Assembly (NCBI RefSeq): GCF_964275005.1
Contig: NC_092689.1
Coordinates: 10,863,879 to 10,927,878, forward strand
Direction of reading: 5' to 3'
Source: Diadema setosum
Lineage: Eukaryota > Echinodermata > Echinoidea > Diadematoida > Diadematidae
Length of the DNA stretch: 64,000 bases
Numbering within the stretch: the stretch's first letter is position 1; every line of letters starts with the position of its first letter. The position numbers and the translations under genes are program-made. Shown here one piece after another: positions 1-64,000 of this stretch. The notes beneath the pieces were generated by a model. The model had not been told where the DNA came from, made no database searches, and was given only the letters and a program-made list of their open reading frames with translations.

Positions 1-557
1 TTCTACCATTGCGAGTGATATATAAGGTCTGTATCAGCTTGTGCAAGTTGGTATTGTGGTATTGTCATGACTTCTTTCACATCCTGGCCCTGTGGGAAGA
101 TAAAAGATCTGCAACAATTTATACTTGCATTGCTTTCTAAAGCTACCATAGCAGCTACCACACATGCTCACCGTTGGCTAGCTGTTGCTGCAGTGGTTGC
201 AATTAATGTAATTCACGTGTACATAAATTCTTGGGTGAAACGGAACTGCGGGGTACGTGTCCACTTTAAAATTTAGCTATGGTACTGATGAATTGTGCGT
301 GATAAAAGGAAATCTAAGCCGCTACTCCATAGAGTGCTGGAGGCATTTTTAAAATACCGTTTTGTGGTCAGTATTTTTTTTAATGAAAGTAAGATTAGAA
401 TGTGCGCCTTTTACATGAAGATTTGTTGCTTGAGCTTATTCATTTGTACATGCTGAAATCACAGCTGTAAATTGCAAATACATGTGTGTAGCATGAGGAA
501 ATGCAAATTGCTTGCTTCCCAGGAATGAAAATTTCCCATCCCTAGCTGTGTATATAA

Positions 558-647
558 ATTGTAATTTTTTTTTCCCCTGGGGGGCGGGGGACATACAGTA
601 TATACCATATGTCCCCCGCCCCCAAGGGAAAAAAAAAAAATTACAAT
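558..647. repeat. foldback of T/G and C/A tracts
   Basis: attgtaattttttttt...ggggcgggggacata on the left is mirrored by tatgtcccccgccccc...aaaattacaat on the right, with about 12 bp between. It sits at the left end of MITE copy L1 and may be two copies of its terminal repeat head to head. Confidence 0.6.
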
Positions 648-1201
648 TGGACTTTCTGCAACGATAACTTCAAAAATAGTGAATCAATCCAAATGCTATT
701 TCAGGTATGAAACTATAACTTATTACCTACAACTTACTGGAAACCCCATCTGATTTGCTTCAGTGGTCAAAGAGAAATGAGAATCTTTGTAGAGCATGCC
801 AGGAATCCGTTCCCTCCGAGTTTTGTCCATTGAGTTCCAAGGGCATCCAAGTGCTGAATGTGGAGGAAACGGACCCATGACATGTTTCCAACAATCCACA
901 TTTCAAGTTTTAAGTTTATTTTCACAAATTCAGTTAAAACATACAGAGAAATCAAAATTAAATTAAGGTGTACATATACAAACCAAAATTATTTCAGGCA
1001 AGTACATACTCATAATTAAAAATTGTGTGGTGGAGATTGACATAAGTTTTTTCTTTTTGACAATATCCAAATTGAATGGGGTTTTCTGCAAAATGTAGGT
1101 AAAAAGTTTCATTTTCATTCCCTCAAATTGCATTCAGATTATTTCATCTTTATGAAGTGCAGAAATCTAATTTTTTTTTTTTTTTTGGATGTACTGTACA
1201 G
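592..1201. mobile_element. MITE family L, copy 1
   Basis: Shares about 350 bp of alignable sequence with 19713-20183, including 'gaatcaatccaaat', 'atgaaactataact' and 'ggtcaaagagaaatgag'. The ends resemble an inverted pair: tatgtccc...aaaaaaattacaa on the left, and the complement of tacatcc-poly(A) on the right, before ACTGTACAG. Copy 1 has about 150 bp after 'aatccacattt' that copy 2 lacks. The left end is wrapped in a foldback of C/G and A/T tracts at 558-647. Confidence 0.6.
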
Positions 1202-1990
1202 CTGAATCTGCTTTGAACATAACAGACATTTTCTTATTTTTGTATAGTTGTTTTTCTTTTGTTCAAATGTGGTCAGACATGTCTTTTTACTTGTCTTCTG
1301 TTTTTCTGTAGAACACCCGTATATGCATTAATCAAATCAATTCAAACACTACATGTCTAAATTGCAGTGGTATTACAGTGACCTAATGCCAGTACAATTT
1401 GATACAATGTGTATATAAAACTTGTAGATGTACTTTCCATGAAGCCAATATGGATACCGTACAATAAAGTCAGAGCATTGTACAATGTATGTTGTATTTG
1501 TTACCTCTGTGTCAATTATTTCATTGCAGAGAGGGTGTTATTGTCTGTGGTTCTTTTTTTTTTTTTACAATGAATACAGTTTAACTAATGTGGGATATCA
1601 AACACGACACAAATGTATTGGAGAAAAGAGTGAAGCTTTCTTGTTTGAATGTGTGAGGCTGATAGTATGTGTACAGTGCATTTCCACAAGAAAGTTGCTC
1701 AGAATGAAAACCTCTCATCAGTCTCAACTCGAGTCATGATAGGGTCGAGATTACATGTGCAGGGCTGTTCAAAGTTAGTCCATCAGGATGGAACATAGAT
1801 GCTTAGACGTAGAGCAATAATTATGTTGATTTAAAGGCAAAACATAGTTCTGGTATGCCTGCAAAATTGTCAAATTTTGCTCCAAAATGTACACGTATGC
1901 CTAAGAAATGTGTGGAACAATGCTGTAATGAGCAACAAAAATGTATATCAACCAAAAATGTTCGCATCTCAGAACTTACCTGATTGGGGT

Positions 1991-2264
1991 CAGGTTAACT
2001 CGGACTCGGGGGTGGGGGGGGGGGGGAACTCGGCCTCATTGATGGCGGGGCCGAGTTGTCCCTCTGGATTGCACAGTGTTGTACTATGAGAGCACTTCGC
2101 GTTATGGCTGGTTGCAGTTCAAGTTGATACAACGCACGCAACAAAGAACCTCTTTGGCGCGCCTACAAAATGAACATGCGTCTATGTATAGAATATGGCG
2201 ATCACAAACTGCATATAAATTGTCTGAAATAGGCCCAAGTTGTCCCTGACACCGAGTTAACCTG
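1991..2264. mobile_element. short inverted-repeat element with CAGGTTAACTCGG ends
   Basis: CAGGTTAACTCGG at 1991 and its complement CCGAGTTAACCTG at 2252-2264 bound a 274-bp segment with a G run in the left part. No coding capacity. Family not recognised; a second copy would be needed to confirm. Confidence 0.4.
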
Positions 2265-5200
2265 GATCCTTTTGAAATAAAAGTCGGTATACTGACTTTT
2301 AGTTTTGATCCCAAACTACTTTGACAACTCATCATCCTGGCAAATCGCGTCAGCTAAGTTTCTTGGAATCTTTTGATATATTGCAAGCAAATATAAAATG
2401 GTGCAAGATGGGTTCTCAAACCCTTACCAGAACTATGTTTTCACTTTAAAAGGGAATTCCAGATGGTTTTCATGATTTCAAATCGTGTCATACATAAATC
2501 GATAGTGTCATGCATAGATTTGTGGAATTTATTCTGGTCCCGGAGCAGATAAACCATAACTCTGAAAAACCCCAAACAAATTACACTGAATGAGGATGAC
2601 GACATACAAGACTCCTATATTCCAGTAATGTAGCAATCTATAATTTTAATCTCATAATAATACCACTTCACCAATGTACAATTTATGGATGCTTCCTTTT
2701 GTTCTGCTTCCATGAACACCCAATCCTGTATTCTTTTGTGAAGCTGGTATGTTCATCCTTGTTCACTGTGATTTGTAATAAATTTTGAAATTCTTGCTTA
2801 TTCCTCAACCTGATCACTACACATTCTGTAACTCTGTACCCAGTACAATCAATTCATAGTGTCGATGTTCAAATGAAAAAAAAAAATAAATAAATAAATA
2901 TGAGAATTTACTGCATGTATGACTTGTGTGACTTTCATTACGGTAAGAGTTGATTGTAGGTATGACATGGACTGTAGCTTCTCTAGCATTGGAAACTGTT
3001 GCATGCAGAGAAAAAGTGAAATGGGCATGGTTTGCTCTGTTGTTTGAAGAATCCTGCCAGTGTTAAATACACTGTAATAAGATCCCAACTAGAGCAATGG
3101 ACTAGGCCTACATTATGTGTGCTTTTTTTGCTTGCAATCACTTACAGATAACATGTACATACTCTGAAAATGATTACAAGGAACCCTGCAGAGGCATTGA
3201 AGAGAGAAAATATGACCAAGCAAAGAGTTTGGGATTGATTTTCAATTAAAGCCCAAGTCATCCTTGCTGCAATTTAGTCTCGGGTCACAAAAGGAAACCT
3301 TACAACAGTGTACTGTATGCCGTTAGTCTTTTAGATCCTTATTTTGTTTTTTGGTAACATCAAAAATGACTTCCCAGAAAAAGAAAATGAAAGAAAGAAA
3401 ACTTGATGCACATTGACATGTTCTCAGCGGTAATCTGCTAAACAACATGCAAGAGGATCAATCATACATATCAGGTTCATAATTTCTTGAAAATGTCCTC
3501 TCTTTATTGGTACTTAATTCATGTATGGTAATAATTAAACAATACATGTGGTAATGAGTTTATAAATCGTAAGATTTTTGCAAATGACACCTTTACTCGT
3601 CCTCCAAGAAAAATAAAAGGGAGGAAAATAACAAAATACAGGTTAACATATTAAGAGTAAAACTCGGCATTGGATGACATTAGCATTATCACAAATAGAA
3701 ACTCGGCATGATTACAGCAATACTTTTCTCTGCGGTTGTTTGAATTGGGTGATACTGTTATCGAACAACTCGCCATGTTCATTCCTTGTGTTTTCTTGTT
3801 GAGCCGTCCCAAAATAAGAAACATCTCACTTCAAAACCTACAAAATAAAATCTATTAAATCTGCAGCTAATTTATAGAATTTAAAGCAAAAAGAAACCCC
3901 TACAATAGTGAAAGGTGCTCATACACAAAAGCCACACCGAAAGAGGGTTTGTTTGCCACAGTGAAATCATTCACTGCACTTGTAATGACATTTGCCATAT
4001 CTTCTTCTTCAATAGTTGGCAAGCTTATTTTTTTCTCTCTCACTATATAATTCTAACAAACTATTTACGAAAAGACAAGAAAAAAAAATCAAATGGGAAT
4101 TCACATGTTAGCAAACACTGAAATCATATGTGTCCTGCATACATCATTAATTTAAACTATCAATCTCAACTGCAATGAAGATAAGAATAGAATAACATCT
4201 TCATTGGGAAAGTTTGGCTCCACTGCATTAATTATACTCTTTCAAAATATTGAAATTTTGATTACAACCTATGCAGATGCATCTTTACTTGCATAAAGAT
4301 CAACTGTCAAATGAAAGAGCCTAAAGCCATAATGTCATGACACGCTACTACACAAGAAAGGTGAATTCATTGAAAAATCTCGCAACACTTGTGTCTGGAG
4401 TTAAATCACTCCTATTCATGGAAGGATTACCTGTGCATACCAACATTTTACCACGTCACCTGGTTTCATTTGTGTTATCCCTGAACAATGTTAAGTTAGA
4501 TATGTCTCAACTTTCACAGCTTTCACACTCACTCAAGCAGTTGCGAGTACCTATGAATCTTTCAGTAATTTCATTGGTATTCCATGTTCCTAGCAGCAAG
4601 AATGCAATATTGGGTTTCCTCTTGTGATAAATGGACTGCTTCCACACAGACACATGAATACACCAGTAAAAACATATCTTGCCACAACCTCTGACTCCTT
4701 TTAGGTCTAACATGTTCTAATTCAGTTAGGGAGTGTTGTGGCATGAATTCCATTGCTCTACAGGTCAAGCTTGCTGAACTCGATACATTTGACAGCGCAT
4801 TCAATATTTTCACCTTGTCTAAATGTTGTTGTTGGTTTTTACCTCTCAAGATCTAGAGCAGCAGAGCAAACTTGTACAGATTCACAACATGACACTCACA
4901 TTACATAATCTTTGTGCTCATTACAGCATATTTCATTTCACATTCCTATGTGAGCAGAACTGCTAAGTGTTAAATTTTCTGATTCCTTCAAGGCCAGACA
5001 CAGCGACACAAGCATTCTAATAATCAAAGCTGCTGCAGGAAACATTGATTCAGAAATAAGCGTGTGCAGATTGAACAAGTCAAACAACATAAATTTGAAG
5101 TATTTGCATAATGTCTTTTGGGTCTACAACAAATGAAAACTTAATGGAATTTGATATTTAGTTCAGGACAGGTGGTGTACTAACAGAATTGGAGCAACTC

Positions 5201-5956
5201 TCGTGCTAAGAATTGATTTACTAGGCTGTAATGCAGTATCTGAGGAAAAATAAAATGACACAGAAATTGATTGCTTTGATGCTGCCAGATGTAATCATGC
5301 ATTTCCACATGCGATGGCCTAAACTGCTTTCATTTACAGACATGAATATGATTGCAAATTCAAAGTGAACAGTCCAGCATTGGTATTAAAGTATAAAACA
5401 TACCATATACACATGTGATATTTATACAGCATTACCTACTTACTTTGAAATTTGCTGAAACATAATTCTCAGGAGAAGAGATTAAAGAGAGACTTTCACC
5501 TTTTATTTTTTTCTTTTACCATGCTCATCCCGAATAACTTACACAGCACATCCACCAACAGTATTTTGCCCATTGTAAAATAAAGCTATCCATGTGGTAC
5601 GCAGAACCCTTATTCCAAACATGTTTACAAATTTTTCTATAATTTTAAAGCATGTCTGGAAAGTCTGCATCACCATGCACATATTTCAAGTCTTTGTTCT
5701 GACTAATGGGCCTCCCCACTCCACTGGAAGTGGTGTCCAGAATATTTCACACAGCTCATGTATGATAATTTCTACGGCAAATCATGTTCAAAAGCTTGAT
5801 GAATTTTGATTGTTCTACTTTGGTTCTGGCCCTCAACAGTCCCTGTTTTGATGCTGTGCAGTGTGGTTTATGAATACCCCAGCATGATGCCACATGAGCT
5901 TTCTGTTCTGACAAAAGTGATCCCAGCATATCTCATAAATGTACACGAATGTTATT

Positions 5957-5962
5957 TTTATT
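5957..5962 (-). terminator. candidate polyadenylation signal of sar1
   Basis: AATAAA on the minus strand about 760 nt beyond the sar1 stop codon. Another AATAAA lies at 5507-5502. Neither is proven; the 3' UTR could use either or a more distal site. Confidence 0.3.
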
Positions 5963-6720
5963 CAATTCTGTAATTTGCAATTTCTCTGAAGTATACTCCG
6001 AAAGTTAGCCTGGTAAAACATGGGCTACTGGTTTGGAAAGTCATTTCTATGTAGCTGATGATATGAATCCTAGCATGTATTCAACAACCCTGTGTGACGA
6101 GTTGAAAATTTCGCAATGATTCCAAAGAGCTATGAACTGTCAAAAAGCCATCCACATGGCTCCTCAAGTGTCTGTCAAAGATTGCCCACCAGAGTCTCGG
6201 CAAAATTTTCATCCCATCATTGGCTGTGTGATTCCATGCCCCACATTTACAATGGGGGGCTATAGTAATGCTTACAATACAGTTTCATTGACATTACAAC
6301 ATTATCTCGTAGAACACCCCTCATTAGCTCTGCCAATATCAACAAGGCAAGTTTTACTCTCACACTCTCTCTCTCTCTCTCCCTCGCTCTTTTCTGGAAT
6401 CTCTTAATGGGTTATACCTTGAAGATATTGGCATGGCTATCTGCAGGTCACACAAACCATTTGCAGTAAACTCATCTGGAGCAGCAAGGCAGTTGGCCAC
6501 AAGCACATCTCCGTCTACCCTCGATTATCACGTTTCTAAATGGCTTGCGCACTCTGCCTTCCTTCGCCAGCCCTTGACGATCTTGCATTTGGAACCTCGG
6601 AATGAAACGTTCAGTATTCCCTCTTAAATACTATTCGTGTCCACAATCAGTCTTGTCTTTGTCTTTTTTTCTCGGTGTTGCTGCTGTTTGCTGTTGCCGC
6701 CGAAACAGCGCCTGTGTGGC

Positions 6721-9700
6721 TTAGAGGTACTGTCCTAGCCACCTGAAGCCCTCTCCGTAGCCTTGCTTCTTCAGGACACTGCACATGAAGAGTTCCAGGG
6801 GACGGCCTGGAAGCTCTCTCTGCGGAACCTTCCCCTAGGATGACAAGAACCATGACAATGTGGTAACTGGTATATACGTTCATACTGGTAAGTAAATCTC
6901 AAGTTAATGTTATTGATTTCAATATGTCCTTCTACTACTAAAGCAGTTATTTCTAAGGAAACCAAAGCCCAATGTGGATTGAGTAAAAGCAGCAGTATTA
7001 GTAGAACACATCAGTGAAAGTTTGAGGAAAACTGGACAATCGATTCAAAAGTTATAAAATTTTAACGTTTTGGTGCCATCATCACTGGATAAGGAGACTA
7101 CTACACTTTATGACATCACTGTTGACAACAATATAAAAAAAAAATATACAGAGAATTTCACAAAATTTAATTTATGAAAAGCACACATTCCAGTGAATTG
7201 TTACTACAAATGTTAAGGGTAATATTATTCCTCCAGCTTTCTGTGTGAGTCAAGTGCTCTCTCTTTATAGTAGAAGAGTGAAAAATTTGTTGAATTTCAT
7301 TTACATTTTCTTTATTCTGTTGTCCATACCGACATCATGAAGTGTAGTAGTTTCCTTATCCAGTGATGATGGCACAGTAACTTTAAAAATTCATAACTTT
7401 TAAATCAACTGTCCAAGTTTCCTCAAACTTCCGCTGATGCGTTCCACTAATATTGTTGCTTTCACTCAAACCAAATTTATATTTGGGTTTCCGTTTCCTC
7501 TTAAAGGTAGGAATACCTTTTACAGACCTCCCAAAATGCAGCAAAACATTAAATATGAACCTCAGGGGACTTGTTTAGGCCACTGCTGAGAAATTTGAAA
7601 GTCAACAGTTATCTACAATTTGAATAATGCACAAAACTCAACTACTCATTAGTTCTGTGTGTCAGCCACACTTAAGCCTTTTTGTTGCAGTCTTCTGTAT
7701 TTTTTTATCTATAAACACAAATCTAAAAGTTTAAGAGCTGATGTAATAACATATGGAGTGTGTGGCAAGAATGTATATAGAAATGTTTGTAAGTTTTGAT
7801 GAACTTTCTTCACAAAATATACATGATGGACACACATGCAGTGCATGGGTCTGCAAAGGTAGCCTAGTAATGTACTGGAATTTATGGTGAGCCCCGAAAA
7901 AAATTCAATTCAAAATCTAATGGTCAATAAAAATGTACTAAATGTTACCTTCCACTTTCAATACTTTATGGGAGTTTCTAAAATGATACTCTCTTCAACA
8001 TACCACTGTATTTATACAACTCTTCATTTAAGGCATGCAAATGGGATTCCCTACCTTTAAAACGCAATGAACTTCATAGATAGAAAACTTTTGAACATGA
8101 TGCCTATGACAACATAACATGACAAAGACTGGAAAAAAAAAAAGACAAGACCCCTGAACACTGCCAGTACTTATTATTATTATCTGGGAAAAGATAAATG
8201 CCAACATATTTTTTTTTCTTTGCTTGACTCTGATGAAAACAGGAAACAAAAGACTTATCCCTGACAAGGCTACTATCATTTGATGTAAAATTGTTCATCA
8301 CAATATGCAAAGGATATATTTGTCAAATCCATGGGGGCAAGTTTGTGGGCGAATGACTCAATTTTACCTTTCCAGTTGTCTGGCCAGTGAGACCCATCTG
8401 ATACCTTAGCTCCTCCTCACTAGCTGCTCCTGGTAAGTCAATCTTGTTTCCGAGCACCAGGATGGGGGCGTTGGCCACCATCTCGTCTGTCATTAAACTC
8501 TGCACACAACAGACAGACACGTTGGAAGCAAAGATCAGATGACGAAACACATGGGGCACAATGAATAATGGATAAATAAAGCACTATAATCATTGACCAA
8601 TTTTTCATCATCATCATCATCACCATCACCATCACAACACACACAGCAAACATCAAAAGTGCCTCCGGCAATGCTTTGTGGTAGTGGCATAAATACTGTA
8701 ATCATCATCGTCGTCGTCATCATCATCATCATCACACACTAAACATCAAAAGTGCCTCTGGCAATGCTTTGTGGTAGTGGCATAAATACTGTAACCTGGT
8801 TTGTCTGCAGAGAAATCAATAAGAAATCTGTAAAAATGCGTAACTTTTGAAACGATTGTCCTATTTTCATCAAACTTTTACCATGTGTTCCACTAATATT
8901 GCTGCATTTACTAAATGCACATGTATATTTGGGTTTCATTCTCCTCTGGAAGGATCACACACACTTACATCTAATTCTGTCTTTGCCTCTGCAAACCTCT
9001 CCCTCTCTGCAGCATCCACAAGGAACACGATGCCCTCCACAGCGGGCAGATACTTCTTCCACACCTTCCTGGCTTGTAAGTGACCACCAAGGTCAAAGGT
9101 TGTGAAGGTGACCCCATCAATCCTCAACTCTTCTGATGCTGTGAGTGGAACGTTAACATTGACAACATTGACATTAAATGTGTCAACATGTAATCATATC
9201 TGAAAGTATTCAAAGAATATAAAAATTGGAGTCCATACAAAAGATTCTGATTGGTTAAATGCTGCAAGGCAAATACATGTGATTTCAAAGCTGCATGGAT
9301 TTGATTGGACGTGTAAGATCAGGGCCCCATTTCATAAAAGATGTTAGGGTGGCAACTCTTGCTGGAATGGCAATTGTCATAGTAACGACAAGAATCCAGC
9401 TTCCTGATTGGCTGTTGCTATTGGAAGTTGCCATTCCAGCAAGAGTTGCCACCCTAACATCTTTTATGAAATGGGGCCAAGAACATTCAAACTTTTTTCA
9501 ACCTTCAAACATCAGACACAGCTCAACGGCGGACAGTTTCTAATCCGATCATCTCTACCGTGTTTACACATTCAAAGCAAAATTAAAGAATAGCGTGGAG
9601 GAGACAGATTATCTAAGGCAAAAAACATCATGTAGTTTCTTTCAAAGCCATTGAGAATGGGCACATTATTCGTGCTAAGTCAAGCTTCATCTCTTCAGGA

Positions 9701-11304
9701 CACAACAGAGGGATGGTTATACAAAGCAGAGTGACACTTGCATTCCAAACAGTATCAGCACCTAAGAACTAGTCGGTACTTGGGCATCCTCAAACAGAGA
9801 TTGTTCACACATAATATAAAATAAAAGGGGAGTCGGAGATCTTTGATATATCCTTATATGAAACAAGGGTGAATGAAATTCCATGAGAGACTGATATTCA
9901 ACAAATTTTTGCCCACTGGGACAGTCAAGCTAGTACAAGACAGAGCCAAATATGCACAAATTCATTAAACAGCAATCTCTTCAGAGTTTCATTCACCCTT
10001 ACCTCTCCCTCTATCATATGTATACAACACACAGATACATACAGTGGACTCCCGTTATAACGAAGTCCTTGGGATCGGCGGCTTTCTTTCGTTATATCGA
10101 AACTTCGTTATAAACGAACAAATAAACAATACAAATACACAGAGTACAGGTAGATAATCTTGCGGCCTGAATTTTTATTTCGTTGTAACCGGAATTTCAT
10201 TATAACCGTGTTTGTTATAACGGGAGTGCACTGTACCTGAGAAAGACAAAGAGTTGATTATCATCAATAATTTACTTACTTGGATGTAATGTGGGGACAT
10301 GCTGTGCCATTCTGTCATCTTTCAGGACTGATAGTAAGGTCGTCTTCCCGGCATTGTCTAGACCGAGAAATACTAGTCTGCCCGATTTGCCCCATAGTCC
10401 TGTCATTGATTGCGAAAAAGTGTAGAAATCTCCCAATGTTGACGATATGACACAATGTACAGAGACAAAAATATGACATGCAGCAAATACCCGTTCGGGT
10501 TTGTGGTAATTTCTCCATGACAACAAAGGTCACAAGGCTTGGCACAAAATCACACATTATCTATATTTCCACTGATTCTGACTGTCTTCTATTTTCAGTC
10601 AACTGCTTTTTTTTTCTTTTGATTCATGCAACCTTCTGAATTGTCAGTTACCCATTATATATATTCCCCCCCCCAAAAAAAAAAAAAAAAAAAAATACAA
10701 GTCAATACTATCAACAGTACACTGCAAAGGGTACATATGGTTCAACATAAACACATAACTTCATACCACAGTAAATGGAACAGATTTCATTTGTTCATAA
10801 AACAAAATGTCTATTCCGTAAGAGTAGCAAAAGTTGGATGATTGCCACTTCAACCAAGCAATTAAGGTCAATTATTTAGTAACTAGCTTGAGGACCTCAC
10901 CATTCAGCCCAAATTGTCAACAAGTCTGCCAGAAGAAGTAATGTTCATGTATGCACAAAATGAGAAACACTGAAACAAAGACTTGGAATTCCAACATCGC
11001 TTATACTGTTAAAAGCTGTCCTTTTTGTGAAAAAGAAGATCTCAGCCATTTTCAAGAGAGATCGTATTCATGTTTTGACACAGAGGCTATCATAAGTACA
11101 TCAATGCCTGTCCGTTCACTCTGCTAGGGCATCAGGTGGCGATATTTTCACATGTTGTTAAATTTGTGGCTGAACAGCGATTCCAGACATTTGCAAAAAT
11201 AACAGCTTCTATAATACTTTTTAAAACTCACACTGTCTCTACTTACCTAAACTTGTGAGCAGTGATGTGAAGGTGTCGACAATATAGTTCCATATATAAC
11301 TCAT
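6721..11304 (-). CDS. sar1: Sar1 small GTPase of the COPII coat, complete coding region
   Basis: Five coding exons on the minus strand: 11304-11247, 10399-10280, 9138-8969, 8499-8368, 6834-6721. All introns are GT/AG and phases join cleanly (58, 120, 170, 132 and 114 nt), giving 197 aa plus TAA. The N-terminus [19 protein letters not shown] is the amphipathic helix that inserts into the ER membrane. Seen motifs: P-loop GLDNAGKT (32-39), switch I Thr56, DLGGH (75-79, with catalytic His79), NKID (134-137), and a C-terminus [20 protein letters not shown] typical of Sar1. Residue numbering matches mammalian Sar1 exactly up to NKID; family length is about 198 aa. Sar1-GTP recruits Sec23/Sec24 at ER exit sites. 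The coding start lies in an exon that opens at 11340 after a CAG acceptor, so at least one noncoding 5' exon lies further upstream. Family assignment is certain; orthology to the SAR1A or SAR1B vertebrate copy is not meaningful for a pre-duplication gene. Confidence 0.96.
6950..7512. mobile_element. MITE family G with long inverted repeats, copy 1
   Basis: About 150-bp terminal arms: the left holds 'atgtggattgagtaaaagca' and 'gaacacatcagtgaaagttt'; the right holds their complements ('tttcactcaaacc', 'cttccgctgatgcgttcc'). The inner arms pair at 'ggataaggagactac' and 'gtagtttccttatcc'. Lies in the last intron of sar1. The second copy at 30362-30928 is better preserved. Confidence 0.75.
8607..8795. 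repeat. CAT microsatellites and a tandem duplication in a sar1 intron
   Basis: 'aacatcaaaagtgcctc' to 'aaatactgtaa' (about 54 bp) occurs at 8648 and again at 8742, period 94 bp, with one difference noticed. (CAT)n/(CGT)n tracts at 8607-8636 and 8701-8733 precede each copy, so the duplication includes the microsatellite. Confidence 0.8.
8831..8952. mobile_element. MITE family G, terminal fragment beside a sar1 splice donor
   Basis: One arm only: 'taacttttgaaacgattgtcc', 'tttcatcaaactttta', 'gtgttccactaatattgctgc' and 'atttgggtttc', matching the right arms of the copies at 6950 and 30362. It ends about 16 bp from the donor of the sar1 exon 9138-8969. Confidence 0.6.
9323..9478. mobile_element. 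156-bp foldback MITE with perfect 51-bp arms
   Basis: GGCCCCATTTCATAAAAGAT begins the left arm (9323-9373), and its exact complement ends the right arm (9428-9478), with about 54 bp between. In a sar1 intron. The arms show no mismatch over 51 bp, suggesting a recent insertion or ongoing correction between arms. Confidence 0.85.
10040..10235. mobile_element. pogo/Tigger-like MITE
   Basis: TACAGTGGACTCCCGTTATA at the left and the complementary ...TATAACGGGAGTGCACTGTA at the right, 196 bp in all, with TA at both outer ends. The CAGTGGACTCCCGTTATAAC terminus resembles the pogo-like superfamily. In sar1's second coding intron. No transposase. Confidence 0.75.
10667..10696 (+). repeat. C-run/A-run junction
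   Basis: About 10 C followed by about 20 A. The same C-run to A-run pattern recurs at 19725-19760 and, with three T between, at 23682-23710; the reverse form occurs at 26471-26487. At 19725 it is the end of MITE family L. Confidence 0.7.
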
Positions 11305-11340
11305 CTTCTGTGAATATCTATTTACAGACCTCTGGAAATC
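11247..11340 (-). CDS. sar1: sar1 first coding exon with short 5' UTR part
   Basis: On the minus strand the sequence reads TTTTGCAG at 11348-11341, then 36 nt of leader, then ATG at 11304-11302, and ends in a GTAAGT donor at 11246-11241. The leader holds an in-frame TAA a few codons before the ATG, which fixes the start. The exon codes for the membrane-inserting helix (residues 1-19) and ends in phase 1. Confidence 0.9.
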
Positions 11341-12292
11341 CTGCAAAATGAATAGAAATATCAGAAGCAGTCCACGTTAGAAAGACACAATCATAGCGGC
11401 ATTCATAATGAGGAGTCTAAATAAGAACATGACTTGGTGGTAAGAAATCCATGTTTTATGTTGTCATTTTTTTTTGTTTTTTGTTTTTTGTGCTCAGGCA
11501 TGTAAAAAGCTTGTCTGGCAAGTGAGCATGAGAAAGGCTACATTTAATGCAGCACATGTCTCATGCCTTATGTATAGGACTTGGTACGGCTGAATTTCAT
11601 ACACATAAGTATGCAGAACTTTCAAAATGGCAGTGTCACGCAGTATCCAAACCTGGGAATACCATTTATGAGGTTGATGTGTCCAGCATATTCAGTTTGT
11701 TTCATCCAAACTCTTGTTGTATCTGTCATAAATTATACTACAACAACAAATGTGCAGTGTGAACAGCAGCAGCACTGTCGTAGAGTGGGATTGAGATCTA
11801 GAAGATGACGTGTAGACAATGTGTTAAAGATTAATCAACATGTGTACGCTAAATCAAGGTTCCCATGGCCATTTGCGACACGACTGTCAAATCTAAAAAA
11901 TTTTGACAAGCATCAAGAATAACATGAATGCATCACTAGAATAGATACTATAATTGTTTTGATGCTAGATCAAAGCAGTTTCTGTCCCATTTCCCATTTT
12001 TCATTTAGTTAATATTGTTGTGCACTGCATATTTACCACTCATACAAGAGTTCTACCAGAGCATGTCTATAGCTATAGGCTATAGAGGGTCTACAGTGTA
12101 GCCTAATAACGTTACATTTCATGTTCTGGTTTTCAATACTGGTTTTCAAGTGTTTGGATACAAGAGCCTGCAGCTGGATAGGAAATGAGATGAATAGCCA
12201 TAGACCAAGTATACTGACAATCTAATGGTGTTAGATTCTCCAAGTTATAAATTGAATAATAGGAATCCCATGCCCTGTAGACCACCTAGGCC

Positions 12293-12562
12293 TACTGTAA
12301 AAGTGGATATTTTCGCACGACCAATTAAATCTATTTGCGCTCCGCCAGGTATTACGAGTTTCATGTGGCCCAATTTTTTAATTCCACGGAATCAAGACAT
12401 CAACTACCATCTAGGTAGATCTAGGCCTAGGCCCTAGGCCCTACTGCTACTGGAACATCGTTCCATGTCAAGCAAAAATATTTGCATGCTTTTATTTTCG
12501 TGCTAGGCCTACTGCTAGTTTCTGGTTGCGCAAAATACAAAACACGCAAAAATTTGAACAGG
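12293..12562. mobile_element. MITE family A, inverted copy with internal insert
   Basis: Opens TACTGTAAAAGTGGATATTT and closes near 'gaacaggcag', with 'ctagtttctggttgcgcaaaa' matching the complement of the family's 'gcgcaaccagaaactag' core. A palindromic 'ctaggcctaggccctaggcc' stretch interrupts the middle. The full-length reference copy is at 41103-41315. Confidence 0.6.
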
Positions 12563-12620
12563 CAGTTCTTTTTTTTATCTAACTTTAATTTATCAGCACC
12601 CATACCGAAGTTTGACCGTG

Positions 12621-13062
12621 TAACGTCAATTACGGTATGGTCGCCACTTGTGTGTAATTCCTATGCACTTCCAGGTTGGCGAACTAATATTGGCACTGAA
12701 TTAGTTCGCCGCCCATAGCCTGCCACATATTTATTAGCGTGTGTGTTTATACACACACTTCAATGAAGGATGCATCGTCCGTCACCGCGTTTGAAAACCT
12801 CCCTTAGTCTGCCGCCTGAAATCCATTCTAAATCAAAAACATCTTCGCATTAAAAATGGTTTTATCACCTCTTACATATGGGAAAATATATTTTGATTAC
12901 AATTATTTGTGTATTTAGGGAGGAAAAAGGTGAATTACGAATGTATTTTGAGAGTGATGAAAAGCTGTCGCCCAAGCTGATCTCCGATCGCGGTGCGCAT
13001 TACATGCGATGTGAATGTCTGGCGACCTTACAGCAGTGGCGACCATACGGTAATTGACGTTA
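12621..13062. mobile_element. 442-bp inverted-repeat element
   Basis: TAACGTCAATTACGGTATGG at 12621 is mirrored by CCATACGGTAATTGACGTTA ending at 13062; the pairing extends to the inner 'tcgccact'/'agtggcga' (about 28 bp). No coding frame. Family not recognised. Confidence 0.65.
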
Positions 13063-13094
13063 GAAACCCCCGGGCCCTACAAAAGCGAAGTTTT

Positions 13095-13326
13095 GGCTAT
13101 CCTGGGTTTTAGGGGTCTAAATTATTTTGGGCTTCTAACTTCAGCACAGGCATAGATACGGACTATGGAAAGCCAAATAGGGTTAGGGCCAGGGTTAGGC
13201 CTTAGGGACTAAGTTAGTGTTAGTGTGAAACCATTTTGGCTTTCCATAGGCCTAGTCCATCATATCTATGCCTGTGCTGAAGTTAGAAGCCCAAAATAAT
13301 TTAGACCCCTAAAACCCAGGATAGCC
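13095..13326. mobile_element. foldback element with ~85-bp arms
   Basis: The left arm (13095-13177) 'ggctatcctgggttttaggg' to 'ctatggaaagccaaa' pairs with the right arm (13235-13326), which runs 'tttggctttccatag' to 'cctaaaacccaggatagcc'. The spacer is about 57 bp and GT/TTAGGG-like. Only a few mismatches or short gaps are seen. It begins 33 bp after the end of the 12621-13062 element. Confidence 0.85.
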
Positions 13327-13388
13327 GAAGTTTTTACATGGATGTAGCAGGTGGTCAAATTTTGGACGGCATTGGGTGGTTGTCTTAT

Positions 13389-13567
13389 CAGGGCTGCCAA
13401 CACTGGAAACTAGTTGAGAGTGAGACTTCCATAGGCCAATGCTATAATTTAGGAGTCAAAATGAGTGAGATCAATAGAAATGCATGCAAATGAAATAAAT
13501 TGTTAAGAGTGAGAAAGGACCAAAATGCGCGAGTCTCACGCTCAATGCGTGAGAGTTGGCAGCCCTG
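13389..13567. mobile_element. MITE with CAGGGCTGCCAAC ends
   Basis: CAGGGCTGCCAAC at 13389 and its complement GTTGGCAGCCCTG at 13555-13567 bound 179 bp. Inner bases 'gagagtgagac' and 'gtctcacgctc' also pair. The CAGGG termini are reminiscent of hAT-type MITEs, but no clear 8-bp target duplication is seen. Confidence 0.65.
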
Positions 13568-16100
13568 CATTATGATTATCATGATTATCATCATGATCAT
13601 GGGCAGCTTGCATTACTTAAATTTACATACATGGTCATAGCTCTACAAAATGGGCATGATGGGTAAACTTATCTAAATGCACATCCTAAAACAGGCCCAC
13701 AGAACCATGACTGACACTCCAGTCGAGACTGCTAACATTAAAATTAGTATGAACTAGTCTAGATCTATAGTGCTGGAGTGCTGCTGAGCTGTGCAAACTG
13801 TTTAATTTGACAAAACAAAATAATTTTACAGCCATTAAATTTACAGGAAAGGAAGTGATCACTACGCTATGGAAGTGCATTTCACGTTCATCACCCATCA
13901 TCAGATACGTAACACACGCGAGTTTCATATAACATGTTACTGTTAGAACACTTACATTTTTAGTACAAAACAGTTTGCATCAAGCACCATAATTATGCAT
14001 CACTGTCACCACTGGCACTGTACTGCACTGCGTGATAACAGAATGAGTGCAATGCCAATGAATGCGATCTCCGTCCAAATAACACGGAGCGAAAAAAAGA
14101 CCGGCGAACAAGAAATGAGGATCATGGCGTCTTAACCTCAAACACTATTTGCATTTTCTCCCTAAATATTAATCAGAAATTCCATTATAGATTACAGTAC
14201 ACGACTTACTATTTCACAAACCCAGTAATTACACAGTAATTACTTCGGTGGAGAATTTTGCGTCATTCATCCACAGGACACCGTCACGTTAGTCTACGTC
14301 TACGTACACAACTTGACAGGAACTAGCAATATGGATGCAGTTGATGGTGACGTCATCACCAGTCCGACGATTTATATTACAAGACATGTCATTGGACCAT
14401 TTTGCCCTTAGTTCCCTGTGGCAGACTACAAGTGAGGACGGTCGTCGTTCAAGTTATTTTGGTGTCGTAACTTTTTTCTTGAAGACGAGAAAGCAAAAAT
14501 TATACAAGCATACATTTTCAATAAATGTATGCATTACTCTAGTAAAAATCAAGCCAATTCGGCTTGATCAAGCCAATAAGACATGAGTAGTATAACACGT
14601 ATAGAGGAGAAGGGAGACTTACGCCTTATCCAATCAGTGTGCCTGATATTTGTCCAGTGCAGCCATTGGCACAAAGTTCATTCAACTGTGAGAAATGGCG
14701 CCGCACCTATGTTTTAGACGGTAGTCATTATGGCGTTGGTTAATGTATTGCGCAATTAACCAGAGCTGTCACAATCAGCGGAAAATAGTACACTATAACT
14801 GCACGTAAAAAGAGATCCCAGTGTTTGATACGATTTTAGCAAATTTCGACAAGAATCCTAAAGCCGTATCCGTCTGAAAATGACAGGAAAATCTTCTTAA
14901 TTCGTTTGTGCATATCAATTCGTCCATCCTTCTATATTAATAGGCGTTCCAATATATCAAGGTCAATGGCAAATTATTTGCTAGCATGAAAGAAGCTGCT
15001 GTTCAACTTTTCACATCGTTATATCACATATAGCAAGTTAAATAAACTCAATCATTTTGAGACACGTATATATATATATAGACATCACTCACGCTAAAGA
15101 TAATTAATATGATAACTGACCATGATTAAGAGCACTGGCAATGACGAAACGATAGAAATAACATGAAAATAATTTCGAGTAACCATTATCACTATCTAGA
15201 CTGGTTTATACCCAGTGGGAAGAGTGATCTTAAAGTTGATTGGAAAATACATTTTCTCTTAATTGTTCTTTTGATTTTAAATACTGACAACCAGCGCCAT
15301 AATTCAACCTCTAATCAAATTATTCTTCAGTGTTCAAGTTGACCCTTTAGGGTAAAATCAAAATTGTCAGAATTTTCATAAAGCTTTGGCATACACATTT
15401 AGAGTTACCATTATACCCTCGTCTTAACAAACAAGTACAACATAAACCAAACGCACTCGAAAAAAACCCCAAAAACCACTAAGCAGGATAATTCATAATG
15501 GAGTGATCGACCGAACTTTCTACATTGAACGTTTACTGAATACTTACCATCTCTATACTGCTTTCCTCTTACCCCCTTTCCCTGCAATAAATGTGCCTAA
15601 GAAATAGTAGACAAGGCATAACTCCTTTCACCCAAGAGAATCGATGAATATGCCTCGAAGTGTTTGTACGCATGCAATTAGAAGTTCTGTCTCCCCCACA
15701 CAAAAAACCAGGATAATTGATATGGATGACGTGGTTTTTAGCCTACGTGGGAAAAGTCTTTTCCGGGTTGCATAACTTTATTTTTATCCAAAAACAATCA
15801 AACAGACAGACACATGAAACCTTATGCACGCGCATCTGCACACGTTGTCAAAGACACGTAGATATCTATACACACATCATGTTGCACATTGCGCAACGAA
15901 GGATACAACGATCCTTGTTTCAATTCATCACAACATAGTAGCTGTTATACCTCTATACACTTTACCTCCCTCCTGTATAAGGGTTATTTAAGTTCGCATA
16001 ACCTTTTTTTTCTATTTTAGAGAATGCACTCTATAGACCTGGCGTTTGCTCTGTAAATTCAAGGAAGCATGCACGACGACTTTGCAAGTCTCCTTTACAC
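13568..16100. other. intergenic stretch, possible sar1 upstream exon region
   Basis: No coding frame with recognisable content. Minus-strand donor-like sites exist at 14623/14622 (GGC/GTAAGT, preceded by two CCAAT-type boxes), at 15549 (GATG/GTAAGT) and elsewhere; any could be the leader exon of sar1. A short palindrome 'tcaagccaattcggcttga' is at 14551-14569 and (TA)n at about 15069-15080. Confidence 0.3.
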
Positions 16101-16108
16101 ATAAAGGT

Positions 16109-16109
<1 letters not shown>

Positions 16110-16162
<53 letters not shown>

Positions 16163-16178
16163 ACACTCACACATACAC
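16110..16178 (+). repeat. (CA)n microsatellite
   Basis: About 48 bp of uninterrupted AC repeat, followed by interrupted ACAC/ACTC units. Confidence 0.95.
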
Positions 16179-16702
16179 AACGTGTCTTTTTGGTTTATTT
16201 CTGTTGGCATCATGCATATGAGATTTTTTAAAAATGCAACGAACTTGCATTCATTGCATTAAATTAGTATTTTGTTCTGTTGTGATAACCTATAATACGT
16301 GTAGTAACTTTTTGGGAGAGAGAGAGTTTTTCCTGAGGTTAAAAAGCATCTTAATCATTTGCATAAGAATCTATTTGCGACCAAGACTTTTCGGCGCAAA
16401 AGTTCATGATGGGAAACTTTACCTTACGAAATCCGACTTTCTCATAAACAAATCGCCGAGTTTGATTGTTCACTTTCAGATATCAAATTTTATCGAAATT
16501 ATAACCTTTTGTTCATTGATGATCTATAACTCCATTAAAGTCCACTAAAGCATGGCATTGGTGCATGTGGAATTTCATATAGGTGCAACTTCTTTTTTGT
16601 TTTCACAACTGATGTTTGTACGTGTGTATAATAATGCATTTGTATTAATGTGTAGGCATGTGCGCTCGTAACTTGTGTTTGTTTGTGCGTGTGTGTGTGT
16701 CA

Positions 16703-16824
16703 ACGGCGTAAATCCGTACTGAGGAGTGGGGGGGGGGGGATGGTCACCATCACCACGATTACAAGCCCATAACCGGACCGGCGCAGCCTTTGGGGGGGGG
16801 GGGGGGGGAGGGAAGCTTGGTGAA

Positions 16825-16855
<31 letters not shown>

Positions 16856-19134
16856 TTACAGGAATCGGATGTCCCACTCTTTTGCATGGAATAAGTTATA
16901 GTGGGAGGAAAGTGGCAGCAAAAATATGAAGACGTTTTGTTCTTGTTGCTTTTTTTTTTTTTTTTTTGCTTGTCAGATGACTTTCGGCGGAAAATGAGAC
17001 CTTAAAAGTATGAAAATATTTTTCTTTTTCTTTTTGAAATATCTGTGAGAGGGAGCGGAACGACCGAACGGGGGGAGGGTGTGTATCCCTCTCCCACACG
17101 AGGAAGATTTTGTATTTTCAGACCTGAAATTCAGCGATCTGGTGCACACTTTTGGTGAAATTTTGTTTTCTTTTCTTTAAAAAACAATAAGAAAATGAAA
17201 TATTCACAATATATTATTGAATGACTAAATCGTGGTATTTCAGCTCTTGCTCCGCCTGTGCGACATCACTGTGAAGGCCTACTAAATAATGGGGCCTATC
17301 ACCGGCGTAGACAGGATTTGATCTTAGGAGGAGCGGTTATGTGCCACGGAGGGAGCGAAGCAAGCGGGGGGGGGGGGGGGGGGAGGGTATGGTAGGGAGG
17401 TTTCCCCCTCCCACGATGAAATCTTTTTGCATTAATAATTTAGACATTTTACAGTCCCAAAACTGCCGTTTGTAGCTATATTTTTCGCTTTGGAAACTAA
17501 GGAGGGCCGCACCGGGCGCAACTGCTGTCAATCACTGGCAGCAACATCAGGAGAATGGCATAACAATCAAATGCGAGCCAGCGGAGCGAGCGAGCTTGAA
17601 ATTTTTGACATTTTACAGTCTAAAAACTGCCGTTTGTAGCTATATCTTTCGCTTTGGAAATTAAGGGGGGCCGCACCGGGCGCAACTGCTGTCAATCACT
17701 GGCAGCAACTTCAGGAGAATGACATAGTGGTTAAATGCGAGCGAGCGGAGCGAGCGAGCTTGAAAATTTTTGACATTTTACAGTCCAAAAGCTTCCAAAG
17801 ACTGCCGTTTGTGGATGTATTTTTTTTTTGCTTTGGAAATTAAGGGGGGGGGGCACACCGGGCGCAACTCCTGGCAATTACTGGCAGCAACATCAGGAAA
17901 ATGGCATAACGATTAAATGCGAGCGAGCGAAGCGAGTGAGCTTGAAAATTTTGATATTTTACAGTCTAAAAAACTGTCCTTTGTGGCTGTATTTTTTTGC
18001 TTTGGAAATTAAGGGGGGCGCACCGGGCGTAAACTGCTGGCAATACTGGCAGCAACATCATAAGAATGGCATAATGATTAAATGCGAGGGAGCGAAGCGA
18101 GTAAGCTTGAAAATTTTGACATTTTACAGTCTAAAAAACTGTGGTTTGTGGCTGTATTTTTTCGCTTTGGAAATTAAGGGGGGCGCACCGGGCGCAACTG
18201 CTGTCAGTCACTGGCAGCAACATCAGCATGGCATAGCGGTTAAATGCGAGCGAGCGAAGCGAGCGAGCTTTAAAATTTTGACATTTTACACTCCAAAAAC
18301 TGCCGTTTGTAGCTATATTTTTCGCTTTTGTTTGTCCCACTTTTATGGGGGAACCACCCCCCTCCTCATCGACGCCTCTTCATGATATGTCCACACTGCA
18401 TGTTTATGATTGCAATACAACGATCTGGTGCATAATTCTGGCGATATTTGGACAATATTTTCCATTAAGAAAGTTCGAGATTTGTCCTCATCTCGGGAAT
18501 TGCTTGGGGGATAAATGATTTGTCTGCCTAAACACATCCGTATAGGGGCGGGGCAAATGCCCCTTTGCCCCCCCCCCCCCCAATAGATTCGACGCCCCTG
18601 ATCTTCCCTGGGTATGCCCATAGATGTATCCTGACTGAGTCATCAGTCACTGTCGTTTCTCAATAATGATTCAGGAAATGGAGGGGTTCAATTATGGCGA
18701 TATATTTTTTGTTATTGTTTGTTTGTTTGTTTTTGTACATATTTTGCAGATGGTCCCCAGTTACTCGCGTCATAGGATGTTTACATGTAGGCCTATACTA
18801 TTTGACGTTGTCAACGTCTGAGCCATACCTCGCAGTGTATGTCGATGTTACTTTCTTCGCGAGCGAGCGAAGCCAAAATAGGCGAGCGAGCGCCTGAGAA
18901 AATTGTGTATACATTTTCCTACAAGATAGCATATATTGTTCAGCTCTGTTACCTGTCTGAAGGCCGGCGTACAAACGTCATGCAATATGCCAAAATTGAT
19001 ACATATCACATTTCTGCTTCCTCCATTTTTTCCTAAAAATTCAGGGGGGGGGGGATGATTGTACAGGCCATCCCCCCTCCTCCATTTCAGGGGGGATATA
19101 TCCCCCCATCCCCCCCCCCCCCGGGATTTACGCC
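16703..19134. repeat. poly-G/C-rich composite repeat block
   Basis: A block bounded by an inverted 11-mer (GGCGTAAATCC at about 16705 and GGATTTACGCC at about 19123), each with a (GT)n tract just outside. Inside are at least six G or C homopolymer runs of 9-17 bases (for example about 16730, 16793, 17370, 18570, 19045, 19105), a tandem array (17443-18328) and 'gagcgagcgaag' motifs. May be one large element or a pile-up of related repeats. Confidence 0.45.
17443..18328 (+). repeat. ~165-bp tandem repeat array, about 5.4 units
   Basis: The landmark 'gacattttacagtc' recurs at about 17443, 17607, 17772, 17953, 18118 and 18280 (spacings 164, 165, 181, 165, 162). Each unit holds 'cgctttggaaattaagg', 'cgcaccgggcgcaactgctg', 'atcaggagaatggcata' and a 'gcgagcgagcgaagcgagcg' stretch. 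Because the period is close to a multiple of three, one frame stays open for 185 codons (17828-18385); I treat that as a by-product of the repeat. Confidence 0.9.
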
Positions 19135-19136
19135 CA

Positions 19137-19137
19137 T

Positions 19138-19177
<40 letters not shown>

Positions 19178-19200
19178 TCTGTCTGTCTGTCTGTCTGTGT
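19137..19200 (+). repeat. (GT)n(CTGT)n microsatellite
   Basis: About 17 GT units followed by five TGTC-type units. Confidence 0.95.
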
Positions 19201-19712
19201 ATGTGTATACGCATGCGTATACAAGTGTTTATTGAATTGCTATGATGGCTGCATGCATGCAGTGTTATACTCGGTAGTTGACCATAAGGCAGCCTACAGC
19301 TGTATACACTTTTGCATAATGAACGTCTGTACGCGGCATGAACAGACATTATCTGTTATGGCATTTGAATGGCATTCATCGCGAATATATAGGTGTTGTA
19401 CACGAATAGGAAAAATAAGCTACTAGAGGCATAATATACTATAGTGTATGTACCCGGTATTGCTTTTGCACTGCATGGAAGTGGAAACGTACGTGGAATC
19501 GTCGTGTTGGCGAGTTGATTATTACTATGAAACAACTACATTTTACGGGTGATCACAACGCTCTTTCTCGTTAAATGTATTGGGGTTTCATTTTGTTATA
19601 TAAATTCTTCGACTTCATAATTTGTCATTCGTTACAGCTGAAAATTACCTATCTAGTAAGAACTTATTTTATAATAGCTTTTTATGGGAATCACTTTACG
19701 GGCTCCAAGCAA

Positions 19713-20183
19713 TATACCGCACGTCCCCCCCCCCCCCCAAAAAAAAAAAAAAAAAAAAAATTACAACGGTACCCTCCACAATGATAGCTTTAAGAATAAT
19801 GAATCAATCCAAATACAATTTCAGGGTATGAAACTATAACTCGTTGCCAACATCTTACAGAAAACCCCATTCGATTTGCTTCAATGGTCAAAGAGAAATG
19901 AGGAATTTTGTAGAGGATGTCAGGAATCTCTTCCCTCCAAATTCTGTATTCACACACAAGATCATCAAAGTGCTAAACTTGGAAGAATCAGACTCATGAC
20001 ATGCTTTACAACAATCCACATTTCTCTGTGACCGCTTAACCAAATCGGATGGGATTTTTTGCAAAATAGAGCTAAGATGTTATATTTTAAGACCCTGAAG
20101 TAGCATTTAGACACTTTTTTTAACATGTTGGGTGTTATCAATGCGAAAATCTGATTGTGATTTTTTTTTGGACATACTGTATA
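19713..20183. mobile_element. MITE family L, copy 2
   Basis: Matches 592-1201 in order and orientation ('gaatcaatccaaat', 'gatttgcttca', 'catgacatg', 'aatccacattt'). Left end acgtcccc...aaaattacaa and right end (complement) TACAGTATGTCCAAAAAAAA. Lacks the ~150 bp present after 'aatccacattt' in copy 1. Confidence 0.65.
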
Positions 20184-21119
20184 GTTGTTTGTACATTATT
20201 TTACAATTTGCACGTTTATTCTTGCCAAACGAGGGGGCATGAGTATAACCTGTCCTATCATAGTTTACAGTTCGTCACATATCAATGATTCTAAATATGT
20301 CACTATAGATAAGGTTATTTCGTATTTTGTATTTTGAACATTCTTAGCAAGAGCATCTGACATAGGAAAGGGGATTTTCCCCAGAATGACGATTACTTTT
20401 TTTTTAAAGATTTAATTTAATGGAAATGAAAAATAAAGTTGAAATTTATCATTATTATCATTATTACTTTCATTCATCGCCCTGAACTGGATAAAACATT
20501 CCATCCACAAAGAAAAACAAAGCATGATGGGTATGTCCCTGGTAATTACACTCACTGCACTAAATCATAATCATAATCATAATCATTGATACGGTTATGA
20601 TAATAATGATAACAATATGCACAACAATGATGATGATAATGGCTAATTATTATAATTTCTATTCATTATTTCTATTTTCTAGGGAAGGGCACAAACAAAA
20701 GCCCCGTATCCAATTCAATTCCTTACAGTCGTGTAACAAACTTTCTCATTTCTAGGCCGCTGGAAGATACTCTATACGTGAAAAACGTAATGGAGAAATC
20801 GCAAATTCTGTGCTCGCGCATGAAATATTCTGAAACCCAATCAAACCCTAGGCAATGGCACCCCCGGAAAATAGAGTGAAAGAACTGCCACGTTGATGAT
20901 AATGACCTAATACGCATGTCACTTGCCCTTTCACCGTTATGTGCACAGCGTTTCCGGTTGTGATACATCTCGGGCATCTGACATGTACGCTAACGTGTTA
21001 CATGGCTAGATTGATAGCACCAAAGTCATACAGCCAGCTAGCTTGCCAAACCCGTGATTCGCTACCAATACCACCACGGTGTAAAGGCGTGAGACGCTCG
21101 ATGAACTAGCCCAATGCAA

Positions 21120-21217
21120 GCTACATGCTGATCAATGAACGGCGTTCCTCAAGTGTTACCGAGGTGTATGCTATAGAAATCACGTTGATCATGACTATCT
21201 GTTAAGTCGAAACTAAG
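21120..21217 (+). promoter_or_regulatory. candidate sec24 first-exon / promoter region
   Basis: A possible first-exon donor AAG/GTAAGA lies at 21217/21218. About 250 bp upstream (20950) is TTTCCGGTTG, an ETS-like element on the other strand, in a stretch slightly richer in CG than its surroundings and without repeats. No TATA box or initiator is convincing. Weak support. Confidence 0.18.
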
Positions 21218-21871
21218 GTAAGATGATTGCAGGCTCGTATTTCCATCAGTCTTCATGGTATTACGAACGTATGTGAGCAGAACTTGTTAAAAGTGTGTGT
21301 GGAAAACGTTCAAATTGAAACGTTAGTTTGTGAATGAAACTTGCTTGACGAACGTTACGTTATCGGTTATGGAATCTACTGATAGTGATGGTGTTAATGT
21401 GTTAATAGGCCTATCTCTCTGTTAGTTGTACTGAATGAACATAGCAGAGGGGAGAGATATCTACCGCATCGATTTGAGTGCATGGGCCCAGCAGCAGGCA
21501 GACGTTGACAGATAAATTAAATTTATGTGCTTTGTCTTTAAAGATACCGATGACGATGTAGCCCTCTTCCCTGCAAATTAGAAATATAGGCATATTTTTG
21601 ATATTAGGCCTAGGCCCTACATATGTAGCCTAGATCTAACTATTACTACATGTAAGTTAGATAGGTAGTGCAATATTCTCTTGAGACTGACTGAGTACTA
21701 ACGTTAGTACGTAAGTAGCATGAGAAGTAATGACTAATGTCCACCGTACAGGCCTTTCGCAATGCTTTCTTTTTCTGAGTAACGTTAGGTAAATTAGTTC
21801 TACATGTAATCAAATAGATCTAGTTAACTGTGTAGTGTAGAGTCTAGTGTAAATCAATATTAAGTGTAGAC

Positions 21872-21953
21872 TACTGTAAAACTGGAAATTTTCGCGAATT
21901 TCGCGCAACCAGAAACTAGCGCGAAAATAATTGACAATGCATGCACTTTACAG
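21872..21953. mobile_element. MITE family A, short deletion derivative
   Basis: TACTGTAAAACTGGAAATTT, then 'cgcgcaaccagaaactagcg' and 'gaaaataatt', ending with 'actttacag', which matches the family's right end. About 82 bp instead of about 213 bp. Confidence 0.65.
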
Positions 21954-22379
21954 CCCCAGGCTACATTAATCAGTACCTCACTCCCCGTGTGCCAAGCAAG
22001 GTGATATCCCATGAACCACCACGCACTGAGCAGCCGGCGAGCTACTCTTGTTGTATGGAACGCCGTTTAACAAGTGATAGGCCTAACCTCTTCAGTCACT
22101 GACTGAGCCCTTCACAACCTACGCAATATTGCGTGTCTTTGCTGTCTGCTGCAGGATTATCAAGCTTTACATTTACAATGTTGCATCGCAGAAAATTGCC
22201 ATGGTCATGGCACAAAGTGTGAAGAAATCTGCGATACAGTAGCTTCTGTTTTTGAACATCCTACTACAATTCCTAGCTAGCCACATCAATTAGATAAACG
22301 ATATGTTATTTTAATGTCTCCTTTATCCATCCGACGCCATTGCAATTCGCACAAACCACCCATCACAGGCAGGAGGGGC

Positions 22380-22403
22380 TTGTGTGTGTGTGTGTGTGTG
22401 TAT
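22380..22403 (+). repeat. (TG)n microsatellite
   Basis: About 11 TG units, with further short GT runs just downstream. Confidence 0.85.
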
Positions 22404-24054
22404 GTGTACACACAGTGGTGTGTGTGTAAGCATGTACTGGCTCCCGTGCCCATAAAGCGATAACTCTCTGCAGACAGTAACAGACTGGCGGGTTGGATAA
22501 AAGATTTTTGTGGACTGTAGTTATTTTTTGGTTTTTTGTTTTGCTTTTGTTCATTATTACTCAAATTCGCATGCACTGCTCAATTAGGGTAAAATCTCGC
22601 ACCGATAACATAGGGCCGTAAAGTGTGTGATTGCCATCAAGAAGATTTGGTAAAATTTTGATCAGTAGAAATTTATGGCGTTGCCTGTACTCATTTATTG
22701 AATTAGTCTACCATGCCTTGAGTAAGGATAATTGGATAATTGTTGGTAGAATTTGATGGCATCACTCCTGGGATGCAGAAAGGTAATGTTAGACTCCAGT
22801 GTAGTTATGTTGTTAGAACTCGAGGGTTGAGATTTCACCTCTCAGCTAGCTGGTTAGTCTACAGACACGGTTAAATTACAGGTAGGCCTAGGGATAATAA
22901 GGTACAGTCACAGCACCGCTCACATAAACCATGTTCTGTTGTACTGGTAGTGGCAGTGGTTTGTATTCAATTTAGTTGGTGTCGGATATTTTATTACTGG
23001 CCGAGCCGGCCACACCGAGGAGAATGAGCACAGGGTCGATACATGATGCAAGCCGCCCATAATTCAACCACAATGCCATCCAAAATTTGACCCCCTGCTA
23101 AACACATGTATAAACCTATGCTTTGGCGCACGGTCGAACCTTGGCATGGGAGGTCGAACCTTGGTGTGGGTGCCGATACATGTACTTGTCTTACAACAAT
23201 ACTCTGGATGCATGACTTCACATAGAAAGTCTACAATGTGTATCATTTCATTGGCTCATTGAACTAGTCAGTTCTTTCTGCATACATCTGACCACTTTAC
23301 CAACAGGTGATCAGAAAACACACTCACACACAAAAACAAACAAACAAACGAACAAACAAACAAACACCATGACCAGAAACAACAATCCATGGCATAGCAA
23401 AAGTGATTGATGAGTCACAGACCATTTGCTGTAATATTATTCTAAGTTTGAGTCAGTTTGAATACGGTAGTTAACTTCTAGACCTCCAAATCAATCCCGG
23501 TATATCATCAACCTACAGAGTTTGCACAATACCTGATATTGAATCCTGGACAATGAGTTGTCAGAATTCCCACAATATGTAGCAGTCTGTCTGTGACATG
23601 TCTACTGATCTGTTTACTGGTGTATATTGTATTTGGGGATAGCTTTCCTACAAATGTTACCCTTAAGCCAAATATGCTGCCCCCCCCCCCCTTTAAAAAA
23701 AAAAAAAAAAGAAGAGAAGAAGATGAAAAGATTCCCCTCAGGCCATGCCATGTATCTGTCAGCATTTTGTTTTAAATTGAATAGTACAACAGTACAATTC
23801 AATTGTGCATATTGAGGCCTTCCTTTTAAGATTAGTGTTGACTAGTGTAACTTTTGAACCATGTACAGTGTAGATGTACACTATACAGTAGCTCATTGTG
23901 TTCCTAGACATTTTCTATCCCAGAAGCTGAAAGAGGTTCTTGAAATGTAATGTATGAAATGTAGTACAGTACCTGTATAGCTTTATCATTGTTTTGAGGA
24001 GTGCACCAAAGTTACCTAGGTACTCATTCTAAATAATGTTGCACTTCTCTCCAG

Positions 24055-24136
24055 TGTCCAGTATAAGAACGGCACTGTGACAGTAAAAGGGAAAAGAAGT
24101 TGTGGACATCTAAGGATAAGATCAGTCTGGATGAAG
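24055..24136 (+). other. candidate noncoding 5' exon of sec24
   Basis: An 82-nt stretch with a good acceptor (cacttctctccag, ends 24054) and donor (GATGAAG/GTACAAA at 24136/24137), lying 463 bp before the exon that opens at 24600. It has no long frame of its own. The coding exon begins after an acceptor, so upstream leader exons must exist; this is the best nearby candidate. No transcript evidence. Confidence 0.35.
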
Positions 24137-24599
24137 GTACAAAGGGTGTACAGTTCAGTGTGCATTAGAAAACTTGGAGAGGTATTGTACCTTTTAGTAT
24201 TTAAATGTGATGATAATGATACATCTTGAGCACAAAGAGTATTTCATTCTTTTCCTGTTAAAGCTCTAACAAAATTACTGATTTGTTTAGACAACATAAT
24301 AGTCCTACACCAGGGAATATAATCGTGTGACTCCAATTGCTACTCATTAGATGCCAGTATGCCAAATTAACTGTCGAAAGGTCTTCACTTAGTCTGATGT
24401 TATTCCAACTCTGTACACTGGTTTGTCTGTAACGTTTGCCTTTGCCAGATATAGTTCAAAATATACCGGTAGGCCAAAAGTGGCATCAAGTGAATGAAAG
24501 ATGATTTTGCTACTCTCCTCAGTTTGTTGAAATCAGTTATAGATGTGTGTACCTGGCATGACTGGTAATCAAAGCTTCACTTCTCAATTTTGCTTTCAG

Positions 24600-27500
24600 C
24601 CCGTAAGACATGCAGCAACCAGGAGCACCACCCCCAGGAGGGTACAACCCAGGCATGCGGCCAGGTATGCAGCCAGGTATGCAGCCAGGTCTGCCCCACC
24701 AGCCAGCAGGGTACATGGGAGGAGGTATGCCGATGAACTCTGGTCCACTGAAGCCTGGTCAGGCACAGGGAATGGGACCTCCGGGAACGAATCCAGTCGG
24801 CATGTATGGACCAGCACCTGTTACGGGAGCACCTCCGACCGTTTCAGGGGCACCCCCACCAGCAGGTCAGCAGTATGCAGGACAGAGGTTGCCCGGACAA
24901 GGCATTGGAAGGGGACAGTATCCAGGGGATGTGCAAAGGACTGGTCAACCAGGTGGTATGATGCCACCTGCAAGTTCCAACTCCATGAACTCCCACCCCT
25001 ATGGCGCTGACCCCCCTGCAATGAGAGGCCCCCAACCAGGCCCACAAGGGCCACCACCAGCAACAGTAGGACATTCCTTTAACAGTGGCATGGGGCCTCC
25101 CCCCTCGTCATCAGGTGCCCCGCCATCGGCAAGCCCGCCAGTGGGCCCTCCCCCTCCTTCTAGCGCTGGAGGTGGATTTTCGAAACCTTCAAATTCAGGA
25201 CCTTCGAGTAGGTATCCATTAGCAGCACAAAATAGGTTTGCTCCAGGATCAGCAGCGACAAACTCTTATGCCAATGGTGGCAGTATCAATGACCCATCAT
25301 CGTCTAGTAGTTTCATGTCTCAAAGACTACCAAACACAAATTTAGGACCCCCTTCAGGTGGGGCTTCACCTCGTGGGAGCGTACCTCCCCCAGGTGGGCA
25401 GAGTCCGAGACAGGGACCTCCGGGAGCAGGCCCGCCGCCCATGGGCACACCACAAATGGGACCGCCGCCCCGGATAGGAACACCCGTGATTGGAGGTGTT
25501 CAGCAGGATAGTAGACCAGGTTCTGTTGGAATTGGAGCCGGTGATCAGAATGCAAGTTTGAATTCTTCAGGTGAGTATAGAGAATTCCTGTGAGTACAGG
25601 ATGAATTGCAGGTTTGTACCTGCCATACTCATGATGATTAAAGAATAATATCACTTTACTGTTACCTCTTTTCTTTCCAGGATTGAAGTTTGATTTGTGC
25701 TCTGACATTTTTTCTTCTTCCTTTTCAGGAAAGGCAAAATGTGTGGTAAGCAAAATGTTCAGTGTTTGGGAGAATGAACAAGAAAAACTTGCAGGTGTGC
25801 AAAGAACTAAAAATCAGAAGGCTGCTTACAGAAGCCGTCTTTTGCAGTAGAAGTGTAATGGCTAGAGGGAGGATGTTGTAGAAGCGCCAGATTCATCATT
25901 TTTTTTTCAGTTGTGAGGGAAGTAACTGAGTATTCCTTACTCTAGTGGAGTCATTCCACTTTTACAAACACTGCCAGCAGTGTGTTTACTGGGTATCAAA
26001 TATGGATAACATTGGTTTTGACCTGACACAGTATATAATCTTTTCTCTATTGAAATGATCTTGGGTTTGGCTCTGAAAAGATTAGCATGCAGCAAATTCC
26101 TAAGATTTCCTGTGACTGTTTTGACTGACCAGAAAATATTTCTTGAAAGATATCTTGAAGCATAATGATGACTATATGTTTGAGTAAGGAAACATAGCAG
26201 GACGTTCCTCTGAAAGTTACACCTTGTACTGAATGGCAGTCTAAGATGTCTGAGCAACTTCTGGATTGCCAATGACAGTCACACATACACAGAAGTCGTC
26301 CTCTCCTGCAGGCTTATGCAGTAGAAGGAGAAAACAAACAAACAGAAAAAGGAATGGGTAAATTTTATGTGCAAATTGTATGGCAAGTTGTGAGGGGATG
26401 GCATCTTTAACGGCAGACTGCAGGTTTTTAGCAAAATAGTGCATGTGTAGTTGAGTTAACTTCTTCTTTTTTTTTGGGGGGGGGGGTGCAAGTAAGCTGA
26501 GGCTGGATGTTAGTATCCCCAGTGCACAGTATGACAACAGATGATGCGAGACCCTGCCTTTCGTTTGTCTGAAATTCATCCTAATGGCTGCAAATATTTG
26601 TTTGGTGCATATCGTGTGTACATTGTGATCAACATCAATATGTTTGAATTGTTCACATACACCCAGTTTATTTGAGACTTGGTTGTACGAAGTTACATAC
26701 ATGTACTGCAGCGCCAACATGATTATAGTTAGTATCAAAGATATTCTTCAAGTAGCTTTGTATGCAGTGAAAAACCCGAGACTATGACTATATGTGTAAG
26801 GAAGCATTCTTTTTTGTAGTTATCATTTTTTTTTTTTCAAAATGCACTAAAAAAGAGTACATGATATGTAATACACTTAGCATATTGTATAGATGAAGCT
26901 TAACTTGAAATCTGATTGTGTGAGAGTTTGTTACTAAATGGTGTAATGAAATGTGTTTCTGAACTTGCCATCTCTATCAGTGCGCTTTTTTTTTTTTTTT
27001 TTTTTTTTACCATGTTTAATCAATGGTGACTGTTATACTACAGTGTACATATGTTGTACATGTATTGACTGTGTATATTGTATGGGCATTAGTGTTACTG
27101 TTGTGTTGAGTTTGGTATCATTTGGAATATCCCATAAACTCAGGAAGTATTAAAGCATGAAGATAATTCTTAGAAAAAATAAAAATTCATGTGAAGAGAT
27201 GGTCTAATATTTCTTTCCTTCAAAGTATTCAAATCAAAATGCAATTATACTTTATGAGTGAATTTCTGATTGAAGTGTTTAGATTAATTTGTAGAGTTCC
27301 CTGTGACATGTATGAACTCATTGAAATGACTTGAATAACTTCCAATCTGAAGATAAGGGTTTGAGCATGCTGAAAAGATTCCTGTATCTCATGAGGGATT
27401 GAAATGAATTAATACTCCCATTACACTGTAAGGGTGAACCATCCAAAATTAATGCACCTTAGAAATAAAAATGTAATTCAACAGAGAAAAAAAACAACAA

Positions 27501-30500
27501 CAACAATGTACAGTATGCTTCTGAAACAAACTGATATTCCTGATCAGTAGGGTATTGTGTACATTGTGGGCAAATATGATACAGGTATGTGTATGTGTAA
27601 CACATACATTGTAATACTGGCTTTTGTGGCAAGCCATTATTTTGTGTTAATAGAGGTACACCATGTAGGTCCAAACAGAGGACACTTATACCCCATGCAA
27701 TACGGAAATGGTAAAGTTTGCCCTTGTAGCCCTGGGGCTATCTGGATCATGTGCAGTGTATTCAACATACTAACATTCATGTACTGTATGATAAATATAC
27801 CGGTATACCTGCAAACATATTTATTTTACTACTCATTTAAAGAAATTTTATACTGTAGTTGACAGAGATTGAAACCTTTTCCTTCACCTCCAACTCATTT
27901 ATTGTAATTGTTAATAATTTATATCCTGACATTGTAAGCATGCAGTACAATTGTCACGCACTGCTCCAGTCGAATGCAATGGCACCACATTTTGTTTAAC
28001 TGTGTACTGTCATTCCCATCAATCAAAAAAAAAAAAAAAAAATCCTGTATACATGTGCTGCCATACTTGTAGCTTTATAATGCATGGTGAAAAAAAATAC
28101 AGTGACTGAATATGCAGGGTGTGTTGACACTGCATGCTGGTTGTATGGACATGTAACATGTAGTTTTTTGCTGCAAGTTTTTCATCAGGCCCCCTGAATT
28201 GATTGTCAGCCATGGTTACAAAGCCCTGGCAATGAAAGTGAGCAGAGTATGTAACTGACACTTCGATGCCAACCTCCCCTCCCCTTTTGGTCCATTGAAA
28301 TCCTATCATTTGAGGCTAGAATGGGTGTCATTAGAATATCAGTCTGCTTTTTCCTGAACTTCTTATGTACAGCGTACTTGTGTGTCTATGGCTTTTCACA
28401 GGCATAAAATGTATTGGACTGTCAGAAGCCAGTCAGACTGTGCTGATATGATATTAAGGATTGGCTGAATGCACTTGATCTTACGATACTTCTGAGAGTG
28501 TACGCCAATGGGCATGTTTTTTCCATCAAACCACCACCAAATCATGTTGAAATGTTTGCTTGGGGAAATAAAGAATTAATGCACTTTCTTGATGAGTTGC
28601 AGTAATGGGCTGATCACTATGTCATAATTTTGAAGCATGATTGGTTTGCGAGAGCAAAGATACTTAAGGCAATGAATTGTTTATTATGCATGTTGTATAA
28701 ACAGGGTCTGGTTTGTACAGTATGTCTTGATAGTATATCTTTTGACATTGGAATGTTTGAATATAACCAAGAAAGAAAATATGACACCTCAGTTCAGGTA
28801 ATTTAGCTTGTTGTACGACTAACGGATGCTTATTTTACTCCTTGTTCTTTTCTGTTTGTCCGCCCCACCAGCCACCACCCCCCAATCCCTCACCCCAGGC
28901 TTCGGCCCAGGGCTTGCCCCTCCCTCAATCCATAAGTCCCCATCAACCTCCTCTCTTGGTTCCCTACCCCGCCCCCGTGTGGAAATCATGTCACCCTCCC
29001 CTACCCTTGAGATGTTAAACACTCCCTCACCAAGTGGATCAGGTACATTGAATCTCCATTCATTTGCTTTCATATTTGTCAGCAAATTTGCTGTTTAGCA
29101 TTCAAGCTTTCACCTCTGTAGTTTGTGTAGCATGTACATGTACAGTGTAGCAGCTCTCCAGTATATACAATGTCTGTAGTAGTTTAGAAAACCCTTTGCC
29201 TTTCTGAGTTTGTAGACAGAACATCTTCTTGTGGTTGTGCTAACATACTGGAACTTTACTAATTTGTGAATCTTTCACGACGTGTTTGGCTTGAGGGGAA
29301 TGTTATTGTCCAATTTTTCCCTTTTGACAGTAAACATCTATTTTCTGAAGAGACCTTTCTGAAGGAAGGAAGTTTCCATGGAAATGAGATATCTGAGCAA
29401 CTGATCAAAAAAGATCTGGCACACTTCAAAAAGAAATATAGAGGAAAGCTTTGATTTCTCTAGAGCTGGGCAATCATCTTCTAGAACAGTGTTTGAGGAG
29501 CAGTAAAGTCATTTTGGTCACAATTTTTTTGTTGACCCTCCAAATGTCACAGTCAGAAAATTCATGTTTTCTTTACCATTTTGTGGTGATTATAGTGCGG
29601 AAGTTATGTTTTGAAGCATCATCAAGTTAAATCAGTCAATTAGACTCCAACAATGATTGTAGAGGAAATAAAAAGGTGCGATGCTTCAAATGTCACATGA
29701 CAATTGAGAGAGAAACTGTGTAAATGTATCCTTTGAACGTTGCTTTGATATATGATTTGCATAGATACAGTACAGCTGTATATCACCATCAAAACTATCA
29801 CAACAAGCGTAGTACTTCTTCATTTTCAATTTTTGCCTACATGATTTTACAAAACTGTTGCTCTGTAGTCACTGCCTTTCTTCAAACCAACTTTCAACAA
29901 AGTAGAATGTGTTGCAGTCATACAAGTTAGTCAAAAATCCACATGAAGACCATAGTTTGAATCATATTCATCACTGTTACATTTGTTATACTACAGAATG
30001 TTCAAATATTGTATATACCGGTATTTCATGTGTGTACCAATGCTGCTGGGGCCTGTTGCGTAGAGAGATTAAAAAAAAAAAAATCATATGCGAAATGTAG
30101 ATACCACTACTTGACTTCGAACCAAACATAATTTGGCATTGAAGACTTTCTTGTGATTTCAACCATCACTCTACAAGTGTCTGACAGGAGTGTGATTTTG
30201 GAAAAATGCAAGTGTCCAAATCAATGAAGGAATAGTGTCATGGTTTACTTTGATGCAGTAGACTTCTAGCCCTAGATCAACTCATACTGGGTAAATTTGG
30301 GTGCAGTTTTTATTAACACTACTTGGCAAAACAGCCTCTCACTTTCGTTGTTTTTCCCTTATTAAAGGGAAGATAAACCCCAAGAACAATGTGGATTGAG
30401 TGAAAGCAGCAACATTAGTAGAACACATCAGTGAAAGTTTGAAGAAAATCGGACAATCGATGCAAAAGTTATGAATTTTTAAAGTTTTGATGTTGGAACC

Positions 30501-33500
30501 GCTGGATGAGGAGACTACTAGAGGTTATGACGTATGAGTGGACTACAATATCAAGAAAATATAAAGAAAATACTACAAAAATCCATTTTTCATGAAAATT
30601 ACAAATTCCATCAACTTGATATTGACATATGTTAAGGGTAGCAATTATTCCCCCTGCTTTCTGAAAGCGGTTGGTCCACTGCTCTTTCATAATTCTAGAA
30701 AAGTGAATTTTTGCTGAATATCCTTTATATTTTCTTTGTATTGTTGTCCACTCATACGTCATATCCTCTAGTAGTCTCCTCATCCAGTGGTTCCAACACC
30801 AAAACTTTAAAAATTCATAACTTTTGCATCGATTGTCCGATTTTTCTCAAACTTTCACTGATGTGTTCTACTAATGTTGCTGCTTTCACTCAATCCACAT
30901 TGCTCTTTGGGTTTACCTTCCCTTTAAAGCAGGTAGCAAGCATTTATTAGGAGGAAGATGTTGACTACCAGTAGTTCATAGAGCTCTTTCTTGAACTTCC
31001 AATAGTGCCTTGAGATGTGATGTGCAAGAAGAGGTAGCTGATTTGCAAATAGAGCATCATTTGTGTCCTGTCTATATTACTGTATATGCCATATATTTAG
31101 CGAGTCTAAATTTTCACGAATTGGGACTTCCTGACGATTTCGCGAGTGGTTAAATTCGCGGTTGTGGTGTACAGTACTGAATGGCGAAATGTATGCATGC
31201 ATGTAACATTTATGTCGGGATCAGAGTCAAATGTTTTTGTGTGTCTTTAACTTCGCGAATAGCACCTGACTCGCGAAATGAGCAAAAAAAAAAATCTCAT
31301 GAAACATTTGGCGCATACACTTGTATATTATCAGGGTAGTGAGCTACAAATTGTATGTGTAGATTGACCTTCAATCTGCTGACAGAGCTACAGTGGTGGC
31401 AGTTGGCGATGTGTGCTGATGAAAATGCATTAGTGTGAACTTCTAACTTGTGATCTTCTGATTCAGAAGAGAGCAGGTTGACTATTTATTGATTTATTTA
31501 TTACTCGATTTGCTTCTGCGGCTTCCAAATTGAAAGGCCCAAATCTAAGTAGCGTGATAGAGTTGGCACATGTGTGCTTTCTTTGTTATGTTGCACGGTC
31601 TGTTTGTTCTGACTGAATGTCATGAATTATCAAAGGATGATGACCCCCAATAAGTATATATACTGTACATTGGTTTGATCACAGACATTAAAGGAGAAAG
31701 ACCAGTTAATATTTTAAATAGATCGGTGAAATAATAGGATAGCTCTATCATTTCAAATGTCAAAATATTGCAAAATAGGTACTGTATGGCCACATACAAT
31801 TTTCTGTAAGAAATACATTGTAGCCATGCATGCATTTGGATATGGTGTCATTTATCATGAACTCACTTCTGTCTACATGTGCACATGTACATGTTTGTAT
31901 GTCACATTTTACTTTGGAATGCAAGTATTAAATTTCATTTCAATCTTACTTTTTATCACACTGCTTGTAGCAGTCACATTCAAATACTTGTGAGGGTAGT
32001 CAATGTCTTTGTAATGGTCACCAAGAATTACTGTGTAATGGTATTTCTGTTGGAGAGAAAGTTCATATTTCCGTATAGTTGCTTTCTGAGTCAAACTCAG
32101 AATGATCGTTGCAGTGATAAAACCACCAAAAGCTCTTGAATTGATTGTGGATTTGGACATTAATTATTACAATAACAATAATGGACATTTATATTGCACA
32201 ACAACTATGATAATACAATTTGTATAATCCACTGTGCAGAACAAAATTTAAGGTGACTGTGGATTAAAAGTGAAAAAAAAATGCATGAAAAATTCAGATG
32301 ATAACTGTAAACATGAGGAACCCTAAAACTACCAATAAGATGATGGTATACAATATTAACTACCGGTACTGTAAATGAGTACGGTAGTCATTCAGGTATT
32401 TGTACCTGCACATTTGTACAGGATTGAACACTCACTGGTACACCCACTGGGTAAAACTTAAAGCACTTGACAAATGAATATAGTGCTAATGTGTTAATAG
32501 ACACAATCTGTCACTTGTCAGGATGCTAATATCACAGTGTCTAAATATTATAGCTGACTACATCAGTTCATTTGGCTCATTAGTGTCTTGTTTGCTGGTA
32601 TACAATAATGCGTGTAGAATTCACTCTCTTGAAATACTTCCACGTGTCGTGTTGTGATATTGCATTGGCAGTTGCGCAGTTTTGCGATACTCTATGCCTT
32701 TTGTACTTCCCAGTTGTGCCCAGAGCACTAGACATTTCACAATGCTGGCAAGTATACAAATAGAGCAGGCTAGTTGTACACGTAGCATAAGGATTGTACT
32801 TGTAGTCTTACCTGCTCAGCTGACTGAACTCCTACAATACTGTAACTCCCATTATTGTGGTCTGGACTAATTTTGCATTCTTGCATAAAATCTCTTTGAG
32901 TTTCTACACATTTATAAAAGAATCAATAGATTATAATTTACATACATTACAGCACTTTCAGAGATGCTACCAGTCGTAACATGATTACAAACAAAATGCA
33001 CGTTTGTGGTCGTAAAAGCCATTCTATAAATCAAGGTCTGATTGGATGTAGACTAGAGGGTGTGTGACCCAGCCAGGGACACAATCCTCCTTGACATAGC
33101 CTGGGCTTGTTATGTTTGCATCTGAACTGTAGTCACTCGTGCCAAGTCATGCATTGCCCGTCTACCTTTGTACATGAACAAGTTCCACATATTGGCACAA
33201 TAATGCACATTCAATACTTATGTGTTTGCCTCATCAAAATGGGCACACTTTAGAGTCCAGAGTTGGTACTGAGAAAGGTTACTGTAAGGCACCCTGTGAC
33301 AAAGTTCTGTTACTCTTGTGAGTCAAATAGCAAGTTCACTTGGAAATTGTGCCGTGAGATCCAGATTGAGTCTGCCAAGCATGAGAAAACTTTCCAATTG
33401 CGGCCCAGTGGACTGTGCCTAAGCTGGCACTTCAAACTACCAGTCCTCTGCGTCAACTCTATCCTAGCAAAAACTTCTAAAGAGCAAATGAAAAGCAAAC

Positions 33501-36500
33501 CAAGAAAAACTCCTTCAAGTGTACAAAGTAGTACCCACTGTTGAAAGGGATGGTACAGTATTGGTGGAGATGAGAATTGGGCTTTTGACTTTTTGCGAGA
33601 TACCAAGAAAACACTTATGATATAGTACAGAGCATACCATTTTAAGAGGAATACAAAGTTTATTTGATGAAAATCGGGTTTGGAATGACTGAAACATCCA
33701 AAAACAAAGTAAAACAAAGCGATCGTAATAAAGTGTGGGTCCCACACTTTATTAGAATTGTCTTTTTTGGATATCTCAGCCATTTCAAAACCAATTTTCA
33801 TCAAATAAACGTTGAATTCCTCATAGAATTACATGCTCTTTCATATTTCATAAGAGGTTTCTCATTATCTCACCAAAAAATGTTAGAAACCTGAAATTAG
33901 GTCTCAACCAAAACTGTACGATCCCTTGAAGCATTAGCTTTCTACTGGTAATCATGATAGAGGCATCAGTGTATTTCAGATTGAGTACAGTATTTACGCG
34001 AGTGTAAAATGGTAGACCTACCAAGTCTCACGCCCTGGGTCATTCTCAGCTCACATGCCTTACAAACTTTTACTGATCCTTTCCAATAAGACCCCAAAAT
34101 ACAGACAAAAATTAAATAAATAGATAAATAAATAAATAAATAAATAAATACAAATGTAGAATGATTTCCAGTCTCCAGGAAAAGCAAACCTTTCAAGAAA
34201 ATATTGTTTTTTATCAGAATAAGCCAAGATATTATTTAGTGTGCAATCAGATTGTAGCACTATTTACAGCCCACAAATGCTAAAGCTCATGACCGCGAAC
34301 TGATGTGGCATCCCTGAAACAATATTCACCTTATTTTCTTCTGGTCTACCTGACAAAGTGATTGGGACTCCTTGACCTACATCTACATCTAAATCAGCAG
34401 GACCAATACCAGTACTAAATTGTTCAATATCAGTGTGTTGTAAAAAAATATACAAAATAAGTTAATGCGAACATACTATACAGTGTACACATACAACATT
34501 TTCATGTACACATAATGTACATTGTACATGTACATTCAGATTTTGTTGTCTTTGTGTGTGAACCTAAGAATTTTTATTTCAGCAATGGTGGATGGTATTA
34601 TTATTTTTTTTTTTCCTCAGCTGAATATCATACATTTGTATATTTCTTCAAATCTATCCAATGCTTTATTGACATTGATTTTGCATTGCATTGCCAGATT
34701 TCTGGTAGATGTCACATAGTTTTGTAAATGTTGATATGTTTAACCAAGTGCAGATTCATGATATTTCATTTGGAAGAAAAAGATGCGTCGCATAGTAATT
34801 TTTCTCACCCCGCTGCAGAAGCGAGGCATACTGTACATGTAGGTGTCACTCTTGAGTCGTCGCTGGCATTGTTAGTGTCAACAATTTCGTGTACTCACTC
34901 TTAAACTTTCTACGGTTTTGAGCCATGACCATCAAACTCAAACCAAATTCACACCACAGGTACATTCCTAAAAATGCCGGTGAAGTTCAAATATGGGTGC
35001 TTTCCGACAAGTTCATGATTTATTCTGGTTTTGACCTGAGCTAAGAGTAGTCCTGTAAATTGCAGTTTAGGAAAACATACAATGTTTCTGTAAATTAAAA
35101 TTATTATTATTATTATTATAAATATTATCATTGTATGTTTTGACCACTGTATAGAAACTTTGTGCAGTAGAATGTCTTTTATAATACAGACTCCCATAGT
35201 TAGTATCTGTTGAAAAATTCTACCTTCTTGTCAGATTGTAAGTTACAATATCTGTTTGTTTTTTATCCAAAAAAAAAAAAAAATGGTGTATGGGATTGAA
35301 AATGCCCAAGTGTATGATGAAGAGTTGAAATGAGTGGTGTAGCACTGCTGCTGCTTGGCAAATACTTTTTGCTTCTCAAGTGATTATACAGTACATGTAC
35401 ACTGAGGATAAATCTGGATTCTTATCATGCTGTACATGTAAACATGCAAATCCATGGGCCAAAGTTTAAGTACAAGGACACATATAGCAACATGTGAACA
35501 ACCTTTCTGTGGTGGTTAGACGGAGGAGCTTGCAGCAAATGTATTTACCTCCCACATTGCAGGAATACGCCTTCTAAATTATACACTCTGTGGGACAAAT
35601 TCTCTTATGATAAAAGCAAGATTGAAACAAACTATGCACATTGTAGTATGCATGTGGGATATTAAGATTGCGTTGCTCAGTTCCCTTCCGGCAAAATCAT
35701 ATTTTGCAGACAATTAAAAGTGAGATTGGTACTAAAAGGGGAAGAGAGTGGTGCAATGCATATTTGTACAATTGATCATAAAGGTGTAAGGTTCAATTAA
35801 CAAATTTGACAAAAGTGTTGACATTCCACATCTGAACGTCCTACCTTTGGACCATAGCATGCTTCTCTCGAGGCCTTGTAAATTATTGTCACATCATGCC
35901 TGCAGCTATTAAAACGTACATTGTAGAGGTCTTTTCCTGCTTCGTAGTCTGGGCCAACATGCGTCTGTATTTCTAAACTGACATTATCATCCTACAGTTG
36001 TATCTGTAGCAGTCTAACATAGGAGAGAGCTAGATACAACTGGACATATGATCTGGGTTGGTTTAGCTGTTTCAGTTTTCATGGGGTGTGTTTCATAATC
36101 CCCACTTTCTCTCATTCTTCAGTTTTACATCTTAAATTTGTCTCATACACGTATCCCCGTCATGCATCATGCACGCAGGGTATGGAAGTACAGCTTTTAC
36201 TTATACAGTACTTGCTTGAACTCTGCAAGATATTTGATGATGGCTTAACATCGTCACTTAGAAGAACCCACAGAAGTTCTTATTTGTTGTACCATTCCCT
36301 GTTTGTTATCTGTGTCGTGACGGTTATTGCTGTGTCTTGATTTCCATGCATATCACATGTATTGTAACTTTCTCTTAGTCTCTATGTGGGCTTCCTGTTT
36401 CCTTCTTATCATAAGTCATCAGTACCCATGGTTGTTGTGTCATCCTCACTCTGAACTTACTCACAAAGATGATGAGTGTTGATAACAAATCATATAGTTT

Positions 36501-39500
36501 TGCGGTGTCAGTCAGTGACTTGTGGTGTGGTTATTTGCTTCTTAGAATGGAACGTCGGGTATCAAAGGCTGCGTTTATCTAACTTGAGAGAGAGAATCAC
36601 GTTTCTAAACGCGTTTGGAACGGTGTTCGCAAACGTGGTTTGAAACGCGATTCACGGGGAGCTGCGTTTATCTAACCATCATACAATCGTGATTCGAGTG
36701 GTGTCACTGCGCAGCTGCTTTGCGCTGTTTGACCCGGGAAGTAAAGGTCAACTGCATACCCACCAAACGTGCCTCCTCAGTCGCACACAAATAATGGGTA
36801 GAGAGCACAACTGGAAACAGCTGGGATTTGACCTTGAGATATAAACACGTTTCAAAACGGCATTGCGTTTATCTACTCACAGAACGGCAATCGTGGTCTC
36901 AAACTTGTTTCAAAACGCCCTTTGAAAGGCGTTCCAAAACGGCATTTCTAAACGCGTTTGAAAACACGGTTGCATTTATCTAACCCTTGAAAATGCCTCA
37001 AACGCGTTTAAGATCATGATTCTGCCTCAGAAAAGTTTTAGATAAACGCAGCCAATGTTGCACTTTCCTCAAGATTAGCTAGTTTGAATGTTATTTGCTT
37101 CAAAAGGTGGTAGCTCTCTTTCACATCCTGTCTTTTGCAACAATTTTCGTATTTCATAAAATGTGATTGTTGTCATCCACATTTCTACCTACCTAGCAAC
37201 TGAAAATCAAAATCGCCTATATGTACAATTTTCCCTCAAACTGACTCTCAAAATTTGATGGTTTCAAGTAAACAGTGAACTCTCCTGTTATGATTTCTTT
37301 TTCATGTTTATGGCCCATGTATTCTTCAGTGAATATTGCAGAAAACAATACCTGCAAAGCTGTAAAGAAAGGAAATAAATATATTGAAAGCAGCTTTTGA
37401 TGTGAACAAAGCTGAACAACCCAGCCCCCCTCCCTCCCCCCCAAAAAAAATAACACCTTAGAAAAAAAAAAATACATACATCAAGTATTACATACAGAAA
37501 TGAATCCATGTAAGAGAAAAGAGTAATCATACTGACCCATTGAAATTTGCACATCAATTTACATGTTAGTACTTTCTAGGAATCAAGGGTCCCTAGCAGT
37601 ATTTCACAATTTACTGCATTTCAGCTTTGCTACCAGTTTGAGGTCCAGATTATGTGGGAATTTCTGCTGTCAACTATTTCTCAAGGAAACCCTGCCTGTT
37701 CCTTTCAAAATGACCTTTGGTAACTGACTCCTCGCTAAGGTTTGGCAGCATTTCCTGTAGGATGAAAATGTTGACTTCATCTTGCAGATATTTCATAGTA
37801 ACTCTGAATCTTACATGCAGGCATCATGTTGAGAAGGAAATGTATTCGTTGTTGTTTTTTGTAGGGGGAGGGGTTCAAAATGATGCGCAAACTATATACC
37901 GTGTTTTGGTCATACATTCAGAATTGCTTTATCAATGTTTCCAAACGAGTTAATTCATTCAACTTACTAGACCTGCAGTACGGCTGTTTGCAGGTACATG
38001 TAGCTGGTGCCAGGGAGCACCTCCCTGCTGGTGCTTTTGCACAAAGTCATGCAAAGGTTCACCAACTTGAGAGCATTGATTGCTGGTGTGGACATTTAGT
38101 CCTCACTCTATTCCATTCATCATTTCACGTTTCTATTTCTTCTTCAGGTCCTCCGTCGGCTCGTTCATCTGCCGCCCCGTCCCCCATCCCATCCCAGCAA
38201 TATGACAGCCTAGAGGGCGGCATACCATATTTCCCTAATTCACAAGGTAGACAGATGTGTTCCTTGGGTTATAATTGTGTACTGTAAAAGTGAAAATTTC
38301 ACACATTTTGCACAACCAGAAATTAGCACAAGAATAAAAACATGTTAAAAATTTTTGTTTGCCGTATGTTCCAATAGTTCATAATTCCGCAGAATTAAAA
38401 GACATTCAAAACTCATCTTACCTGGCCGAGCGCAAAAAAAAAAATTACTCACGCAAAAGTATCCACATTTACAGTATTGTTGATGCCTCTTGTGAGGCAT
38501 GTGTTATCTGTATTTGACTGAATTTAAATGAATGTGTGGACATTGATTGCAAAGACAGGGAATTAGATTTTCTCTTCTTCTGGGGAATATTAGAACAGAT
38601 TTACAGAGTATGAATACAGAGCATTTATAAGTGGAAATTTTCATTGTGTTGAAATTTTTGTGTACTTCGCGAAACCAGAAGCTAGCGCGAAAATAGAAGC
38701 CCGCGAATAATTTTGCCTGCCATATATTCCAGTAGTTAATGTCCTGATTCTGCGGAATTAAGGGTTTCTTGGACAAACACTGTACTAGGGCTTTCTAAAG
38801 CTTAGTCGGTAGAGCACCGGGCTAGCAATCTGGAGGTCTCGGGTTCGAATTCCGATGGAATTCCATTTCCTTTGCTCATTTTTCTACTTAATGAATTAAA
38901 AACATGTGAAATTCATCTTACCCGGCCGAGTGTTAAAAATTACTCACGCGAAAATATCCACTTTTACAGTAAACAAAGAGCAGATGGTTGCCAATGATTG
39001 AGTTATGATATAACAAACTATCATCATTAAAGGGATGGTATAGTATTGGTGGAGATGAGAATTGGGCTTTTAACTTTTTGCAAGGTACCAAGGATTCACT
39101 TATGAAATACCAGTAGTACAGAGTATACCATTCTAATAGGAATTCAAAGTTTATTTGATGAAAATCGGTTTTGGAATGGCTTAGACATCCAAAAACAAAG
39201 TAAATCAAAGCAATTGTGATAAAAAGTGGGTTCCACCTTTTATTTGGATCGCTCTATTTTGGATATCTTGGCTATTTCAAAACCAATTTTCATCGAATGA
39301 ACGTTGAATTTCTCTTGGAATAACATTCTCTTTTACATTTTATTAGAGGTTTTTCATTATCTCACCAAAAAATGTTAGAAACCTGAAATTAGGTCTCAAC
39401 CAAAACTATGCAATCCCTCTAAACAAGTAATTGAGACGTTGTGTTCTTTCTATTGCCTTTTGAATGAGGAACTCATAAGTTACCCTGCAACTTCTTCTTC

Positions 39501-42500
39501 AGGTCCACCTCCAGCCGGTGAGTTCCTCCAGCATGGCCAGTTTGGCCATTCCAACACCTACACAGGGCCACCCACCCATGCCAGCGGTCAGTACCTGGGA
39601 CCCCCTCCTCCTGGTGGACATGCGCCCCCTGCTGTTGGAGGCCCCCCTCCCACGGGTCCCCCTCCCATGGGTGGACCACCGATGGGCGGGCCCCCTATGG
39701 GTGGGCCTCCTATGGGCGGCCCTCCTACGGGCCCTCCAACTGGGCCTCCCATGGGTCCCCCGACAGGCCCACCAACGGGACAAGATATATCTAGGGCTGG
39801 TGGCATGACAGGTAGGTGTATAATAAGTCTCATTAATCACGAAGGAGGTACTGTATTTCTTAGGGTACATCACCACATTTTAAATGAAATTTCAGTAGAA
39901 TCAAGGATATATTAACGTATCTAGTGAGTGAGAATTTTGACTACAGTCGGTTATACACAGTGAAATTTACCAATATTTGCAAGACAGTACATTGTGTAGC
40001 AATGCTTGCTATTGGAGTCTCGTGTTGATATCTTGGTTCTCTCTCTGTTTAAGTTGTTTTACATTTCATAGTGTGTCATGTAGAAGACCCAAAAGGAATT
40101 TTGTGGGAACACAGCTTTTTAGCTGAATCTGTTGCGAAGAATCTTGTCAAACATTTACTGGACTTGAGCAGGGGAGAATGATACTCTTGTATTTCATCAT
40201 TCATATGGCAAATTGTCGTTAACGCGCTTCCCTGCACATGGTAGATTGTCGCTAGGCTGTGGGAGTGCATATAGGGTTAACAAGATCTTATGAGCATGAG
40301 TATAATGTTGAATGTTGAAAGGGGGGGGGGATGGAAAAGACTAATGGTGATGAATACATTCTGTATCTAAAAATGATTTTCTTTTTGTCATTAGCTGTCA
40401 TAGATGTATTTAGTCTTGGTATTGGTTGATCCTATCAAATGGTTTTATAGATGTAAAAGTAGTATTGACTCAAGTGAAATATTTCAGTGAAAATCAGTGA
40501 TGATGTAATTTGTACAACACAATGTATGGGATGTTATATCATGGAATGGACTTTGTAAATTGAATATTTTTTCAGGGAGAAGACAGTATCCCCAGCAACC
40601 AGGTTACATGGGAACTGCACCTCCCCAGCCGAATAGTGGAATGGCCCAGCCACCCACTGGCATGGCACAGCAGCCAGGGCCATTCCAACCCTCGCAGGTG
40701 GGTTCCAGGGGTGGCCCGATGAACGAGGTGCCGAATGATGCGATAAAGAAGGAGGCAGTGAGTCCGTTTGCATGAAGTGCATGGATGTTGTGCATGTGCT
40801 TGGTTTTCGTTCAACTTTGACCCTTTTGTGCAATATGATTTGGCGCTTCGGCAGTCTGGTTACAATGGATGTTTTGGTTTTGTATCGCAACTTGTGTGGT
40901 TGTTAGTAGCTGTGTGTGCTTTAACATTGTGTTGGCGTGTAGAACGCTTTTTGATGAATAAGCTGAATTGAAACATTAACAGAGAAGTGTCTGGCTATCA
41001 TTAAAACCACTAATCTAACTGTGTATTTGTTTGTTTTTTGTTGATGCATGTCTGCCTTGTTGTTTCAGTTACTGTACTAACAGTTTGTTTTTATTAGTAA
41101 TTTACTGTAAAAGTGGAAATTTTCGCGGTGTTGAAATTTTCGCGCATTTCGCGCAACCAGAAACTAGCGCGAAAATAAAAACACGCGAATATTTTTGCTT
41201 GCCATACGTTCCTGTGCGTGATATCTTGATTCCGCGGAATTAAAAACATGCGAAACTCTTCTGACCCGGCCTAGCGCGAAAAATTAGTCGCGCGAAAATA
41301 TCCACTTTTACAGTATGTGTGATGATAGAGCATGGTCATGGTTTTGAGCTAACAAACATGTTATTGAACTGTGTAAAGATGTACCTAAACAGATGATATG
41401 CCATGTTTGACCCCTGTTACATCACGGAGGCAGTGAATGAACCTTGGTTATTATGGAGATGGTAAAAATGTCTTTTAAATTATGAATATTTTTTGATGAT
41501 TTTAGTAGATGTGATGTTTGCCCTATTGTATGTAGTAAGTGCCATTGTTTTTTTTTTTCTTGTTTTTTTTTTTCCAGGTGTAAGAGTGCTTTCAATCAAT
41601 ATACTTAGAAGTTTGCAATAGACATGTCAGTGTAATCTAAGGGTTAATGTATACTTGGATTTTTTTTTTTTAATGAGCTATTGGAGTGTGTATTTTGTTT
41701 TTATTTATTTTATATAAATTGTCACAATTCGGCCTCTGGCTATGATGATGTTATTATCAATGAGACATTAAAAAAATAAAAATAAAATAAAATAAAAAGA
41801 GCATAGATGTATCTATTTTGCTTTAGCACATTTAGGTTTCTTATGCATGTCCTCCTAGGGAAACAGGCATATACATCAACAATGGTTGCAACTGAAACTT
41901 TAAGGAGCTATTATAACTCACCCAAGAGCTCACTGACCCAAGTTCTCTTTGTGTATGCATTGTCAACTAACTCTGCAGACTACTAATCTTTAATCTCAAA
42001 AAGTATTTTGTGTGTGTGTGTGTGTGTGCAGTATCCATTGTTTTTGTCACTGTTCTTACTGAATGTTGATACTGAGTCAAAAAAAATAAATAAATGAATG
42101 AATAGACAGATAAAGGACATTCCATGAGAAAATTTGATGGATAGAAAGATTGATTTATGAATAAGTAGGTAGATGAGAAGACTAGTGGATTAGGCATACA
42201 AAATGTGTAGCTTAGAAATCCATGGAGTACTTATGTGTATATTATTTGTTTTGTTTTTTGTTTTTTTAAAAGACATCAATGAATGACATCAATGCAGGAA
42301 TGAACAACCTGCGGCTTCAAGAGACACGGCCGTTCAACCTGCTTCAGGAGAGGCACATAGTGCAGGCCAAGGAGTTCAAGCCTCCCAAAGCCAAGCTCCA
42401 CCCAGACTACCAGAAGCTCCAAGTCAGTCCAGAGTGAGTAAAAAGGACTAGGGAAGATGGGGGAGGTGAGGGGAAGGGAGATGTTGGTCTGCTTGGAGAT

Positions 42501-45500
42501 GGGGGGGGGGGGGGGGAGGTAGGGGCAAGGGGAAGGGGTAGGGGACATACACTTCATGGTTGGGGCCACAAAACCTAGTTATGTATCTCTAAGATGCCAA
42601 ATGCTCAGGAGAGCGACGACTTGTTGTACCCTTTACCTTTTACTGGATAGAGGGGATGATTGATATTTGACAGTAGAAATTTTACGTAGGGGATTTCACC
42701 ATGTCTGGGGAAAGATGACATTGGAATGGGAGTTACCCCTTGTTTCATTTAAAGGTCCAGTTTACCTTTGGGAGCAGTGATTTCAAAAATGTTCAAGATA
42801 TCACATTTGATGCATATGTGTAGGTCTGTTGTACCACAAAACATCCTACCACATAAAATTTTTGCAATAAAGCCTAAAATATGAGGAGATATCAGCATTT
42901 TTCTCAATAAACCATAACTGTATACGGTTTAGTCTGAAAGCATTCTTATTATAACTATTGTTCACATTTTGTGTATTTAACAATACTTAACATCGATTAT
43001 ACGGATTCAAATTTTTACAGTGGTTGTTTCTATCCCTAACTCTCATTTTAGAACTATTTTAAAGCACTAATGTTGGGTTTTTGTTTCATCTGCAAATGGT
43101 AAATTATGCCTTTAAACAACTGTTCCAAATCTGGCAGGACACTCATATTTCCCGAGTGTCAGTCTCTCCTCATCTTACATGGCAAGATCGATATTTGTCA
43201 ACAAGAGTTTAGCTGCAAATTTGTTTGGGGAAATCTTGTAATTTTAGATTTTGTTATACTGTATTGAAAATGGAATGTGGAATAAACCTGAAGTGGAATT
43301 ACTTTAAAATTGATGGTTACATTGCATCAGTGTCATGTCGGAATCAGCTGACGAATCTATGCAAATTGCTCTTACATTGTACATTGCATATCTTTTGGTT
43401 TAATGAATTGCATATGTTCTGTCACTTCAAACCACTTGCTGATTTTGTTAGGTGCTTGTTGATATTAAGTTTGTAAATACATCTTTTACCTGTTTTGTCA
43501 CTCCTAAATACATATTATATTCTCTCTCTTCAGTGTATTTCGGTGCACCTTGAATGCCATCCCAGAATCTCAGTCACTGCTTCAGAAATCCAGACTTCCT
43601 TTCGGCCTCATCATTCACCCGTTCAGGGACCTCTCAGTAAGTGCAAACTCTCCATAGTGCAGTCTGATAACTGTGGCATGATACTGTTTATCATTTACTC
43701 GGGTTTTCAGATAATTTAGAATTAACTCTCACAACTATTTTTTTCATTAAGTATTTTGATCACCTATCAACTATCTTACAATTAGACTGAATAATTGAAC
43801 AGAATTAGAGTATTATTTGATGGTAAACTGCCCAAAAATCTATTGAGCATAGTGCCTCCTTCTCAAGCCAGTCGTGCCAGTTTGCAAGAAACGCATTTTA
43901 GGAAATCCCAGTCTTTTTCACGACTCTGTCGTTTAAGGACTCGGATGATATAAACAGAGTGAGACATACACTTTTATGTGCTTGAGGCACGCTTTGCTAG
44001 AATGGCATTACTAATGAAATGTTTGATAAAGCCCAGTTGTCACCATTAGTACATGTGAATCTTTTCCCACGCAGCACTTACCAGTAATCCAGTCCAGTGT
44101 GATAGTCCGTTGCAGATCTTGTCGCACCTACATCAACCCGTTTGTCGCCTTCATCGACAACCGGCGGTGGCGCTGCAATCTCTGCTTCAGGGTCAACGAC
44201 TGTGAGTAGACATCTCAATGTTCTTTTGCCCCAAGTGGGGGCTTCCAAGCAATTTTTTTTTTCTTCTGTTGACTGTACCTCTTCATGTGCAAAATCATGA
44301 ATTTAATAAAAAATTGCTCATATGTATCGAAATAGAGCAATGTTATAATTTCATGGCTAGCTTTGATACACTTGCGCTGTGTGGGTGAGGGGCAGAAAAA
44401 GGAAAATGTAAGCGTCCAGTCATACTGACCAATATTTTTGGGCTACACAAGAATAGGTATGGAGCTGCCAATTGATCTATCCATCTTCATTGACTCTTTT
44501 CCCAGGTTCATTTTTTTACCTGTTCAATTTATACAATATGTAGATGCCAGTTAATTCATAAAAAATCATTACACGTTATTGAAAGATACTGACACATAAT
44601 ACAGGAGTACTAGGTACACTATTTTAACCCATTAGGAAAGCCAAGCCTAACATGCTCATCTCATGAAGAAAGGATTAAAATGTTAGAAGACAGGCAAATG
44701 AGAGAGTACCATTTGACGTATTGATGCAGACTTTGCATACTAGGTTAATAAGTAGAGATGGATGATGGGAAAAAATTAATCCATTGTAACAAGAGGAAAC
44801 TTGTATGAAACTTTTGACACGACTTATACCCTGGCCCCATAGTTGTGAAAAAGTTAAATTTCCAAGCTTTTAGATTGGCTTGCATAAAGGGAGCTACCCT
44901 CCTTGAACCTTGAACAGGTGGATTTTCATTTAAGCTCCTTGGATTGATTCTTTTCTTTCTGGCAGTACCCGAAGAGTTCACCTTTGACCCTGTCACGAAG
45001 ACGTACGGAGAACCGCAGAGGAGGCCTGAAATCAAATCCTCAACAATAGAGTTCATCGCACCTTCAGAGTACATGGTGAGACTTTCATCTTCAGACTACA
45101 TATGTCCGCAAGCTTGTGGCCAATACCCTGAATGCAGCTACCTACCAAACAGAATGAAAGGAGATTTTTATTTGTCTGTGTTTGTTTTGCACAAGTTAGA
45201 GGAGAGATTTTATATTGTTTGTGTGTTTTTTTTTTCTTCAAATTGATGCACTGTCTGATTTGCTCTGGAGTTGCATCACTCCAGAATGATTTCTATTTTT
45301 TTCCAGCTGTTTTTGGTAGGAATCAATGTACGGGATGTATTTTTGTCCACTTTTTGCCCATCATAATGTTATCAGGGCTTCTAGTGGAGACAAGTGTAAC
45401 ACAATTGTGATTCTTTGCTTTAAGAACTGTATACAACACTACAAGTGTTGAAGTACAAGTATTATCTCGTCTGGCTAAAGGTCATGTTGATTGAAGTAGT

Positions 45501-48500
45501 ATTGTTTTGTTGTTTGTTTGTTTGTTTTTTTAATCAGTGTGGCTTTGAAATTCCAGTTCCTTGTTGCATTAAAATTGAGATCAAACATATGTCTCTGAAT
45601 ACTCAGTTGTGATCGGCTGATATGTGACTAAAGGTTGACTGCATTTTCTTATGCAACAGGGCCCAGAAGTCACAAATTTAAAATCACAACGAAAGATTTG
45701 ATGAAGAGGTGATCATCATGCAAATTTGAAATATCAGTGAATACGCTGCGTATAAATGGGAATATGTGCATTCTTGTTTTTCAGCTGCGGCCGCCCCAGC
45801 CAGCTGTCTATCTCTTCCTCCTGGATGTCTCCTTCAGCGCGGTGGAGTCCGGCTACCTGTCGGTCATCTGCCAGACGCTCCTAGAGTACATGGAGAAGAT
45901 GCCCGGCGATGCCCGCACCATGATCGGCTTTATCACGTTCGACAGCACGCTGCACTTCTACAGCCTGCCGGAGGGCGCCACCCGGCCGCAGATGATGGTC
46001 GTTTCGGATGTGGACGGTATGTTCCGCAGTTGGCGGCCTACTTATGCACGCACAGTGATCACTATGATTCTTCAAATTCATGAATTCTTGTGTGGAGTTG
46101 GGCTTATTGCAACTGATTGTCAAATTGCCCTTCATTGATGTAAACAAGCGCAGATTATCATGACTACTACTTCCAACACTGAATGATTAGTGTTTATTCA
46201 TGTCGATTAAGGGGAAGTTGTCAATCGGTTGCAACTATGAATTTTTCGTTTCATTGTTCAAAATCACTTAGAAGTATTCTAGCCATACTGTGCACACATT
46301 GAAATCTGTATGACATACAACTTCCTACTACTCTTTCATGTCTACTAATACATGATTACTTTGTCCATTTATTTATTTTTTTTTCATTTCTGTTCTTTTC
46401 ACATGTATGGAGCAAACAATAAATTACTTACAATGCTTTTAGGAATTTCAAGTGCATTGATCTTTTTGTGTTGAAGGATGATGGAGTGTTTAATTAATGT
46501 CCAATGTCATGACTAGGACCTCATGTTAGTGAGACAATAAAAGTTGTAAAGCCAGTGGTTTATTCCAAGGGAATGCATACTTACTAGTGGCAGGTAATTT
46601 GTGCATATTCACAGCTCCACAGCTTTATAAGATTTGAGTAGGTTGCCAGGAATCAGACCAAAGTTGGATTGTATTTGACATGCTTATGAGTGACAAGCTC
46701 AGTTTTATGATGACTATTGTTAGTCCATTACGATGAGTTTGATTCTCTGTTGTGTGTATTCTGCAGAATCAGAACAGAAACCCCCTTAGATTGTATGACA
46801 GATGGTAGCAAAATATTTTGATTCTTCTATGGTTTTTCTTTCTCAGATGTTTTCCTGCCTTGCCCGAGTGATCTCTTGGTCAATGTTCATGAATCAAAAG
46901 AGGTAAGTCAAGAAGTCTGTGCGTGCACCCATATTTGGATAAGGAAGGATTAATATACCTCCCATTGTATGCATATACATCTTTGTTTTGTTTTGTTTTT
47001 TTCAGTTTGAGAAAATACAATATAATATTTATGAAGATTGTATGTGCAAATTCTGCACCTAAAGAAATGTTTTTAAAAGGCAGCCATTTTCATCTTCTCT
47101 ATTTTGTATAATGTTGACTCCAACTCAGAAGTGAAACTGAGAACCACCAAGCCCAAACATTCCATTAAGAGAGAGAAAAAAGTCCTAGTGACATGCTTTA
47201 CTGATACAGTGTTTCTCTTGTGCGTTTTGAAGTGACATATGCATATGTATAAAGTGTAGAGAAGAGCTCACCAGGAGATTAAAAGAAAAATGAACAGTCT
47301 TTAATTAGGACATTTTTGAACTCATGGAGTCTCGGCTTTTTCACTTTTAGATATCTCAGAGACATAAATTCAAGCTTTCTTTCATTTTCTTTTTGTATGT
47401 TACATCCCTCTCCTACAGTTAATATGTGAGCTCCTCAATCAACTGCCGGCCATGTTTGTGGACAACAAGAATACGCAGACGGCACTGGGACCAGCCTTAC
47501 AAGCTGCTCTCAAACTCATGGTATGTCTTGTTTCCACTACCGTTTTTTTTTAAAAGTCATCACCTGTAGCTCTCGCTTTCATCACTAAAAGGAAAGAATG
47601 ACCAATTATGAATATAAATATCAAATTCAAAACTACAAATCAGCAGGGAAATAATAAGTTAACTTGATAGGACTGTACAGAGCTGAAGATAAAGCTGGAC
47701 TATTTCAAGTGTTATTCAATTTGCCATTTAATTGCCAATATTTGAAAGCTTGTCGAGATGTCAAGGTGCCTGTACTGTGACATCTTCACAGCATAACTGT
47801 GTCTTTGAATATGAGCAAGAAATTCAATGATCAAAAGTGACATGGTAAACAAGACTTTGCCTGCCAATGGTGATTGATGTTCAGGTTTGTCACATCAAGG
47901 CGCATTCTCTTCAGACTGAGCTTTGAGGTTCCCTAATGATTTAGCCGCATTTATTTATATATTCATTTTTTCTTTGGTTGGTTGCATTGATATGTGTTGG
48001 TGTGACCACTAAGGAAGCATTGAAAGCTTTTAAGCAAGCAACCACAAGACTGAGAGATTAAGGTCCCTTCAGAAGGGTTGGGCAGTGACAGTAAATTGTC
48101 TTGCCGTGGGGCATATATAACTGTCACAGCCAGTGCACTCCAACCAGGAAAATAGTGATTGATAGTCCATGGTCTTTTCCACTTAGCCACAACATCAGCT
48201 CCTCAGTTTGCACAAGTGTTGTAGTTGTTTCAGTCTCTTTCTCTTCTGACAGCCCTAGGGTGCGTTCAAGCACTCTAAAGCGAACCAAAGCATACTGTTC
48301 TGAACTGTGCCAGATTTGGAGCATTTGAGCGCTCTGTCGAGAAAGCTTTCATCATGAGTTATTTTTAGAGGAAGTATCATGCATTTTGTAGCAATGGGGT
48401 CATTCACCTGGTGTGCTTAAACTACTTACAGATATCCTAAACGAAGAGAATGAACTCTTTGCATTATGATGTATGTGCATGTTACGCGCATCCTTCACAT

Positions 48501-51500
48501 GCAAACTTTTGGTACACTTTTGGTACCCATTTTTAGCACATCGGGAAGTGGTACACTTTTGGCTTGATTCAGTTCGGTAAGGTACACTTCAGGAGTGTTT
48601 GAACGCTCCTCTGGTGTGGGTACGTAACGGTACAGTTTACGTTAGGAGAGCGCTCGAACGCACCTTTAGTCTCTTTCTCTCTCTTCTATTGTAAAATTGT
48701 TTCTTTTTCCAACAGAGTCCAACTGGAGGTCGAGTCACGATATTTCAGTGTACGTTACCCTCTGTTGGTGTGGGCGCCCTCAAGTCGCGAGAGGATCCCA
48801 ATCAAAGAGCCACAGCAAAGGTAGCTACAACTCTCTTGCCCATTTGTAGTTATTTCCAACTAATAACTGAGTCCTAAACATATGATTGTGTATAATTATT
48901 TAGGATGGAGAGGGGGCAATTGTGGTATCATTTATTTCTTCAAAGTATTATCCAATGCTTACATTTTACACTAGTTATTCATTGAACTTTCAGTATATTA
49001 TAAAGATGAATATATCTTCAGTTTTACAGTCTTTGTTTTGAAAAGGTTAAGTTATAATGTTATGTATTTTAGGGTTGTTAATCTGAGTGACATTACTTCA
49101 AAGCTGATGATCCTCAAAAGACTTTTTGTGCACTATGCCAGCTTTGACTTGTGGAATTTTAGTGAAATATCTGCGCAGAAGGACAGTCTATGTCTTGCAA
49201 ATTTTTTGTACATTGATAGACATGTGTGAGCTAAAAAATTGTAATGTTCTTATCTTTGATCGTGTTTGCTTGAATCCATCATCTTAGAGTGTGCCAAACC
49301 TTGGTCCCGCCACTGACTTCTACAAGAGAACGGCCCTGGAGTACTCTGGACACCAGGTGGCAGCAGACTTGTTTGTATTGGGCGCACAGTACATGGACAT
49401 TGCAACTCTTGGTATGTCTGTCACGAGTTTTAATGTTTTTGGTTTGCTTTTTTTTTTCACTCAGTGAGACATGACAATATTGCATCCTATTCCATGAAGT
49501 GATTACTGTATTGATGTCCTACTTTTTGCATACTTAAAAATTTCATGCTGAGCACCTCAGAAACATGTTTGTGAAAGTGATAGAATGGAAAGACATTTGT
49601 ATAGTACATAGATAAAAATTATGGAATGTAATTTAGTGCAAATAAAAGACAAATAAATAAGTGGCATACCATCTGTGTTGTTTGAAATAGAAGCAACAAG
49701 ATGAAATTATATGAATTCATTAATATTAACTGAATATTGTGGATGTGAAATGTCTCTTCTGAAGTTAATTTGCTGATGAGGTGGAAAGTGTGCAAATGGT
49801 TGTGACCAAAAGACTCTCTTCAAAAAAAAAAAAAAAAAGGAAAGAAAGAAAGAAATACTGTGTAGCATACAGAAGAGTTACAGCAGATAATGTTTGAGAC
49901 CCATTACAGAGCTATCCCATCATGAAGGCTTGTCATGTGTATGGTATTATTTAGTGTCACAAAAGTCTGAAAGAATTGACCTTTGCTTTTTCCTCAATTT
50001 CCACACGCAGCTGGCATAGCAAAGTTTTCTGGGGGCTGCCTGAACCACTACCCGGCGTTCCACACCGTGCAGAATCCAATGCAGGCGGAAAGACTCGAGT
50101 CTGACTTCAGGAGGTATCTGACGAGAAAGATCGGCTTCGAGGCAGTCATGAGGATACGATGCACAAAGGGTGAGACTCTTATCCTTGTTGTCCTTCTTTG
50201 AAACCTTTGCTTCAGCCTGAAAGCTGCTTAGTGGGAGAGGATGGAATTGGCCCATTAGTAAATATTGTGCTGCAATCTATCTCGAGGATAAATTTACCTA
50301 CAGTCGACACCGTGTTTCATGAACTCGAATATGCTGACATGAAGGGCAAACTTTTTTTGCACATGCTGTGTTCTGTGCCTGTAACATGAAAATAAGATAG
50401 GTTCCCCTAAAACAGATGCAATTCAAGGTGATGTAAAGTGTATACAATTCACTTTCATGCAAATTTGATCATTCTGCTGTCTTAAAAAGGACTGATTATA
50501 AAGTCCCTGTTCATATGATTCTCACAACATAACACCTGAAATATGGCAGTGAACATGAAAATGAAACCTTTGGAAAATAAAGGTCCTACATTGGTTCCAG
50601 TCAGTTGCTTTGGTAGTGATGTGGTTTATTGTTTGATGCAAAGCATTGAAATGTCAAATGAGTTTTGTTGAAGATGGGGGAATGAATACCACCTACAGCC
50701 ACAATCTATTGTAAATCAACAGTCAGATCAGCCGCGAATTGCGTAGTTCATATGAGCAATTTACTTATGCTTCTGACATTGCTCTGATACCAAATTTGAA
50801 ACCGTTGTTTTTGTTTCGCATCGTCTCTCTCCCCACTACCGTCCATCAGGGATGAGCATCCATGCGTTCCACGGAAACTTCTTTGTGCGGTCGACGGACC
50901 TGCTCTCCCTGCCGAACATCAACCCCGACGCTGGCTTTGCCATGCAGGTAGCCATAGAGGACAACCTCAACAGCTCCTCCATGGCTTGCTTCCAGGCAGC
51001 ACTACTCTACACAAGCAGCAAAGGTTGGTCATTCAGCCACTTCAGTTGACCAAGGATCTCTTGACCACTTGACCTGTTCCATTAAAGTGATACATCCATG
51101 CTGGGAAATTTTATGCATAGAGTGTATATCACAAATTGTTTATGTATGCACAGTGGATGATAGTCTGTTTAGTGAAAAGAAAATGTACCGTTTTTATCAG
51201 GATTAGTAATCAGGATACTGGGTACATATTGAAGCTGATCCATTTTTCATTCTTGGCCTTTCAGTTCAATTTGATTTTTTTTTTTAAAATCATACATAAA
51301 TTAACAGTGCATGTATATGAACAAAAATCTACATGATAAGTTCACGTTATAGTGATCACGAAAATGATCATAATTCCCGTGTGTGATATTGTTCCTTACA
51401 ATTCAAATGAGTTCTCTGTCATCATATGAAGAAACAAGTTTATCATTGGTGTTGTTAATTCATTCACATGTCAACGATCCATGCAGACCTTCAAGTCATG

Positions 51501-54500
51501 ATGCTTTGTGTAATGACCCAATTTAGTCAGTGGTTGGTGTCTGTTTAAATGTTTTCTGAGAGGTTTGACCGAGGTTCTGACACAATGGGAGAAAAGTGAC
51601 AATGATAGCCATAACAGTGAATATATCCATGACTTTATAAGCTTCAAGTCCCATCGTTGAAGTTTGTCAGTTCAAAGTGAATGTTTGTTTGTTGTTTTTC
51701 TGTCATTAGGTGAACGCCGGATCCGAGTTCACACCATGTGCCTGCCGGTGGCCAACCAGCTGACAGATGTCATTGTATCAGCAGATCCCCAGGCCATCAC
51801 AGGGCTTCTGTCTAGGATGGGTGGGTTATGTAACCTCACCTTTTTGTTGTGTGATGAATATGTTTACCCTTGTGTGGTATTGACCAATGATTGGCACATT
51901 TAATCACCATTTCTTGTTGATATGTGGTTCAACGCTGAGAATACCTCCTGAAAACAAATGACATATTATCTTGTTTTTCCTCAGGAAAACTTCCTTTTCC
52001 AGAATGAAATTACATCATGTTGACAATAGATTGTGCTCTAATCTTGTTGACTGTCATTTTTATGTTTTCATTTCAGCATTGAATCATAGAAAAAGCGGGT
52101 TTTCCACTTGTAATCGGAAACTCAGGGCATTTCAACAAAGTGAAGTACATTGTATTTGTGACGCCGTGAGTAGGAAACATGCAAGAGAGAGAGAGAAAAA
52201 AATGGACTATTCAGTAGTGGCATATTTTGCTCTAAATCTTCCCCTCCCTCCCAACCCCCATTTTAGCGGTGGACAAGTGCCAGACGTCCAATCTCGGGGA
52301 TGCCAGAGATGCCCTGGTCAACGTGTGCATTGACTCCCTGGCCGCCTACCGGACGACCCTCGCCAACTCCCACGCCATGGGCGCCCTCATGTGCCCGCCC
52401 AATCTCCGCCTCCTGCCGCTGTACACCCTGTCACTGCTGAAGAACGTGAGTAGAGACTTGTGACGTGCGGTGGGCTCGTCTGCACGATTCTGTTGCCACA
52501 AGAGCCAGAGCTGCCCAATTATCTCCCTGTTTATGCAGGAGGTTTATTGAAACACATGTAGCACAAAATGATCTCCCTGATTTCTCGTTAGAACCACGGA
52601 ATTTCAATGTCTTGAGTGCAAGCATCCCCTGGAATGCAAGTTTGTAGTATACAGAAGTGATTTAAACTTCTCCTCTCTTCTTCACTTTCTTCAGTTAAAG
52701 ATGATTCACAAGAGATTATTTGTCCATGTATGTAATTCAGCTGTGGTAGCAAGACAACACTGAGGTAGCAATAAATTACTTTTTTTTTCTGCCACTTGAT
52801 AGTTCAGGAAGACATTTTGATTACATGTCGCATGTTTGATCTGATTTTGCAGATGGCGTTCCGCCTCGGCACAAGCACCAAGCTGGACAGCCGTGTGTTC
52901 GCCATGGAAATGTTCAAGTGCATGCCCCTCCTTTACATCATGCTCCATGTGCATCCCGACCTCTACCCAGTGCACAACTTGAGCGATGAGGTAAGGCGCC
53001 CTCTTGGGATCCTCTGGAGCAGAGCTTCACGCGAATATTGCTGTTTGTCAAATGTCTAAATGAAAGTAAAGTGATCTCAGAGAATGTCATATGATTGTAG
53101 TGAAAGTGGAGTTTACATTTGTATATTTCTTGGGTAGTTCATTTTATAAAAAGTATGCCTGTCAGAGTAACTAGTTAAACATGTTACCCTCAACAGGAAA
53201 ACAAGTCAAATTAATTTCTTTCTTTTTTTTCACAAAAGGTATTTACACATTTTGAGACAGAATGACATTGATGTGAGTGTGTGAACTTCGTCTTAGTGAC
53301 ATTTTCTATCCATTATCTGTGCTCGAATTTCTGGCATAGTAAAGTGTCATTAAACTGGAATGGACTTTGCTTTTGTAAATGAAAAATGCAAATTATTAGT
53401 TTCTTTAGTCCATATCAGTGCAACTTTTGATTATTCACCAGCAGGGAAATATCCTTTATCAGGCTTGTGACTATTTGTGCATTCAAATCCCTTACTGTGT
53501 ATACAGTCATCATGTGAAAACTGTACCATGAGATAACAAGGCATTGCAGTGGTACAAATGAAAAACAAATCCTTGTTTCAATGTCATGCTGTGGTAATTT
53601 CAAAGCAAACATATATTGATATTTGTACTGAATTATCTGGAAACTTATCATAAAGTCTTTCTATTCAACCCTCTCCCTTGATTTAAAAAATATATATAGG
53701 GCGGTCTGCTGATCAATGATCAAGCCATACCCCAGCCGGGTCTTATCGGTCTGTCGTCTGAGTACCTCAGCAGGGACGGTGCATTCCTCATGGACTGCGG
53801 TGATGCCATGTACCTCTTTGTCGGTCAGACCATCTCGCCTGAATTCTGCCAGGACGTCTTGGATGTCCCAAACTTTGCAAGCATACCAGAAGGAATGGTG
53901 AGTTAGCTGTTATAAATTTCTTTTACAGGTCTATGTCTTTGATGCATGCAGATTAAAGTCACAAAGATTATGCAGATGAAGTCACCTCTAATTTTCATCT
54001 TACAGTCAGTCAATGTGTATACAGGATCATTTGTAATTTTTTTGTTTTTTTTGGTAAAGATAATATGCTCTGTGAAGAAAATGAGAAATGAATTGAACTA
54101 AATTGAACTGAAAGAGTCAACAACTGTGTCACATTAGTTGTGTGGTTTTCATATTTGTACTTTAAAGGCACTGGTTGACAGAAATTGGCAGTTTTCATTT
54201 GAAGATTAACCTTCCTTGATCTCAGACAAGATTTTGCTCATATTTCCTTTTCTGCTGTGATATGAATTAGTCATCGGAACCTGTAATTCTTCATTCTAGA
54301 TGGAGCTTCCAGAGCTGGATAACTCGACGTCGGATAGGATGAGGACCTTCATTAGCTGGCTTCTTGAGAAGAGGCCCTACCATGCACCTCTCCTGGTCAT
54401 TAGGTTAGTGGAGATGACAAGGGACTGTCAATTTGATTGTGGCAGTATTCACATTGTATACATGTATCACTTTAGCTTGACCATGCAGATAAGAGTGATG

Positions 54501-54957
54501 GATTTTTTTTTTTTTTTTTTTTTGAGTTGTGAGGACGATGGGTTCCCCTTTTTCAAAACTTTACAAGTTTTGTAATATTCTGTCCTCAACTTCAAAAGTA
54601 ATGGGGGGGGGGGAGTATAGGAATGGGCAGTCTCATGGTACACTGTGAAAAGAATATCCATATATAAATCTTCCACTGTGGTTCTGCACAATATTGATTC
54701 GGTAAATCATCATTGTGTTAGAAGTAGAGCGCCAATACACTCGTTAGATGAGAATGTCATTTTGATGCAGAAGCGATGCCAAAAGGTTACGCACAGAAAG
54801 TAAACGATGCTTGGCTGATTGTAGTATGCTTCACCCTTTCTTCAGGGACGACAGCAAGCAGCGCGGCCTGTTCCTGAGGAATCTCATCCAGGATCGCACA
54901 GAGGGCTCCATGTCATACTACGAGTTCATCCAGCATTTGCAGAAAGAGGTTAAGTAG
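24600..54957 (+). CDS. sec24: Sec24 (A/B class) COPII cargo adaptor, complete coding region
   Basis: 22 coding exons: 24610-25570, 28872-29042, 38148-38246, 39503-39811, 40576-40757, 42273-42433, 43534-43636, 44075-44201, 44966-45075, 45785-46016, 46847-46902, 47419-47520, 48716-48820, 49288-49411, 50011-50169, 50850-51023, 51710-51820, 52267-52445, 52853-52990, 53700-53897, 54300-54403, 54846-54957. They sum to 4017 nt, 1338 aa plus TAG, with every phase matching. Residues 1 to about 600 are Pro/Gly/Met-rich and disordered. The zinc finger has Cys675, 678, 696 and 699 (CRSC...CNLC). The trunk starts near [15 protein letters not shown] (about 743), followed by beta-barrel and helical parts and a gelsolin-like end (from about 1202). 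Segments such as [20 protein letters not shown] and [10 protein letters not shown] match vertebrate SEC24A/B, not C/D. The start is decided by an in-frame TAA at 24604-24606, six bases before the ATG. Sec24 pairs with Sec23, binds cargo export signals and is recruited by Sar1-GTP, the product of the divergent neighbour. Confidence 0.96.
24610..25570 (+). CDS. sec24: sec24 exon coding the disordered N-terminus
   Basis: A single 961-nt coding stretch (residues 1-320, ending in phase 1 at a TCAG/GTGAGT donor). The acceptor is TTTCAG at 24594-24599. The product is low-complexity: PGM/PGMQ repeats near residues 14-27, many PPP runs and Ser-rich stretches. Vertebrate Sec24A/B also carry a long unordered N-terminal arm of this kind that is poorly conserved between species. 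The strong Pro/Gly codon bias leaves a second frame open for 155 codons (24543-25010), which is probably a shadow; see the findings for a possible role as an upstream frame. Confidence 0.9.
25571..28871 (+). other. sec24 intron, no second gene seen
   Basis: A 3.3-kb intron with T and A homopolymers (about 26983-27008, 28025-28041) and a G run at about 26477. The 165-codon minus-strand frame at 26241-26738 has no recognisable domain and includes translated homopolymers, so I consider it chance. Confidence 0.6.
28872..29042 (+). CDS. sec24: sec24 N-terminal exon, phase-symmetric (57 codons)
   Basis: 171 nt between a CCCCACCAG acceptor and a TCAG/GTACAT donor, entering and leaving in phase 1. 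Reads as Pro/Ser-rich residues 321-377, including [20 protein letters not shown]. Its GC content is well above the surrounding intron. Because it is an exact multiple of three with equal phases it can be skipped without a frameshift. Similarity to known Sec24 is weak because this region is disordered in all members; inclusion rests on splice sites, open frame and composition. Confidence 0.72.
30362..30928. mobile_element. MITE family G with long inverted repeats, copy 2
   Basis: Starts TTAAAGGGAAGATAAACCC and ends GGGTTTACCTTCCCTTTAA. Arms extend over about 200 bp, including 'aatgtggattgagtgaaagc', 'aaaatcggacaatcgatgca' and 'ggatgaggagactactagag' with their complements on the right. About 567 bp, no coding. 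The TTAA edges could reflect a TTAA-type target. Confidence 0.88.
31081..31321. mobile_element. MITE-like element B
   Basis: Left 'tgtatatgccatatattt' and right (complement) 'gtatgcgccaaatgtttcat' form an imperfect inverted pair. The body has several 'ttcgcga' motifs in both orientations, in the style of family A. Single copy in this window. Confidence 0.5.
33545..33927. mobile_element. MITE family H, copy 1
   Basis: AAAGGGATGGTACAGTATTGG at the left is mirrored by the right-end complement AAGGGATCGTACAGTTTTGG. Body: 'gtttatttgatgaaaatcgg' pairs with 'ccaattttcatcaaataaac'. A 29-bp perfect palindrome sits at 33726-33754. A second copy at 39029-39419 shares most of its length. Internal to a sec24 intron. 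Confidence 0.85.
34111..34149 (+). repeat. (AAAT)n microsatellite
   Basis: About eight TAAA units with one interruption. Confidence 0.9.
36567..37053. mobile_element. non-autonomous DNA transposon E with subterminal repeats
   Basis: GGCTGCGTTTATCTAACTT at the left and AGTTTTAGATAAACGCAGCC at the right. Inside, 'tgcgtttatct' recurs (36663, 36865 and, as tgcatttatct, 36972), and 'aaacgcgttt'-type palindromic motifs occur many times in both orientations. About 487 bp, no coding. Repeated subterminal motifs are a usual transposase-binding layout. Confidence 0.8.
38148..38246 (+). CDS. sec24: sec24 N-terminal exon, phase-symmetric (33 codons)
   Basis: 99 nt after a TTCTTCTTCAG acceptor, ending at CAAG/GTAGAC, phase 1 on both sides. 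Codes residues 378-410, starting [20 protein letters not shown]. It sits at the end of a 9.1-kb intron, and a MITE copy begins only 34 bp after its donor. Frame and composition fit the flanking exons; like 28872-29042 it could be a cassette. Confidence 0.75.
38280..38476. mobile_element. MITE family A copy beside a sec24 donor
   Basis: TACTGTAAAAGTGAAAATTT to 'atccacatttacagta'. Shares 'caaccagaaattagc' and 'ttaccTGGCCGAGCGC' with other copies but has lost most CG dinucleotides to TG/CA, as expected from methylated-CpG decay. It starts 34 bp after the donor of exon 38148-38246. Confidence 0.75.
38621..38971. mobile_element. MITE family A copy split by a tRNA-derived insertion
   Basis: The left part reads 'gtggaaattttcattgtgtt', 'gaaaccagaagctagcgcga' and 'attctgcggaatta'. 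The right part resumes at 'gaattaaaaacatgtgaaat' and ends 'aaaatatccacttttacagt'. Both halves match the intact copy at 41103-41315 in order; the break is filled by 38762-38892. Confidence 0.8.
38762..38892 (+). mobile_element. tRNA-derived SINE-like insertion
   Basis: About 131 bp inserted in a MITE, flanked by GAATTAA on both sides (38755-38761 and 38893-38899), as in a target duplication. It holds a box A (AAGCTTAGTCGG, 11 of 12 consensus), an anticodon arm with loop CTAGCAA (AGC, Ala-type), and a T arm TCGGG-TTCGAAT-TCCGA with box B. The acceptor stem does not pair, so it is not a working tRNA gene. Confidence 0.65.
39029..39419. mobile_element. MITE family H, copy 2
   Basis: AAAGGGATGGTATAGTATTGG start, near-identical order of blocks to 33545-33927 ('ttggtggagatgagaattgg', 'aatgttagaaacctgaaatt', 'aggtctcaaccaaaact'). 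The central palindrome is decayed ('aaaaagtgggttccaccttt'). It ends 83 bp before the acceptor of exon 39503. Confidence 0.85.
39503..39811 (+). CDS. sec24: sec24 N-terminal exon with Gly-Pro-Pro-Met tandem repeat
   Basis: 309 nt after TTCTTCTTCAG, ending at ATGACAG/GTAGGT, phase 1 on both sides, residues 411-513. It begins [18 protein letters not shown] and then turns into a tandem run: four MGGPP units (466-485) followed by TGPP/MGPP units (to about 502). The 15-bp DNA units (about 39668-39779) are near copies, so length may vary between alleles. Confidence 0.82.
40576..40757 (+). CDS. sec24: sec24 exon, end of disordered arm
   Basis: 182 nt after TTTTTTCAG, ending GAGGCA/GTGAGT. It enters in phase 1 and leaves in phase 0, residues 514-574, with QQPG/PP/GMAQ-rich sequence and a charged end (PNDAIKKEA). 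This exon, unlike the three before it, cannot be skipped alone without breaking the frame. Confidence 0.85.
41103..41315. mobile_element. MITE family A, intact reference copy
   Basis: 213 bp. TACTGTAAAAGTGGAAATTT at the left, 'gaaaatatccacttttacagta' complement-like at the right, with a perfect 15-bp terminal inverted repeat and TA at both ends. The body is dense in 'cgcg' (about ten occurrences), unlike the AT-rich intron around it, so it has had little time to lose CpG. No coding. Confidence 0.88.
42273..45075 (+). CDS. sec24: sec24 exons for the linker and zinc-finger domain
   Basis: Exons 42273-42433, 43534-43636, 44075-44201 and 44966-45075 (residues 575-741). The first holds the motif [12 protein letters not shown], comparable to the NLLQ-type linker of Sec24A/B. 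The next reads [19 protein letters not shown], like the vertebrate CFRCTLTNIP segment. The third carries the zinc ligands C675, C678, C696 and C699; the fourth reads [20 protein letters not shown], a Sec24 hallmark. The zinc finger contributes to the Sec23 interface. Splice phases are 0/2, 2/0, 0/1 and 1/0. Confidence 0.93.
42482..42545 (+). repeat. G-rich tract in a sec24 intron
   Basis: Purine tract with a G run of about 14 and several GGGG/GGGA groups, beginning about 50 bp after the donor at 42434. Could fold into G-quadruplexes in the pre-mRNA. Confidence 0.7.
42749..43115. mobile_element. MITE-like element with TTTAAAGG ends
   Basis: Left TTTAAAGGTCCAGTTTACC and right GGTAAATTATGCCTTTAA form an imperfect inverted pair around 367 bp without coding. 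The TTTAA edges recall family G. Single copy here. Confidence 0.45.
45785..54957 (+). CDS. sec24: sec24 exons for trunk, beta-barrel, helical and gelsolin domains
   Basis: Thirteen exons (residues 742-1338). Trunk: [16 protein letters not shown] to about [12 protein letters not shown] (45785-48820). The following exons read [17 protein letters not shown] and [19 protein letters not shown] (50011-51023), [15 protein letters not shown] (51710-51820), [11 protein letters not shown] (52267-52445) and [17 protein letters not shown] (52853-52990). The gelsolin-like end has [17 protein letters not shown] (53700-53897), and the protein ends [15 protein letters not shown]. All match vertebrate SEC24A/B in order. 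Several donors are weaker than consensus (GTTGGT at 51024, GTTAGT at 54404) but the protein match leaves little doubt. Confidence 0.95.
48257..48665. mobile_element. non-autonomous DNA transposon F
   Basis: AGGGTGCGTTCAAGCACTCT at the left and AGAGCGCTCGAACGCACCT at the right; about 409 bp. Inner 'ggtacacttttgg' and 'gtttgaacgctcct' motifs repeat. The style (gcgtt, direct and inverted subterminal motifs) resembles element E. Its right end lies 50 bp before the sec24 exon at 48716. Confidence 0.75.
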
Positions 54958-55826
54958 TCTCGGCTGCAGGTGTATCGCCGGCATCATCATCATCATCATC
55001 CCAGACATCCGCGACATTCTACCGGCCAAGAGAATTGGCGAAGTGAAGCTGACACATGACGTGCCTCCATTGACATCTTCTGTTTTTTCAAGCGTAGAAA
55101 TATTCAGATTTCATGATCGTGCATTCAAAGTCTCAAAGTGTCCGATTGGTTGTGTTTTGTTTTTGATTTTTTTTTTTTTTTTTAGCCATTGCAATAGTTC
55201 AGCAATATGTTACTTTGTTTTGAAAAAATATTAAATTCACAGATTTTTATGTGGCAGTAAAGTAAGCAAGCAAACAAACTAGAATATCAATTTTTAACAC
55301 ATTCTGCTCAGAATCACATTTGCATACATAGAGGAAGCACTGCACCTCATCAATATGTATTGCTACTTACATGTCATATCTGTCCTTTTGTGACTTCCTC
55401 CCTCTGGAGAAAAGAATATGAATAGGTTTGAGTTTTTATTTTCTGTTCACATGTACCTTTAAGTGTTTTGTGCACACGCAAAAACAGTGAGCATGTGCAC
55501 ATTTGCTCTTCACATGAAATAAGGTGTTGAAATATGTCAAGTACGAAGCTATCTGTTTGATATCTATTTGACAGTCAAGGAAGGAGATTTGCATATTCAC
55601 ATGCCACATGCAGTAAAAATCACTACACCAGTTGTGTATGAACGGGGCAGTCTTGGGCCACCCCTCTGAACTGAAGTCATGCCTGTTATAAATTATGAGG
55701 CATATTCGTCCCTCTCCCAAGAACTTTTCGAGTCATATATTCAGCATAACGTTGAAGGAATGCTGCAAGATCCTCAGCAGATGCTCAGCCATTCGCTACA
55801 TATCAAATTGCTTAACCATAGGTCTC

Positions 55827-55832
55827 AATAAA
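55827..55832 (+). terminator. candidate polyadenylation signal of sec24
   Basis: AATAAA 870 nt after the sec24 stop. A second AATAAA is at 56955-56960, and further ones lie near 59178 and 60286. The 3' UTR end cannot be fixed from sequence alone. Confidence 0.3.
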
Positions 55833-56216
55833 TGCATTGAATTCCCATTCTAAAAATCTTATTTCTTTTATGTTCTGGCACTAAAACTGTAATAATGTTA
55901 CCTTTTTCTACATATATATATACAAAGGATTGTCTCAACTCTTGTTCTGGTCAAACTGACAAACTTCAGCTCTACAATTTCTGACTTTTTCCCCATCTAT
56001 CGTGTACATGTTTTTTAAGTTGTGGCAATGTAAGTGTCGAGTCGGTAGTGACAGAAAATTCCATGTACTGATTTGTAACAATGACAAAATGTAAATATCA
56101 TTTCAGCTAAAAGACAAGTGGATCATGAGTAGCTGCTAGCATAAACAGAGAAATTTTGAGCCACTACAAACATGTTTTTGACTGAGCAGCTCCATTATTG
56201 TACCAAGAATACTGAA

Positions 56217-56424
56217 CTGTAAAACCAGAAACATTTGCGGCATGAAAATTTTGCGAATTTGAGCCGATGGCCTTTTTTTGCGGCATGAAATTATTGCAAA
56301 TTGCCACTGGCATTCAATGCATGGTGTAGAAAAACAAATTCGCATGCATTTTACTTCTGCAAATCTTGCCTCCTCACAAAAATTCATGAAAATTTCATGC
56401 ACATGAAAATTTCTGGTTTTACAG
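56217..56424. mobile_element. MITE family C, copy 1
   Basis: CTGTAAAACCAGAAACATTT at the left and AAATTTCTGGTTTTACAG at the right, 208 bp. The body has 'gcggcatgaaaatt' and 'gagccgatggcc', matching the complement of 57475-57715. In or near the sec24 3' UTR. Confidence 0.8.
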
Positions 56425-57474
56425 CATCAACACAGATACACGTAGCATGTATGTGACAGGCCTGTGCCATACTTTGAATAACTTTGAATGGAAAATGTTA
56501 CAAAGGAAGGGGAAGAAAATGGTTGTTGAAATAGTTGAAACCTAAAAGATGCCAAATGTGATTTGCAGCCACTAACATTGAAGGAAAAAAAAAAAGATGC
56601 TTTCATGAAATGTATGGCATGTAAATCTGTTCCCTCAGAACCTTGATATATTTTGCTCGTTTTGCTCTACCCTGTAAACCGGAAAAAAAAAAAAAAATAA
56701 TAATCATGAAAGTGTTTCTTCTCACTGGCAATCTGAGCTTGTTGATACTCAAGTGTGTGACTTTTCGTTCTCATCCTTGTCCATTCATGGCATTGCCTGA
56801 ATTTTAAGTGTATTTATTCATGTCAAAGAATTTTGTTTCTGGAGTACATATGTTTATTGTATTGTTTCCTTCCAAAATGTGAAATACTGTATGATTGAGC
56901 CGATACTTGTTTCATTTCAGTACACCCGTGCTGTAATACATCACACATTCTGGGAATAAATCTTCGACTTTTATGGATATAGAAGCAAGCAGAGGAGAGT
57001 GAAGAGCATTGAGTTACATGCTCCTCTTCAGACAAAGCTTCGAAAATTGCCACAAGAAGTTGGGAATGTTTCTCTGAAATCTGGTGGAGTGACCACCTTC
57101 TGAGTCCAAGATAATGTGGGTTCAAGCATAGCTGGAGGGGAGGTTTTGACTGATGGTCGTGATACTTAGTAGGACCTTAATTTATGTCCTTTCTGGATTT
57201 TCAGAGTATGCTGTTTGTGCTGGTTAGACCACCCCACAGCATCCAGGCAGTGCTCGTAATAGATTCTGTCCTTTAAAGGTCAGGTGATGGGGAGTTGCCT
57301 GTGTGCATTGTAGCTTGGCCTTGCTGTCAGCTAAGGAGGGGGCTGTATGGTGATGTCACCCTGAATTCAGATGAAATGGTCCCCATGCATTCTATTGTCA
57401 ATCAACACATTACAAATTATTGTGCATTTTTAGCAAGATTCTCTGTGGAGTTTCATGTGCACCACATCATTGAA

Positions 57475-57715
57475 TACTGTAAAACGAGGAATGTTCGCAT
57501 GCATTTTAATTTCGCGAATTTCGCGAGAGCCAGGATTCGCAAAATTAGAATGCACACGAAAGTTCTTGTCTACACTATATGCATTGAATGTTTGAGGCAA
57601 CTCGCAAATTTTCATGCCGCGAAAAAGGCCATCGGCTCCAATTCGCGGAAATTTCATGCCGCGAAAAAGGCCATCGGCTCCAATTCGCGGAAATTTCAAA
57701 TATTGTGTTTTACAG
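57475..57715. mobile_element. MITE family C, copy 2 with internal duplication
   Basis: TACTGTAAAACGAGGAATGT to 'attgtgttttacag', inverted relative to copy 1. A 42-bp unit ('ttcatgccgcgaaaaaggcc' to 'ttcgcggaaat') is present twice in tandem without visible difference (57611-57694); copy 1 has it once. Confidence 0.8.
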
Positions 57716-58160
57716 GATCTTAGTGCGACTTAGGGTTATTCACAGGTACAGGTCTTGTGCACTGTCTCCATCGTATTGGTCAAAGAGTGGGATTCTCAAG
57801 GACGTGGAGGCAGCACAGGGAAAATGAAAATTCAGCGAAGAAAGAAGTGTGATATGAGCTATCAATGGAGCATTTGAATGAACTTCAAAACTACACATTT
57901 ATTGTCTTAAAAATGCAGGGTTTTAGACCATAGATTGAAGTTTCTCAAACTTAAATGAAATCCGCAAGATAATACAGTGTCGCTTTTTTTCATGTACAGA
58001 CCAACTTTGCTGAATTTTTACCTTTTATGACCTAGGATTAGCTTGTCAGATGCCCATTATTTTTGCTGTGCATGTTAAAACCGTGTATGAACTTAGATTA
58101 AGCTAAATTGTTTGACACTTAAATAACACTAAATGTGTTGATAGTGTCGTTATGCATATA

Positions 58161-58187
58161 TCAATCAATCAATCAATCAATCAATCA
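58161..58187 (+). repeat. (TCAA)n microsatellite
   Basis: Six to seven TCAA units. Confidence 0.9.
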
Positions 58188-60345
58188 GATTGTACCGACT
58201 CCCAGCTATTGTCTTCTCCCCAGTTTTTAAGCCATTTAATTTTCTGTAGGAATGGAAACAAAAAGATATCTTTTATGTATATGCTGCATCATTTCTGTAG
58301 ACATTGGATTGATATTTTGTATGTTTGCTTTTCCGTCTGATGTTATTTTTGTGTTAGGTTGTTGTTGTTTTTTGGGGGGTGGGGGTGGGGGAGGGGTGGG
58401 GTGGTCCAAGTAGGGTTAGAATACCCATCTTTGTTCAAAACGTTCAATGCAGTGCCATATTGGGCTGTCCCCCTTACTAAGGACATCCTCAGACAATGCT
58501 TGATCAGTTGCCTGGATGTTGCTAGTGACTTTCAGGGAGAATGTCTCCATATCGGAAGGTGATGACGATAACGGTGAAACTTCAGATCAATTTGGAAGGC
58601 AAGCGGTGCTTTGAGGTATGAGGTACGAGTGTGAAGAACCGGGATTGAGTATCAAACCACCTCTTTTAGTCATGCCATGTCAATGAAAATGCGGTACTCC
58701 ATGAATGTATCAGAAGACTAATGTTGGTGTAAAGCACCTTAAAAGACTAGTGAGGGGTCCAAAGTACTCTACACATCCTTGCACTAACCTGTGAATTATC
58801 AGAGAGAGTATGAAGTGGTTGATAAGTTTACAGTCTACTTGAAATTTTTGAGGCCGTAGAGAAAGATTGCGTCGATAGAGAGAGACAACATTTTATGTAT
58901 ATTGGTATAAATCTTTAATCCTGGTCAGTAGTACCAGAATATATGTAGCAGTATTTCTTTCCGTTACCTTGAAAAACTCGGAAGAGCAACGCAAATGCAG
59001 TGTGATCATTTTTGTCTCTTTTTCACTCGTGCAGGAAATCTGTAAACATTCATTTCATTTGTACTCAACTGATGTATCTTCGAAAATAGGTAGATTTCTC
59101 CTTATACAGCAGGGGGTGAAAAGTGATTGTGCTTGATATATCTGCTTCAACAGATTTATATTCTTTCTTTACCAAAATAAAAAGAAGTATATGTGAAAGC
59201 AAGACACACAGAATTAATATGGAAAACTGAATGCATTGACAAATATTGTGTTGTAGTAAAAACTGATGTATACATGTGCAGCACAGAAAGGATTAATATA
59301 TTAATTTGTAGAAAACACATATCTTAGCAGTACATTTATGTTATGTAATGAAATCACTCGTTCTTGTGCTTGCAGTTGTCAGTATGAAAAATTTCTTTCC
59401 CCCCCTGTGGTAAAATTTTTATTTGTAGCAATGTTCGTCTCTCCAGACTTTGAAGGTCTGAATAGATACTGTGTAATCCAAGTTTAGATAGCTTTATTAT
59501 TTGCCAATTAGCACAATGGACAGTTATGTATTTATGTGGCACATTTTACCGATAGTCCTGTTGCTTCTCCCGATTCATTCTGTGCATCAGGAAAAATTTT
59601 TACGAAGCCATGGAGTTAGTTGGATGGGAGATGTCGAGTAAAACTATGGACTGATGTGAAATGGATTTCAATTTGTAGACTCTGTCCTGTATAGGGGATC
59701 CAACTTGGGATGAAAAATAATAGTATTAGGTATATGTTTGTCTTTGATGACGTTCATATTTTACTGTGAACTTCCACTGGCTTTGTTTTTCTTTTCATTT
59801 TCTTTTTTTACACTGAAAGAGGAAGCAAAAGTTGTGTGGCTCTGCGAACTGGGAGCAATGTTTTGCTTCCCAAAAATTTAGTAGCAAGGGAGAGCCCAGT
59901 TTTTCCTTACAAGTGAATCAAATTCAAAGTTGATCGTCCTTTCTGCCGAAAATTTTGTCCAAGATGTGTAAAGGATAAGCAGAACTTGATTGTTTTCAAA
60001 ATCTTGGAAGGACGAAAAAAGTGGAAGTATTATACGTGGTTGAACTCACTGTGTAATCAATATCTGTACGAATATACAATTGTACTCTCTGTCTTGTCTC
60101 TATCACTTTCTCTCTTTCCATGGGACTTATGTTTCATTGCCACTAGAGTAGCTACCTGTGCCATTTTTAATCCTCGACTGGGGGCGGCTTATGTTTGCTG
60201 TATGTGTCTCTATTTCTCTCTATCTCTCTAATATTCTCTCCTAGTGCTGTATCTTTACAATGTTTCTAATGATCGTAATGAATTGAATAAAAATCTATGA
60301 AATGATAATATGAATTACTGTGTAACTGTCCTTTTCTGTTTGTCA

Positions 60346-60347
<2 letters not shown>

Positions 60348-60385
<38 letters not shown>

Positions 60386-60402
60386 TGTAATATATATATA
60401 TA
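60348..60402 (+). repeat. (TA)n microsatellite, self-complementary
   Basis: About 16 TA units, an ACATTG interruption, then six more TA units, followed by (CA)n-like sequence. 'caatgtatata' and 'tatacattg' make it a hairpin. Confidence 0.9.
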
Positions 60403-60879
60403 CACACACATACACACACATATCTATTGATCTACCTATATATAGATTTGAGATACTGTAGTACATTGTATTGCACTATGCGTGAACATGTGACAGGTGA
60501 ATGCACTTTATACAAGGTTGAATGACTACAATGTCTCACATGCACAGCACAAACATGTACATGTGTGTATGTATTTATGTGTGCTTGTGTGTGTGTTTGT
60601 ATGTTTTTGCTACGAGTGCAGTTTCTTGTAGCACAGTAGCATTTGCAGTCAAGGAATGGAGGCATTTATAAGATGGTGTTAAGAAGAAAGATCAGAAATA
60701 CAATGTACTGTACTTTTGTTTGTGTATGAGCCTTACAGAGCCCTCTGTTATACAGAGTTAACATTTTAGTGAGCTGCAAAGGCGGTCATGTTCTTGGACA
60801 TGGTGGCAATAGTTTGTTGTCTCTTTTTCTGTCTGCAAAATAACTAAATCAGTTATGAACAGATTTGGATGAAATCGTC

Positions 60880-60985
60880 GGGATGGTACAGTTTCGGTTT
60901 AGATGGGGCTGCAGGTTTCCAACTTTTGTCTGTGTGTTTGTGAGATTATGAGAAACCTCTTATGAATTATGAAAGTATATGTAAT
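60880..60985. mobile_element. MITE family H fragment
   Basis: GGGATGGTACAGTTTCGGTTT is the family terminus, followed by 'tttccaactttt' and 'gagattatgagaaacctctt', which match the complement of the family's right part. Truncated. Confidence 0.5.
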
Positions 60986-62291
60986 TCTTTAATTACATAT
61001 CATATTTCACTCATCTGCACATCAAATCATTCCTCTCTCTGACCCTGCAAATGTGGATAAACACAGACACACATACAGACAGATAGACAGACACACACAT
61101 CCTTAGGCAATGCATTACATATTGCTCCAGCAGATGCCAAAATTGATGTTCATACATAATTACCACTCTCTAGCTATAAGATTAAAGTTACATTGCCATT
61201 TTAATTCAAATGCACTTTCTCTTCAATACACAAGGGAAATATTAGAGCTTCACACATTTCCATTCTCACAAGAGTGAGAAATGGAAAGAAAAAGAAGAAT
61301 TCTTCTCCTTTCCACCTTTTGCATCTGATAATTGGACATTAACTCTTTATGTGCCATGGTGTAAACCCCCTGTGTGCCACATTATTCTGAGACAGCAACG
61401 ACGTCATACTTTTCATATCTTACAGATTTTTGTTATCTTGGAAATGTAATGAAGAAAGTTGTAGAGAAAAAGCCAAGCTTTGCTTTGATGTATATTGTAT
61501 GACACAAATCTGTAACTGTTTTTTTTTTTTTTTTTTAAATAACCAGTAGCTACATTATTGTAAAAGCATGACTTTTGCACACAAAACAGTGACAGAAACT
61601 TAGAATTTTCTTGCAAATCCAATAGGGAACACCGCTTGATAGTCAATCACCACATAAAATACATGCTACACGTGACAGTAATGGAATCGCGAGAAACGCC
61701 TTTGTTGTACTGCGGCATTTGGCTATCTATCAATCGGTTTGCGTGGGTTTGTGCATTTGAGCAGAATATGCGAACTTGGTATGCTGTCAACTGAGTCGGG
61801 CATGTGAACGTGGCACATAAAGAGTTAACTACATCACTGCTAGCAGCACTGAATAATTGTACATTTTTGATTCCGAGTCAGAAAAGTCTAATTCTCTGTT
61901 ATTTGCATGAAAAGTTTGTGACCTGTGTGTTCATGAATATGCATTGGCATTCTTCAGCCCTGTTTAAGAAAGAAAAAGTACATGACAAAAAGTACTTATT
62001 CTTTGCAGTATTTACTACCCGGTACTCAATTTACAGCACTGTGGCACATTTTCTTGCTAATAATAATCCTGTTATAGCACCCTTTAGTTCTCAAGATTAT
62101 GAGTTTTTGCTCTACATGCCTGTAAATTAATTACTATTTCATTCTTCTCCAATTAGTATCTCAAAAGGCATTATTCTACATTAATCACATTTTCTTCAAA
62201 AGATTGGTACAAGGTGTAAGATTCAGGAAGAATCTTAGAGAGGTCAGATGTTTAAGAGCAAGATTAAAGTCTAAAATGTCACTGTTTGCTT

Positions 62292-62697
62292 TAAAGATAA
62301 TATGAAGTTTTGGTACCTCAAAAGTTTCCCTGAGTTTCCTTGTCTTAGTTTGTGTTTCAGGTTAAAGTACCTTTCATATAACTAACACTGTGAGACTTAC
62401 TCGCCCCAAAGTGCTCTCATGTCTTAGTAATCATGCAATAATGTTTTGTACCAGAGCAGAGCGGGCTCTGAAAAATTCGAACGAGCCGTTAGTTTGACTC
62501 GACGCGGTACCGCGAGAATCAATATACATGTATTGTACGAAACCATTATTGCATGATTACTAAGACATGAGAGCACTTTGGGGTGAGTAAGTCTCACAGT
62601 GTTAGTTATATGAAAGGTACTTTAACCTGAAACACAAACTAAGACAAGGAAACTCAGGGAAACTTTTGAGGCACCAAAACTTTATATTATCTTTAAT
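62292..62697. mobile_element. large foldback element, ~155-bp arms
   Basis: Left arm 62292-62450 and right arm 62536-62697 are close complements: 'aaactcagggaaacttttga', 'gaaaggtactttaacctgaa', 'agtctcacagtgttagttat' and 'aatcatgcaataatg' all occur in both orientations. The loop of about 85 bp is CG-rich ('gactcgacgcggtaccgcga'). Few mismatches. No coding. Confidence 0.88.
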
Positions 62698-63652
62698 AAT
62701 TACTCATAAATGATTGTAGTTTCATGAGTCAATTCACCAACAAGATTTTCTCTGTAAATTTGGTATGTCTATTGCTGAAGGGAAAGGATTAGGTTCAGAT
62801 TCTAACATGTCACTTTACAAAACAAAATCCTGAGATATGTAACATTATGTCTGCTAACTCAATACATAGTTAAGGTTTGATAGAGCACTAACCTGGTAAC
62901 TCATTATATTTTGGCAAAAAACTGGTACAATGTCAAAGCCCTGGGCAAAAGTCTATAACTTTACAGTTCACAGACTGAAAAACACTGGCTTTACCTCAAG
63001 AAATAGGTACAAGTGTACTATATAAGGAAATATTTTAATGTGGAAATTCCCTGAATTGCAGTTTCAGGCACAACTACATACAGATGTTGGGGGGGGGGGG
63101 AGGGGAGGGACTCTATTTTTTTTTTTTTTTTTATTCTATCCTCGTGCAATGCACAGATAATGGAAGTAACTATGTTTTACTTTGTGCTTTTAATGCTGTA
63201 GCATTTGATACTATAAAAATTAACATCTGCAGGGCATAGATCAAATGTACGGAAAAAATACCCGGGTTAGATCTGTACGGTACATGCACACATCAAGCCA
63301 CCTGGATCACACAGCATGATTGCAAAGGAGTATCAATGAGTTCACTATGATGTCACCTGTCCTGACGCATTTACTAGTCTATTCCTCACTTTTCAGTCCT
63401 CGTGCAAACGTTGGAGGCTACGGCACAGATGCAAAGAGGATCTGGCGACAGCAGAGTTGAGTTGCCTGTCTGCCTTCCTCCTCCTCCTCTTCATCCTCCA
63501 TATCTTTACGGCCCTAACACTCCACGAGAATAAGTGTCTTTGCATGGTGGACCAACGCTTCCACCGAATTTCGCTGGCAAGAGAAGACCGAGTTCATTGC
63601 GAGGGGGATTTCCCATTCACTATTAAAGGTCCCTGCCTCTTCTCTCCCATCG

Positions 63653-63792
63653 TCATTGCAAAAAGTCGGCCACCTCGTCGAGCTCGCGCTGCCGTGCCTG
63701 CTGGTGGGCCCACCGCTCCTCCGCGACCTTGGGCGTAATCTTCCACATGTCATGGTAGATTCTCTTGCCGCAGGATGGACACTTCTTGCCTC
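63653..63792 (-). CDS. last exon of an unidentified gene with a CPSC cysteine pair (partial)
   Basis: On the minus strand a CTGTGCAG acceptor is followed by 45 complete codons and TGA. The peptide starts GGKKCPSCGKRIYHDMW, then has an acidic/basic helix-like tail rich in Arg, Gln and Glu ending DEVADFLQ. Codon third positions are GC-rich against an AT-rich background, which supports real coding. CPSC could be the last cysteine pair of a RING-type or zinc-ribbon fold; other ligands would lie in exons beyond the right edge. I do not recognise the protein. The gene converges on sec24, 8.7 kb away. Confidence 0.6.
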
Positions 63793-64000
63793 CTGCACAG
63801 TTGTTTTTGAAAGTTGATGAAAAAGAGGCAATGCGAGTATTGAACCAACGACAGATATTCACAATCGAAGCATTTTTCTAGCATCACAGCAAGCCAATGG
63901 GACAGGGTTTCAATGACAAAAAACTTCAAGATTGCAAGAACGCGATTAGAATGTTATGCGGTTCATTTAGTGAAACAAGATATGACTTTACATTAAATCA

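Follow-up and report, generated by a model that had tools for sequence, protein, structure and literature searches.

In the echinoderm genome analysed here, sar1 and a sec24 gene of the A/B class are adjacent and divergently oriented, as their orthologs are in human and mouse. The Ambulacraria-chordate split separates these lineages, and the arrangement, with identical orientation on either side of it, very probably descends from an ancestral pair, as judged from the two lineages compared. This suggests that the pairing is older than 500 million years. The initial annotation had suggested that the pair may be ancient, and the agreement among echinoderm, human and mouse supports this. Shared regulation or a regulatory block, its second suggestion, is no more than a possibility here, and the CpG pattern of the locus argues against a shared core promoter.

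Structure of the pair

The window, i.e. the whole 64-kb stretch that was analysed (C5:10,863,879-10,927,878), contains no N. It belongs to a 46.3-Mb contig, C5, of a genome of 912.7 Mb in 102 contigs. Exon-by-exon rebuilding gave two intact genes on opposite strands, sar1 (-) and sec24 (+), neither with an internal break and with no domain-bearing gene between them (Table 1). The outer limits proposed earlier, 6721 and 54957, proved exact, being the sar1 and sec24 stops, respectively, and the gap of 13.3 kb between coding starts measures 13,305 bp from ATG to ATG. It is exceedingly improbable that a misassembly joined two loci here: the window is gapless within a long contig, its CpG zones (see below) shift near gene ends and not at a single break, and the arrangement agrees with that of human and mouse.

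The echinoderm origin of the genome can be read from its mitochondrial contig (C102). Genes follow the order 16S-cox1-trnR-nad4L-cox2-trnK(CTT), nad4L and cox2 having been assigned by eye. COX1 contains nine in-frame TGA codons, and genetic code 9 restores Asn at a conserved position where codes 5 and 24 give Lys. Judged from the sequence, the code (AAA = Asn), trnK(CTT) and gene order are those of echinoderms, with a layout as in sea urchins or sea cucumbers.

The coding exons of sar1 join into a 197-aa reading with no internal stop. In a phmmer search against PDB, its residues 1-197 aligned with residues 1-197 of SAR1/SAR1B (E 1e-92), followed by SAR1a (about 3e-89) and the more distant yeast Sar1 (about 2e-66). 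The product is a full-length Sar1 GTPase, nearer to Sar1 than to Arf. When the genome was searched with the Sar1 protein, 15 matches were obtained. Five are the sar1 coding exons (78-95%) and the other ten are Arf-family sequences that match part of the protein at 32-53%, the best-scoring one at 38%. One Sar1 gene was thus found in the genome, the one in the pair.

The sec24 gene was assembled from the 22 exons found, and its long introns may hold further small ones. All introns run GT..AG with consistent phase. The predicted protein has a Pro-rich N-terminus (exons 1-5) and zinc finger, trunk, helical and gelsolin-like regions; apart from the trunk, where the Sec23_trunk Pfam domain matches with E 2.2e-26, these region names follow the general layout of the Sec24 family. 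The 764-aa core scores 1069 bits with Sec24B and 1042-1045 with Sec24A, far above the 384-390 bits with Sec24C and D, and we therefore class the gene as Sec24A/B: it possesses the trunk and is closer to A/B than to C/D. Both gene identities given in the initial annotation are thereby upheld. A Sec24 exon compared with the viral contigs had no match there.

Exons 2 to 5 were linked through splice sites, phase and Pro-rich composition, without strong similarity. Exons 2-4 are of phase 1 at both ends, have lengths that are multiples of three and encode Pro-rich sequence; they are likely skippable cassettes for alternative splicing of the N-terminus.

A tRNA-like Rfam match (38793-38860, 40.6 bits), for which ARAGORN makes no call, lies in a CpG-rich patch of a sec24 intron. 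Copies of a short repeat that lies near 38651-38695 are also present at 21885-21930, at 41133-41178 and left of the window. Match and repeat are possibly a tRNA-derived SINE.

Table 1. Coordinates of the sar1-sec24 locus (positions in the window) and of human 5q31 gene families (contig and Mb)
Feature	Position	Strand	Remarks
sar1 coding span	6721..11304	-	5 coding exons, 197 aa, consensus splice sites
sar1 coding exons	11304-11247, 10399-10280, 9138-8969, 8499-8368, 6834-6721	-	from exon assembly
Untranslated start of sar1 ATG exon	11305..11340	-	opens at splice acceptor TTCATTTTGCAG
CpG-rich spacer between transcription units	12300..23200	.	best two-break segmentation of 6-30 kb
Untranslated start of sec24 ATG exon	24600..24609	+	opens at splice acceptor TTTTGCTTTCAG
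sec24 (A/B class)	24600..54957	+	22 exons found, ATG 24610, stop ends 54957, 1318 aa
sec24 exons 2-4	28872-29042, 38148-38246, 39503-39811	+	lengths 171, 99, 309
Tcf/Lef	C5 5.15 Mb		best-scoring match
DDX46	C5 28.33 Mb		best-scoring match
Pitx	C5 29.2-33.8 Mb		best-scoring match
PP2A-C	C5 42.75 Mb		best-scoring match
Smad1/5	C11 27.09 Mb		best-scoring match
Jade	C11 29.53 Mb		JADE2-like exons; not the top-scoring match
UBE2B	C11 31.03 Mb		best-scoring match

Comparison with mammals and with other gene pairs

The initial annotation had stated that human SAR1B and SEC24A are adjacent and divergent at 5q31.1. PMC5658338 confirms the arrangement: on chromosome 5 the two genes are about 15 kb apart and oppositely oriented. 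According to the same paper, SOX6 overexpression in K562 cells raises both SAR1B and SEC24A mRNAs, and a conserved double site between the two genes, adjacent to a GATA1 site, is bound by SOX6. The mouse Sec24a-Sar1b pair is likewise divergent, with start sites less than 10 kb apart (sections of PMC3575404). There it is the only interacting pair among duplicate-free neighbours scoring above 0.2, with a score of 0.58, the G-NEST score being the product of expression correlation and synteny over 11 mammals. The G-NEST authors describe the mouse genes as 'likely sharing a promoter region'. They find that most interacting neighbours in mammals are tandem duplicates and conclude that protein interaction is unlikely to drive neighbourhood formation, although it may aid maintenance.

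The echinoderm pair thus resembles the mammalian one in its orthologous genes, their adjacency, their divergent orientation and a spacing of the order of 10-15 kb. It differs in copy number, since human has extra copies, SAR1A at 10q22.1 (PMC3029219, in part) and four SEC24 paralogues in all (PMC5658338, in part), whereas the search of the present genome yielded a single Sar1 and a single Sec24A/B. It also differs in its surroundings: the tested human flanking genes had no match within 100 kb.

Deep adjacency of two non-homologous genes is shared with the ancient metazoan microsyntenic pairs, which are kept by cis-regulatory constraint according to Irimia et al. 2012, as quoted in part of PMC13317027. 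The pairs named in that part are developmental (Pax1/9, Foxa, Tbx2/3, Egr), whereas sar1-sec24 includes no developmental regulator.

Among the matches listed by our literature searches, which left most subscription journals outside, no report of the sar1-sec24 pair in invertebrates was found. The mammalian pair and the idea of its co-regulation are already published; as far as these limited searches show, the echinoderm pair is new.

The spacer and the probable transcription starts

In each gene the ATG exon begins at a splice acceptor, 36 nt before the ATG in sar1 and 10 nt before it in sec24, where an in-frame TAA directly precedes the ATG. YAG-ended AGs at least as pyrimidine-rich as the sar1 acceptor account for 155 of 7218 AG dinucleotides on both strands. 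Because the ATG exons begin in this way, each gene should have a noncoding exon further upstream, and the noncoding first exons of both genes probably lie inside the 13.3-kb gap. That gap had been described as the distance between first coding exons; the distance is right, but these exons are probably not the first ones of their genes.

No Pfam domain was detected in any of the six frames of 11,400-24,600 at E up to 0.01, while the same method recovers the sar1 exons. Nor does the spacer contain an Rfam family at gathering score, the only match in the whole window being the tRNA-like one in the sec24 intron. As far as such searches can tell, there is no gene between sar1 and sec24; a domain-less gene or a long noncoding RNA is possible. 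The spacer also includes a tandem array (17437-18328) of 5.3 copies of a 165-bp unit with 83% matches and a 203-aa open frame.

CpG is depleted in the coding spans of sar1 (o/e 0.40) and sec24 (0.44) but not in the spacer core, 14,000-22,000 (0.85); the stretch 12,401-13,999 is intermediate (0.67). TpG+CpA behaves in the opposite way, with 1.35-1.36 in the coding spans versus 1.19 in the spacer core. The two breaks of the best segmentation (Table 1) have 3-lnL intervals of 12,200-12,600 and 23,100-23,300, and the chance that G follows C is 0.165 between them and 0.063 outside. Elsewhere, CpG o/e is 0.39 in the Sec24C/D span, 0.25 in the Sec23 span and 1.01-1.14 in the right flank (L020-L028). 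Depletion continues past both stops, at 0.40 in 1-6,720 and 0.51 in 54,958-64,000, and on to about 72 kb. It is therefore not specific to the two coding spans, and its extension beyond the stops calls for long 3' ends or for genes that escaped recognition. Within sec24 there are short CpG-rich patches, which may represent young repeats.

In a sea star, 91% of methylated sites are in gene bodies and promoters are about 5% methylated, with a sharp rise of methylation just past the start site (PMC12550476, in the sections cited). Because methylated CpG decays, CpG depletion should mark transcribed DNA, and the CpG-rich spacer is probably unmethylated. The breaks, taken as a proxy for start sites, are about 10.9 kb apart. 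Since methylation may set in a little way into a gene, the start sites should be at most this far apart.

It is against this pattern that a single bidirectional core promoter, from which long noncoding first introns would run both ways, has to be judged. Such a promoter would place the true starts within the 13.3 kb, as the splice acceptors at the ATG exons suggest, and would suit the G-NEST authors' wording for mouse (PMC3575404, in part). Head-to-head pairs with bidirectional promoters are also similar in divergent orientation and related function. By the usual definition, however, their start sites lie within 1 kb, compared with up to about 10.9 kb suggested for this locus and about 15 kb between the human genes (PMC5658338, in part). 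With depletion ending near 12.4 and 23.2 kb, and with methylation climbing right after the start site as in the sea star (PMC12550476, in part), a common promoter would imply first introns that are free of methylation for about 5 kb on each side. The spacing of the breaks argues against it, and we consider it improbable.

Flanking sequences and chromosomal context

Pfam scans of 1-6,720 and 55,000-64,000 gave no match. Eight human 5q31 proteins were searched by tblastn over the window plus 100 kb on each side, and none matched at E 0.01, while a Sar1 control in the same search did. As judged from these comparisons, the pair alone is conserved locally, with no wider block around it.

The surroundings show several features of their own. 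The CpG-depleted stretch on the right extends for some 17 kb, from 54958 to about 72 kb; it has no Pfam domain up to 64 kb and may contain a long 3' end or a gene that escaped recognition. From about 72 to 164 kb (L019-L028, more than 90 kb), CpG o/e is mostly near 1.1 with dips to 0.74, an abrupt shift from the CpG-depleted left side, and open frames of 120 aa recur there in several copies. To the left of the window, at a distance of 25.5 to 17.8 kb (L016-L017), three strongly CpG-depleted open frames of 727, 1013 and 410 aa lie on the minus strand; the parts scanned gave no Pfam match and the 727-aa frame no PDB match. They are probably one large, unassigned gene. An open frame with F-box and leucine-rich repeats, which we take to resemble FBXL15, is found 55 kb left of the window (L013:4744-5421, +).

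Eight human genes other than the pair itself were sought genome-wide. Within 1 Mb of a 5q31.1 marker, PMC5085221 (in part) lists SAR1B, SEC24A, TCF7, PPP2CA and DDX46 together with PITX1, UBE2B, PHF15, SMAD5 and CAMLG. Seven of the eight were located (Table 1), orthology being judged by matches to fragments of human proteins and not by trees. PHF15 is a synonym of JADE2. The eighth, CAMLG, had no PF14963 match in the genome, and its control search was also without match. Four of the seven families are on C5, for which the probability of at least four, by length share, is about 2e-4; the other three are on C11 within 4 Mb of one another. Human 5q31 as one single chromosome here is consequently ruled out by Smad1/5, Jade and UBE2B.

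For Jade, a higher-scoring single long exon on C2 was rejected, as it is 93% identical to BRPF1 and 49% to JADE2, whereas the C11 exons match JADE2 at 48-78% and BRPF1 more weakly; Pfam could not separate the two. The C2 gene (C2:40787058) is BRPF1-like in its own right: EPL1 and the two PHD-type domains share a reading frame that seems to be one exon, and the identity to human BRPF1 extends over 177 residues. Pitx-type homeobox matches occur at C5:29225285, 33686411 and 33833693 (86-90%, 47-50 residues each), which suggests more than one pitx gene.

From these placements, C5 and C11 each look like an ancestral linkage group, and human 5q31 like a mixture of both. JADE2 adjoins SAR1B in human and yet falls into the C11 group; the pair would thus have stayed whole while its neighbourhood was replaced. 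The lack of tested human flanking genes near the pair could also be expected had sar1 and sec24 become neighbours separately in echinoderms and vertebrates. Yet it is the same pair, in the same orientation, with the same Sec24 class and on the probable ancestral chromosome, and we estimate, for an assumed gene number, the chance of this named pair meeting within C5 at about 1 in 1000. Independent arrival is thus very improbable.

Other Sec23/Sec24 loci

Three Sec23/Sec24 trunk loci were found in the genome. The single Sec24A/B is the sec24 of the pair; tblastn with human query proteins assigned the others to a Sec24C/D-like gene at C5:39.57 Mb (48-79%) and to Sec23 at C1:9.45 Mb (59-92%). Sec24C/D therefore shares C5 with the pair, 28.6 Mb away. 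In human, the paralogous regions 4q25, 5q35 and 10q22 each hold a Sec24-family gene (PMC4678570, in part), and the word SAR1 is absent from the main text of that paper. Sec24A/B and Sec24C/D on one chromosome, although 28.6 Mb apart, are what one would expect of the chromosome from which this paralogon arose by the vertebrate genome duplications. Together with SAR1A at 10q22.1, the data would fit a single chromosome that held sar1, sec24A/B and sec24C/D before these duplications.

Discussion

Why have sar1 and sec24 stayed together? We think it slightly more probable than an even chance that an ancestral neighbourhood plus shared spacer elements form the whole explanation. The two genes would have stood head-to-head on one chromosome of the echinoderm-chordate common ancestor, and the pair would have survived while its surroundings were reshuffled. 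Each gene would have its own promoter, at about 12-14 kb and 22-23 kb in the window, and regulatory elements of the spacer would act on both. The GTPase that initiates COPII and the coat subunit that binds cargo might thus be made together, and breakage of the pair would deprive one gene of its elements. We prefer shared spacer elements because of the mammalian data and the survival of the pair through reshuffling, although for shared regulation as the reason of this persistence we would put the chances at even. Several points speak against the explanation. The comparison covers two lineages, 11 kb is a long spacer if co-regulation is to be tight, and three of the 5q31 families are on C11, with no 5q31 match within 100 kb of the pair. 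Moreover, the G-NEST authors doubt that protein interaction drives the formation of neighbourhoods (PMC3575404, in part).

The serious rival is neutral survival. The pair would be ancient with nothing holding it, as some of thousands of ancestral neighbours survive by luck. We take sar1 and sec24 to be general housekeeping genes, and their apparently separate promoters, like the absence of the tested human neighbours within 100 kb, fit such a leftover well. So do the mammalian data, in which interacting neighbours are mostly tandem duplicates and interaction is judged an unlikely driver of neighbourhood formation (PMC3575404). The pair has nevertheless outlived shuffling within its chromosome and, in human, mixing with genes of a second ancestral chromosome. 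Such survival is not the rule: even between two hemichordates, no microsynteny is apparent according to PMC11175523. Furthermore, both products work in one coat and are co-expressed in mammals (PMC3575404 and PMC5658338, both in part). On balance, we doubt that luck is the answer, although the case for it has considerable weight.

A more far-reaching form of the explanation by shared spacer elements is that elements acting on two separate promoters have held the pair adjacent for more than 500 million years, even while two ancestral chromosomes mixed around it in the human lineage, so that COPII dosage would be under shared long-range control across deuterostomes, a situation rare among non-homologous interacting pairs. 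We put this forward tentatively and regard it as rather unlikely in this full extent.

The echinoderm pair turns what was a mammalian curiosity into a probable case of deuterostome age. It offers a concrete site at which control of coat stoichiometry by a shared regulatory block could be tested. Chylomicron retention disease is the disease of SAR1B. The pair may bear on this disease and on SEC24A as well, as both genes could be under the influence of distal spacer elements.
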